A stretch of 64,000 nucleotides of DNA, taken from contig CM049308.1 of NCBI GenBank assembly GCA_026874595.1, positions 95,032,624 to 95,096,623 on the forward strand, given 5' to 3'. Positions 1 to 64,000 of the stretch are shown here, piece after piece; positions within the stretch are counted from its first letter, which is position 1; every line of letters starts with the position of its first letter. The position numbers and the translations under genes are program-made. Source of the stretch: Sipunculus nudus (taxonomy: Eukaryota; Annelida; Sipuncula; Golfingiida; Sipunculidae). The notes under the pieces were generated by a model. The model saw only the letters and a program-made list of their open reading frames with translations. It had not been told where the DNA came from and ran no database searches.

Positions 1-900
1 TTAGCTGTGTTATGCTGTTACATCTAGCCTGGCACCAGTTTATCAGCATCTATTACATCATGCCACTAGACATTTAGATTTCAGGTTATCATTGGTAAAT
101 ATTGACAAGAAAGTTTTTTTAAAAGCTTTTAAAAAATTTAGATTTATGATTTAAGTTATTCATCATACCAGGCAATGTTACAATCATGGATATTCAGCTC
201 TCTGTGGCTATATAAAGACAGCTATACATAGATTATAAATAATTGGTATCCCTACTCAACTAAATTCAAGAATTTGCCATCAATGAGATATATCTGTATT
301 TTACTTTTGCATTCAGTATGCATCCGTAATAATTTTACATATATTCCTGATTTCTTTTTTTTTTTAAAGTCAGCTGAAAAGCATTTTGTATTGGGGAAAT
401 AAATTTCAAAGTTATTTCAAGTAGGGACCACTTTTGTGTACAGATGGCAGCACTTGGTTTACCATTGACAGATTGCCAGTGCCTTGATGTTGGCCATTAG
501 CCAAGATGATGTCACTTCTATAAATAGTTTTGGCACAGTGCCAGGATTGGAAGAAGTGCAGCCAGGTATAGGTCAAGAGTTCACTCAGTGCAGTAGCTGC
601 ATTCTATTTATAGCTTTGGCAGACTGCTCACTGCATCATATTTGGCACCAAAGTTCAGCCTGAATCTGTTTATAGCTTTGGCAGACTGCCAACTGTGTCA
701 GATTATGCAATAGGTCAAGAGTTCACTCAGTGCAGCCAGGTGCAGGTCAAGAGTTCACTCAGTGCAGTAGCTTGAGGCAGCAATTTGTCGCAGGTCACTC
801 GGGGGCAACTGCCTTACTCACCTAAGCCTTGTCAGCCCAGTGCATCAAACTCTAGGGAAGTTTGATGCATTGGACAGATATTTTGACCTGTCTATGTGTC
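1..900. other. Non-coding flank with short local duplications
   Basis: No credible coding region is visible. Between about 500 and 790 two short motifs recur: a 'TTTATAGCTTTGGCAGACTG' type segment (about 606 and 667) and 'GGTCAAGAGTTCACTCAGTG' (about 571, 713 and 746). This indicates local tandem or segmental duplication. The rest is AT-rich sequence with no feature I can support. Confidence 0.5.
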
Positions 901-2150
901 TTTGATGGTATTCTTATTTACAAGACAGGTGGTGCCACCTACATTGACTTTTGCAGTGTATGCGCCTGCTTATTTCTAAGGAGGGGTTTGACATATCAGT
1001 CTGACATTGGGCATATTTATATATCTCTTTGTTGTATATAAGACTGGTGATACCAGCTACAATCATTGTATCCGCCAAAACAGAGTTTTGCGGATTCTAT
1101 GTTTTCAGTCAGATGCTGACCCTGCCGCCATCACCGCATAGGTTTCCGCAGAATTTTTTAAAATTTGGAATTATGATCGGTCACATAAACCTACATATCT
1201 CGGGAACCGTTTGACCAATAAGGCTAAAGATTTTGCACAAATGTAGCCCTTGGAAAGCTTTATAACATGCACTAAAAATGGTGGCGCCACCTGCAACCAT
1301 GTTTGCACAGCCTCCATCTGTTCATCTGCCTTGGAATAAAAACACTCATATCTCTGCATTGGTTGGACTTATCCATCTGAAATTTTGCATGTATATACAT
1401 CCTGGACAGCTTTCTTGATTTTATGACAGGTGGCGCCACCTACATTCACGTCTAAGCTGCAGACATCCAAGCTCATATCTCAGGAACCGTTTGTCCAGTT
1501 GGACAATTTTGCATGTGTATAGATCTCCCATAGCTCTTTATTATACACAAAACTGGTGGTGCCACCTGCAACCATTTTTGCACAGCGTCCATCTGTTCAT
1601 CTGCCTTGGGAGAAAATCACTCATATCTCCGCAGTGGTTTGACTTATCCACCTGATATTTTGCAGGTTTATACATCCTTGACAGCTTTCTTGTTTTATGA
1701 CAGGTGGCGCCACCTACATTCAAATTTACGCTGCAGACATCCAAGCTCATATCTCAGGAACATTTGACCGATTGGGCATAAATTTTGCATGTTTATAGAT
1801 CTCACATAGCTCTTTATCATACACAAAAGCGGTGGCGCCACCTGCAAACATTTTTGCACAGCGTCCATCTGTTTGTTTGCCATGGGATAAAATCACTCAT
1901 AACTCGGCAGTGGTTTGACATAAAATTTTGCAGGTTTATACATCTTGGATAGCTTTCTGAATTTTGTTGCAGGTGGCGCCACCTACATTTATGTATACGC
2001 TGCAGACATTCAGGCTTATATCTTATGGACTGGTTTGACATATCCCCCTGAAATTTTGCCTGTGTATAGATCTCACATTGCTCTTAATCATACACAAAAT
2101 TGGTGGTGCCACCTACCACAATTTTTGCACAGCGTCCGTTTAGTTTTTAG
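901..2150 (-). mobile_element. Family A Helitron-like element(s), reverse orientation
   Basis: The 3' terminal hairpin of family A (GTATCCGCC ... GCGGATtC) lies at about 1068-1099 in reverse orientation. It is followed by internal units that carry the 12-bp palindrome GGTGGCGCCACC at 1280, 1429, 1703, 1831 and 1972, with variants at 1555 and 2102. Spacing alternates at about 149 and 127 bp, so the true unit is a dimer of about 276 bp. Sequence before the hairpin (901-1060) holds older units of the same family, so two insertions are stacked. The small open frames here are repeat artefacts. Confidence 0.7.
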
Positions 2151-2660
2151 TACTTTCATTGTTTATATACATGTTATACATGTCCTTGAAAAGTAATGGT
2201 CAAGCATTGAAGCATTATACCTGGTGTAATCTCATTGCACAGGTTCGCATTAGGCCTGTAGGCCTTGTTACCAAATACAAAATTATTCATGGTCAAGTCA
2301 ACTCTTACAGTTATGGTCATAACCCTAACTTGAATAGACTTCACCCTATGACCCTTATCTATGTAATTTTTCAATTAAAAAAAAATATAGTTGATAGTTA
2401 CTGAATTATATTGGCCACATGATTTTCATGTGGCAGTGATGGGGGGGGGGGTATTAAATGGCACAAAAACAAGGAAATTATTATATATCCCACCAATGGT
2501 TTCTGATACATACAAAGCAACCCAAGATCTCTTGTCAACCAAATCCATCAAGCCTTTATTGAGATATTTAATGTTTTGTGTGATTTTCACCAAATATGAA
2601 CTTAGGGTCACTCTTCTGGTGCAGTTAATGGAAAGTGACTGGGTATAAATCGGTGCTGGG
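2151..2660. mobile_element. Degenerate family D-like remnant
   Basis: The text at 2286-2380 (ATGGTCAAGTCAACTC, GGTCATAACCCTAACTTGAATAGACTTCA) is a diverged form of internal units in the family D element at 28.4-30.1 kb. No terminal hairpins are recognisable. A G-tract lies near 2442-2450. No gene is present. Confidence 0.4.
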
Positions 2661-2960
2661 ATCCAATTATCAAGCCCAGCCTACTTGTCCAGCTGTAGAT
2701 TTATCAAAGTTTCCATGTCACTGATTTAATTGTCAGTAATATTTCTATTTTTATCCATCTGCCCACCTCTCCTAACAGAAATCAGGACACACTGACTCGC
2801 ACTTCATTTAATATTACATTTTATCATGCAATCTGTTCACACACAACAACAAAAGAAAGGAAATAAAGAGCATTCATTTAATATGTCTTTATGCAAGAAA
2901 GAAAGAAACGCCCATCCAATGGGCCTGACTGAATACAAGCACCCCTGTGCGAGTGACAAT

Positions 2961-3205
2961 ATCACATGCCAGATGTATGTACATCACATGTCAGCTGTAT
3001 GTGCATCACATGTCAGCTGTATGTGCATCACATGTCAGCTGTATGTACATCACATGTCAGCTGTATGTACATCACATGTCAGTTGTACGTACATCACATG
3101 TCAGTTGTACGTTCATCACGTCAGCTGTATGTACATTACATGTCAGTTGTACGTACATCACGTCAGCTGCACATACATCATATGTCAGCTGTATGTACAA
3201 CACTT
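2961..3205. repeat. 22-bp minisatellite
   Basis: About eleven tandem copies of a 22-bp unit of the form ATGTACATCACATGTCAGCTGT, with a few shortened units near 3115-3170. Because 22 is not a multiple of three, three overlapping forward frames stay open. These are repeat artefacts, not proteins. No exon or splice site is visible at its edges, unlike the arrays inside the large gene. Confidence 0.85.
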
Positions 3206-6200
3206 GAATAATCTGTACTATTATTATGATCTACGTGTACAGTCAATATTTGTATGTTACTACAGCTACTGTAGAGCCAATACATCAGTCAATGTAGCTA
3301 TATAATGCCTGAACAATACCACTAAATTAAACTAGGTGTGGCTACTATTAATGAAACGCAGGTGTGTGTATATGGCGTATGGTGCTACATCTTAATGTGT
3401 GTTTGAGTGACAAAAGAAAGCTGAAGTATTCTAAGTACATGCAAGTAATCACATTGACCAACATGTTAAATGATATAATTCTAAGCTGATAAAGTTTAAT
3501 CCATTGAGTAACATATACCATATTGACCCCTATATGCAGTTAACAAAGACAATGAGCATACAAATCAGGAGAGAGTTCACATAATGCATACAAAGTGAAC
3601 AGAATAGTCTTTATAGAAAATGACAAGTACCCTCTCAGAGGGTGACCCTGTGGTAGACATCAGTGTATTACAGAGAGCTAGGTGGTCACCTCTATAAATT
3701 TTAAAAGTTACAAGCATGAGACCAGTCAGTGATACTGTTTTGATATTACTTGCTATATAATGTAAGGTCATGGGCAGACTCCAGACTGGGTGAAAGAGGA
3801 TGTTAACTGTGAACCACGTCTTGTCTTCAGGCTACACATCAGAAAGCGAGAGCTACCAGTGTTGTTTACGTTCTTATAAATGTTGTGAAATGTACAAAAC
3901 AAACAGTGCTCCTATGATACAGTGAACATTACCTTATGTCTAGGATAACGTGGTTAAAACAAGGGTTTCATTATTCCTCTTACCTATACATATAGTGAAT
4001 AAGTTTACAATCTTTACAACAAAATATATCTATAATTACAAAGAAGGAATACATTGTAACTCCCAGCATGATGTGCCCCCTGAAATGTATCAATATCACA
4101 AACTCATCTGGTCACTGTATGTGCTACATCACACACACAAATTTCAATTTGATTGCTTTTACACAAAATGAAATACAATTGTGTACAACAAAATCAGATA
4201 ATATTGCATAATCATTATAAATCCTTTCCCAATAAAATTGCCTCAAGCTATCAATTGCAAGTCAAATATGCATTTACCATACAGTAAAGATTAAGAAATT
4301 GCTAGGAATTAAAATGATATACAAGCTTCTAAGTTAAATGGCCCATGGTACTTGTTGTAATGATATAAACCTAAGTACAGTTTTCACACCATTACATGTC
4401 TGTACTGAGCAAGTGAACTGTGATGATGAGCATGAACTACAAGAAAATAAACATCATGAAAATACTAAGTACATGATTATACCCTGCTGCTGAGGATAAT
4501 TTATTAGTCTCTCCAGTATTCAATGACTTGGTGGTAATGCTTTTGTCTCTCACACAACAGGTTAATCCCCATCAGCATACATGTTTCTTGTTAGTCTAAA
4601 TTCAATATATTGGGCATACAATCAGCTGAGAAACACTCCTGTTTACCAAACATGGATGAGGGCAACATCAGAGTATCTATCTGATGGGACAGAAGGAGAA
4701 AAACATATTCTGTTACTTGTTGTCATGAGGGTGGGCTGGATATTAAAACTCAGTGACAGCAGGACACTGCATGTTTAACCAGTCATTGTACTATAATCAG
4801 GTTTTATGATGAATCCTCAATCTCTTACATAATATCAGAATAATATCACAGTAATATAAGGACTTTGTAATATTCAACTTTAGCCTATAATATCAGTACT
4901 AGAAGTATTTAATATCCTACTAACATCTACATGTATTTTACAAAACAGATCTACTACAAATAAAAATTAACAATTTCAGTCAGGATCAGACATACATGTA
5001 CCTTATTTAACAGCCCCTTCTATTTCAGGCTTATTGCATTTTGTTACAACAGAAGTTTTGTTACTTTACATTATTATAATTATATACTTATAGTAATACA
5101 AAGCTTCAAAATTCAGGGACCTTCAAGTTAACATCAATTATACATGGCAACATGTCAGTTTGCATTTTCCTTGAAAATATACAGTGAGACCAAAATCAGA
5201 CCTGAATAAAAAAACAATCTTTGAGATCTGACACCAAAATCTGAGGACAGGTGACATGTAACACACCTGACATGATGTACCCGGGGTGATCTGTTTGATA
5301 TGAAACTCAGTTATACAGTAACACTATCACTACAGTGTCACCTTTGCAGGTGTACCCAGGTTTTTATAGTATTGGTATAATGTAATGTCTCCATTGTTGT
5401 AATGCCAAATTTTGTATTGACAGTGGACTCTTACTGTGATTACAGCTACAAGGGGACAAATCCCGTGTCATAATCATATATGATACTGAACTGAAAAGAA
5501 AGTGTATTACTGATACTGTGAGACTGAGTGAGAAGCCTCGGTTTACTATAAGAAATCACAAAAAAATATGTGATTAACATAAAAATTAATTTAGTCAATC
5601 AATCATCAAACTTCAAAATTCTCAAATTTTATTCTTTGTGAAACACTTTCAAACACTTTTTGATAATCTAAATATAAGCTGACTTTAATATTGATATTTC
5701 AATTAATATTAACAGTAATATCACCATTTAAGCAGTTTTGAGTTTAAGATACAAACTAAAATTCAGCTACAACTTAATAACGTAGATGAACATTCCATGT
5801 GTCCTACCGGTATACCTGAATGTGTGATGAAATTCATCTCACGACAACATGTTGCCTCACAACAGTTCACTGCGGAAGTTTTAAACTTCAGGAATGAAAA
5901 AAAAACAGAGGAAGCACTCTATCAAATGGTACTTGTTCTAACAATGTAATGAGGCATTGCTTTAGGCAAAAAAATAAAAGGATTTCTCTGGCATCCAGCG
6001 CATCAATTTAACTACCTAAATTATAAATGTTCCAACAAAATTTACCAATTTGAACTTTTGCTGCTTAGTCATTTCTTTAAAGAAAATAACAATACATTGT
6101 GCTTTTACCTGTTATGCAAAATAACCTTGTTATGATCATGTTGTCCCCTTATTTTATGAATTTATCAAATGAAATCAATAATAAAAATGTAAAAACCTGC

Positions 6201-6673
6201 CTGCCCTAACTGATTTCTAAAAAAAGTGCCTGAGAAACAAAAGTTAATTTTTTTTGTCTTACAATCAAATTTTAGTGTCACAAGACTGAATATCCTGAAG
6301 CAACAACAAAACATATAAGTTGTAAACAGGTGGACATCTCATACTTTTTCACTCTCTATTAAAGTTTTTACATGATATCCTTTCACAGCAACACTCATAT
6401 ACCAGACTAAACTTGACAAACATCGAGTCACTACTTTGCAGGAAATAAACCTCAGTGTGTGAGCAGTATTTCTTTAATAACAGGTCACATTTGATGTGAA
6501 TCTGGTAATCTGTGTGTTCTCACTTAAGGGAGAGTTCTGTACATGTTGATTATTTACATCTGATGAAGGTTTGGCACTCTGTGCCATGTTTCCTACGCAC
6601 AACACAATTTTAATGAGACTAGTTTGAAAGTTATATGGCATCAGTAAGGCACACCAATGAATCCATCATATTG
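3206..6673 (-). other. Single-copy AT-rich region, possible 3' UTR and downstream flank
   Basis: About 3.5 kb without tandem repeats, transposon ends or coding-like frames. It lies immediately downstream, on the minus strand, of the proposed terminal coding exon at 6674-6731, so part of it may be a long 3' UTR. Several TTTATT strings on the plus strand would read as AATAAA on the minus strand, but none can be chosen as the polyadenylation signal from sequence alone. Confidence 0.35.
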
Positions 6674-6731
6674 TCACAGCTTTTCTTCAAAGTTGACCTC
6701 TCTGGAACTATGGTGGGGCTCTGCCTTCTGA
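6674..6731 (-). CDS. Putative terminal coding exon
   Basis: A strong acceptor (pyrimidine-rich, ending TATTTTAG) lies just above 6731 on the minus strand. Two readings are possible. In phase 0, matching the 41-codon reading of the exon at 15861-15983, it adds only seven residues (SEGRAPP) and stops at 6708. In phase 2, matching the alternative reading of that exon, it adds QKAEPHHSSREVNFEEKL and stops at 6674, which is the end given here. The second reading looks more protein-like, but the choice is not secure. No other exon candidate was found between this point and 15.86 kb, a stretch occupied by transposons. Confidence 0.4.
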
Positions 6732-6892
6732 CTAAAATATAAAAGAAAATACAGTTAAACAATTCTACTGGAATTCTACTGGTTTCTGGACTATATATTC
6801 ATGTATGGTACATGCAGTTCTGACCAGATGCAAATCTGAAGTTACATGGTTAATGCCCCAAGCAGCAAGGTTGGAACTAACATCTAAGGATT

Positions 6893-7429
6893 AACAAGTG
6901 GCCCATGGGCCATGACGCTCAGCTGTATTCAGGGAACCTTGAACAATGGGTAACATGATTCCCAGTGCTCTCAAAATCATGCATTTTGCAAATAGACCTT
7001 AAATTATGGTCACAGTGACCTTATTCTACATCCAGCTGCTACCATTTGTGCCCATGTGACAAATAGAAGGTTAAAATCATGTTCTTTCACACAGCTTGCA
7101 GAATATAGGTCACAGTGACATTATTTCTGGTTTCAAAGAAATTTTATGAGACCTTCCTGGCTCTTAATCAAATTAGAAGTCTCTTGGTCCAACTGTAACC
7201 AATCATGCAAAGCTGTCCTATAGGGTGCTCAAATGATGTTTTTTCACATATCTTGCAGAACATAGGTCACTACGACTTCATTCCAAGTTTCCAAGGAGAT
7301 TTTTCATGGACCTCCCTTAATGTCAAGTGAGAAGATTCTAGATCCAATGGTTACAATTTGTGCCCTGTTAGCAGATGACCACTTCTTTAAAGGTCTTAAA
7401 CTAGAGAGAGAAATGCGTAAACATTTGAA
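6893..7429 (+). mobile_element. Family C element, left part (interrupted)
   Basis: Starts with the family C 5' signature ACAAGTGGCCCATGGGCCAT followed by GACGCTCAGCTG. It then continues with family C internal units such as AGGTCACAGTGACCTTATT. It is cut at 7429/7430 by the family B element. Its internal sequence resumes at 10987, where the AGGTGGC-type unit (here AAGTGGCCCCACCGGTCTGC) is picked up. Confidence 0.7.
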
Positions 7430-7806
7430 ACTAGATGTGTCGGAACGACATTAATGCCCCGGCCTGGGGCAAATTAGAAACATTTGTTAAATTGTTTTAA
7501 GTTCAGGAAGTATTGTATGGTCAAAAGTAGGTCAACAAGGGCAAAATGCAAACTCGATCTGTAAAGGGTTATTATCAAGCAACACACCAAAAATCAGGCC
7601 GGTGTCTGCAGGCATTGTGAAAAAAAGTCCATATATGTGCATTTTTCATGAAAATTTCTGTCTTTCATGAAATTTTCTATGTTCAGGATCTGTCATATGG
7701 TGAAAAATAGGTTAACTGGGAGGAAACCCGAACTCGATCTGTAAGTAGTCATTTTGCGCCCACAGACCAAACATTAGGCCAGTATCTGTAAGCATTGTAT
7801 TGCGAA

Positions 7807-9739
7807 ACTAGAATATTAGCAGAAGTTGATAATCATTTATAAATTTAAATTGGAGAGGTATGTACCATGTTTCATAACAATCCACCAAATGCTTCCTGAG
7901 AAATAAGCTCCTAAGTTTTTTTCTATACTTAGCTCTGTGACCTTGAAAAGTAGGTCAAGATAACCCATCTTTGAACTTGACCAAGATTTTGTAAATATAA
8001 TGCAATAGCACTGAAGAAATGAAGTTCCTGTGTTGAATACCTTTTCGAGATATCCTGCACAAAAGACCAAAATTGAAAAAATCCGATAAAATTTCATTAA
8101 AAAATCAGAAATTGCAGGTGGCGCCACCAAAATTGTGCAGCACATACAGACCATCAGTCCCAATGACCATAGTAAGTTTTGTGAAAATCCACACAATGGC
8201 TCCTGAGATATAAACTTCTGAGTGTTTTTCTATAATCAGCTCTAAAATGTAGAAAAATGGGTCAAGGTCACCCATCTTCGAACTTGACCGAGATTTTATC
8301 GATATACATCTTCACTGATGAAACTAGAATACAGGTAGTCGACAAGCGACTACTTGTATCCGCCTAAATCAGAGTGGAACGGGTGAAGTGTTGCATATTA
8401 GCATGGATGTCTGCAGCCAAATTGTGTATGTAGGTTGTGCTACCTACCAAAAAATCCAGAAAGCTCTATACACATGCAAAACTTTGGCCCAATCGGTCAA
8501 ACGGTTCCCAAGATATGAGCTTGGATATCTGCTGCATAAACTAGAATGCAGGTGGCGCCACCTGTCATAAAATCAAGAGAGCTGTCGGGGATGTATAAAC
8601 TTGCAAAATTTTAGGCAGATATGTCAAACCACTGCCGAGATATGAGTGATTTTATCCCATGGCAGACAAACAGATGGGAGCTGTGCAAACATGGCTGCAG
8701 GTGGCGCCACCAGTTTTGCGTATGATAAAGAGCTATGTGAGATTTATACACATGCAAAATTTTGGCCCAATCGGTCAAACGGTTCCCTAGATATGAGCTT
8801 GGATGTCTGCAGCGTAAACGTGAATGTAGGTGGCGCCACCTGTCATAAAATCAGAAAAGCTATCCAGGATGTATAAGCATGCCGAATTTCAGGTGAATTA
8901 GTCAAACCACTGCAGAGATATGAGTGATTTTAACCCAAGGCAGACGAACAGATGGACACTGTGCAAACATGGTTGCAGGTGGTGCCACCATTTTCGGTTT
9001 ATGTTATAAAGCTCTCCAAGGGCTACATTTGTGCAAAACAATTTTCCTGATCGGTCAAATGGTTCCTGAGATATGAGCTTGGATGTCTGCAGCGTAAACG
9101 TGAATGTAGGTGGCGCCACCTGTCATAAAATCAGAAAAGCTATCCAGGATGTATACGCATGCCAAATTTCAGGTGAATTAGTCAAGTCACTGCAGAGATA
9201 TGAGTGATTTTAACCGAAGGCAGACAAACAGATGGACACTGTGCAAACATGGTTGCAGGTAGCGCCACCATTTTTGGTGTATGTTATAAAGCTCTCCTAG
9301 GGCTACATTTGTGCAAAAGAATTTTCCTGATCGGTCAAACGGTTCCCGAGATATGTGGGTTTATGTGTGGAAACAGACGCACAAACGGACGCAGAGCGCA
9401 AAGGAAAGGTCAGAGGTCAAAACAAAATCGGGGCGCAGCAGTTCACATGTGACCCGAACATAATCCCGGGTTTCGGAAAATTCCGCCCAGCGGTTACGGA
9501 GGAGTTCTCCGGACACCTACGCGGCGGCGGCCAGCTGAAAACATAGTATCCGCAAAACTCTGTTTTGGCGGATACAATAAAATTCCAACGGTGAATCCTT
9601 TTAGAGATATCCCGCTCACAAGGTTAAAGTTAACAGACGCGGAACGGATGGACGGACGGACAGACACCGGACAGACAGATGGACAGACAGACAGCTTGGG
9701 TGACGACAATAGCCCATCAGCCTATGAGCTGAGGGCTAA
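7807..9739 (+). mobile_element. Family E Helitron-like element
   Basis: Starts with ACTAGAATATTAGCAG inside a family B unit. It ends at a hairpin with arms AGCCC and GGGCT (about 9711-9739), whose last bases are CTAA. A GACG/GACA microsatellite at about 9649-9692 precedes the hairpin. It is interrupted by a family A element at 8323-9575. No coding capacity is seen; the 119-residue minus frame at 7837-8196 spans internal repeat units and is not supported. Confidence 0.6.
8323..9575 (+). mobile_element. Family A Helitron-like element, complete
   Basis: The 5' end ACTAGAATACAGGTAG is followed by the palindrome GTAGTCG-ACAA-GCGACTAC and then GTATCCGCC. The 3' end is a hairpin with arms GTATCCGC and GCGGATAC at about 9546-9575. 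The interior holds several units with GGTGGCGCCACC and the phrase GAGATATGAGCTTGGATGTC. It is nested in the family E element. Confidence 0.75.
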
Positions 9740-10920
9740 AAACGGCTGTACATGTGTATTTGTCATGAAAATTTCTATTTTTCATGAATTTTTCTAAATT
9801 TAAGAGCCGTAAAACGGTCAAAAGTAGGTCAACCGGGACGAAACACAAACTCGATCTGGAACTGGTCATTATCTGCCCACACACCAAAAATCAGGCCAAT
9901 ATCTGCAGGCATTGCGAAAAAAAGTCTGTACATGTGTATTTGTCATGAAAATTTCTATTTTTCATGAAATTTTTTTAGTTAAGGAGCCGTAAAACGGTCA
10001 GTAGGTCAACCGGGACAAACGCGAACTCGATCTGTAACTGGTCATTATCTGCCCACACACCAAAAATCAGGCCAATATCTGCAGGCATTGGGAAAAAAAG
10101 TCCGTACATGTGTATTTGTCATGAAAATTTCTATTTTTCATGAAATTTTCTAAGTTTAGGAGCCGTAAAACGGTCAAAAGTAGGTCAACCGGGACGAAAC
10201 GCGAACTCGATCTGTAACTAGTCATTATCTGCCCACACACCAAAAATCAGGCCAATATCTGCAGGCATTGGGAAAAAAAGTCCGTACATGTGTATTTGTC
10301 ATGAAAATTTCTATTTTTCATGAAATTTTCTAAGTTTAGGAGCCGTAAAACGGTCAAAAGTAGGTCAACCGGGACGAAACGCGAACTCGATCTGTAACTG
10401 GTCATTATCTGCCCACACACCAAAAATCCGGCCAATATCTGCAGGCATTGCGAAAAAAAGTCCGTACATGTGTATTTGTCATGAAAATTTCTATTTTTCA
10501 TGAAATTTTCTAAGTTTAGGAGCCGTAAAACGGTCAAAAGTAGGTCAACCGGGACGAAACGCGAACTCGATCTGTAACTGGTCATTATCTGCCCACACAC
10601 CAAAAATCAGGCCAATATCTGCAGGCATTGCAAAAAAAAGTCCTTACATGTGTATTTGTCATGAAAATTTCTATTTTTCATGAAATTTTCTAAGTTTAGG
10701 AGCCGTAAAACGGTCAAAAGTAGGTCAACAGGGACGAAACGCAAACTCCATCTGTAACTGGTCATTATCTGTCCACACACCAAAAATCAGGCCAATATCT
10801 GCAGGCATTGCGAAAAAAAGTCCGTACATGTGTATTTGTCATGAAAATTTCTATTTTTCATGAAATTTTCTAAGTTTAGGAGCCGTAAAACGGTCAAAAG
10901 TAGGTCAACCGGGACGAAAC
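9740..10920 (+). repeat. 180-bp tandem array inside family B
   Basis: About six and a half copies of a 180-bp unit. The landmark AGGCATTG-GAAAAAAAGTCC recurs at about 9909, 10087, 10267, 10447, 10627 and 10807. Copies are very similar, with occasional indels. The minus-strand frames of 91 and 118 residues in this interval are repeat artefacts; the 118-residue one is two copies of the same 59-residue segment. Confidence 0.85.
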
Positions 10921-10986
10921 GCGGAATGACGGAATGACGGACATGGGTAAAACTATATGCCCTGGCCACTTTGTGGCGGGGGCATA

Positions 10987-11294
10987 AAAAAATACAAGTG
11001 GCCCCACCGGTCTGCAAGAACTGATGAAACACTCCATGATCAATATGCATGCAAAGAATCAAAGGGATAAATGCATTAGTTATTCTGACACTGGAGCTTT
11101 TGTATCAAATTTTTTAATTATTCTGGGGGGTATTTATGAGCCCCATAGCTCGAAGGATATGGGTAACAGACCTAATTTAAGGTTTCCAAGGAGATTTTTC
11201 ATTGACTTCTCAGGATTTCAAGTTAGAAGATTCAAGGTCCAATGTTTACGATTTGTGCCCTGTTAATGTACGACCAGACGAACAGCGGACAAAG
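10987..11294 (+). mobile_element. Family C element, right continuation
   Basis: Resumes the family C internal unit (GTCTGCAAGAACTGATGAAA, CCATAGCTCGAAGGATATGG, GATTTGTGCCCTGTTAATG) that was interrupted at 7429. It is cut again near 11294 by another family C start (ACAAGGGACCCATGGGTCAC). Confidence 0.6.
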
Positions 11295-13220
11295 ACTAAC
11301 AAGGGACCCATGGGTCACGGCACTCAGATGTTATATATGATCACAAAATATGATTTGGAAGAGGAGGTAGGCAAAGGCTGGTTTTGTGAGCTCTATTATG
11401 AGTTGATGGTGTTTAATTCAAGTTATGTACGATTTTGATAATATCTTTGGAGAAAGGGAAGAGGACTGATGTCATTAATATTATTTACAGTTGGAAATGG
11501 TGTGCTATTATCACATAGGTTTTGACTTGGCCATAAAACTTTACCTACATTGCAGCAGAATTATTTGAAAAGTTTAACTATTTATTAAAAATTAATAACA
11601 AATATAATGTCAAATATAATTTAAATTAAAAATAATAACAGTATCATGTTTTTTTCATCAAAGATTTTTAAATAATATTATCGAAATAAATGATTATTAA
11701 AATAATATTATAGAATATATTCATGAATGCATTTGTATTCAAACACTTTCATTTTTACGTGTATTCCTATCCTTATACATGAAATTATGGAGTACATATT
11801 CATATTTGCATTCAAATACATTTGCAAAGTACTGCACCATGTCTGGTATTTATTCAGTTTCAGCCAAACAAAGTTCTTAAGAATCCAGAATAAACAAATA
11901 TCACAAATTTAAATAATGATCATAAGTACCTGGTTTTATGAATTATCTTAATATTAAAAAATAAAACTATAATATTCACTTTGGACTACCTTCACATCAA
12001 TCTACACACTAGACATAGCAAGAGTCTTATGACAATTATTAACATTACAGAAATCATAATGAGAACTTGTCTAAGATCTGAATTTTGATCATATTCAAAT
12101 TTTTTTTATTTAAAAAAAAATGTATCAGAAAAAAATTTGAAGTATCTCAGCTATGAAACCATTATATGTGTAAAAAATAACCCAAGGATAAGAATACCCT
12201 ATAAATTATACAAGGAGAAAACTAGAGATGGGCAAGTTTGATTTTATTAACTGAAATATAGGAACCAGTAATATAAATTTTGATTATTTACATAGTCTTG
12301 TGACAGCTGTTACAGCCACGTGTCTGAATGTCATAAGTAAAACCTATTGACATCTTTAATCAGTACTTGTCCAAGTAAAATTTAAAAATTTTGACATATT
12401 TTAACTTTTTTTAAAATTTGAAATAAATATAAATTAACAAGCTGAAACACATGGAAAAGACCTGGGAATTTAGATTTATATTATCCACTGCATCTTTGTC
12501 AATCATAAATTTCCTTCATATAATCCCTTATAGTATAGAACAATATAATTTAATTATTTTTTTTTCATTATTAAAATTGAACAGAAAAATACCATAGGTG
12601 ACTAAATGGTGTTATTTGGAATACATTTTCATCCATCCATACAATTCCATAAAACATCAGTAACTGCAAGGTGAGCTGTTAGTGTTACTCATCAACTGTC
12701 AAATTCCTTTTCTACTGATTATTTAGTTGTTATTATAGACCTATAAAAATTTATTTATTCATTGTTTATTGTTATGCTGTCGGTTTAAACAACTAATAGA
12801 TGAGCTGGGTTGGACACCTAGATCAGCTGTGGCCAGCAATAAGCTGCCCAGCTGCAAGTATATACCCCGCCTCAAGCGTGCATAATTGGCCTAAAGGTCA
12901 ACTTGAGGACATACAGGTGACTGAAGAGGGGCTGGAAAGAGCCTGGGTCTGACATGGTCTCATAAAAACTTTAATAACAGTTTTTGGCCAATTTCTTTCA
13001 ACTTTCAAAACTAACAAGCTGAAATCCTTATTTCTGCATGATATGAAAATTATATCAACAGTGCTTACAGGAAACAAACATGCGATGATCAAAATTAGGC
13101 AAAATTTAAGGTACTGATTTTATATTTATGCTAATAACTTATTAACTTTGAAAAATTCAGAACTAATTTTGGGTATACAATTAAATCTTGATTAATTAAT
13201 GTTATATCCCTGACAAAAAA
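11295..13220 (+). mobile_element. Family C-type element, AT-rich body
   Basis: Begins with ACAAGGGACCCATGGGTCAC. The early body parallels the element at 28.0 kb (GATTTGGAA near 11353 versus 28095; ATTCATGAATGCATT near 11720 versus 30165). The rest, to 13220, is AT-rich and has no gene. The stretch at 11690-11710 is the uninterrupted version of the site that holds the family D element at 28.4 kb. Confidence 0.55.
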
Positions 13221-15580
13221 ACAAGGGACCCATGGGTCACAGCGCTCAGCTGATCGTGATTGGACTATAAATGTTTCTCCACTGTGATACTATATCGAGT
13301 CGATAAAGCTTATGAATATCATGGACATGTTGGGCTGTTATAAAGGAATGTAATGTAATATGTTAGTAAATGATAAATAGAATATCCTGACTGATGGATT
13401 AATAGAGTAAAATATAGTGGTTTAATTTTTATTTATTTAAGAGGGGTTGAAAATTGTGATATATTTGAGCAAATATGAATGCAATGACAGCAGTAATAAG
13501 CAGTAGTAGAATGATGATAAGGCCATTTGTTGAAGGATCTAACGTGTATGGAAGTCTGCAAGCTTTCAGTTTGACAGATATGATGTTATGATTAACTATT
13601 CTGATAAAGGGATTTATGAATTTGTGACTGTATGACACAATATCTCTTTAGTCTTGACAAGGTACATTATTGTGATGCCCACTATGTCTACATATTACAC
13701 ATTATTGACATCATTTCTGGCATGTACATAGGTACCTATGGACGAATAGTTATACAAAATATTAAAGTATGAATATATCTGATTCATCTTGTTCTTGTTT
13801 ACCAAGGCTGACTTTGGGATTGGGTTCGGAGAAGGGAAAAGTGAGGGCAGCACGAAGGTGGATGTAGAAATATTCTATTGTAATGTTTTCATTTATATAA
13901 GAATATGAGAAGCTAAGAGGAAAGGGGCCCTCCTACTGGGTTATAGTAAAGTTCTAAATATAAAGCCAATTTTTTTAGCATATCCACTCTTTTCATTAAG
14001 AAGTTTTTATCTGAATCCTTTTTTTTTTTATTTACAAGTTTTATAAATTTTTCATAAAAAAATTGAAAATATAAGTTAAAATATTACAATTGTTGCAAAA
14101 ATTGCAATCATTATATATACAAAGTAAAAAAACTGAAAATATAAGTTAAAATATTAGAATTGTTGCAAAAGTTGCAATCATTATATATACGGAGTAAAAA
14201 ACATTGGGTCATATTATGCATACACATATATTTTATTATTTTTAAATCATAAATGTTTAAACTGATTTTAAAAGAAAATAATGCCACAACATGGCATCTA
14301 CAAGAATATTCTTTGAATCACTAATAAAAAGTTTTGCACATTGGAGTTTTCAGGACATGCTTAATTTTATTCACCAAAATAAAATAAAAGTAAATTTGAT
14401 AAAATAAAACATCTTTTCAAATAAAGAATACACACTGTTGGTTGAATGAGGGACAAACAATATCATTGTGCTAATTACTATCCCAGTTTTAATTAATTAC
14501 TGGAATTAATAGTCAATTTCACACCTGGTGAAGTTTTTACTCTTCTGAAGTAAGGGATTACTTATCTCATGAACATCCACACTTTCACAGCAATACACCA
14601 CTTTGTGGACACAATTAAATGTGCACTTTAATCATTGTAACCCTGGTGGTTCAATACAAAATCTAAAATGTAGCATGTCCAAGAATAAAATAAAATACAG
14701 AAAATTATAACATTCATCTAGTTTATGCACCAGCTGGGGGGATGAGTGCAGGGCAGAGGGGAAGCCTGCTGGTAGTGACCGAGCTCAGCCAAGGCAAGCT
14801 GCCTGGGGAGGGTTAAATAATGCAAGTGAAGGCTGTACTACTAGGTGGGCTAGATGTAAACAACACTTGACATGGTGTATGAAAACTTGAATAAAAGCTA
14901 CTCTTTTCAATCAATTCCTTTGAAATTTCAGATTTTAAAAGATTAAATCCTTATGTATATATGCTGTGAAAATTAAATCATCAGTGCTTACAGGGAAAAA
15001 ACCTGCCATTACCAAAGCTGGACAAAATTTAAGGTATTGATTTTTTATTTATGCTAATAACTTGAAAAATTTGCAAAATTCAGATCTAATTTTGGGTAAA
15101 CAACTGAATCTTGATTGAAGTTATATTCCTGAAAAAAAGTCTCTACCTTCAGCAATTCTCATGTAAGGGGAGTAAATATATTTCCTGATTTTTTTTTAAA
15201 TTGCATTATATTTTGGCCCATAACTTCAAAATAATACCCAACAATGACCTAATTTTTTGTATGTTCATAGAAAATGTATGAAAGAACGTGAATAATTAAT
15301 ATGATTAAAAAAACAGATCAGTGGTTTTGATATTAGGCAGCCTTGAAGTGTAATAATGGCTTTTTTATGGAAAACGGAGGTTTTTCCTTAATATCTTGAA
15401 GGAACGACGTCTTAATGACCCAATTTTCAGTATGGTAGGAGATTTTGGGGACATCTAATAATATGCAAAATTTTGGATTGGTAGGTCAAACGGTTTTCAA
15501 AACGTGCCCTGTTAACGGCCGGACGGACGGACGAAAGGACCACGACAATAGCTCAGATGACTTATAGTCAGCTGAGCTAA
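13221..15580 (+). mobile_element. Family C-long element 1
   Basis: 5' signature ACAAGGGACCCATGGGTCAC at 13221. The 3' end is a hairpin at about 15550-15580 (arms AGCTCAG and CTGAGCT, terminal CTAA), preceded by a GACG microsatellite at 15521-15535. It is collinear with the copies at 24.6, 33.0 and 36.3 kb. It contains a minus-strand small open frame at 13429-13638. Confidence 0.75.
13429..13638 (-). CDS. Small open frame in family C-long, predicted membrane segment
   Basis: 69 residues. A stretch of about 23 hydrophobic residues (LIIILLLLITAVIAFIFAQI) follows a polar N-terminal half. Near-identical frames occur at 24806-25015 and 33215-33424, and a damaged one occurs at 36541-36729. It might be a small membrane peptide encoded by the element, or simply an open frame shared because the copies are young. 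There is no recognised family and no expression evidence. Confidence 0.25.
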   Translation of the reverse strand: MSYSHKFINPFIRIVNHNIISVKLKACRLPYTLDPSTNGLIIILLLLITAVIAFIFAQIYHNFQPLLNK

Positions 15581-15623
15581 AAATTTCTAGCTTCAGATGA
15601 TGACTTATAGTCAGCTGAGCTAA
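15581..15623 (+). mobile_element. Second family C terminal hairpin
   Basis: A variant of the family C 3' end (CTTATAGTCAGCTGAGCTAA) directly follows the end of C-long element 1. It is probably the terminus of an outer, older family C element into which the inner one inserted. Confidence 0.5.
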
Positions 15624-15683
15624 AAATCATTTCTGAGGATGAATTGCATTTTAAAGACAAAATAGCAAACTGGCCCCAATAAC

Positions 15684-15860
15684 TGTTAGACTCCCGATGA
15701 CTTGACATATTTCAGTTTATAAGAGAAAAAGGAACAGCTGTTAGACTCACCACGACTTGAGGTATTTCAGTTTACAAGACAAAAGAAACAGCTGTTAAGA
15801 CTCACCATGACTCGAGGAAGTTCAGTTAACAAGACAAAAGAAACAGCTGTTAAGACTCAC
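15684..15860 (-). repeat. 55-bp minisatellite seeded at the donor of the 15.9-kb exon
   Basis: Three tandem 55-bp units directly follow, on the minus strand, the exon that ends at 15861. Each unit copies the exon/intron junction (GTCATG|GTGAGTCTTAACAG, or a diverged form) plus about 40 bases of intron. In the exon's phase a read-through meets a stop after 12 codons. This small array looks like an early stage of the larger ones in this gene. Confidence 0.8.
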
Positions 15861-15983
15861 CATGACTTGTTGTCTGGAAGCCCAGCAGGGTCCACCAGCC
15901 TGCTGATCTCTCTCAGCACCTGGACCACTCCCTTTCCAGTTGGAGAAGTTCAACCAAGACACAGATCCAGTGTCACCAAAGCC
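15861..15983 (-). CDS. Internal exon of the large gene (41 codons)
   Basis: The acceptor CACCTTTGCAG and donor CATG|GTGAGT both look strong. In phase 0, matching the donor of the giant exon, it reads 41 codons without a stop (beginning GFGDTGSVSW, ending SRQQVM) and leaves in phase 0. Another frame of the same exon reads VLREISRLVDPAGLPDNKS. It would be reached from a second acceptor at 15919, also in phase 0, and leaves in phase 2. Both are compatible with one reading of the 6.7-kb exon. The true frame is unresolved. Confidence 0.6.
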
Positions 15984-16126
15984 CTGCAAAGGTGAAACAT
16001 TGACAGAAGATGTTAACCTCTTATGTTTGTGAATATCCATCTATAGAGAGACAATGTTCATGGGACAGAGAGAGTACAAACAAAACAGTCATGTAGTGAT
16101 GATTCTACAGTTAATGTTATTTTGTA

Positions 16127-17895
16127 ACAAGTGACCCATGGGTCATGATGCTCAGCCGACTGACACGTTGACAATATGTCCTTGCACAGGCAACAAATTA
16201 AGATAATGTAGGTGGTATCATTGTTGATGCATCTTAGCTTAAGTTCTAGAATCCATAATAAGCACAACAAATTTGATGGCAATCCAACCAGCCTTTCCTG
16301 GGGAATCTGGCAATTTGTGGGTATTTTGCATTACATACCCCAAAACTCTGAGAATATAGGTCACAGTCACAGAATTTTAGGTTTCTGGGGTGAACTTTGG
16401 AGGAACTCTCAGGATGTCAAGTTAGAAGTTTCTGGGCCAAATGGTTATGATTTGTGCCCTACTTTGGTATCAAATTTTTCAATTATTCTGAGGGGTGCTT
16501 ATAAGCCCCATAGCTCAGAAAATATGGGTAACAGAGACCTACTTTTATGTTTCCAAGGAGACTTTTCATGGACCTCCCTGGATTTAAAGTTAGAAGATTC
16601 CAGGTCAAATGGTCATGATTTGTGCCCTGCTTTGGTATAAAACTTTTAATTATGCCGGGAGGTGTTTATAAGCCCCATAGCTCAGAGAATATGGGTAACA
16701 GAGACCTTAATTCTAGTTTCCAAGGAGATTTTTCATGGGCTTTCCTGAATGTCCAAATAAAAGATTCCAGGTCACATGGTTATGATTTGTGCCTTGTTAA
16801 CAGACAACCACATTTTTTTAAAGGTCTCAAAAATAAAGATAAAAATGTGTAAAAATTGGAAAAAGTCCAGGTGGCACCACTTTCTGCAGGAACTGATGAA
16901 ACACTCCATGATGCATATGCATGCAAAAAATCATGGTGATCAATGCATTAGTTAATCAGATACTTGAGCTTCTGTATCAAATTTTCATTATTCTGGGGGT
17001 TACTTCGAAGCCCCATAGCTTGAAGAACATGGGTAACAGAGACCTGATTCAAAGTTTTAAAGGAGACTTTTCATGGCCCTTTCTGGATGAGAAGTTAGAA
17101 GATTCCAGGTCCAGCGGTTACAATTTGTGCCCTGTTAACGGATGACTGCATCTTTAAAGGTCTCAGAAATAGAGAAATAAATTGTAAAAAATAGAAAAAA
17201 ATGCAGATGACACCACCAGTCTGCAGAAACTGATGAAACACTCCATGATCAATATCCATGCAAAAATTATGGTGATCAATGCATTAGTTGTTCAGATACT
17301 TAAACTTTTGTATCAAATTTTTCAATATTCTGGGGGGTACTTTGGAGCCCCATAGCTTGAAGAATATGGGTAACAGAGACCTGATTCCAGGTTTCAAAGG
17401 AGACTTTTCATGGTCCTCTCTGGATGTAAAGTAAAAACAATCCAGGTCCAGTGGTTACGATTTGTGCCCTGTTAACAGATGACTGCATCTTTTAAGGTAT
17501 CAAAAATAGAGAAAAAAAAAATTTTAAAATACAGGTGGCACCACCAGTCTGCAGAAACTGATGGAACACTCCATGATCAATATCCATGCAAAAAATTATG
17601 GTGATCAATGCATTAGTTGTTCAGATACTTGAGCTTTTGTATCAAATTTTTCATTATTCTGGGGGGTACTTTGGAGCCCCACAGCTTGAAGAATATGGGT
17701 AACAGAGACCTTACTCCAGGTTTCCAAGGAGACTTTTCATGGTCCTTTCTGGATGTAGAGTTAGAACATTCCAGGTCCAGCAGTTACGATTTGTGCCCTG
17801 TTTACGGACAGACAGCCAGACTGCCGGATGGCTGGACGGATGACGAACAAAGAGTGATCGCTATAGCTCGGATGACTTACAGTCAGCTGAGCTAA
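16127..17895 (+). mobile_element. Family C element with about 330-bp tandem units
   Basis: 5' signature ACAAGTGACCCATGGGTCAT; 3' hairpin with arms AGCTC and GAGCT ending CTAA at 17895, preceded by GACGGATG-type microsatellite. The interior is several tandem units of roughly 160-340 bp, each containing AGGTGGCACCAC (in the later units), GTCTGCAG, CCCCATAGCT and GATTTGTGCCCTG. Forward frames of 74-142 residues in it repeat the same peptide and are not genes. It is intronic, between the 15.9-kb exon and the giant exon. Confidence 0.75.
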
Positions 17896-18310
17896 AAATG
17901 ATATATAACTAAAACTGACATTGGCATTCAGGGCTCCAACCAGACTGAAGAAATACAGGAAATTAATAGGAGGACTCGAGACAAAAAATAAAGTGATTTA
18001 TAGGAATTTTCAGCTAAAATTATAATTTTCCCTGCACCATTGTGGTAAACGCAGGAAATAAACATGACAATCATTTGTTTAACAAGCTTCTAATGGTTTA
18101 TTGGTTTAGATTGCTGTAATTGTAAGCTGAATCTCTTACATGGACAGTGCTACAAAAAAAAACATGTTTTCAATGATAATAAGTTTAATATTTGGTAATG
18201 ACTGTTATACATCAGAAACATGGTTTTGCAGTGAAAAATATAGGAACTTACAGGAAAATTTTATGGGAAAATACAGAATGTATAGGCGTCTATGGGAGCC
18301 CTGAGCATTG
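17896..18310. other. Intronic sequence, no feature seen
   Basis: AT-rich, unremarkable sequence between the family C element and the 36-bp array. No exon with both splice sites was found. Confidence 0.5.
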
Positions 18311-19002
18311 TTACATACCTGTGGTCTGTGAGTACCCTAAGTTTTATTACATACCTGTGGTCTGTGAGTACCCTAAGTTTTATAACATACCTGTGGTCTG
18401 TGAGTACCCTAAGTTTTATTACATACCTGTGGTCTGTGAGTACCCTAAGTTTTATTACATACCTGTGGTCTGTGAGTACCCTAAGTTTTATTACATACCT
18501 GTGGTCTGTGAGTACCCTAAGTTTTATTACATACCTGTGGTCTGTGAGTACCCTAAATTTTATTACATACCTGTGGTCTGTGAGTAGCCTAAGTTTTATT
18601 ACATACCTGTGGTCTGTGAGTACCCTAAGTTTCATTACATACCTGTGGTCTGTGAGTACCCTAAGTTTTATTACATACCTGTGGTCTGTGAGTACCCTAA
18701 GTTTTATTACATACCTGTGGTCTGTGAGTACCCTAAGTTTTATTACATACCTGTGGACTGTGAGTACCCTAAGTTTTATTACATACCTGTGGTCTGTGAG
18801 TAGCCTAAGTTTTATTACATACCTGCGGTCTGTGAGTACCCGAAGTTTTATTACATACCTGCGGTCTGTGAGTACCCTAAGTTTTATTACATACCTGTGG
18901 TCTGTGAGTACCCTAAGTTTTATTACATACCTGTGGTCTGTGAGTACCCTAAGTTTTATTACATACCTGTGGTCTGTTAGTACCCTAAGTTTTATTACAT
19001 AC
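18311..19002 (-). repeat. 36-bp minisatellite carrying the donor of the giant exon
   Basis: About 19 near-identical 36-bp units. On the minus strand each contains ACCACAG|GTATGTAATAAAA, matching the real junction ACCGCAG|GTATGTAATAAAA at 19002/19003. Every unit is therefore a consensus-quality 5' splice site. In exon phase a read-through gives VCNKT and then a stop, so use of a distal donor would truncate the protein. The frames of 282 and 295 residues on the two strands exist only because 36 is a multiple of three. Confidence 0.92.
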
Positions 19003-21697
19003 CTGCGGTCCAGCTGTTTTTTTGCCTCTGGATATCCCATCAGATTCTGTGACATCTGGCTCGTCTGCCCACTTGGATGCCCTCGCAGGCCACTTAGGGT
19101 TACACCCAAGCTCTGGTCGCCTCAACCTCTGGGCCCCAGATGGCGCTGTCGGTTTCACCTGACTGGTGCCTGCCAGTGATGGACATGTCATTGTCATGGA
19201 CCCCTGGGTCCATGGATGTGTGTTTGTCTCTGTCTGATAATTAGTCCATCCAGTTCCAGGTGGAAAAGAAGAGAGTCCAGATAGCATTGCATTGTGGGTA
19301 GACCCTACTGATTGTGCTTGGTTAAAGGAATGATCATTTTGTTGTGCCTTTGTTAAAGGATTTTCTAAATGGCTGCTGGACTTTGGTAATTGGAACATTT
19401 TTGGGTCAACATGACTGGCGTGTTGAGGTTTAATGCCAGCTGTGGCCTCATTTTGAGAAAGTTTGACATGAGGGCCATTAGCAGGGAGACCATTTTGTCC
19501 ATTGTTGCTCTGTGTGCCTGGACCCGCAGCAGCCATGTTACGTCTATCTCGCAGGGACTTTGGACCGTACTTCTTCCTGCGGTGCATGATCACGGGAGTG
19601 TCGTCGCTCTTGCCCTCCTGTGATGTCAGTGAGACTGGGTTACTGTTGTCAGCCACTGGTACACTGGACTGCCCCACCTGACTGGCATGTGTTAATAGCT
19701 GGCTGACATCTGTTGTAGTGTTGCCAGACTGTAACAGCTGCTGATCAGTGGTTGATGTTTTCAGTCCTGCAGGTTGATCAGGGGTCTGCTCTCTGGAGTT
19801 TTCTGTATTGTACGTGTTCTTGTGTGTACTGTAAGCTGTATGTTTGGTTCTGTAAGCCGTACTGTCTGTACCGTGAGCTGTGTCGTCATCTGTACCATAT
19901 GCTGACGGAAACACCACGGGGGAGCCTTTACCTGCTGTAGCACCAGTCTTTCCCTCCAATAATTTCTGTGATGCCAAGGTAATGCCTTGGAATGCTGATT
20001 TTTGTGTTGCCATGGTGATGCCTTGGGATGCTGACTTTCCAGTGGCTCCACCAGGTGGTAGATCAGTGATCTTCATCCCTGGTGTGAGCTGAGAATCATG
20101 GCAAGTGATATGGCGAGACTGGGTTTGGGGGTTAGTACTATGTACTCCTTGGCTCTGCTTTGGCTGGGTCATCTGCTGTAGTTGAGAAGACGGCACCCCT
20201 AGACCTGCTGCTGAGGGCATGAGGAGTGGTGGCATGAGGGCGGGGTTCAAACCCAGCTGTGTGTATGCACTTAAATCAGGAACCGCCCCAGTTAAACCGG
20301 CTGGGTTACCAATATCTGCTGAGATGGTCGCATCATTTCCTTGTTCCCCTGGTTGCTGCTGCTGGGGCACCATGGGAACCAGCATGAAACCCTGTGGTAT
20401 CCAGGTCATAGGAAGGAATCCCTGCTGCTGACAGTCAGCGCCCCATACCCCGCCCTGCTGGCCCAGCCAGTTCTGGTACTGTGCCCCAGCACCTGCTGAT
20501 GAAGCAGTCACCCGAGCCGCAGAGTCAGGCATCTCCTGAGCCACGGTGTCAAACAGCTTGGTGACCTTTGGGGATATGACTGTGGGGTTTACTACTGATG
20601 TTCTGCTGTTATTGACTGTTAGTGCACTGTTGAGTGTGACTGCTGAGGGAGTCTCGCTGGACGTTACAGATCCGGGAGTCTCTGACGAGGATATGACTGG
20701 ATCCCAACCAAACTGGATCTGGCTAGACTCGCTGCTTCCTGCTGAATCACGATTGCTGGGAGCTGGATTAGCTGAGGGAGGCATGAGTGAAGCAGCAAAC
20801 AGATCCTCAGAGTCAGTCCTTGATTTCTTGCCAGAAGGGAAGGCTGTTCCTGATCCACTGCCTGAGGAGGGTTTGAGGTTGGTACTGACTGACTGTGAGG
20901 GAGCCGTGCTGACTGGCTTGGGAATGGGACTGTTTTTAGCTACTTTAGTGGATTCCTTCCTCATCCTCCCTTGAGGGGATTCCATTCTTTCACTCCCAAT
21001 AGGTAAAGGCTGACTGACTTTGATATTCTTCAACTCATCAGAACACCTATAATCGTCCACGTTGGTGTCACTGTCGCTGTCAAGCGTCCTGAAGGACAGT
21101 GAGCTGCTAGAGGCCTCAGACTTTCCAGCTTCTGGTGTGTGTGACTGCTGCATCGGCTTCGACGTCTCAGACAAGTTTAACTCCTTTAGCAAGTCAGAGC
21201 CAAGTTCATTACTGTTGGAACTGCTGAACCTGTTTGTGGATCTCCATGGATCAGATCCGCCTTGTTTGTTCCACAGATTCGCAGGCACAGACGGTTGTAC
21301 AGAAGCCTCCACTGAGTCTGTGATTCGGTGTTCAATGATATTTTGCTGGGAATGACCACTCTTATTTTTCTCTAGTTGTTCAGAGCTGAGTGCTGATTGG
21401 TGGGATCCTGACAAAGCTGACAGTAAGGGGGCACCTGATGTTGCCGTGGATATATTACTATAACCTGGCTGCTCAGTTTTCAGCATTCCAGGTGCTCTGC
21501 TCGTTCTCATGGAGTCTGCCTTCACTTTTGTCACTGCAGCCCATGATGAATTTGCATATTCATCATTAATTGACCTATTAGCATATTCATCACTGACAGG
21601 CCTATTTGCAGTGCTTGTGACTGGTCCTCCGTAAGTCACCTGACCAGACGTTGTGTCTGGAGGGAATGTTTTCGTGTCAGGGAGGTACGCCGCCATC
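19003..21697 (-). CDS. Giant exon, 898 codons, Ser/Gln/Pro-rich disordered protein
   Basis: The acceptor TTCCTTTGACAG lies just above 21697 and the donor CCGCAG|GTATGT just below 19003. The exon starts with one base that completes a codon from the exon at 22139-22346 (AT+G), so the ATG at 21694 is internal and not a start. The sequence is dominated by Ser, Thr, Gln, Pro and Asn. Recognisable stretches are an acidic DSDSDTNVDDY segment about a quarter of the way in, a hydrophobic proline/glutamine island (WIPQGFMLVPMVPQQQQP) near the middle, a basic HRRKKYGPKSLRDRRN patch about three-quarters in, and a C-terminal RRPELGCNPKWPARASKWAD. No enzymatic domain is visible. The composition suggests an intrinsically disordered adaptor or RNA/protein-binding scaffold, but the function is unknown. 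Confidence 0.88.
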
Positions 21698-22138
21698 CTG
21701 TCAAAGGAAGGAACATCCTAAGTAAGTGCTACTCATCACATCATCAATATATTTGTGTTTCAACAAAACTCTTTATTGTGTGAAAAAAATATAAGCTACA
21801 TGTATTTAAAAAATTCAGTTAATATACAACCAAATTAAACTTGCATGTGCTGGACCTATATTGTATAGAAGTGTTACTAACAGCCAATTTTAGTTTGCGA
21901 CTTTCTGACTTATTCTGATATAAATAAGTCTTTTAAGATGAAATTCTTAATATACTGTAATGCTTTTCATCATGTATATATGATTAATACAAGCCAGATA
22001 TGGAAACTGGACACATAAATTTGGACCTCAATAGATTGCATTTATATATTGAACTATACATTCTGATTCCTAATGCAGCAATCATACTTCTCACACAAAC
22101 ACTGTTTATACTGAGTACTTTACATATCGTAATCTCAC
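21698..22138 (-). other. Short intron
   Basis: 441-bp AT-rich intron between the UIM exon and the giant exon. It begins GTGAGA and ends GACAG on the minus strand. No repeats are seen. Confidence 0.8.
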
Positions 22139-22346
22139 ATGGCTCGAAGTTCTGATTCTCGCTCTGCCTCACGTTTACTCAGCTCCAGAGCTTGTCTCAG
22201 CATCTCTTCCTCCTCAGCCTCTGAAGCCGGTGCAAGCTGATCCAGGTTCTCCTGCTTCATCTGCATCCTCTGAGCCCTGACCTGCCACAAGTTCTCACTG
22301 GGCACCGGTGCTGGCTGGAAGGCTAGTTGTCCTGATGGATGGAGCC
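22139..22346 (-). CDS. Exon encoding a ubiquitin-interacting-motif-like helix
   Basis: 208 bases: two bases of a split codon, 68 codons and two bases of the next, which matches the exons on both sides exactly. Acceptor AATCCTGCAG|GGCTCC; donor GCCAT|GTGAGA. The central part reads AEEEEMLRQALELSKREAE, which fits the UIM pattern (acidic run, hydrophobic-x-x-Ala, then Ser four residues later and a following Glu). The N-terminal part (LHPSGQLAFQPAPV) is the segment duplicated in the neighbouring minisatellite. Binding to ubiquitin is an inference from the motif only. Confidence 0.85.
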
Positions 22347-24597
22347 CTGCAGGATTAAAAATATAAACATCAGTAGACAGGTGCTTGCTGGAAGGCTGGC
22401 TGTCCTGAAGGATGGAGCCCTGCAGGATTAAAAACACTAATATCAGTAGACAGATGCTGGCTGGAAGGCTGGCTGTCCTGAAGGATTAAAAACACAAAAA
22501 TCAGTACACAGGTGCTGGCTGGAAGGCTGGCTGTCCTGAAGGATGGAGCCCTGCAGGATTAAAAACACTAACATAAGTAGACAGGTGCTGGCTGGAAGGC
22601 TGGCTGTCCTGAAGGATTAAAAACACTAACATCAGTAGAGAGTCACTGGCTGGTAGGCTGGCTGTCCTGAAGGATTAAAAACACTAACATCAGTAGAGAG
22701 TCACTGGCTGGAAGGCTGGCTGTCCTGAAGGATTAAAAACACTAACATCAGTAGACAGGCACTGGCTGGAAGGCTGGCTGTCCTGAAGGATTAAAAACAC
22801 TAACATCAGTACACAGGTGCCTCTGGAAGGCTGGCTGTCCTGAAGGATTAAAAACACTAATATCAGTAGAGATTCACTGGCTGGAAGGCTGGCTGTCCTG
22901 AAGGATTAAAAACACTAACATCAGTAGAGAGTCACTGGCTGGAAGGCTGGCTGTCCTGAAGGATTAAAAACACTAACATCAGTAGACAGGCACTGGCTGG
23001 AAGGCTGGCTGTCTTGAAGGATTAAAAACACTAACATCAGTAGACAGGTGCTGGCTGGAAGGCTGGCTGTCCTGAAGGATTAAAAACACTAATATCAGTA
23101 GAGAGTCACTGGCTGGAAGGCTGGCTGTCCTGAAGGATTAAAAACACTAACATCAGTAGAGAGTCACTGGCTGGAAGGCTGGCTGTCCTGAAGGATTAAA
23201 AACACTAACATCAGTAGACAGGCACTGGCTGGAAGGCTGGCTGTCTTGAAGGATTAAAAACACTAACATCAGTAGACAGGTGCTGGCTGGAAGGCTGGCT
23301 GTCCTGAAGGATTAAAAACACTAACATTAGTAGACAGCCACTGGCTGGAAGGCTGGCTGTCCTGAAGGATTAAAAACACTAATATCAGTAGACAGGCACT
23401 GGCTGGAAGGCTGGCTGTCCTGAAGGATTAAAAACACTATCATCAGTAGAGAGTCACTGGCTGGAAAGCTGGCTGTCCTGAAGGATTAAAAACACTAACA
23501 TCAGTAGAGAGTCACTGGCTGGAAGGCTGGCTGTCCTGAAGGATTAAAAAACACTAACATCAGTAGAGAGTCACTGGCTGGAAGGCTGGCTGTCCTGAAG
23601 GATTAAAAACACTAACATCAGTAGACAGGTGCTGGCTGGAAGGCTGGCTGTCCTGAAGGATTAAAAAAACTAACATCAGTAGACAGGCACTGGCTGGAAG
23701 GCTGGCTGTCCTGAAGGATTAAAAACACTAACATCAGTAGAGAGTCACTGGCTGGAATGCTGGCTGTCCTGAAGGATTAAAAACACTAACATCAGTACAC
23801 AGGTGCTGGCTGGAAGGCTGGCTGTCCTGAAGGATGGAGCCCTGCACAAATTAAAAACACTAACATCAGTAGACAGGTGCTGGCTGGAAGGCTGGCTGTC
23901 CTGAAGGATGCAACCCTGCACAAATTAAAAACACTAACATCAGTAGACAGGTGCTGGCTAGAAGGCTGGCTGTCCTGAAGGATGGAGCCCTGCACAAATT
24001 AAAAACACTAACATCAGTAGACAGGTGCTGGCTGGAAGGCTGGCTGTCCTGAAGGATTAAAAACACTAACATCAGTAGACAGGCACTGGCTGGAAGGCTG
24101 GCTGTCTTGAAGGATTAAAAACACTAACATCAGTAGACAGGTGCTGGCTAGAAGGCTGGCTGTCCTGAAGGATGGAGCCCTGCACAAATTAAAAACACTA
24201 ACATCAGTACACAGGTGCTGGCTGGAAGGCTGGCTGTCCTGAAGGATTAAAAACACTAACATCAGTAGAAAGGCACTGGCTGGAAGGCTGGCTGTCCTGA
24301 AGGATTAAAAACACTAACATCAGTAGACAGGTGCTGGCTACAAGGCTGGCTGTCCTGAAGGATTAAAAACACTAACATTAGTAGACAGGCACTGGCTGGA
24401 AGGCTGGCTGTCCTGAAGGATTAAAAACACTAATATCAGTAGACAGGCACTGGCTGGAAGGCTGGCTGTCCTGAAGGATTAAAAACACTAACATCAGTAG
24501 AGAGTCACTGGCTGGAAAGCTGGCTGTCCTGAAGGATTAAAAACACTAACATCAGTAGAGAGTCACTGGCTGGAAGGCTGGCTGTCCTGAAGGATTA
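22347..24597 (-). repeat. 58/73-bp minisatellite seeded at the acceptor of the UIM exon, main block
   Basis: About 38 tandem units. Long units (about 73 bp) contain the full junction TTTTTAATCCTGCAG|GGCTCCATC plus the first exon codons (encoding GLHPSGQPAFQPAP). Short units (58 bp) lack 15 bases lying between two GGAT repeats, yet still end AATCCTTCAG, an acceptor-like site. The block next to the exon is the real acceptor. It is broken by a family C element at 24598 and continues at 27737-28041 and 30529-30800. Confidence 0.92.
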
Positions 24598-27500
24598 ACA
24601 AGGGACCCATGGGTCACGGCGCTCAGCTGATCGTGATTGGACTATAAATGTTTCTCAACTGTGATACTATATCGAGTTGATAAAGCTTATGAATATCATG
24701 TACATGTTGGGCTATTATAAAGGAATGTAATGTAATATGTGAGTAAATGATAAATGAAATTACCTGACTGATGGATTAATAGAGTCAAATAAAGTGGTTT
24801 ATTTTTTATTTATTTAGGAGGGGTTGAAAATTGTGATATATTTGAGCAAATATAAATGCAATGACAGCAGTAATAAGCAGTAGTAGAATGATGATAAGGC
24901 TATTTGTTGAAGGATCTAAAGTGTATGGTAGTCTGCAAGCGTTCAATTTGACAGATATGATGTTATGATTAACTATGCTGATGAAGTGATTTATGAATAT
25001 GTGACTGTATGACACAATATCTCTTTAGTCTTGACAAGGTACATTATTGTGATGCCCACTATGTCTACATATTACACAATATTGACATAATTTCTGGCAT
25101 GTACATAGGTACCTATGGACGAATAGTTATACAAAATATTAAAGTATGAATATATCTGATTCATCTTGTTCTTGCTTACTGAGGCTGACTTTGGGATGGG
25201 GTTCGGAGAAGGGAAAAGTTAGGGCAGCATGAAGGTGGATGTAGAAATATTCTTTTGTAATGTTTTTCATTTATATAAGAATATGAAAAGCTAAGAGGAA
25301 AGGGGCCCTCCTACTTGGTTATAGTAAAGTTCTAAATATATGATTGCAAACTAATACTCTGACAAGACTGTCATGAAGAAAAACAGTAAAAGTTTTGAGA
25401 TACTGTGTTGCATACGAAAATTTACAGATGGACAGGCAAGTGGACAGAATGGACTAATACCTTTATTTCACTTTCAAGGGAATAATGCATTTAAGTTTAT
25501 ATATAATCCTATTTTTTTAAGCAGATCCACTTTTTCCATTAAGAAGTTTTTATCTGAATCATTTTTTTTATTTACAGGTTTATACATTTTTAAATAAAAA
25601 ACCTGAAAATATAAGTTAAAATATTAGAATTGTTGCAAAAGTTGCAATCATTATATATACAGAGTAAAAAACATTGGGTCATATTATGCATACACATATA
25701 TTTTATTATTTTTAAATCATAAATGTTTAAACTGATTTTAAAAGAAAATAATGCCACAACATGGCATCTACAAGAATATTCCTTGAATCACTATTAAAAA
25801 GTTTTGCATATTGGAGTTTTCAGGACATGCTTAATTTTATTCACCAAAATAAAATAAAATTAAATTTGATAAAATAAAACATCTTTTCAATTAAAGTATA
25901 TACACTGTTGGTTGAATGAGGGACAAACAATATCATTGTGCTAATTACTATCCCAGTTTTAATTAATTACTGGAATTAATAGTCAATTTCACACCTGGTG
26001 AAGTTTTTACTCTTCTGAAGTAAGGAATTACTTATCTCATGAACATCCACACTTACACAGCAATACACCACTTTGTGGACACAATTAAATGTACACTTTA
26101 ATCATTGTTACCCTGGTGGTTCAATACAAAATCTAAAATGTAGCATGTCCAAGAATAAAATAAAATACAGAAAAATTATAACATTCATCTAGTTTATGCA
26201 CCAGCTGGGGGGGGGGGGGATGAGTGCAGGGCGAGGGGAAGCCTGCTAGTAGTGGCCAAGCTGGGCCAAGGTAAGCTGCCTGGGGTGGGTTACATAATGC
26301 AAGTGAAGGTGGGCTAGATGTAAACAACACTTGACATGGTGAATGAAAACATGAATAAAAGCTATTCATTCCAATCAATTTCTTTTGAAAGTTTAGATTT
26401 TAAAAGATTAAATCCTTATGCATATATGCTGGGAAAATTAAATCAACAGTGCCAAAGTTGGACAAAATTTAAGGTATTGATTTTTTATTTATGCTAATAA
26501 CTTGAAAAATTTGCAAAATTCAGATCTAATTTGGGGTAAACAATTGAATTTTGATTAAATAAAGTTAATATTCCTGAAAAAAAGTCTCTAGGTTCAGCAT
26601 TTCTCATGTGAGTATATATATTTCCTGATTTTAAAAAAAATTGCATTGTTTTGGCCCATAACTTCAAAATAATATCCAATACTGACCGAATTTTTGGTAT
26701 GTTCATAGAAAATGTATAAAAGAATGTGAATACTAAATACGATCAAAAACAGATCAGTGGTTTTGATATTAGGCAGCCTTGAAGTGTAACAATGGCTTTT
26801 TTTATGGAAAACAGAGTTTTTTTTTCCTTAATATCTCGAAGGAACAAAGTCCTAATGACCCAATTTTTGGTATGGTAGGAGATTTTGGGGACATCTAAAA
26901 TTATGTCAACAGCCTGGGGAGCATAGAGATGTGCACTGAATGACCTACAGTCATCAAAGTGGACTGCTTGACAATGTAAGGGAATACAACAAGAGCCTCC
27001 AAAAAAATTCAATAACTAGCCTAATTTTGCAGCTTTTATTTTCAAATTTCAGATTTTAACAGATTAAATCCTTATGTATACATGGTGTGAAAATTAAATC
27101 CACAGTTCTTACAGGAAAAAAACATGCCATGGCCAAAGTTGGGCAACATTTAAGGTACCAATTTTATATTTTTGCCAATATTTAAAAAAATTTAACAAAT
27201 TTTGATCTAATTTTTGGTATACAATTAAATTTTGATTAATTAAAGTTGTATTACTGGAAAAAAGTCCCTACCTTTAACACTTTTGGTCTTAAGTGACCAA
27301 ATATCTTCCTGATTTTTTTACAAAGTCCATAATGTTTGGGCTCATAACTTTTTTAAATTATATAATACTGACTTTATATCTGGCATGTACATAGGAACTA
27401 TATAGAGGAATATTTATGGTAAATATGAAGAAAACCAGATGAGTGGTTTTGATATTAGGCAGTCCTGAAGTGTGAAAATAGATTTCTAATAAAAAATTGA

Positions 27501-27736
27501 GGTTTTTCCTTAATATCTCAAAGGAACGAAGTCCTATTGACCCAATTTTTGGCATGGTAGGAGATTATGGGGACATCTAACTGTATGCCAAAATTCAGAT
27601 TCGTAGGTCCAACGGTGTAGAAACGTGCCAGTCTTACGGACGGACATCCAGACGGACGGACGGACGGACGGACAGACAGACGGACAGACATTGGACCATG
27701 ACTATAGCTCAGATGACTTACAGTCAGCTGAGCTAA
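24598..27736 (+). mobile_element. Family C-long element 2, inserted in the minisatellite
   Basis: Starts ACAAGGGACCCATGGGTCAC and ends at the AGCTCAG/CTGAGCT hairpin with terminal CTAA. A GACGGACG microsatellite lies at about 27650-27690. Minisatellite sequence on both sides gives the empty site: GGATTA(A) on the left and AAACACTAAC on the right, so insertion was between A residues with no duplication. It contains an intact copy of the small membrane-type frame and a G-tract at about 26208-26219. Confidence 0.88.
24806..25015 (-). CDS. Small open frame in family C-long element 2
   Basis: 69 residues, differing at about five positions from the copy at 13429-13638, all outside the hydrophobic stretch. 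Same caveats: it may be element-encoded or a by-product of young copies. Confidence 0.25.
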   Translation of the reverse strand: MSYSHIFINHFISIVNHNIISVKLNACRLPYTLDPSTNSLIIILLLLITAVIAFIFAQIYHNFQPLLNK

Positions 27737-28041
27737 AAACACTAACATCAGTAGACAGGCACTGGCTGGAAGGCTGGCTGTCCTGAAGGATTAAAAACAC
27801 TAACATCAGTAGACAGGTGCTGGCTGGAAGGCTTGCTGTCCTGAAGGATTAAAAACACTAACATCAGTAGAGAGTCACTGGCTGGAAGGCTGGCTGTCCT
27901 GAAGGATTAAAAACACTAACATCAGTAGACAGGCACTGGCTGGAAGGCTGGCTGTCCTGAAGGATTAAAAACACTAACATCAGTAGACAGGTGCTGGCTG
28001 GAAGGCTGGCTGTCCTGAAGGATGGAGCCCTGCAGGATTAA
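27737..28041 (-). repeat. 58-bp minisatellite, second block
   Basis: About five units continuous in sequence with the block ending at 24597. The last unit has the long form with GGAGCCCTGCAGG. The block is bounded on both sides by family C insertions. Confidence 0.9.
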
Positions 28042-30528
28042 CAAGGGACCCATGGGTCACGGAGCTCAGCTGTTAAATATGATAAAAAGTATGATTTGGA
28101 AATGAGTCACATGCTGGTTTTGTGTGGTAATAAATATAAGCTGTATTATGAGTTGTTGGTGTTTAGCTTATGTATGATTTTGATAGTATCTTTGGAGACA
28201 GGGAAGAGGACTGATTTCATTTATTTTATTAACAAATGGAGTGCTTTTGTCACACAGATTTTGACTTGGCCATATAACTTATAAGCAGCACATATAATAC
28301 AAGTGTTTAAATATTTATCAAAATTTAATAACAAATACTGTGCCAAATATGATTTTTATTAAAAATAATAAGAAAATCATATGATTTTTTTCAATAAGAT
28401 ATAACTGAAATGATTATTAAAACTAGATATTTCTTGGCACCGCAGGTGCCATAGTATCCCTAGACAATTAACCCCCCCCCCACCATCCCCCCAGCCCTTG
28501 ATAAGATACATCTAACCAGTAAGTTTGGTGACTGTACCAACAATTTTTTTTATGAGTTTTTTTTATTGCCACGAATTCATTTTAACATTATCGCTGCTGT
28601 GACCTTAAAAAATGTATCAAGGTCATCCATGTTCAAATTTGATCTAGCCGTTGATAAGATGCATCAAACTTGTGGGTTTGGTGACTGTACCTTGAAGTCT
28701 TACTAAAGTTATTCCGCTTAAACATCATTTTAGCAAGAAAACAACATAAGGTGGCACACCTGTCTTCTGCAGAAAACAATGCTATCAAAGATCTTATATC
28801 AATTTGATTTTTGGACCAATCCATGCATTCCTTACTGGGATATTAAAGTTAACATCATTTCAGCATTATCGCCTCTGTGACCTTGAAAAATGCATCAAGG
28901 TCACCCATCTTCAAACCTGGCCTAGCCCTTAAAAAGATGCATCTAAACTGTAGGTTTGGTGACAATACCACAAATTCTTTTTTGAGTTATTGCCCTAATA
29001 TCATTTTAGCATAATCACTGCTGTGACCTTGAAAAACTGCATTAAGGTCATCTATGTCCGAACTTGACCCAGCCGTTGATAAGATGCATCAAACCTGTGG
29101 GTTTGGTGACTGTACCTCAAATTCTTTCAAAGTTATTGCGTTAACATCATTTTAACAAGAAAAGGACAAAAGGTGGTGCCACCTGTCTTCTGCAAAAGAC
29201 AAAGCTATCCAAGATCTTCAGTCATTATATGTATCCCTTACTGAGATATTAAAGATTTTATGTGAATTTCACCAAATATGGGAATATTCAAGGTCAAGGC
29301 CACTCTCATAGGAAAGGTCATGACCCCAATTCAAATAAACATCATCCAATACCCATGTCTATGTATATGCATAATATAAAAGAAATCTGTCCATTAGTTT
29401 TTGACTTATAATGCTCACAGTACTGTAAAGAGGCAATGATGGGGTATTAGACGGCACAAAAACAACTAAAAGAATAACAGGTGGCACCACTAGTTTCCAG
29501 TACATGACAACACTATCCAAGATCTTCGGTCAAGTTGATTTTTGGACCAATCCATGCATCCCTTATCGAGATATTAATGATTTTGTGAGATTTTCACCAT
29601 ATATGGCAATATTCAAGGTCAAGGCCACTCTCATAGGAAAGGTCATGACCTCAATTTAAATAAACATCATTCCATAACCCATATCTATGTATATGCATAA
29701 TATAAAAGAAATCTGTCCATTAGTTTTTGACTTAAAATGCTCACAGTCTTGTCAAGTGGCAATTTTGGAAGTATTAAAAGGCATGAAAACAAGTAAAGAA
29801 TAATAGGTGGCGCCACCAGTTTCTCAAACATGAAAACCCTATCCATGATCTTTGATCCACTTGATTTTGGGATCAATCCATGCAAGATTTCTTGAGATAT
29901 TTAAGAATTTGTGTGATTTTCCCCAAAATTGGACCTATTCAAGGTCAAGGACACTCTCCTAGTAAAGGTCATGACCTCATTTTAAATAGGCGTCGACCTC
30001 TCACCCATATCTATACTTAAACTAAGTTTGGTAAAGATCCATGAAATATTTTTTGAGTTATCGCGCCAACAAGATTTATATGCGGTGGCAGAGGCATGAC
30101 CGGTATGAAAACATAGTATCCCCCCAACTTTGTCTGGGGATACAATAATGTTATAAAATACATTCATGAATGCATTCATAATTACATTTTCCTAATTTCT
30201 GGTATGTATATAGGAACTATATAGAGGAATATTTATGGTAAATATGAGGAAAAACAAAGAGTGGTTTTGATATTAAGCAGTCCTGAAGTATGAAAATAGG
30301 TTTTTAATAAAGAGGTTTTTACAATAATTTCTCAAAGGAACAAAGTCGCAAAGACCAGTTTTTGGCTTGGTAGGAGATCTTGGGGACATCTAACATTATG
30401 CTGAATTTTGGATACCTAGGTCTTACAGTTTCAAAACGTGCCACATCTACGGACGGACTGACAGACGGACGGACGACTGATAATGGACCACCACTATAGC
30501 TCAGATGACTTATAGTCAGCTGAGCTAA
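28042..30528 (+). mobile_element. Family C element with a nested family D element
   Basis: 5' signature ACAAGGGACCCATGGGTCAC inside a GGATTA site of the minisatellite; 3' hairpin and CTAA at 30528, preceded by GACGGACTGACAGACG. Family D sits inside it at 28422-30145. The minisatellite resumes at 30529 (AAACACTAACATTAG). Confidence 0.82.
28422..30145 (+). mobile_element. Family D Helitron-like element
   Basis: The 5' end ACTAGATATTTCTTGGCACC holds a small palindrome (GGCACC-GCA-GGTGCC) followed by ATAGTATCCC. The 3' end is a hairpin with arms GTATCCCC and GGGGATAC. The interior has repeated units with GACCTTGAAAAA and CAAGGTCA half-sites and one GGTGGCGCCACC near 29807. The empty site TGATTATTAAAATAAT is present in the related element at about 11691-11706. 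Confidence 0.78.
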
Positions 30529-30800
30529 AAACACTAACATTAGTAGCGCTGGTTGGTAGACTGGCTGTTCTGAAGGATGGAGCCCTGAATGATTAAAAAC
30601 ACCAACATTAGTATGCAGGCTCTGGCTGGAAGACTAGCTGTTCTGAAGGATGGAGCCCTGCATGATTAAAAACACCAACATTAGTATACAGGCAATGGCT
30701 GTATGACTGGCTGTTCTTAAGGATGGAGCCCTGAAGGATTAAAAAACAATAACAGCAGTACATGGGCACTGGCTGGAAGACTGGCTGTTCTGAAAGATGG
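30529..30800 (-). repeat. Minisatellite, third and most diverged block
   Basis: Four units of the long form (with GGATGGAGCCCTG) carrying many substitutions relative to the block near the exon. This is the end of the array farthest from the UIM exon, which suggests it is the oldest or least homogenised part. Confidence 0.8.
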
Positions 30801-31004
30801 GGAATCGACTTTTTAGTCTCTGACATTCATAATTACAGTCTAAGCAACTACTTTTGTTATGTCCTTGTACCACAGTTCCCTCAGCATCAACCATGTTGCA
30901 TATTTGTGCCAATCTTACTCATCTCAGTATTCACAATAACCCATTCTTGTTCTAATTTCAGCATCCGCTTATTCTGTTCTGCCCTTGTATCTAGTTACAG
31001 TCCC

Positions 31005-31148
31005 ATAGGTAACTATCATGTTAGTTTTCCTGTTACTAATTACAGTACCATGAGCACCTACAATGTTCTACACCTGTACATAATTAGTCACATGAGCACT
31101 TACCATGTACTACTCCTGTCAAAAAATTACAGTTACATGAGCACCTAC
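31005..31148 (-). repeat. Degenerate repeat copying the donor of the 31.2-kb exon
   Basis: Downstream of the exon donor (AATG|GTAGGTGCTCATG) the minus strand repeats CATG|GTAAGTGCTCATG at about 31104 and TTGTAGGTGCTCATG at about 31061, spaced about 42-46 bp. More diverged traces may reach 30840. It is short and irregular, but again the repeated element is the exon's own 5' splice site. Confidence 0.65.
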
Positions 31149-31318
31149 CATTTCCCACCACTGCTGTTTCTTCTTCATCCCAGTTAGGTTCCTGAGGTAC
31201 CTGTGACCTTGAACTTGGCCATGCAGGTGGATGAGACGTGGTGGACTGTGAGGTTATCGAGCTCCAGGCGACCTGCTGTTGCTGCTTCTCCTGTTGTTTC
31301 TTGGACTTGGTTTGTTTG
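31149..31318 (-). CDS. Internal exon, Gln/Lys-rich segment
   Basis: 170 bases: one base, 56 codons, one base. Acceptor TAATCTTCAG|CAAAC, donor AATG|GTAGGT. It begins KQTKSKKQQEKQQQQVAWSS and ends EPNWDEEETAVVGN. The first base completes the AG left by the exon at 32678-32889, and the last base completes a codon with the UIM exon. This three-way phase agreement is strong support. The basic, Gln-rich start may be a short coiled or nucleic-acid-binding stretch. The function is unknown. Confidence 0.82.
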
Positions 31319-31366
31319 CTGAAGATTAGCAAGAAAATACATAGAACTACAGGGAAGCTGGTTAAA

Positions 31367-32677
31367 ACAAGTGACCCATGGGTCAAGGGGCTCTGCTGAC
31401 AAACATACCAAAAGTTCATATAACCTAACATCAATTGAGACTTTACAGATAGACAGTTTCATCATAAAACATTTTTAAGCTGAAAGAGGCTAAAATTAAG
31501 AGGTTTTTGTCCGTAAAAAACAGTTCGATGAAGGTGGCACCACAAAAACCTCAATTTCAAATATGAGTCATGTGATCAACCTTCGCACAAATTTTGGCTC
31601 CAGCTGTTTCTGATATTGTAATTCTAGTATCCTTTTTTGGCCAAATAACTAACTGGGACCATTCAAACAAACTTGAGAGAGATTGTTTCAGGGATTATTT
31701 CTGTGTTTTTTTTTAGCTTTTTCCCTATAAAATCTAAGTAAATGCATATAGCAAAAAATTTAGCAAAATCCGAGTGTTTTAGATGGCTGATTTCTTGCAT
31801 GAAATTTGGTGATGCTTGCTCGATCCTGCCTTTTTTTAGATAGTATGGGTAACGTAGAGGTGACATAAGATTCCACACCATTGCATAAGCTCACAGGTTT
31901 GCTAAAAATGTTCCACTAGAAAATTATGCAGCTCCTTCCTGGCTATGAACTTGGCCTCCCCTGCGAATGTCTGACAGCCGTAACCCTTCTAAGGACTGAT
32001 ATGAGATTGTTAGAAATTGCCCAATTTACCCTGAAAATTCATATGTTCAGTAAGACCTCATTAAGTAAGACCGCTTGTATGCACTGAAGCTATTTGGAAA
32101 TATTCCGAAAAGTGCCTTCTCAGGCTATGCAAATGAGCTGAAATAAACCAATGACCACACGTGTGGTCACTGGAACCTTGGTTACCAATTCCAGTACATG
32201 TATACCCATATTTATTCAGTCACCTGAACCAGCCCCTAAGTGCTTGCAGGAGTGAAAACAAATGATTAAATGAACATTTAACACAAATTTGGTGGCAACA
32301 AGTGGTGATCATTCATTTTTTGGGAGGGTTATTTTTTTTACAATGGCAGTAAATAATGAGAGCATATTCACAATGGCGATGTCAAATTTGATACTGGTGA
32401 AGTGCTTCTTAAATAAAAGAAACAAAGTTATCATTCCCTTAATTCATTACAACAGAAATTTAATACAACAAAATAATTTCCATGGGACAAATGTGTTCAT
32501 TATAATGAGACTTGACTGTAGTTCATCACAAACAGTTGTGTCCTAGGCATACACTATTATCATGTATTTCATGTAATTTTCCCATCTAAATATCATCCTT
32601 TCTACTCCTAGCAAACAAGTCTATGATACTGACTAGTCCCATCTTCACTGTGTATTCTAATTGACCAGTTTTATTAC
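31367..32677. other. Intron with a truncated family C start
   Basis: A family C 5' signature (ACAAGTGACCCATGGGTCAA) lies at 31367, but no matching 3' hairpin was found, so the element is truncated or diverged. The rest, to the exon at 32678, is AT-rich and shows no exon. Confidence 0.5.
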
Positions 32678-32889
32678 CTGTTGTTTGTCCATTTGTTTTC
32701 CTTGCCAGGTTTTCCTCCATATTTGCTGTGTAAGTCTGTAAGGTCCTGTTTCTGCTGTATCACATGCTGTGCTGGTGGTGGAACGATTGTTCCGTATGCA
32801 CTGCTGTTATCATCAACATCATTCCCTTTCAGCCAGTCGACAGTGCTTGGCGGGGAGAAGGAATTGGTCATCGGTAAACTAGGCCTCTT
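32678..32889 (-). CDS. Internal exon (70 codons plus two bases)
   Basis: Acceptor TTATTTACAG|AAGAGG, donor AACAACAG|GTAATA. It reads from KRPSLPMTNSFSPPSTVDWL to GKPGKENKWTNN, leaving two bases that join the next exon in frame. Rich in Ser, Pro, Asp and Gln with no recognisable domain. This exon has no minisatellite at its donor, an exception among the exons here. Confidence 0.8.
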
Positions 32890-33214
32890 CTGTAAATAAT
32901 AATATAATAACATATAATAGATATATATATATAACACAAAACTATAACAAATAATCAAATGCAAGTCATATTCAATCCACCTCAACTTCAATAAAGAACC
33001 ATTTCAATACAAGGGACCCATGGGTCACGGCGCTCAGCTGATCGAGATTGGACTATAAATGTTTCTCCACTGTGATACTATATCGAGTCGATAAAGCTTA
33101 TGAATATCATGGACATGTTGGGCTATTATAAAGGAATGTAATGTAATAAGTGAGTAAATGACAAATGAAATTACCTGACTGATGGATTAATAGAGTAAAA
33201 TAGTGGTTTATTTT

Positions 33215-33424
33215 TTATTTATTTAGGAGGGGCTGAAAATTGTGATATATTTGAGCAAATATGAATGCAATGACAGCAGTAATAAGCAGAAGTAGAATGA
33301 TGATAAGGCTATTTGTTGAAGGATCTAAAGTGTATGGTAGTCTGCAAGCTTTCAATTTGACAGATATGATGTTATGATTAACTATGCTGATGAAGTGATT
33401 TATGAATTTGTGACTGTATGACAC
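33215..33424 (-). CDS. Small open frame in family C-long element 3
   Basis: 69 residues, intact, nearly identical to the frames at 13429 and 24806, with the same hydrophobic stretch. It may be element-encoded or incidental. Confidence 0.25.
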   Translation of the reverse strand: MSYSHKFINHFISIVNHNIISVKLKACRLPYTLDPSTNSLIIILLLLITAVIAFIFAQIYHNFQPLLNK

Positions 33425-36142
33425 AATATCTCTTTAGTCTTGACAAGGTACATTATTGTGATGCCCACTATGTCTACATATTACACAATATTTCTGGCAT
33501 GTACATAGGTACCTATGGACGAATAGTTATACAAAATATTAATGTATGAATATATCTGATTCATCTTGTTCTTGCTTACTGAGGCTGACTTTGGGATGGG
33601 GTTCAGAGAAGGGAAAAGTGAGGGGAGCACGAAGGGGGATGTAGAAATATTCTATTGTAATGTTTTTCATTTATATAAGAATATGAAAAGCTATGAGGAA
33701 AGGGGCCCTCCTACTTGGTTATAGTAAAGTTCTAAATATATGACTGCAAACTTATACTCTGACAAGACTGTCATGAAGAAAAACAGTAAAAAGTTTTGAG
33801 ATACTGTGATGCATATGAAAATTTACATATGGACAGGCAAGTGGACAGAATGGACTAATACCTTTATTTCACTTTCAAGGGAATAATGCATTTAAGTTTA
33901 TACATAAGCCTATTTTTTTAGCATATCCACTTTTTCCATTAAGAAGTTTTTATCTGAATCATTTTTTTTATTTACAGGTTTTATAAATTTTTAATAAAAA
34001 AACTGAATATACAAGTTAAAATGTTAGAATTGTTGCAAAAGTTGCAATCATTATATATAAAAAAACTGAAACTATAAGTTAAAATATTTGAATTGTTGCA
34101 AAAGTTGCAATCATTATATATCCAGAGTGTAGCTCATATTGGGTCATATTATGCATACACATGTTTTATTATTTTTAAATCACAAATGTTTAAACTGAAT
34201 TTAAAAGAAAATAATGCCACAACATGGCATATACAAGAATATTCCTTGAATCACTATTAAAAAGTTTTGCACATTGGAGTTTTCAGTACATGCTTAATTT
34301 TATTCACCAAAATAAAATAAAAGATTCAGTAAATTTGATAAAATAAACATCTTTTCAAATAAAGTATACACACTGTTGGTTGAATGAGGGACAAACAATA
34401 TCATTGTGCTAATTACTATCCCAGTTTTAATTTATTACTGGAATTAATAGTCAATTTCACACCTGGTGAAGTTTTTACTCTTCTGAAGTAAGGAATTACT
34501 TATCTGATGAAAATCCGCACTTTCATAGCAATACACCACTTTGTGGACACAATTAAATGTACACTTTAATCATTGTAACCCTGGCTGAACAATACAAAAT
34601 CTAAAATGTAGCATAGCCTAGAATAAGAATGAATCAAATACAGAAAATAATAACATTCATCTAGTTTATGCACCATCTGGAGGGGTGGGTGCAGGGCAGA
34701 GGGGAAGCCTGCTGGTAGTGGCCAAGCTGAGCTAAGGCAAGCTGCCTGGGGTGGGTTACATAATGCAAGTGAAGGCTGTACTACTAGGTGGGCTAGATGT
34801 AAACAACACTTGACATGGTGTATGAAAACGTAAATAAAAGCTATTCTTTCCAATCAATTTCTTTGAAATTTCAGATTTTAAAAGATTAAATCCTTATGCA
34901 TATATGCTGTGAAAATTAAATCAACAGTGCTTACAGGGAAAAAACGTGCCATTGCCAAAGTTGGACAAAATTTAAGGTATTGATTTTTTACTTATGCTAA
35001 TAACTTGAAAAATTTGCAAAATTCAGATCGAATTTTGGGTAAACAATTGAATCTTGATTAAATAAAGTTATATTCCTGAAAAAAAGTCTCTAGGTTCAGC
35101 AATTCTCATGTTAGGTGAGTAAATATATTTCCTGATTTTTTAACAAGGGACCTATGGGTATATATGGGTGCTCAGCTGACGTTAACCTTGAAGGTAAAAA
35201 TCTAAAATAATATCAAATGGAGATAAAGTGTAAGAGGAAGAGGTAATAAAGGCCATGGTTTATATGATTGGTTTGTATTGATGAGCAAGAAATTGTTGCA
35301 AAAAATATTTTGTGACCTGACCATGTGTTTCCTAATGTTGAAACTAAAGCATGTGAGCAGTTTGTGAACAAATGATCTGTACTATTACCATGATCATCAG
35401 TTGGTTTTTCGATTAACTGTTGACATTTCAGTAGTTTACACATTTGTTCAATTGAATCTATTTTTTGTATAATATATATTATTAAATATATATGTACTTT
35501 TTTAATGAAATATATAAAGTTGAAATATAGCTAATTAACAACATAAAACAGGGCAAACAAAGCCTGATCTCAAATTCTGCTGAGGCAGGAAAACAATGAA
35601 CAAATGTTTGTATTAAATCCTCATTTTTTTATCACATCAATTATTTTCTAGTTTAAGTTTATATATCTATACATTTCCAATTTAACATATATATCTGAAT
35701 ATAAAAGTTGATTCATAATTCTCAATTGCATCATCATAAATCTCAATCTTGTCAGATAACACCACATCATGCATACAAATGTTTATTTATTTTTTACCAC
35801 AAAAATATATCTTTTAAATCTGCAAAACAATAAATATCTAAAAATAATACTTGATTTAGATTTCACAATTTTTTATTGTGCCTTTATTTATCCATAATGT
35901 GCTTCATATTTTATAATAATTTAAGCATACTGATGGGTTCAATTATATTTGTTTAAATCATTTAAAAGAAAATTGATTTCTTTAAAAATGCTACATTACA
36001 CAACATTGCATCTTCTGGATTACACCTTGAATTATTTTTTCAAGGAAAGTTTTTCATATCAGAGTGGAAACAGCAATACAATTAAGGAGATACAGTGAAA
36101 ACAATAACAATTACTGCATAAAACTTGGTGGGTTGGGTTTGC

Positions 36143-36169
36143 GGGGGGGGGGGGGGGGGGGGGGGGGGG
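36143..36169. repeat. 27-base G tract
   Basis: An uninterrupted run of about 27 G on the plus strand, flanked by G-rich sequence. It may form G-quadruplex structures, and its length is unreliable in most sequencing data. The proline runs in minus-strand frames here are its translation. Confidence 0.85.
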
Positions 36170-36326
36170 TGATTGGGGTGGTGATATGAGAATAACTGTA
36201 CACCTGTCACAGCAGGGGATCTCCCCCAGTGACTGTAACAAATCAGAAACCCTGGCATAGCTGACTTCCAGTGACCTGGAGTGGGACCCTGCATCTGTAA
36301 TCAAAGCAAGTGACTACAGAAAAAAA

Positions 36327-39300
36327 ACAAGGGACCCATGGGTCACGGCCCTCAGCTGATCGTGATTGGACTATAACTGTTTCTCCACTGTGATACTATA
36401 TCGAGTCGATTAAGCTTATGAATATCATGTACATGTTGGGCTATTATAAAGGAATGTAATGTAATATGTGAGTAAATGATAAATGAAATTACCTGACTGA
36501 TGGATTAATAGTCAAATAAAGTGGTTTATTTTTTATTTATTTAGGAGGGGTTGAAAATTGTGATAAATTTGAGCAAATATGAATGCAATGACAGCAGTAA
36601 TAAGCAGTAGTAGATGATAAGGCTATTTGTTGAAGGATCTAAAGTGTATGGTAGTCTGCAAGCGTTCAATTTGACAGATATGATGTTATGATTAACTATG
36701 TGATTTATGAATATGTGACTGTATGACACAATATCTCTTTAGTCTTGACAAGGTACATTATTGTGATGCCCACTATGTCTACATATTACACAATATTGAC
36801 ATAATTTCTGGCATGTACATAGGTACCTATGGACGAATAGATATACAAAATATTAAAGTATGAATATATCTGATTCATCTTGTTCTTGCTTACTGAGGCT
36901 GACTTTGGGATGGGGTTCGGAGAAGGGAAAAGTGAGGGCAGCACGAAGGTGGATGTAGAAATATTCTATTGTAATGTTTTTCATTTATATAAGAATATGA
37001 AAAGCTAAGAGGAAAGGGGCCCTCCTACTTGGTTATAGTAAAGTTCTAAATATATGATTGCAAACTAATACTCTGACAAGACTGTCATGAAGAAAAACAG
37101 TAAAAGTTTTGAGATACTGTGTTGCATACAAAAATTTACAGATGGACAGGCAAGTGGACAGAATGGACTAATACCTTTATTTCACTTTCAAGAGAATAAT
37201 GCATTTAAGTTTATATATAATCCTATCTTTTTAAGCAGATCCACTTTTTCCATTAAGAAGTTTTTATCTGTATCATTTTTTTAATTACAGGTTTATAAAT
37301 TTTTAATTAAAAAACCTGAAAATATAAGTTAAAATATTAGAATTGTTGCAAAAGTTGCAATCATTATATATACAGAGTAAAAAACATTGGGTCATATTAT
37401 GCATACACATATATTTTATTATTTTTAAATCATAAATGTTTTAACTGATTTCAAAAGAAAATAATGCCACAACATGGCATCTACAAGAATATTCCTTGAA
37501 TCACTATTAAAAAGTTTTGCATATTGGAGTTTTCAGGACATGCTTAATTTTATTCACCAAAATAAAATAAAAGTAAATTTGACAAAATAAAACATCTTTT
37601 CAAATAAAGTATACACACTGTTGGTTGAATGAGGGACAAACAATATCATTGTGCTAATTACTATCCCAGTTTTAATTAATTACTGGAATTAATAATCAAT
37701 TTCACACCTGGTGAAGTTTTTACTCTTCTGAAGTAAGGAATTACTTATCTCATGAACATCCAGACTTTCACAGCAATACACCACTTTGTGGACACAATTA
37801 AATGTACACTTTAATCATTGTAACCCTGGTGGTTCAATACAAAATCTAAAATGTAGCATGTCCAAGAATAAAATAAAATACAGAAAAATTATAACATTCA
37901 TCTAGTTTATGCACCAGCTCGGGGGGGGGGGGGGGGATGAGTGCAGGGCGAGGGGAAGCCTGCTAGTAGTGGCCAAGCTGGGCCAAGGTAAGCTGCCTGG
38001 GGTGGGTTACATAATGCAAGTGAAGGTGGGCTAGATGTAAACAACACTTGACATGGTGAATGAAAACATGAATAAAAGCTATTCATTCCAATCAATTTCT
38101 TTTGAAAGTTCAGATTTTAAAAGATTAAATTCTTATGCATATATGCTGGGAAAATTAAATCAACAGTGCAAAAGTTGGACAAAATTTAAGGTATTGTTTT
38201 TTATTTATGCTAATAACTTGAAAAATTTGCAAAATTCAGATCTAATTTTGGGTAAACAATTGAATTTTGATTAAATAAAGTTATATTCCTGAAAAAAGGT
38301 CTCTAGGTTCAGCAATTCTCATGTGAGTAAATATATTTCCTGATTTTTTAAAAAATTGCATTATGTTTTGGCCCATAACTTCAAAATAATACTCAATACT
38401 GACCTAATTTTTAGTATGTTCATAGAAAATGTATAAAAGAATGTGAATACTAAATACGATCAAAACAGATCAGTGGTTTTGATATTAGGCAGCCTTGAAG
38501 TGTAACAATGGCTTTTTTTTATGGAAAACAGAGTTTTTTTCCTTAATATCTCGAAGGAACAAAGTCCTAATGACCCAATTTTCGGTATGGTAGGAGATTT
38601 TGGGGACATCTAAAATTATGTCAACAGCCTGGGGAGCATAGAGATGTGCACTGATTGACCTACAGTCATCAAAGTGGACTGCTTGACAATGTAAGGGAAT
38701 ACAACAAGAGCCTCCAAAAAAATTCAATAACTAGCCTAATTTTGCAGCTTTTATTTTCAAATTTCAGATTTTAACAGATTAAATCCTTATGTTTACATGG
38801 TGTGAAAATTAAATCCACAGTACTTACAGGAAAAAAACATGCCATGGCCAAAGTTGGGCAAAATTAAGGTACCAATTTTATATTTTTGCCAATATTTAAA
38901 AAAATTTAACAGATTTTGATCTAATTTTTGGTATACAATTAAATTTTGATTAATTAAAGCTGTATTACTGGAAATAAGTCTTTACCTTTAACACTTTGGT
39001 CTTAAGTGACAAAATATCTTCCTGATTTTTTTACAAAGTGCATTATGTTTGGGCCAATAACTTTTTTAAATTATATAATACTGACTTAATATCTGGCATG
39101 TACAAAGGAACTATATAGAGGAATATTTATGGTAAATATGAAGAAAACCAGATGAGTGGTTTTGATATTAGGCAGTCCTGAAGTGTGAAAATAGATTTCT
39201 AATAAAAAATTGAGGTTTTTCCTTAATATCTCAAAGGGACGAAGTCCTATTGACCCAATTTTTGGCATGGTAGGAGATTATGGGGACATCTAACTGTATG

Positions 39301-39460
39301 CCGAAATTCAGATTCGTAGGTCCAACGGTGTCGAAACGTGCCAGTCTTACGGACGGACATCCAGACGGACAGACAGACGGACGGACAGACAGACAGACTG
39401 ACAGACGACGGACAATGGACCATGACTATAGCTCAGATGACTTATAGTCAGCTGAGCTAA
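36327..39460 (+). mobile_element. Family C-long element 4
   Basis: Complete, 3.13 kb, 5' signature ACAAGGGACCCATGGGTCAC, 3' CTAA hairpin after a GACGGACA microsatellite. It is nearly identical throughout to the element at 24598-27736. Differences include a longer G-tract (about 37921-37936) and a short deletion that shifts the small membrane-type frame (36541-36729). Confidence 0.85.
36541..36729 (-). pseudogene. Damaged copy of the family C-long small frame
   Basis: Retains the same N-terminal region but has an internal in-frame deletion and then a frameshift just after the start of the hydrophobic part, so the membrane segment is lost. Intact versions lie at 13429, 24806 and 33215. Confidence 0.45.
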
Positions 39461-39940
39461 TCAATAACTAGCTTAATTTTCAAGCTTTTATTTTCAAATT
39501 TCAGATTAGACAAACTAAATATTTATGTTTACATGCTGTGAAAATTAAATCAATGGTGCTTACAGGAAAAAAACGTGCTATGATTAAAGTTGGGCAAAAT
39601 TTAAGGTACTGATTTTTTTTTTATGCTAATAACTTAAAAAATTTACAAAATTCAGATCTAATTTTGGGTAAACAATTGAATCTTAATTAAACATAGTTAT
39701 ATACTTGAGAAAATAGACTCTAGTTTCAAAATTTTTCATGTTAAGTGAGTTATTATTTTTCCTGAATTTTTACAAAGTCCATTATGTTTGGGCCCATAAC
39801 TTAAAGAATTTATACTTTACAGACTTAATTTCTGGCATGTACATAGGAACTAGATAGAGGAATATTTATGGTAAATATTAGGAAAAACAGATGAGTGGTT
39901 TTGATATTAGGCAGTCCTGAAGTGTGAAAATAGGATTTTA

Positions 39941-42900
39941 ACAAGTGACCCATGGGTCATGACGCTCAGCTGACTGGGAAGAGATTCGCAAAAGGCAATT
40001 TTATCACCAGAATGGTAGTATATACCCATTCAACTGAAGCATCAAACAGATTAACCAACAGGCCAAGATTTAGTCTGTATTTATATATCTCAAAAATAGA
40101 GAAAAATGTGTAAACTTTTAAAACTAGAATACGGGTAACCGACAAGTGGCTACATGTATCTGCCAAAATCGGATAGTGAGGCATGGATTGAGTGGCAAGG
40201 GGAAATAGAGTGAGGTATGTTGCATATTAGCATGGATGTCTGCAGCCTAAATGTGTATGTAGGTTGTGCCACCTACCACAAATCCAGAAAGCTGTCCAAG
40301 TTGTATACACCTGCAAAATTTTAGGCAGAAAAGTCAAACCACTACATGTATATGAGCGATTTTTGCCCATGGCAGACAAACAGACAAACACTGTGCAAAA
40401 ATCTTTGCAGGTAACCCCTCCAGTTTTGTGTATGATAAAGACCTATGTGAGATCTAAACACATGCACAATTTTGGCCCAATCGGTCAAATGGTTCCTGAG
40501 ATATGAGCTTGGATGTGTCCAGCGTTAACTAGAATGTAGGTGGCGCCACCTGTCATAAAATCAAGAAAGCTGTCCACGATGTATAAACCTGCAAAATTTT
40601 AGGCAGTTATGTCGAACCACTACAGAGAAATGAGTAATTTTAGGCCACGACAGACTAACAGACAGACGCTGTGCAAACATTGTTACAGGTGGCGCCACCA
40701 TTTTTTGTGTATGTTACAGAGCTATCAAAGGGCTACATTTGTATAAATTTTATTTCCTGATCGGTCAAACGGTTCCCAAGATATAAGCTTGGATGTCATC
40801 AGCGTGAACGTGAACGTAGGTGGCGCCACCTGTCATAAAATCAAGAAAGCTATCCTGGATGTATACACATGACGAATTTCAGGTGAATTAGTCAATTCAC
40901 TGCAGAGATATGAGTGATTTTAATCCAAGACAGATGAACAGATGGACACTGTGCAAACATGGTTACAGGTGGCGCCACCATTTTTTGTGTATGTTATAAA
41001 GCAATCCAAGGGCTACATTTGTATCAATTTTATTTCCTGATCAGTCAAACGGTTCCCGAGATATGAGGGTTTATGAGTGGAAACAGACCCACAAATGGAC
41101 ACTGGATAGAGAGGAAAGGTCAGAGGTCAATGCAAATTGGTTAGGCACCAGTTCACATGTGACCCGATAATAGGTGTAAGTTTGGGAAAAATCGGTCCAT
41201 TAGTCTCCGAGGAGCTCTCTGGAAATGAACGCCGCCGCGGCGGAGGAACTCGGTCAAAAACATAGTATCCGCAAAACTTCGTTTTGGCGGATACAAAAAT
41301 ACAGGTGGCTCCACCAGTCTGCAGAAACTAATAAAAACACTTAATGGTCAATATCCATGCAAAAAATCATGGTGATCTCTGCATTAGTTGTTCAGATACT
41401 TCAGTTTTTGTATCAAATTGTCCATTATTCTGAGGGATACTTCGGAGTCCTATAGCTTGAAGGATATGGGTAACAGAGACCTAATTTCAAGTTTCCACAG
41501 GCACCTTTCATGGGCCTCCTTGCATGACAAGAATGAAGATTCTAGGTCCAGTTGTTGCGATTTGTACCCTGTTGACAGATAACCACATCTTTAAAGGTCT
41601 CAAAAAAAAGAAAAAAATTTGTAAAAATTTGAAAAAAAATAGAGGTGGCACACCCAGTCTGCAGAAACTGATGGAACAGCTCATGATCAATATGTATGCC
41701 GAAAATCATGACCATCAGTGTTGTAGTTATTGAAATACTGCAGTTTTTGTATCAAATTTTCCATTATTCTGGGGGGGGGGGGTATTTTGGACCCATACAG
41801 CTTAAAGAATATGGGTAACAGAGACCTAATTTCAAGTTTCCATGGAGACTTTTCATGGGTCTCCCTGTGTGTCAAGAATAAAGATTCTTGGTCCAGTTTT
41901 TATGATTTGTGCCCTGTTAACAGATGTTCATATCTTTAAAGGTCTCAAAAATACAGAAAAATTTCGTAAAAAAAAAAAACGAACAAATACAGGTGGTGCC
42001 ACCAGTCTGCAGAAACTTATGAAACACTCCATGATCAATATCCATGCAAACAATTATGGTTATCTCTGCATTAGTTGTTCAGATACTTTAGCTTTTGTAT
42101 CAAATTTTCCATTATTCTGATCTGTACTTTGGAGTGCCATAGCTCAAAGGATATGGGTAACAGAGACCAAATTTCAGGTTTCCATGGAGACTTATCATGG
42201 GTCTCCCTGTGTGTCAAGAACGTAGATTCTAGGTCCAGTCGTTACGATTTGTACCCTGTTGACAGATAACTACATCCTTAAAGGTCTCAAAAATGGAGAA
42301 AACAATTCGTGAACATTGAAAAATACAGGTGGCGCCACCAGTCTGCACAAACTGATGAAACATCTCATGATCAATATGTATGTCGAAAATCATGACCATC
42401 ATTGATGTAGTTAATGAGATATTGAAGTTTTTGTATGAAATTTTTGACTATTCTGGGGGGTAATTTTGGGCCCCATAGCTCGAAGGATATGGGTAACAGA
42501 GACCTAATTTCTGGTTTCCATGGAGCATTTTCATAGGTCTCTCAGTGTGTCAAAAATGAAGATTCTAGGTCCAGTCGTAACGATTTGTGCCACCTTACAG
42601 ATGACAGCATCCTCAAAGGTCTCAAAAATAGAGGAAAAAATCGTAAAAAATCAAACAGTACAGGTGGCGCCACCAGTCTGCAGGAACTGATTGAACATCT
42701 CATGATCAATATATATGCCAAAAATGAAGACCATCAGTGATGTAGTTATTGAGATATTGAAGATTTTGTATGAAATTTTTACTATTCTGGGGGGTACTTT
42801 GGGGCCCCATAGCTCAAAGGATATGGGTAACAGAGACCTAATTTCTGGTTTCCAAGGAGATTTTTCATGGACCTCTCAGTGTGTCAAGAATTAAGATTCT

Positions 42901-43358
42901 AAGTCCAGTCTTTATGATTTGTGCCTTGTTAACAGATGTTCACATTTTTAAAGGTCTCAAAAATAGAGAAAAAAATTCGTAAAAAATCGAAAAATACAGG
43001 TGGCGCCACCAGTCTGCAGGAAGTGATGTAACATCTCATGATCAATATGTATGCCAAAAATCATGACCATCAGTCAAGTAGTTAATGAGATATTGAAGTT
43101 TTTGTATGAAATTTTTGACTTTTCTGGGGGGTACTTTGGGGCCACATAGCTCGAAGGATATGGGTAACAGAGACCTAATTTCTGGTTTCCAAGGAGATTT
43201 TTTATGGACCTCTCAGAATCCCAAGTTACAAGGGTTACAATTTGTGCCTGGTTAACGGACGGACAGACGGACAGACAAACAGACGGACAGAGGGACAGAC
43301 GGACGACGGACAAAGAGTGATCGCTATAGCTCAGATGACTTTCAGTCAGCTGAGCTAA
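39941..43358 (+). mobile_element. Family C element with tandem units and a nested family A element
   Basis: Starts ACAAGTGACCCATGGGTCAT and ends at the CTAA hairpin after a GACGGACA microsatellite at about 43257-43310. After 41.3 kb it has five or six tandem units of about 330 bp. Each carries GGTGGCGCCACC or a variant (about 41987-43010), GTCTGCAG, and ATATGGGTAACAGAGACC. A family A element sits at 40123-41294. Confidence 0.78.
40123..41294 (+). mobile_element. Family A element, nested
   Basis: The 5' end ACTAGAATACGGGTAACCGA is a diverged form of the copy at 8323; the 3' hairpin has arms GTATCCGC and GCGGATAC at about 41265-41294. The interior has units with GGTGGCGCCACC at about 40540, 40688, 40819 and 40968. 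It interrupts a family C unit that resumes with AAAATACAGGTGGC. Confidence 0.75.
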
Positions 43359-44665
43359 TAAAAAATTGAGGTTTTTCCTTAATTTCTCAAAGGAACAAAG
43401 TCGCAAAGACCCAGTTTTCGGCTTGGTAGGAGATCTTGGGGACATCTAACATTATGCTGAATTTTGGATTCCTAGGTCTTACGGTTTCAAAACGTGCCAC
43501 ATCTACGGACGGACGGACGGACGGACAGACGGACAATGGACCACGACTATAGCTCAGATGACTTATAGTCAGCTGAGCTAAAAATTGCATTATATTTTGG
43601 CCCGTAACTTCAAAATGCCCAATACTGACCTAATTTTTGGTATGTTCATAGAAAATGTATGAAAGAATGTGAATACTAAATATGATCAAAAACAGATCAG
43701 TGGTTTTGATGTTAGGCAGCCTTGAAGTGTAACAATGGATTTTTTTAATGGAAAACAGAGGTTTTTCCTTAATATCTAGAAGGAACAAAGTCCTAATGAC
43801 CAAATTTTTGGTATGGTAGGAGATTTTGGGGACATCTAACATTATGCCAACAGCCTGGGGAGCATAGAGATGTGCACTGAATGACCTACAGTCATCAAAG
43901 TGGACTGCTTGACAATGTAAGGGAATACAACAAGAGCCTCCAAACAAATTTAATAACTAGCCTAATTTTGCAGCTTTTATTTTCAAATTTCAGATTTTAA
44001 CAGAATAAATCCTTATGTGTACATGCTGTGAAAATTAAATCCACAGTACTTACAGGAAAAAAACGAGCCATGGCCAAAGTTGGTTAAAATTTAAGGTACC
44101 AATTCTATATTTTTCCCAATATTTAAACAAATTTAACAGATTTTGATCTAATTTTTGGTATACAATTAAATTTTGATTAATTAAAGTTGTGTTACTGAAA
44201 AAAATCCCTACCTTTAACACTTTTGGTCTTAAGTGACCAAATATCTTTCCTGATTTTTTTACAAAATCCATTATGTTTGGGCCCATAACTTTTTTAAATT
44301 AAATAATACTGACTTAATTTCTGGCATGTACATAGGAACTATATAGAGGAATATTTATAGTAAATATGAAGAAAACCAGATGAGTGGTTTTGATATTAGG
44401 CAGTCCTGAAGTGTAAAAATAGATTTCTAATAAAAAACTGAGATTTTACTTAATATCTTGAAGGAACGAAGCCAATTTTCGGCATGGTAGGAGATTTTGG
44501 GGACATCTAAATGTATGCCGAATTTTAGATTTGTAGGTCCAATGGTCTCGAAATGTGCCAGTCTTACGGACGGACATCCAGAAGGATGGACGGACAGACA
44601 GACGGATGGACGAAGGACAATGGACCACGACTATAGCTCAGATGACATAAAGTCAGCTGAGCTAA

Positions 44666-45493
44666 AAATACTAATGAACACAATAGGGGAATAACAATAA
44701 AATGCACAACTTTAACACAACATAACATAAATAAAATATCAATCATATAGTATTGTACAAAACAGGTAAATCATTATGCAATCCAAATGCAATATCATAC
44801 TTGTATGAAATATAAACTCTGAGTGAAGATCACAGTAAGATCAGATGGGATAATAGTGTACTTCAATTTGTCTAGTATCAGGACAATAAGGATTATATTC
44901 ATGAGGTTTCAATTAAAGAAGTTCTCTGGTTTTCCAAAAATATAAACCCAACTGTGAAGATTTAAACAAAATAACTTTGTTTTGGCACTCTAAGACTAAC
45001 ATTTGTTATTTTACAACATGTTTTGGGGATGCCTTGTTGCCAAAGAGTCTATGTTCACTGTCTCAATATTTTGTTTTCTGCTCAAAAGTAACTTGCAGAC
45101 TAAGGTTAACTTCAGAAACATGGAATCATTCACTGATACATGTTGTCTTATAACCATTATCCACCACTCAAGTTAATCAGACACCTGTTCAGTTCTGACA
45201 TTCATCACTCTAATACTGGGAGGTGATTTGTGATTTTTCAAGATCACTATGAACAGTTGAGGAGTCATCTCAAGATAAACAAGCATAAAAATATTATTCT
45301 TACAATGACAGATTTAAGATTTGAGTATAAAACAAAATCAAAATATCTTGTCTGGCTTCATACACCGTAAATTCTTAGAAATACTGAACACACGTATCAC
45401 ATATTGTACATGCAGTATAAGTACCTGGCCTTACCTACAGAATGTGAGTACATTGGAAACTGCTTTAATAATCCATTACTAAATACTGCTCCA
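44666..45493. other. Intronic sequence, no feature seen
   Basis: AT-rich intron between the transposon nest and the 58-bp array. No exon with two convincing splice sites was found. One donor-like site on the minus strand (CTGTAG|GTAAGG near 45430) has no credible exon before it. Confidence 0.45.
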
Positions 45494-46228
45494 CAGCTGG
45501 ACCTTGGTGAGGGGGCTGGTGTTGCTTATCACAGATATACCTATCACAGGTATCAGCCTTATCTTGGTGAGGGGGCAGGGTACCCTACCACTGATATACC
45601 TGTCACAGGTATAAGCTGGACCTTGGTGAGGGGTGGGGTACCTTACCACTGACATACCTGTCATAGGGATCAGCTGGACCTTGGTGAGGGGCAGGGTACC
45701 TTACCACTGACATACCTGTCACAGGTATCAGCTGGACCTTGGTGAGGGGTGGGGTACCTTACCACTGACATACCTGTCACAGGTACCAGCTGGACCTTGG
45801 TGAGGGGCAGGGTACCTTACCACTGACATACCTGTCACAGGTATCAGCTGGACCTTGGTGAGGGGCGGGGTACCTTACCACTGACATACCTGTCACAGGT
45901 ACCAGCTGGACCTTGGTGAGGGGCAGGGTACCTTACCACTGACACACCTGTCACAGGTATCAGCTGGACCTTGGTGAGGGGCGGGGTACCTTACCACTGA
46001 CACACCTGTCACAGGTATCAGCTGGACCTTGGTGAGGGGCGGGGTACCTTACCACTGACATACCTGTCACAGGTATCAGCTGGACCTTGGTGAGGGGCGG
46101 GGTACCTTGCCACTGACATACCTGTCACAGGTATCAGCTGGACCTTTGTAAGGGGTGGGGTACCTTACCACTGATATACCTGTCACAGATGTTCAGCTGG
46201 ACCTCGGTGAGGGGGTACCTTACCACTA
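45494..46228 (-). repeat. 58-bp minisatellite with donor-like sites
   Basis: About 12-13 units of 58 bp. On the minus strand each contains GACAG|GTATGT and GTG|GTAAGG, both resembling 5' splice sites. It lies about 150 bp downstream of the 46.4-kb exon, but the repeated junction does not match the visible end of that exon. Either the parent exon was missed or the array is unrelated to a junction. Confidence 0.85.
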
Positions 46229-46377
46229 TTCCCCTTATAACTGTTAATGCTGTTTATCCCGCTTTCTCACTTTTTCTTTGTGTATAACAGGTCTTTCCCC
46301 TTATCTACTGTGCTGTGTACAAACTTAGAACATGCAAAATAAGCAAGCCCCTTATCAGCTGACATAGGCAGTTTTAC

Positions 46378-46507
46378 AAACACAGATTGCTTTCCGCCTC
46401 CTACAGGCCTGGCCAGTCCTCTTGGCCTCCTGTACGTCTTTACGTATCTTTTCCAGCTGTAACTTGTTATCAGTCCAACCTATCACCATATCCTTCAGAA
46501 TATCCAC
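46378..46507 (-). CDS. Internal exon with a charged helix; 3' boundary uncertain
   Basis: Acceptor TTTTAATACACAG|GTGGAT in phase 0, which fits the phase-0 end of the exon at 48915-49010. It reads from VDILKDMVIGWTDNKLQLEK through IRKDVQEAKRTGQACRRRK, an amphipathic, charged helix-like segment. The donor is unclear: TTT|GTAAAA (the end given here) leaves phase 1, whereas the next exon at 32889 begins in phase 0. A weaker GAC|GTACAG at 46436 would fit phase 0. A missed exon in between is also possible. Confidence 0.6.
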
Positions 46508-47640
46508 CTGTGTATTAAAAGGGTTAAATATCAATAGATGTGCTCCTTTGTCTTGACGTTAAACGTGTCTCCAAGGCAACCTGCATGTAAAAAAAACTTC
46601 TTGTTGACCAGCATATATATAGGAGATGCCATAGTAACTCCAGAATTGGCATCCCCTTCTAACATAATGGCCCTTCTCCTGAAGCATATATTGACACTTT
46701 TCAAGGCCAGGGCTGTAGGAGGTCAAGGTCAAATTTTTAGTGGAAACAACTTGGACTTTTTGAGTATCAAATTTGAAGAATAAATATGCAGTGCTTGAAA
46801 AGTTATGGGTTGAAAAATCAGATTTGTTGCTGATTTGACCTTGGAGACCAGGGTCAAGGTCATCAGTTTTCAAACATGTTCAAGATCTTGATTGAAACAA
46901 TTAGTATGTCAAAATTGTAGAAAAAAGATTCAGCACTTAGAAAATTATAGGGTTCACTATAGTCACACATTTTGGCTGATTTGACCTTGTAGGTCAAGGT
47001 TACTGGTTTTTGAACTCATTCAGGTACTTACAACCTAACATCTCTCACACATCCAATTGAGAAATATGTATTTGTTTGTTTTTCACCAATTGTGGAAATA
47101 TTCAAGGTCAAGGCCACCCTCACTGTAAAGGTCATGACTCTAATTTAAACAGACTTCATTCTATTAACCCATATCTATGGATGTGCATAATATGAAAGAA
47201 ATATGTCCATTAGTTTTTTACTTATAATGCTCACTACTGTCAAGTGGCAATGAATGGGGTACTGTAGGCACAAAAAAAGAAAAGGTTTACAGGTGGCACC
47301 ACCTGTCTTCATTTCTAATGTCCTCCCTGAGTGTTCAGTTAGAAGTTTCTAGCTCCTAAGGTTATGATTTGTTCCATGCTAATGGACAGATGGACCAACA
47401 GACAGGAGGACGATTGACAGAGGGGGTGATCACTATAGCTCAGCATGAATGAAAGTCAGGTGAACTGAAAAAACATTCAATTTTAGTTTATTAGAAAATG
47501 AAGGACTTGTAGATTCCTTTATACATAATGAACATAAAACAGAACATGACCACCTTAAATAAAATGCACTAGGTCATTCAAAATGTCATGAGTCGACCAG
47601 TGTGACTAAAACACATACGTTATATTTAAAGGTTTGGTAG
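46508..47640. other. Intron with diverged transposon remnants
   Basis: Contains family D-like units (GGTCAAGGCCACCCTCACTG near 47105), a GGTGGCACCACC near 47291, and a diverged family C-type end at about 47430-47470 (ATAGCTCAGCATGAATGAAA). No exon is seen. Confidence 0.5.
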
Positions 47641-48914
47641 AGCAGGACTTACTGTGTTTACTGGAGCAGGACTTGCTGTGTTTACTGGAGCAGGACTTGC
47701 AGTGTTTACTGGAGCAGGACTTACATTGTTTACTGGAGCAGGACTTACTTTGTTTACTGGAGCAGGACTTGCAGTGTTTACTGGAGCAGGACTTGCTGTG
47801 TTTACTCGAGTAGGGCTTACATTATTTACTCGAGTAGGACTTACTTTGTTTACTGGAGTAGGACCTGCTGTGTTTACTGGAGCAGGACTTGCTGTGTTTA
47901 CTGGAGTAGGGCTTACATTGTTTACTTGAGCAGGCTTACTCTGAATACTGGAGCAGGACTTTCTGTGTTTAGTGGAGCAAGACTAACTGGCTTACTCTGA
48001 ATACTGCAGCAGGACTTACTTTGTTTCCTGGAGAATGACTTACTGTGTTTATTGGAGCAGGACTTGCTGTGATTACTGGAGCGTGACATACTGTGATTAC
48101 TGGAGCATGACATACTGTGTTTACTGGAGCAGGACTTGCTGTTTACTGGAGCAGGACTCGCTGTGTTTACTGGAGCAGGACTTGCTGTGTTTACTGGAGT
48201 AGGATTTGCTGTGTTTACTGGAGCAGGACTTGCTGTGTTTACTGGAGTAGGGCTTACATTGTTTACTTGAGCAGGACTTACTGTGAATACTGGAGCAGGA
48301 CTTAATTTGTTTACTGGAGCAGGACTTACTGTGTTAAGTGATGCAAGACTTACTGTAATTACTGGAGCAGGACTTACTGTGTTTCCTGGAGAATGACTTA
48401 CTGTGTTGACTGGAGCAGGACTTGCAGTGTTTACTGGAGCATGACTTGCTGTGTTTACTGGAGCATGACATACTGTGTTTACTGGAGCATGACTCACTGT
48501 GTTAACTGGAGCAAAACTTGCTGTGTTTACTGGAGCATGACTTACTGTGTTGACTGGAACAGGACTTGCAGTGTTAACTGGAGCAGCACTTGCTGTGTTT
48601 ACTGGAGCATGACTAACTGTGTTAACTGGAGCAGGACTTGCAGTGTTTACTGGAGCATGACTAACTGTGTTAACTGGAGCAGGACTTGCAGTGTTTACTG
48701 GAGCATGACATATTTTGTTTACTGGAGCAGGACTTGCTGTGTTTACTGGAGCTTGACTTACTGTGTTAACTGGAGCAGGACTTGCTGTGTTTACTGGAGC
48801 ATGACATACTCTGTTTACTGGAGCAGGACTTGCTGTGTTTACTGGAGCATGACATACTGTGTTTACTGGAGCAGGACTTACTGTGTTAACTGGAGCAGGA
48901 CTTGCTGTGTTTAC
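47641..48914 (-). repeat. 24-bp minisatellite, in frame with the adjacent exon
   Basis: About 53 tandem units of 24 bp (minus strand GTAAACACAGCAAGTCCTGC and variants). It follows the exon at 48915 without a break, and the minus-strand frame stays open to 47922, encoding an octapeptide repeat VNTASPAP / VNTVSHAP. Many units carry GTAAAC or ACA|GTAAGT, all in phase 0. It may be intron, coding repeat, or both through alternative donors. The open frame alone is weak evidence, since the opposite strand is also open in long stretches. Confidence 0.85.
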
Positions 48915-49010
48915 TAGAGTCTGAGGTGTTGGGACAGTCCAGTCTTCTTCTGTGACAGTGCTGCTGGGTTTGTTGGGAGAAATCACTGGTGCATACCCTG
49001 GGATGTTACT
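48915..49010 (-). CDS. Internal exon (32 codons or more)
   Basis: The acceptor TATATTGTAG|AGTAAC is in phase 0 and joins the phase-0 end of the exon at 63410. It reads SNIPGYAPVISPNKPSSTVT and then EEDWTVPTPQTL. The minimal donor is CTA|GTAAAC at 48914. A better GTAAGT donor after two repeat blocks would extend the exon to 48882. All candidate donors in the adjoining array keep phase 0 and would join the 46.4-kb exon in frame. Confidence 0.7.
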
Positions 49011-49186
49011 CTACAATATACAAGAGAGGTAGGTCCATGGCCTGTTGGTAGCACGGTCTAATGAATATCAAAGACATTAATTATATGATAAGTATGTAAT
49101 AATCAAGCCTTCTTGACATAAAGTTTCATGGCAAGGAACAATGCATAAGACACAATCAATCTTTAATTCATCAGAATCTCAAAGAA
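49011..49186. other. Short intron end before the exon
   Basis: Non-repetitive AT-rich stretch that includes the polypyrimidine region and acceptor of the exon at 49010. No other feature. Confidence 0.6.
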
Positions 49187-50299
49187 GATCAGACAAGGCT
49201 CAACTGTCCCTCTAACACACCATCAGACAAGGCTCGCTTGTTCCTCTAACATACAAGATCAGACAAGGCTCACCTGTCCCTCTAACACACCAGATCATAC
49301 AAGGCTCATTGTCCCTCAAACACACCAGGTCAGATGAGACTCGCCTCTCCCTCAAACACACCAGATCAGACAAGGCTCATCTGTCCCTCTAACACAACAG
49401 ATCAGACAAGGCTCACCTGTCCCTCTAACACACCAAATCAGATGAGGCTCACCTGTCCCTCAAACACCAGATCAGATGAGGCTAACCTGTCCCTCTAACA
49501 CACAAGATGAGAAGAGGTACATCTGTCCCTCTAACATACCAGATCAGACAAGGCTCACCTGTCCCTCTAACACACCAGATCAGACGAGGCTCACCTGTCC
49601 CTCTAACACACCACATCAGAAAAAGATCACCTGTCCCTCTAAAACACCAGATCAGACAAGGCTCACCTGTCCCTCTAACACACCAGATCAGACAAGGCTA
49701 ACCTGTCCCACTAACACACCAAATCAGACAAGGCTCACAAGTGATTAGACAAGGCTCACCTGATCCTCAAACACACCAGATCATCAAGGCTTACTTGTCC
49801 CTCAAACACACCAGATCAGAGGAGGCTCACCTGTCCCTCGAACACACCACATCAGACAAGGCTCACCTGTCCCTCTAACACACCAGATCAGACAAGGCTC
49901 ACCTGTCCCACTAACACACCAAATCAGACAAGGATCACAAGTGATTAGACAAGGCTCACCTGTCCCTCAAACACACCAGGTCATCAAGGCTTCCTTGTCC
50001 CTCAAACACACCAGATCAGAGGAGGCTCACCTGTCCCTCAAACACACAAGACCAGATGAGGCTCACCTGTCCCTCTAACACATCAGATCAGACAAGGCTC
50101 ACCTGTCCCTCTAACAACAAATCAGACAAGGCTCACCTGTCCCTCTAACACACCAGATCAGAAGAGGCACTTAGTCCCTCTAACATACCAGATCAGATGA
50201 GGCTCACCTGCCCTCTAAAACACCAGATCAGAAGAGGCACATCTGTCCTCTAACATACCAGATCAGATGAGGCTCACCTGTCCCTCTAACACACCAGAT

Positions 50300-53200
50300 C
50301 AGACGAGGCTCACCTGTCCCTCTAACACCACATCAGAAAAAGATCACCTGTCCCTCTAACTCACCAGATCAGACAAGGCTCACCTGTCCCTCTAACACAC
50401 CAAATCAGACAAGGCTCACCTGTCCCTCTAACACACCAGATCAGAAGAGGCACATCTGTCCCTCTAACATACCAGATCAGATGAGGCTCACCTGCCCTCT
50501 AAAACACCAGATAAGACAAAGATCACCTGTCCTTCTAACACACCAGATCAGACAAGGCTCACCTGTCCCTCTAACACATCAGATCAGACAAAGATCACCT
50601 GTCCCTCTAACACACCAGATCAGACAAGGCTCACTTGTCCCTCAAACACACTAGATCAGATGAGGCTCACCTGTCCTTCACACACAAGATCAGACAAGGC
50701 TCACCTGTCCCTCTAACACACCAAATCAGACAAGGATCACAAGTGATTAGACGAGGCTCACCTGTCCCTCAAACACACCAGGTCATCAAGGCTTACTTGT
50801 CCCTCAGACACACCAGATCAGAGGAGGCTCACCTGTCCCTCAAACACACCAAACCAGATGAGGCTCACCTGTCCCTCGAACACATCAGATCAGACAAGGC
50901 TCACTTGTCCCTCTAACACCAAATCAGACAAGGTTCACCTGTCCCTCTAACATACCAGATCAGAAGAGGCACTTAGTCCCTCTAACATACCAGATCAGAT
51001 GAGGCTCACCTGCCCTCTAAAACACCAGATAAGACAAAGATCACCTGTCCCTCTAACACACCAGATCAGACAAGGCTCACCTGTCCCTCTAAAACACCAG
51101 ATCAGACAAGGCTCACCTGTCCCTCTAACACACCAAATCAGACAAGGCTCACCTGTCCCTCTGACACACCACATCAGAAAAAGATCACCTGTCCCTCTAA
51201 CTCACCAGATCAGACAAGGCTCACCTGTCCCTCTAAAACACCATATCAGACAAGGCTAACCTGTCCCACTAACACACCAAATCAGACAAGGCTCACAAGT
51301 GATTAGACAAGGCTCACCTGTCCCTCAAACACACCAGATCATCAAGGCTTACTTGTCCCTCAAACACACCAGATCAGAGGAGGCTCACCTGTCGCTCTAA
51401 CACACCACATCAGACAAGGCTCACCTGTCCCTCTAACACACCAGATCAGACAAGGTTCACCTGTCCCACTAACACACCAAATCAGACAAGGATCACAAGT
51501 GATTAGACAAGGCTCACCTGTCCCTCAAACACACCAGGTCATCAAGGCTTACTTGTCCCTCAAATACACCAGATCAGAGGAGGCTCACCTGTCCCTCAAA
51601 CACACCAGACCAGATGAGGCTCACCTGTCCCTCTAACACATCAGATCAGACAAGGCTCACCTGTCCCTCTAACACCAAATCAGACAAAGCTCACCTGTCC
51701 CTCTAACACACCAGATCAGAAGAGGCACTTATTCCCTCTAACATACCAGATCAGATGAGGCTCACCTGCCCTCTAAAACACCAGATAAGACAAAGATCAC
51801 CTGTCCCTCTAACACACCAGATCAGACAAGGCTCACCTGTCCCTCTAAAACACCAGATCAGACAAGGCTCACATGTCCCTCTAACACACCAAATCAGACA
51901 AGGCTTACCTGTCCCTCTAACATACCAGATCAGAAGAGGCACATCTGTCCTCTAACATACCAGATAAGATGAGGCTCACCTGTCCCTCTAACACACCAGA
52001 TCAGACGAGGCTCACCTGTCCCTCTAACTCACCACATCAGAAAAAGATCACCTGTCCCTCTAACTCACCAGATCAGACAAGGCTCACCTGTCCCTCTAAC
52101 ACACCAAATCAGACAAGGCTCACCTGTCCCTCTAACACACCAGATCAGAAGAGGCACATCTGTCCCTCTAACATACCAGATCAGATGAGGCTCACCTGCC
52201 CTCTAAAACACCAGATAAGACAAAGATCACCTGTCCTTCTAACACACCAGATCAGACAAGGCTCACCTGTCCCTCTAACACACCAGATCAGATGAGGCTC
52301 ACCTGTCCCCCAAACACCAGATCAGATGAGGCTCACCTGTCCCTCTTACACACAAGATGAGAAGAGGTACATCTGTCCCTCTAACATACCAGATCAGACA
52401 AGGCTCACCTGTCCCTCTAACACACCAGATCAGACGAGGCTCACCTGTCCCTCTAACACACCACATCAGAAAAAGATCACCTGTCCCTCTAACTCACAAG
52501 ATCAGACAAGGCTCACCTGTCCCTTTAACACACCAGATCAGACAAGGCTAACCTGTCCCACTAACACACCAAATCAGACAAGGCTCACAAGTGATTAGAC
52601 AAGGCTCACCTGTCCCTCAAACACACCAGATCATCAAGGCTTACTTGTCCCTCAAACACACCAGATCAGAGGAGGCTCACCTGTCCCTCTAACACACCAC
52701 ATCAGACAAGGCTCACCTGTCCCTCTAACACACCAAATCAGACAAGGCTCACCTGTCCCTCTAACACACCAATTCATGAAGAGGCACATCTGTCCCTCTA
52801 ACATACCAGATCAGAGGAGGCTCACCTGTCCCTCTAACACACCAGATCAGAGGAGGCTCACCTGTCCCTCAAACACACCAGACCAGATGAGGCTCACCTG
52901 TCCCTCTAACACATCAGATCAGACAAGGCTCACCTGTCCCTCTAACACCAAATCAGACAAGGCTCACCTGTCCCTCTAACACATCAGATCAGAAGAGGCA
53001 CTTAGTCCCTCTAACATACCAGATCAGATGAGGCTCACCTGCCCTCTAAAACACCAGATAAGACAAAGATCACCTGTCCCTCTAACACACCAGATCAGAC
53101 AAGGCTCACCTGTCCCTCTAAAACACCAGATCAGACAAGGCTCACCTGTCCCTCTAACACACCAAATCAGACAAGGCTCACCTGTCCCTCTAACACACCA

Positions 53201-56200
53201 GATCAGAAGAGGCACATCTGTCCCTCTAACATACCATATCAGATGAGGCTCACCTGCCCTCTAAAACACCAGATAAGACAAAGATCACCTGTCTCTCTAA
53301 CACACCAGATCAGACAAGGCTCACCTGTCCCTCTAAAACACCAGATCAGACAAGGCTCACCTGTCCCTCTAACACACCAAATCAGACAAGGCTCACCTGT
53401 CCCTCTAACACACCAGATCAGAAGAGGCACATCTGTCCCTCTAACATACCAGATCAGATGAGGCTCACCTACCCTCTAAAACATCAGATAAGACAAAGAT
53501 CACCTGTCCCTCTAACACACCAGATCAGACAAGGCTCAATTGTCCCTCAAACACACCAGATCAGATGAGGCTCACCTGTCCTTCACACACAAGATCATAC
53601 AAGGCTCATTGTCCCTCAAACACACCAGGTCAGATGAGGCTCGCCTCTCCCTCAAACACACCCGATCAGACAAGGCTCACCTGTCCCTCTAACACACCAA
53701 ATCAGACAAGGCTCACCTGTCCCTCTAACACACCAGATCAGACATGGCTTACCTGTCCCTCTAACATACCAGATCAGACAAGGTTAACCTGTCCCTCTAA
53801 CTCACCAGATCAGACAAGGCTCACCTGTCCCTCTAACACACCAGATAAGACAAGGCTCACCTGTCCCTCTAACATACCAGATCAGACAAGGCTCACCTGT
53901 CCCTCTAACACACCAGATTAGATGAGGCTCACCTGTCCCTCTAACACACCAGGTCAGACAAGGCTCACTTGTCCCTCAAACACACCAGATCAGATGATGA
54001 TCACCTGTCCCTCAAACATACCAAATCAGACAAGGCTCACCTGTCCCTCTCACACACCAGATCAGATGATGGCTCACCTGTCCCTCTAACATACCAAATC
54101 AGACAAGGCTCATCTGTCCCTCTAACATACCAGATCAGACAAGGCTCACCTGTCCCTCTAACATACCAGATCAGACAAGGCTCACCTGTCCCTCTAACAC
54201 ACCAGATCAGACAAGGCCCACCTGTCCCCTAACATACCAGATCAGACAAGGCTCACCTGTCCCTCTAACTCACAAGATCAGACAAGGCTCACCTGTCCCT
54301 CTAACTCACCAGATCAGACAAGTCTAACCTGTCCCTCTAATACACCAGATCAGACAAGGCTCACCTGTCCCTCTAACATTCCAGATCAGACAAGGCTCAC
54401 CTGTCCCTCTAACATACCAGATCAGACAAGGCTCACCTGTCCCTCTTACACACCAGATTAGATGAGGCTCACCTGTCCCTCTAACATACCAGATCAGACA
54501 AGGCTCACCTGTCCCTCTTACACACCAGATTAGATGAGGCTCGCCTTTTTCCTCTATCATACCAGATTAGACAAGGCTCACCTGTCCCTCTTACACACCA
54601 GATTAGATGAGGCTCACCTGTCCCTCTAACACACCAGATCAGACAAGGCTCACCTGTCCCTCTAACACACCAGATTAGAGGAGGCTCACCTGTCCCTCTA
54701 ACATACCAGATCAGACAAGGCTCACCTGTCCCTCTTACACACCAGATTAGATGAGGCTCACCTGTCCCTCTAACACACCAAATCAGACAAGGCTCACCTG
54801 TCCCTCTAACACACCAGATCAGAAGAGGCACATCTGTCCCTCTAACATACCAGATCAGATGAGGCTCACCTGCCCTCTAAAACACCAGATAAGACAAAGA
54901 TCACCTGTCCCTCTAACACACCAGATCAGACAAGGCTCACCTGTCCCTCTAAAACACCAGATCAGACAAGGCTCACCTGTCCCTCTAACACACCAAATCA
55001 GACAAGGCTCACCTGTCCCTCTAACACACCAGATCAGAAGAGGCACATCTGTCCCTCTAACATACCAGATCAGATGAGGCTCACCTACCCTCTAAAACAT
55101 CAGATAAGACAAAGATCACCTGTCCCTCTAACACACCAGATCAGACAAGGCTCAATTGTCCCTCAAACACACCAGATCAGATGAGGCTCACCTGTCCTTC
55201 ACACACAAGATCATAAAGGCTCATTGTCCCTCAAACACACCAGGTCAGATGAGGCTCGCCTCTCCCTCAAACACACCCGATCAGACAAGGCTCACCTGTC
55301 CCTCTAACACACCAGATCAGACAAGGCTCACCTGTCCCTCTAACACACCAGATCAGACATGGCTTACCTGTCCCTCTAACATACCAGATCAGACAAGGTT
55401 AACCTGTCCCTCTAACTCACCAGATCAGACAAGGCTCACCTGTCCCTCTAACACACCAGATAAGACAAGGCTCACCTGTCCCTCTAACATACCAGATCAG
55501 ACAAGGCTCACCTGTCCCTCTAACACACCAGATTAGATGAGGCTCACCTGTCCCTCTAACACACCAGGTCAGACAAGGCTCACTTGTCCCTCAAACACAC
55601 CAGATCAGATGATGATCACCTGTCCCTCAAACATACCAAATCAGACAAGGCTCACCTGTCCCTCTCACACACCAGATCAGATGATGGCTCACCTGTCCCT
55701 CTAACATACCAAATCAGACAAGGCTCATCTGTCCCTCTAACATACCAGATCAGACAAGGCTCACCTGTCCCTCTAACATACCAGATCAGACAAGGCTCAC
55801 CTGTCCCTCTAACACACCAGATCAGACAAGGCCCACCTGTCCCCTAACATACCAGATCAGACAAGGCTCACCTGTCCCTCTAACTCACAAGATCAGACAA
55901 GGCTCACCTGTCCCTCTAACTCACCAGATCAGACAAGTCTAACCTGTCCCTCTAATACACCAGATCAGACAAGGCTCACCTGTCCCTCTAACATTCCAGA
56001 TCAGACAAGGCTCACCTGTCCCTCTAACATACCAGATCAGACAAGGCTCACCTGTCCCTCTTACACACCAGATTAGATGAGGCTCACCTGTCCCTCTAAC
56101 ATACCAGATCAGACAAGGCTCACCTGTCCCTCTTACACACCAGATTAGATGAGGCTCGCCTTTCCCTCTATCATACCAGATTAGACAAGGCTCACCTGTC

Positions 56201-56710
56201 CCTCTTACACACCAGATTAGATGAGGCTCACCTGTCCCTCTAACACACCAGATCAGACAAGGCTCACATGTCCCTCTAACACACCAGATTAGAGGAGGTT
56301 CACCTGTCCCTCTAACATACCAGATCAGACAAGGCTCACCTGTCCCTCTTACACACCAGATTAGATGAGGCTCACCTGTCCCTCTAACATACCAGATCAG
56401 ACAAGGCTCACCTGTCCCTCTAACATACCAGATCAGACAAGGCTCACCTGCCCCTCTTACACACCAGATCAGATGAGGCTCGCCTGTCCCTCTAACATAC
56501 CAGATCAGACAAGGCTCACCTGTCCCTCTTACACACCAGATTAGATGAGGCTCTCCTGTCCCTCTATCATACCAGATCAGACAAGGCTCACCTGTCCCTC
56601 TTACACACCAGATTAGATGAGGCTCACCTGTCCCTCTAACACACCAGATCAGACAAGGCTCACCTGTCCCTCTAACATACCAGATCAGACAAGGCTCACC
56701 TGTCCCTCTA
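50300..56710. repeat. Higher-order copy 1 of a 6.39-kb tandem duplication
   Basis: The order of variant units in this block recurs in the next block at an offset of 6386-6388 bases over most of its length (6422 at its left end, a one-unit difference). Within it, a 1.61-kb segment (about 53240-54850) is repeated immediately (about 54850-56470). Confidence 0.75.
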
Positions 56711-59700
56711 ACACACCAGATCAGACAAGGCTCACCTGTCCCTCTAACACCACATCAGAAAAAGATCACCTGTCCCTCTAACTCACCAGATCAGACAAGG
56801 CTCACCTGTCCCTCTAACACACCAAATCAGACAAGGCTCACCTGTCCCTCTAACACACCAGATCAGAAGAGGCACATCTGTCCCTCTAACATACCAGATC
56901 AGATGAGGCTCACCTGCCCTCTAAAACACCAGATAAGACAAAGATCACCTGTCCTTCTAACACACCAGATCAGACAAGGCTCACCTGTCCCTCTAACACA
57001 TCAGATCAGACAAAGATCACCTGTCCCTCTAACACACCAGATCAGACAAGGCTCACTTGTCCCTCAAACACACTAGATCAGATGAGGCTCACCTGTCCTT
57101 CACACACAAGATCAGACAAGGCTCACCTGTCCCTCTAACACACCAAATCAGACAAGGATCACAAGTGATTAGACGAGGCTCACCTGTCCCTCAAACACAC
57201 CAGGTCATCAAGGCTTACTTGTCCCTCAAACACACCAGATCAGAGGAGGCTCACCTGTCCCTCAAACACACCAAACCAGATGAGGCTCACCTGTCCCTCG
57301 AACACATCAGATCAGACAAGGTTCACCTGTCCCTCTAACATACCAGATCAGAAGAGGCACTTAGTCCCTCTAACATACCAGATCAGATGAGGCTCACCTG
57401 CCCTCTAAAACACCAGATAAGACAAAGATCACCTGTCCCTCTAACACACCAGATCAGACAAGGCTCACCTGTCCCTCTAAAACACCAGATCAGACAAGGC
57501 TCACCTGTCCCTCTAACACACCAAATCAGACAAGGCTCACCTGTCCCTCTGACACACCACATCAGAAAAAGATCACCTGTCCCTCTAACTCACCAGATCA
57601 GACAAGGCTCACCTGTCCCTCTAAAACACAATATCAGACAAGGCTAACCTGTCCCACTAACACACCAAATCAGACAAGGCTCACAAGTGATTAGACAAGG
57701 CTCACCTGTCCCTCAAACACACCAGATCATCAAGGCTTACTTGTCCCTCAAACACACCAGATCAGAGGAGGCTCACCTGTCCCTCTAACACACCACATCA
57801 GACAAGGCTCACCTGTCCCTCTAACACACCAGATCAGACAAGGTTCACCTGTCCCACTAACACACCAAATCAGACAAGGATCACAAGTGATTAGACAAGG
57901 CTCACCTGTCCCTCAAACACACCAGGTCATCAAGGCTTACTTGTCCCTCAAATACACCAGATCAGAGGAGGCTCACCTGTCCCTCAAACACACCAGACCA
58001 GATGAGGCTCACCTGTCCCTCTAACACATCAGATCAGACAAGGCTCACCTGTCCCTCTAACACCAAATCAGACAAAGCTCACCTGTCCCTCTAACACACC
58101 AGATCAGAAGAGGCACTTATTCCCTCTAACATACCAGATCAGATGAGGCTCACCTGCCCTCTAAAACACCAGATAAGACAAAGATCACCTGTCCCTCTAA
58201 CACACCAGATCAGACAAGGCTCACCTGTCCCTCTAAAACACGAGATCAGACAAGGCTCACATGTCCCTCTAACACACCAAATCAGACAAGGCTTACCTGT
58301 CCCTCTAACATACCAGATCAGAAGAGGCACATCTGTCCTCTAACATACCAGATAAGATGAGGCTCACCTGTCCCTCTAACACACCAGATCAGATGAGGCT
58401 CACCTGTCCCTCTAACTCACCACATCAGAAAAAGATCACCTGTCCCTCTAACTCACCAGATCAGACAAGGCTCACCTGTCCCTCTAACACACCAAATCAG
58501 ACAAGGCTCACCTGTCCCTCTAACACACCAGATCAGAAGAGGCACATCTGTCCCTCTAACATACCAGATCAGATGAGGCTCACCTGCCCTCTAAAACACC
58601 AGATAAGACAAAGATCACCTGTCCTTCTAACACAACAGATCAGACAAGGCTCACCTGTCCCTCTAACACACCAGATCAGATGAGGCTCACCTGTCCCCCA
58701 AACACCAGATCAGATGAGGCTCACCTGTCCCTCTTACACACAAGATGAGAAGAGGTACATCTGTCCCTCTAACATACCAGATCAGACAAGGCTCACCTGT
58801 CCCTCTAACACACCAGATCAGACGAGGCTCACCTGTCCCTCTAACACACCACATCAGAAAAAGATCACCTGTCCCTCTAACTCACCAGATCAGACAAGGC
58901 TCACCTGTCCCTTTAACACACCAGATCAGACAAGGCTAACCTGTCCCACTAACACACCAAATCAGACAAGGCTCACAAGTGATTAGACAAGGCTCACCTG
59001 TCCCTCAAACACACCAGATCATCAAGGCTTACTTGTCCCTCAAACACACCAGATCAGAGGAGGCTCACCTGTCCCTCTAACACACCACATCAGACAAGGC
59101 TCACCTGTCCCTCTAACACACCAAATCAGACAAGGCTCACCTGTCCCTCTAACACACCAATTCATGAAGAGGCACATCTGTCCCTCTAACATACCAGATC
59201 AGAGGAGGCTCACCTGTCCCTCTAACACACCAGATCAGAGGAGGCTCACCTGTCCCTCAAACACACCAGACCAGATGAGGCTCACCTGTCCCTCTAACAC
59301 ATCAGATCAGACAAGGCTCACCTGTCCCTCTAACACCAAATCAGACAAGGCTCACCTGTCCCTCTAACACATCAGATCAGAAGAGGCACTTAGTCCCTCT
59401 AACATACCAGATCAGATGAGGCTCACCTGCCCTCTAAAACACCAGATAAGACAAAGATCACCTGTCCCTCTAACACACCAGATCAGACAAGGCTCACCTG
59501 TCCCTCTAAAACACCAGATCAGACAAGGCTCACCTGTCCCTCTAACCAACAAATCAGACAAGGCTCACCTGTCCCTCTAACACACCAGATCAGAAGAGGC
59601 ACATCTGTCCCTCTAACATACCATATCAGATGAGGCTCACCTGCCCTCTAAAACACCAGATAAGACAAAGATCACCTGTCTCTCTAACACACCAGATCAG

Positions 59701-62700
59701 ACAAGGCTCACCTGTCCCTCTAAAACACCAGATCAGACAAGGCTCACCTGTCCCTCTAACACACCAAATCAGACAAGGCTCACCTGTCCCTCTAACACAC
59801 CAGATCAGAAGAGGCACATCTGTCCCTCTAACATACCAGATCAGATGAGGCTCACCTACCCTCTAAAACATCAGATAAGACAAAGATCACCTGTCCCTCT
59901 AACACACCAGATCAGACAAGGCTCAATTGTCCCTCAAACACACCAGATCAGATGAGGCTCACCTGTCCTTCACACACAAGATCATACAAGGCTCATTGTC
60001 CCTCAAACACACCAGGTCAGATGAGGCTCGCCTCTCCCTCAAACACACCCGATCAGACAAGGCTCACCTGTCCCTCTAACACACCAGATCAGACAAGGCT
60101 CACCTGTCCCTCTAACACACCAGATCAGACATGGCTTACCTGTCCCTCTAACATACCAGATCAGACAAGGTTAACCTGTCCCTCTAACTCACCAGATCAG
60201 ACAAGGCTCACCTGTCCCTCTAACACACCAGATAAGACAAGGCTCACCTGTCCCTCTAACATACCAGATCAGACAAGGCTCACCTGTCCCTCTAACACAC
60301 CAGATTAGATGAGGCTCACCTGTCCCTCTAACACACCAGGTCAGACAAGGCTCACTTGTCCCTCAAACACACCAGATCAGATGATGATCACCTGTCCCTC
60401 AAACATACCAAATCAGACAAGGCTCACCTGTCCCTCTCACACACCAGATCAGATGATGGCTCACCTGTCCCTCTAACATACCAAATCAGACAAGGCTCAT
60501 CTGTCCCTCTAACATACCAGATCAGACAAGGCTCACCTGTCCCTCTAACATACCAGATCAGACAAGGCTCACCTGTCCCTCTAACACACCAGATCAGACA
60601 AGGCCCACCTGTCCCCTAACATACCAGATCAGACAAGGCTCACCTGTCCCTCTAACTCACAAGATCAGACAAGGCTCACCTGTCCCTCTAACTCACCAGA
60701 TCAGACAAGTCTAACCTGTCCCTCTAATACACCAGATCAGACAAGGCTCACCTGTCCCTCTAACATTCCAGATCAGACAAGGCTCACCTGTCCCTCTAAC
60801 ATACCAGATCAGACAAGGCTCACCTGTCCCTCTTACACACCAGATTAGATGAGGCTCACCTGTCCCTCTAACATACCAGATCAGACAAGGCTCACCTGTC
60901 CCTCTTACACACCAGATTAAAAGAGGCTCGCCTTTCCCTCTATCATACCAGATTAGACAAGGCTCACCTGTCCCTCTTACACACCAGATTAGATGAGGCT
61001 CACCTGTCCCTCTAACACACCAGATCAGACAAGGCTCACCTGTCCCTCTAACACACCAGATTAGAGGAGGCTCACCTGTCCCTCTAACATACCAGATCAG
61101 ACAAGGCTCACCTGTCCCTCTTACACACCAGATTAGATGAGGCTCACCTGTCCCTCTAACACACCAAATCAGACAAGGCTCACCTGTCCCTCTAACACAC
61201 CAGATCAGAAGAGGCACATCTGTCCCTCTAACATACCAGATCAGATGAGGCTCACCTGCCCTCTAAAACACCAGATAAGACAAAGATCACCTGTCCCTCT
61301 AACACACCAGATCAGACAAGGCTCACCTGTCCCTCTAAAACACCAGATCAGACAAGGCTCACCTGTCCCTCTAACACACCAAATCAGACAAGGCTCACCT
61401 GTCCCTCTAACACACCAGATCAGAAGAGGCACATCTGTCCCTCTAACATACCAGATCAGATGAGGCTCACCTACCCTCTAAAACATCAGATAAGACAAAG
61501 ATCACCTGTCCCTCTAACACACCAGATCAGACAAGGCTCAATTGTCCCTCAAACACACCAGATCAGATGAGGCTCACCTGTCCTTCACACACAAGATCAT
61601 AAAGGCTCATTGTCCCTCAAACACACCAGGTCAGATGAGGCTCGCCTCTCCCTCAAACACACCCGATCAGACAAGGCTCACCTGTCCCTCTAACACACCA
61701 GATCAGACAAGGCTCACCTGTCCCTCTAACACACCAGATCAGACATGGCTTACCTGTCCCTCTAACATACCAGATCAGACAAGGTTAACCTGTCCCTCTA
61801 ACTCACCAGATCAGACAAGGCTCACCTGTCCCTCTAACACACCAGATAAGACAAGGCTCACCTGTCCCTCTAACATACCAGATCAGACAAGGCTCACCTG
61901 TCCCTCTAACACACCAGATTAGATGAGGCTCACCTGTCCCTCTAACACACCAGGTCAGACAAGGCTCACTTGTCCCTCAAACACACCAGATCAGATGATG
62001 ATCACCTGTCACTCAAACATACCAAATCAGACAAGGCTCACCTGTCCCTCTCACACACCAGATCAGATGATGGCTCACCTGTCCCTCTAACATACCAAAT
62101 CAGACAAGGCTCATCTGTCCCTCTAACATACCAGATCAGACAAGGCTCACCTGTCCCTCTAACATACCAGATCAGACAAGGCTCACCTGTCCCTCTAACA
62201 CACCAGATCAGACAAGGCCCACCTGTCCCCTAACATACCAGATCAGACAAGGCTCACCTGTCCCTCTAACTCACAAGATCAGACAAGGCTCACCTGTCCC
62301 TCTAACTCACCAGATCAGACAAGTCTAACCTGTCCCTCTAATACACCAGATCAGACAAGGCTCACCTGTCCCTCTAACATTCCAGATCAGACAAGGCTCA
62401 CCTGTCCCTCTAACATACCAGATCAGACAAGGCTCACCTGTCCCTCTTACACACCAGATTAGATGAGGCTCACCTGTCCCTCTAACATACCAGATCAGAC
62501 AAGGCTCACCTGTCCCGCTTACACACCAGATTAGATGAGGCTCGCCTTTCCCTCTATCATACCAGATTAGACAAGGCTCACCTGTCCCTCTTACACACCA
62601 GATTAGATGAGGCTCACCTGTCCCTCTAACACACCAGATCAGACAAGGCTCACCTGTCCCTCTAACACACCAGATTAGAGGAGGCTCACCTGTCCCTCTA

Positions 62701-63100
62701 ACATACCAGATCAGACAAGGCTCACCTGTCCCTCTTACACACCAGATTAGATGAGGCTCACCTGTCCCTCTAACATACCAGATCAGACAAGGCTCACCTA
62801 TCCCTCTAACATACCAGATCAGACAAGGCTCACCTGCCCCTCTTACACACCAGATCAGATGAGGCTCGCCTGTCCCTCTAACATACCAGATCAGACAAGG
62901 CTCACCTGTCCCTCTTACACACCAGATTAGATGAGGCTCTCCTGTCCCTCTATCATACCAGATCAGACAAGGCTCACCTGTCCCTCTTACACACCAGATT
63001 AGATGAGGCTCACCTGTCCCTCTAACACACCAGATCAGACAAGGCTCACCTGTCCCTCTAACATACCAGATCAGACAAGGCTCACCTGTCCCTCTAACAC
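56711..63100. repeat. Higher-order copy 2 of the 6.39-kb duplication
   Basis: Matches copy 1 nearly base for base apart from scattered substitutions and one or two single-unit or single-base indels. The internal 1.61-kb duplication is present here too, so it arose before the 6.39-kb duplication. Confidence 0.75.
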
Positions 63101-63409
63101 ACCAGATCAGACAAGGCTCACCTGTCCCTCTAACACACCAGATCAGACAAGGCTCACCTGTCCCTCTAACACACCAGATCAGACAAGGCCCACCTGTCCC
63201 TCTTACACAACAGATCAGACAAGGCCCACCTGTCCCTCTAACATACCAGATCAGACAAGGCTCACCTTTCCCTCTAACACACCAGATCAGACAAGGCTCA
63301 CCTGTCCCTCTAACACACCAGATCAGACAAGGCCCACCTGTCCCTCTTACACAACAGATCAGACAAGGCCCACCTGTCCCTCTTACACGACAGATCAGAT
63401 GAGGCTCAC

Positions 63410-63510
63410 CTGCTGTGCCTTTTCTTTACGACGTGCCTTTTTACTCTTCTTCTTGTGTGTGGATTTGGTGATGAATATGTCTGTAGTCGGAGCTCTGTCT
63501 TGCTGAGGCT
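63410..63510 (-). CDS. Internal exon with a Lys/Arg-rich segment
   Basis: The donor GCACAGCAG|GTGAGC leaves in phase 0. Two acceptors are possible: TTTCCCACCAG at 63510, or TTTATTCAG at 63521, which would add 11 bases and shift the entry phase. The sequence reads PQQDRAPTTDIFITKSTHKK and then KSKKARRKEKAQQ, a strongly basic tail that could be a nuclear localisation or nucleic-acid contact region (inference). The 63510 acceptor is preferred because it matches the phase of the candidate exon at 63601. Confidence 0.72.
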
Positions 63511-63600
63511 CTGGTGGGAAACTGAATAAAGCAGAATAAATACAAGTGTATCACTTTGTGCCTGTCACAGTTAATGTTTAAGTAGTAGTTTAATACTTAC

Positions 63601-63664
63601 CGGCTTCCAATTTATTGCTGACTGAACCATCACAAAGGGAACTGCTGTTAGCATTCTCTTCAAC
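63601..63664 (-). CDS. Tentative upstream exon
   Basis: A strong donor (AAGCCG|GTAAGTATT) lies at 63601. The frame that joins the next exon in phase reads ENANSSSLCDGSVSNKLEA before a stop upstream at 63665. No clear acceptor or start codon defines the 5' boundary. The separating intron is only 79-90 bases. It could be an exon whose acceptor I cannot identify, or a false donor. Confidence 0.35.
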
Positions 63665-64000
63665 TCACTTAATATTGTTATGTGTTTTTGAACAGGGACA
63701 TTTTGTATATGAGTGTGGAGGTTCAAAACAATTTAAATGAAGGTTTCCTAATTGGAGACTTAACTTGGTATCGTGTTTTAAGAAACCAAACAAACATCAG
63801 CTTCCTCTCATTGTTACCTTGTCAGAAGTTAATATTCAGGGAAGTCTTCTTTTTATAAGTCACAAATCAGAAGTAAAGCAGCCTCAAAACTTAATTTAAT
63901 ACATCATATCTACACAAAATAGCTAATACCTCTTTATCCCAGCATTCATTTGTTATTGCAACTAACATTAACATTAATACCACACATTGCAGACACAGAT
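63665..64000. other. Window end, no feature seen
   Basis: AT-rich sequence without a recognisable exon, repeat or promoter. The 5' end of the gene probably lies beyond the window. Confidence 0.4.

Follow-up and report, generated by a model that had tools for sequence, protein, structure and literature searches.

Minisatellites at splice junctions of one gene of Sipunculus nudus, recurring in further genes

In lancelets, minisatellite-like repeats known as 'mirages' lie across exon-intron boundaries, at donors or at acceptors, in Adh3, the globin genes BflGb6 and BflGb9, PGBD5 and troponin C. These accounts describe lancelet hosts, give units of 10-72, 60, 108 and 150-160 bp, and report that splicing is not disturbed (PMC3087553, PMC3902484). 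In human IFI6 (6-16, G1P3), the units of a minisatellite are reported to supply splice donors, with downstream units used as such (Turri 1995). In human segmental duplications, the variable internal tandem repeats include minisatellites that expand at exon-intron boundaries and are said to be capable of forming new introns (PMC2812944), and in potato RdRp a tandem duplication copied splice signals and created a new intron (PMC4974935).

We analysed a 64,000-nucleotide stretch of Sipunculus nudus DNA (the window), and arrays elsewhere in the 1.43-Gb assembly. A search for the molluscan haemocyanin domain gave no match, an outcome that is not evidence of absence, and the single COX1 contig that was read, C60, is of bacterial origin and had no match in plasmids. 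The first-pass annotation of the window had noted six minisatellites carrying splice junctions of one gene, and knew of no named class that fits. The class is already known from the lancelet genes, and the donor minisatellite of IFI6 is a further precedent; here, recurrence in many genes is seen. Units are 22-73 bp, and in comparison with the mirages there are probably seven arrays in one gene, up to ~395 copies, lengths above 14 kb, and genome-wide counts with controls. The donors here are putative, whereas those of IFI6 are in use. The human repeats were described between recent paralogues, whereas the present arrays lie in ordinary genes of one genome, and where the potato duplication made a new intron, an existing intron is lengthened here.

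Exons of the window gene were called manually on the basis of reading frame and splice signals (Table 1), and phase agreed at 6/7 adjacent joins, the exception being E_c to E_d. The 901-residue exon E_g had no Pfam match at E 1, and of 7,988 candidate proteins scored against it none qualified as a homologue at E 0.001. A search of the joined smaller exons against Pfam gave nothing beyond a sub-threshold ubiquitin-interacting motif, in the terminal stretch of E_f; the upstream exons gave a sub-threshold DnaJ match.

Table 1. Putative exons and minisatellites of the window gene, in window coordinates. In motifs here and in the text, a slash marks the splice junction.
Feature	Position	Strand	Junction and remarks
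Exon E_a (FPPEPQQDRAPTTDIFITKSTHKKKSKKARRKEKAQQ)	63410..63521	-	donor CAG/GTGAGC; phase 0 into E_b (hand reading)
Exon E_b (SNIPGYAPVISPNKPSSTVTEEDWTVPTPQTL)	48915..49010	-	donor CTA/GTAAAC or one within the array; both phase 0
Exon E_c (VDILKDMVIGWTDNKLQLEKIRKDVQEAKRTGQA...)	46390..46507	-	no clear donor; approximate lower bound (~46.39 kb)
Exon E_d	32678..32889	-	no junction array seen
Exon E_e	31149..31318	-	donor ATG/GTAGGT
Exon E_f	22139..22346	-	acceptor CCTGCAG/GGCTCC
Giant exon E_g, ~900 aa	19003..21697	-	donor CAG/GTATGT
Exon E_h	15861..15983	-	donor ATG/GTGAGT
36-bp minisatellite, ~395 copies, E_a donor	49186..63412	-	ends 2 bp past CAG/GTGAGC (63410)
24-bp minisatellite, ~53 copies, E_b donor	47640..48919	-	ends 4 bp past CTA/GTAAAC (48915)
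42-45 bp minisatellite, E_e donor	31038..31151	-	ends 2 bp past ATG/GTAGGT (31149); copy holds ATG/GTAAGTGCTCATGT
58/73-bp minisatellite, E_f acceptor	22307..24598	-	spans first 40 bp of exon; CAG/GG at 22347/22346
Further 58-bp copies, E_f array family	27734..28023	-	same intron as E_f array
Further 73-bp copies, E_f array family	30549..30800	-	same intron as E_f array
36-bp minisatellite, 19.4 copies, E_g donor	18311..19010	-	ends 7 bp past CAG/GTATGT (19003)
55-bp minisatellite, 3.4 copies, E_h donor	15683..15869	-	ends 8 bp inside exon past ATG/GTGAGT (last exon base 15861)

All six arrays lay where they had been claimed, with ends at the gene's own junctions and with a small exon share in most (1-7 exact bases at the donors); the proposal that they originated separately was also supported. 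Each array occupies one end of its intron, that of E_a filling nearly the whole E_a-E_b intron. Like the mirages, the arrays span the boundary. Exon bases in common with the neighbouring copy, exact/with mismatches, numbered 7/9 at 15.86 kb, 3/8 at 19.00 kb, 3/5 at 31.15 kb, 1/5 at 48.91 kb and 3/3 at 63.41 kb, so that spanning was weakest at the last four (1-3 exact bases). In most arrays, the junction copy is thus made up chiefly of the donor plus the initial bases of the intron. The array and exon of E_h have CAAGTCATG/GTGAGT in common, the nearest copy with one mismatch, while the E_g unit reads GACCACAG/GTATGTAATAAAAC against GACCGCAG/GTATGT at the exon edge. Units of the E_f array comprise up to ~40 bp of exon start together with the intron end; an acceptor copy lies within this array at 22550, the exon's own edge being at 22346. 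Two donor-like sites, each in phase 0, occur in every 24-bp unit of E_b, and from the sequence it is uncertain whether CTA/GTAAAC or an array site would serve as donor. A seventh junction array, with a 48-bp unit, lies upstream of the six-exon set and probably belongs to the same gene.

The E_a unit contains ACAG/GTGAGCC, and its array carries a near-identical internal duplication of ~6.4 kb, with 17 windows of 300 bp matching at ≥98.5% at offsets of 6386-6388. This indicates that the copies did not all arise singly, and the duplication would be compatible with length instability between alleles or cells.

Placement within the window was compared with random placement. Six of 14 arrays reached a splice junction and stopped a short way into the exon, against a random mean of 0.156 and never six in 200,000 draws, which upholds the first-pass view that chance alone is locally unlikely. 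The 14-array list was hand-picked, and excludes units below 22 bp (e.g. 44568-44612, 20 bp) and the 147-337 bp arrays. For the window gene, the exon count used in testing was 7/16. Ordinary intronic hypervariable minisatellites have similar unit size, copy number and concerted evolution. What sets the present arrays apart is a starting point at exon edges with a frequency above that expected from uniform placement.

Restriction of the pattern to one gene, as first described, proved too narrow, since it recurs in annexin, kinesin and further genes. The adjoining annexin gene contains a 32-bp array holding AAA/GTAAGT; an abutting exon with an AAA-like end was predicted in advance and then found. 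This exon ends KKYQEKYDK, and 17 exact bp of it (21 with mismatches) occur in the array unit. Among 126 kinesin matches, 38 exons were examined and one carried a junction array (L050), at the acceptor and with 32 exon bases. Acceptors are thus affected as well as donors (E_f, kinesin L050), and one further exon (L073) is flanked by both an acceptor and a donor array.

Consensus-donor arrays were then counted across the assembly. Among the matches listed, which extend to C7:75 Mb, the triple CAGGTAAGT pattern gave at least 18 distinct arrays and its reversal 4 (P 0.007), while single copies numbered 15,332 and 12,946, respectively. Counts for AAGGTGAGT arrays (169 versus 4 reversed) and for acceptor-pattern arrays (765 versus 37 reversed) are raw, not normalised to single-copy abundance. 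Among 27 arrays listed for the two donor patterns, a coding exon adjoined 18 of the 22 that were evaluable, five having been left out of the flank count with the array filling the whole stretch (L076, L079, L110, L114, L117). Starts in a coding exon were found for 12/16 evaluable CAGGTAAGT arrays and 6/6 AAGGTGAGT arrays, compared with 0/7 reversed-pattern controls (P 2e-4). Sampled copies of the CAGGTAAGT 9-mer lay at a coding exon in 3-5 of 20 cases. Four of these 20 'singletons' (L099, L100, L101, L103) sit in or at arrays; the remainder gave 2-4/16 (P 0.001-0.012 against 12/16). The odds of a true exon edge for the arrays were 9-17 times those for sampled copies of the same 9-mer. These data suggest that arrays prefer true splice junctions outside the window gene also, as do the annexin and kinesin cases.

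Exon calls in the flanks were made by eye and unblinded, and the codon log-odds coding score was too weak to settle individual exons, placing 47% of kinesin exons above the 97.5% intron limit. Two of the sampled 'singletons', L089 and L108, are near-identical, and of the six AAGGTGAGT exons the one at L112 is called with the least certainty. Control L081, with an 86-residue open frame into the array and no splice signals seen, was counted as having no exon junction. Four CAGGTAAGT arrays had no clear exon: L062 (76-codon open frame), L068 (67-codon), L069 and L070. Exons identified independently at arrays were those of thioredoxin, aquaporin, annexin, kinesin and a SKAP55 PH domain. An ABCC2-like match ran to its last residue, inside the repeated part, and a DNA-PKcs-like match was weak (E 0.67). 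The exon at L075 was labelled ABHD-like and that at L077 SLC23-like by resemblance; homology checks did not establish these two identities.

Taken together, the arrays are probably minisatellites of the mirage type that originated in tandem duplications over an exon edge and then drifted, with neutral copies and a junction excess that reflects a bias in birth site. A short tandem duplication would break at one end within the exon, a few to ~40 bp away from the exon edge, and at the other within the neighbouring intron; the new copy would thereby place a splice site in that intron. Of the copies, the outermost would be the real exon edge, maintained by selection on the protein; inner copies, as free intron sequence, would multiply and homogenise by unequal exchange, up to more than 14 kb. 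Array position, shared exon bases, recurrence across genes and the absence of special motif conservation in most arrays are all observed, and the pattern looks more like a bias in repeat birth than like copy function. We infer that the inner copies are neutral, and that the excess marks where duplications start in transcribed genes rather than use of the copies.

The order of events could be the reverse, with arrays existing first and exons then adopting the splice site of the closest copy, by intron gain or boundary shift. At four of the gene's six donor arrays (E_a, E_b, E_e and the upstream exon), five or fewer exon bases are common to the next copy, so that the exon edge there could derive from the array. 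Against this, the array-shared stretch of the annexin, ABCC2-like and SKAP55-like exons encodes family-aligned residues, and there the exon is therefore older than the array. With the exon-first direction seen in several conserved-domain exons, such donor capture is unlikely as the general explanation.

Retention of extra donors, as a backup for the exon donor or as decoys binding U1, seems slightly less probable still. The units do contain usable-looking donors, and downstream units are reported to serve as donors in IFI6. In the E_g array, the donor was the best-conserved stretch (1.000 versus 0.985, rank 1 of 36, 19 copies), and in the E_b array the site matching the exon's own donor, CCA/GTAAAC, ranked 6 of 24 (93.0 versus a unit mean of 89.9%). 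The second E_b site, ACA/GTAAGT, fell below the unit mean at rank 18 of 24, however, with the T of GT retained in only 56% of copies, and among rotations the donor ranked 17 of 36 in E_a, 30 of 48 in the upstream 48-bp array and 10 of 32 in annexin. Overall, 5/6 arrays (the acceptor array and all but one of five donor arrays) showed nothing exceptional at the splice motif. Multiples of three were not clearly favoured among unit lengths (11 or 12 of 25; P 0.18 or 0.09), the count depending on whether the method gives the E_e unit as 42, 44 or 45 bp, and acceptors are affected too. Selection for many splice sites, which the first-pass annotation had suggested as one possibility, is not supported, the exceptions being E_g and, in part, E_b.

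It is also improbable that the effect is purely regional, some arrays in minisatellite-rich DNA near a contig end having fallen on junctions by chance. A distance of ~2.9 Mb separates the gene from the end of its contig (97.9 Mb), and 11 arbitrarily placed loci held 6 arrays in 110 kb (unit ≥20 bp, ≥2.5 copies, score ≥100). Kinesins alone showed no excess over uniform seeding (1 of at most 76 junctions, 0.21 expected, P 0.19). Opposing this are the placement within the window and the exon excess, seen with controls, for arrays on C1-C7. Finally, it is very unlikely that the 24-bp array encodes protein instead of being intron: the frame is open from the E_b exon through the array (362 codons in total) and the unit equals eight codons, but change is not concentrated at third positions (conservation 93.8, 84.6 and 91.2% at first, second and third).

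Junction arrays bear on two open questions, minisatellite birth and intron growth. Since one copy is fixed by protein-coding constraint, the parent sequence of the array is still recognisable, and many oriented minisatellite births may be legible in one genome. A wider proposal, that in this species exon-intron junctions are genome-wide hotspots of minisatellite birth through a process tied to germline transcription or splicing, which generates brief tandem duplications over exon edges and thereby drives intron growth, is put forward tentatively, as the less probable case. If the junction bias were proven, it would indicate a mutational process tied to transcription or splicing, would offer material from which alternative splice sites and new introns could arise, and would make of 'mirages', so far described in a few genes of lancelets, a pattern of genome-wide extent.

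All six arrays that the first-pass annotation had placed at five donors and one acceptor of a single gene were recovered by Tandem Repeats Finder, and the observation is real. At the donors, the arrays overshot into the exon by 8 bp (E_h), 7 bp (E_g), 2 bp (E_e), 4 bp (E_b) and 2 bp (E_a), and at the E_f acceptor by about 40 bp. From the program output, 14 arrays in the window were picked by hand (unit 22-75 bp, overlapping rows merged). Six of these ended within an exon on the correct side of the junction, the accepted range extending from 2 bp short of the exon edge to 45 bp inside. Random placement of the same 14 arrays gave a mean of 0.156 and a maximum of 4, and never 6 (200,000 draws), in a test performed post hoc, after the finding.

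Exons E_a to E_h of the minus-strand gene, in transcript order
Exon	Position in window	Strand	Basis
E_a	63410-63521	-	minus-strand reading
E_b	48915-49010	-	minus-strand reading
E_c	~46390-46507	-	minus-strand reading
E_d	32678-32889	-	minus-strand reading
E_e	31149-31318	-	minus-strand reading
E_f	22139-22346	-	minus-strand reading
E_g	19003-21697	-	minus-strand reading
E_h	15861-15983	-	minus-strand reading

By our own reading, six of the seven joins between adjacent exons (a-b, b-c, d-e, e-f, f-g and g-h) agreed in phase. The c-d join disagreed, so that the reading of an exon or donor there is provisional. A 58-bp array at 45494-46214 (12.4 copies) has a minus-strand unit containing CAG/GTATGT and GTG/GTAAGG (the slash marks the exon/intron edge), with ...AATAGTG/GTAAGGTACC at its upper end; this array may be the junction mark of an unrecognised exon, which would bear on this mismatch. 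Same-strand exons in two fetched stretches upstream of the window (L002, L003) were taken as part of the same gene, and lead to an upstream exon with a sub-threshold Pfam match to DnaJ. A seventh case was found here, where a 48-bp array of ~14 kb adjoins exon L003:6701-6781 at CTCA/GTAAGTAATG; its consensus unit contains this junction, and the nearest copy is degenerate. Two more arrays reach acceptors less clearly (L002:1872, AG absent; L003:7576, degenerate). A junction-containing array occurred at 7 of the 16 exons recognised by eye in the window and L002-L003.

The 36-bp array at 49186-63412 contains a near-identical internal duplication of ~6.4 kb and another of ~1.6 kb, reflecting either recent growth, by large unequal exchange for the ~6.4-kb duplication, or a piece repeated by the assembly. 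Dispersed arrays at 8492-9355, 40224-41064 and 1266-2137, with units of ~275-280 bp and the palindrome GGTGGCGCCACC in common, are probably a mobile-element family.

Recurrence within this gene stood, while its confinement to one gene did not, the pattern being wider in this genome. Three copies of the consensus-donor 9-mer CAGGTAAGT at 20-50 bp steps occurred 329 times, against 132 for the same pattern read backwards. Among the matches listed, up to C7:75 Mb, there were 18 distinct CAGGTAAGT arrays and 4 reversed (P 0.007), with single 9-mers numbering 15,332 and 12,946, respectively. For AAGGTGAGT, the raw counts, not normalised for single copies, were 169 matches against 4, with 9 arrays among the matches listed. 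Flanks on the expected exon side were fetched for these 18 and 9 arrays and for 9 control arrays, and were evaluated except where the array filled the stretch (L076 and L079; L110, L114 and L117; controls L085 and L088). A coding exon, defined by an upstream acceptor and a frame open up to the donor and called by eye, not blind, adjoined 12/16 CAGGTAAGT arrays, 6/6 AAGGTGAGT arrays and 0/7 controls (P 2e-4). No clear exon was present at the flanks of L062, L068, L069 and L070; open frames at the first two spanned 76 and 67 codons. Among 20 CAGGTAAGT copies sampled from the first 3 Mb of C1, three were clear donors and two possible, again by eye and not blind; taking all five as donors, 5/20 against 12/16 for arrays gave P 0.006. 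Four of the 20 turned out to lie in or at arrays, and without them P was <=0.012.

Two donor-array exons (L073 112-267; L071 2-390, minus-strand orientation) have a second array at or near the acceptor, clearly in L073 and probably in L071, which suggests clustering of junction arrays by gene or exon. In L099-L101 (C1:1777139-1793632), an exon end that we take to be cullin-like, SNDYIPISYEQMYR/GTAAGT, recurs at a distance of 16.5 kb, probably as another long junction array. The assembly comprises 1.43 Gb in 153 contigs, and the window (C3:95032624-95096623) belongs to a contig of 97.9 Mb, whose end is ~2.9 Mb away. Near-identically scoring COX1 genes occur on contigs C60, C61, C62, C66, C72, C74, C75 and C89. 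The C60 gene (L118), on the only one of the eight contigs read, is bacterial, is flanked by COX3-like and COX2-like genes, and has a best-segment identity of at most 58% to 80 loci from comparison genomes, which points to a cobiont or a contaminant in the assembly.

A prediction set beforehand was available in a neighbouring annexin gene, where a 32-bp array ran beyond the fetched stretch. Its unit contained AAA/GTAAGT, and an exon with AAA or similar as its last bases was therefore expected at the far end. In the next stretch, the annexin exon indeed ended KKYQEKYDK/GTAAGT, with 17 bp in common with the unit exactly and 21 with mismatches. Kinesin exons supplied a base rate (best 38 of 126 matches, no internal stops, 350 bp flank each side; the true edge of a few long exons may fall outside the fetched DNA). 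One of the 38 had a junction array (L050, 61-bp unit of acceptor plus 32 bp of exon), leaving out L028, with two copies from +6 of the donor. As ~0.2 would be expected under uniform seeding, the kinesins alone prove no excess. The difference from 7/16 in the minus-strand gene of the window gave P 4e-4, that gene having been chosen post hoc.

Twenty peptides were compared with Pfam: the flank exons other than L109 (17 of 18), the annexin, a kinesin and the upstream DnaJ-like exon. Family cut-offs were exceeded by four (thioredoxin, 1.1e-10; aquaporin, 6.6e-10; annexin, 3.1e-11; kinesin, 9e-16), another four had only matches below the cut-off (PH, an uncharacterised family, a permease, DnaJ), and 12 had no Pfam match at E 1. 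Solved structures gave matches to ABCC2 (1.5e-4, residues 2-46 of 46), the SKAP55 PH domain (9.6e-4, residues 4-34 of 34) and, weakly, DNA-PKcs (0.67), and none for the L077 peptide. For three exons (annexin, ABCC2-like and SKAP55-like), the bases in common with the array fall within the aligned part, which makes the exon the parent in these cases. Across 24 donor arrays measured, 1-37 exon bases were in common exactly and 3-41 with mismatches. In four of the six donor arrays of the minus-strand gene, the overlap with the next copy was <=5 exon bases, and capture of the donor from the array is possible in these four.

Selection for many splice sites, proposed in the first-pass annotation, would be expected to conserve the splice motif above all other parts of each array. 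This was not so for E_a (0.920 vs unit mean 0.911, rank 17 of 36), the 48-bp upstream array (0.949 vs 0.950, rank 30 of 48), annexin (0.955 vs 0.933, rank 10 of 32) or the E_f acceptor (0.990 vs 0.961, rank 21 of 58). In the E_b array, the stronger site ACA/GTAAGT fell below the mean (0.866 vs 0.900, rank 18 of 24), while CCA/GTAAAC, matching the exon's own donor, lay above it (93.0 vs 89.9%, rank 6 of 24). E_g was a clear exception in favour of selection (1.000 vs 0.985, rank 1 of 36, 19 copies). Unit lengths were divisible by three in 11 or 12 of 25 arrays; the 24-bp array has a long open frame, with no concentration of change in third codon positions.

That no named class fits proved incorrect: excerpts of PMC3087553 and PMC3902484 describe 'mirages', tandem repeats across exon-intron boundaries in lancelet Adh3, globins, PGBD5 and troponin C, which are length-unstable, are said to leave splicing undisturbed, and whose origin is called unclear. 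According to a citing paper, a minisatellite supplies donors in human IFI6, and an excerpt of PMC2812944 states that human repeats at exon-intron boundaries form new introns. No comparable genome-wide count appeared among the listed titles and abstract starts of open-licence PubMed Central papers. The junction arrays described here belong with mirages as a kind. A neutral reading of duplication and drift fits best, and that arrays are in excess at true junctions suggests a bias in their birth.
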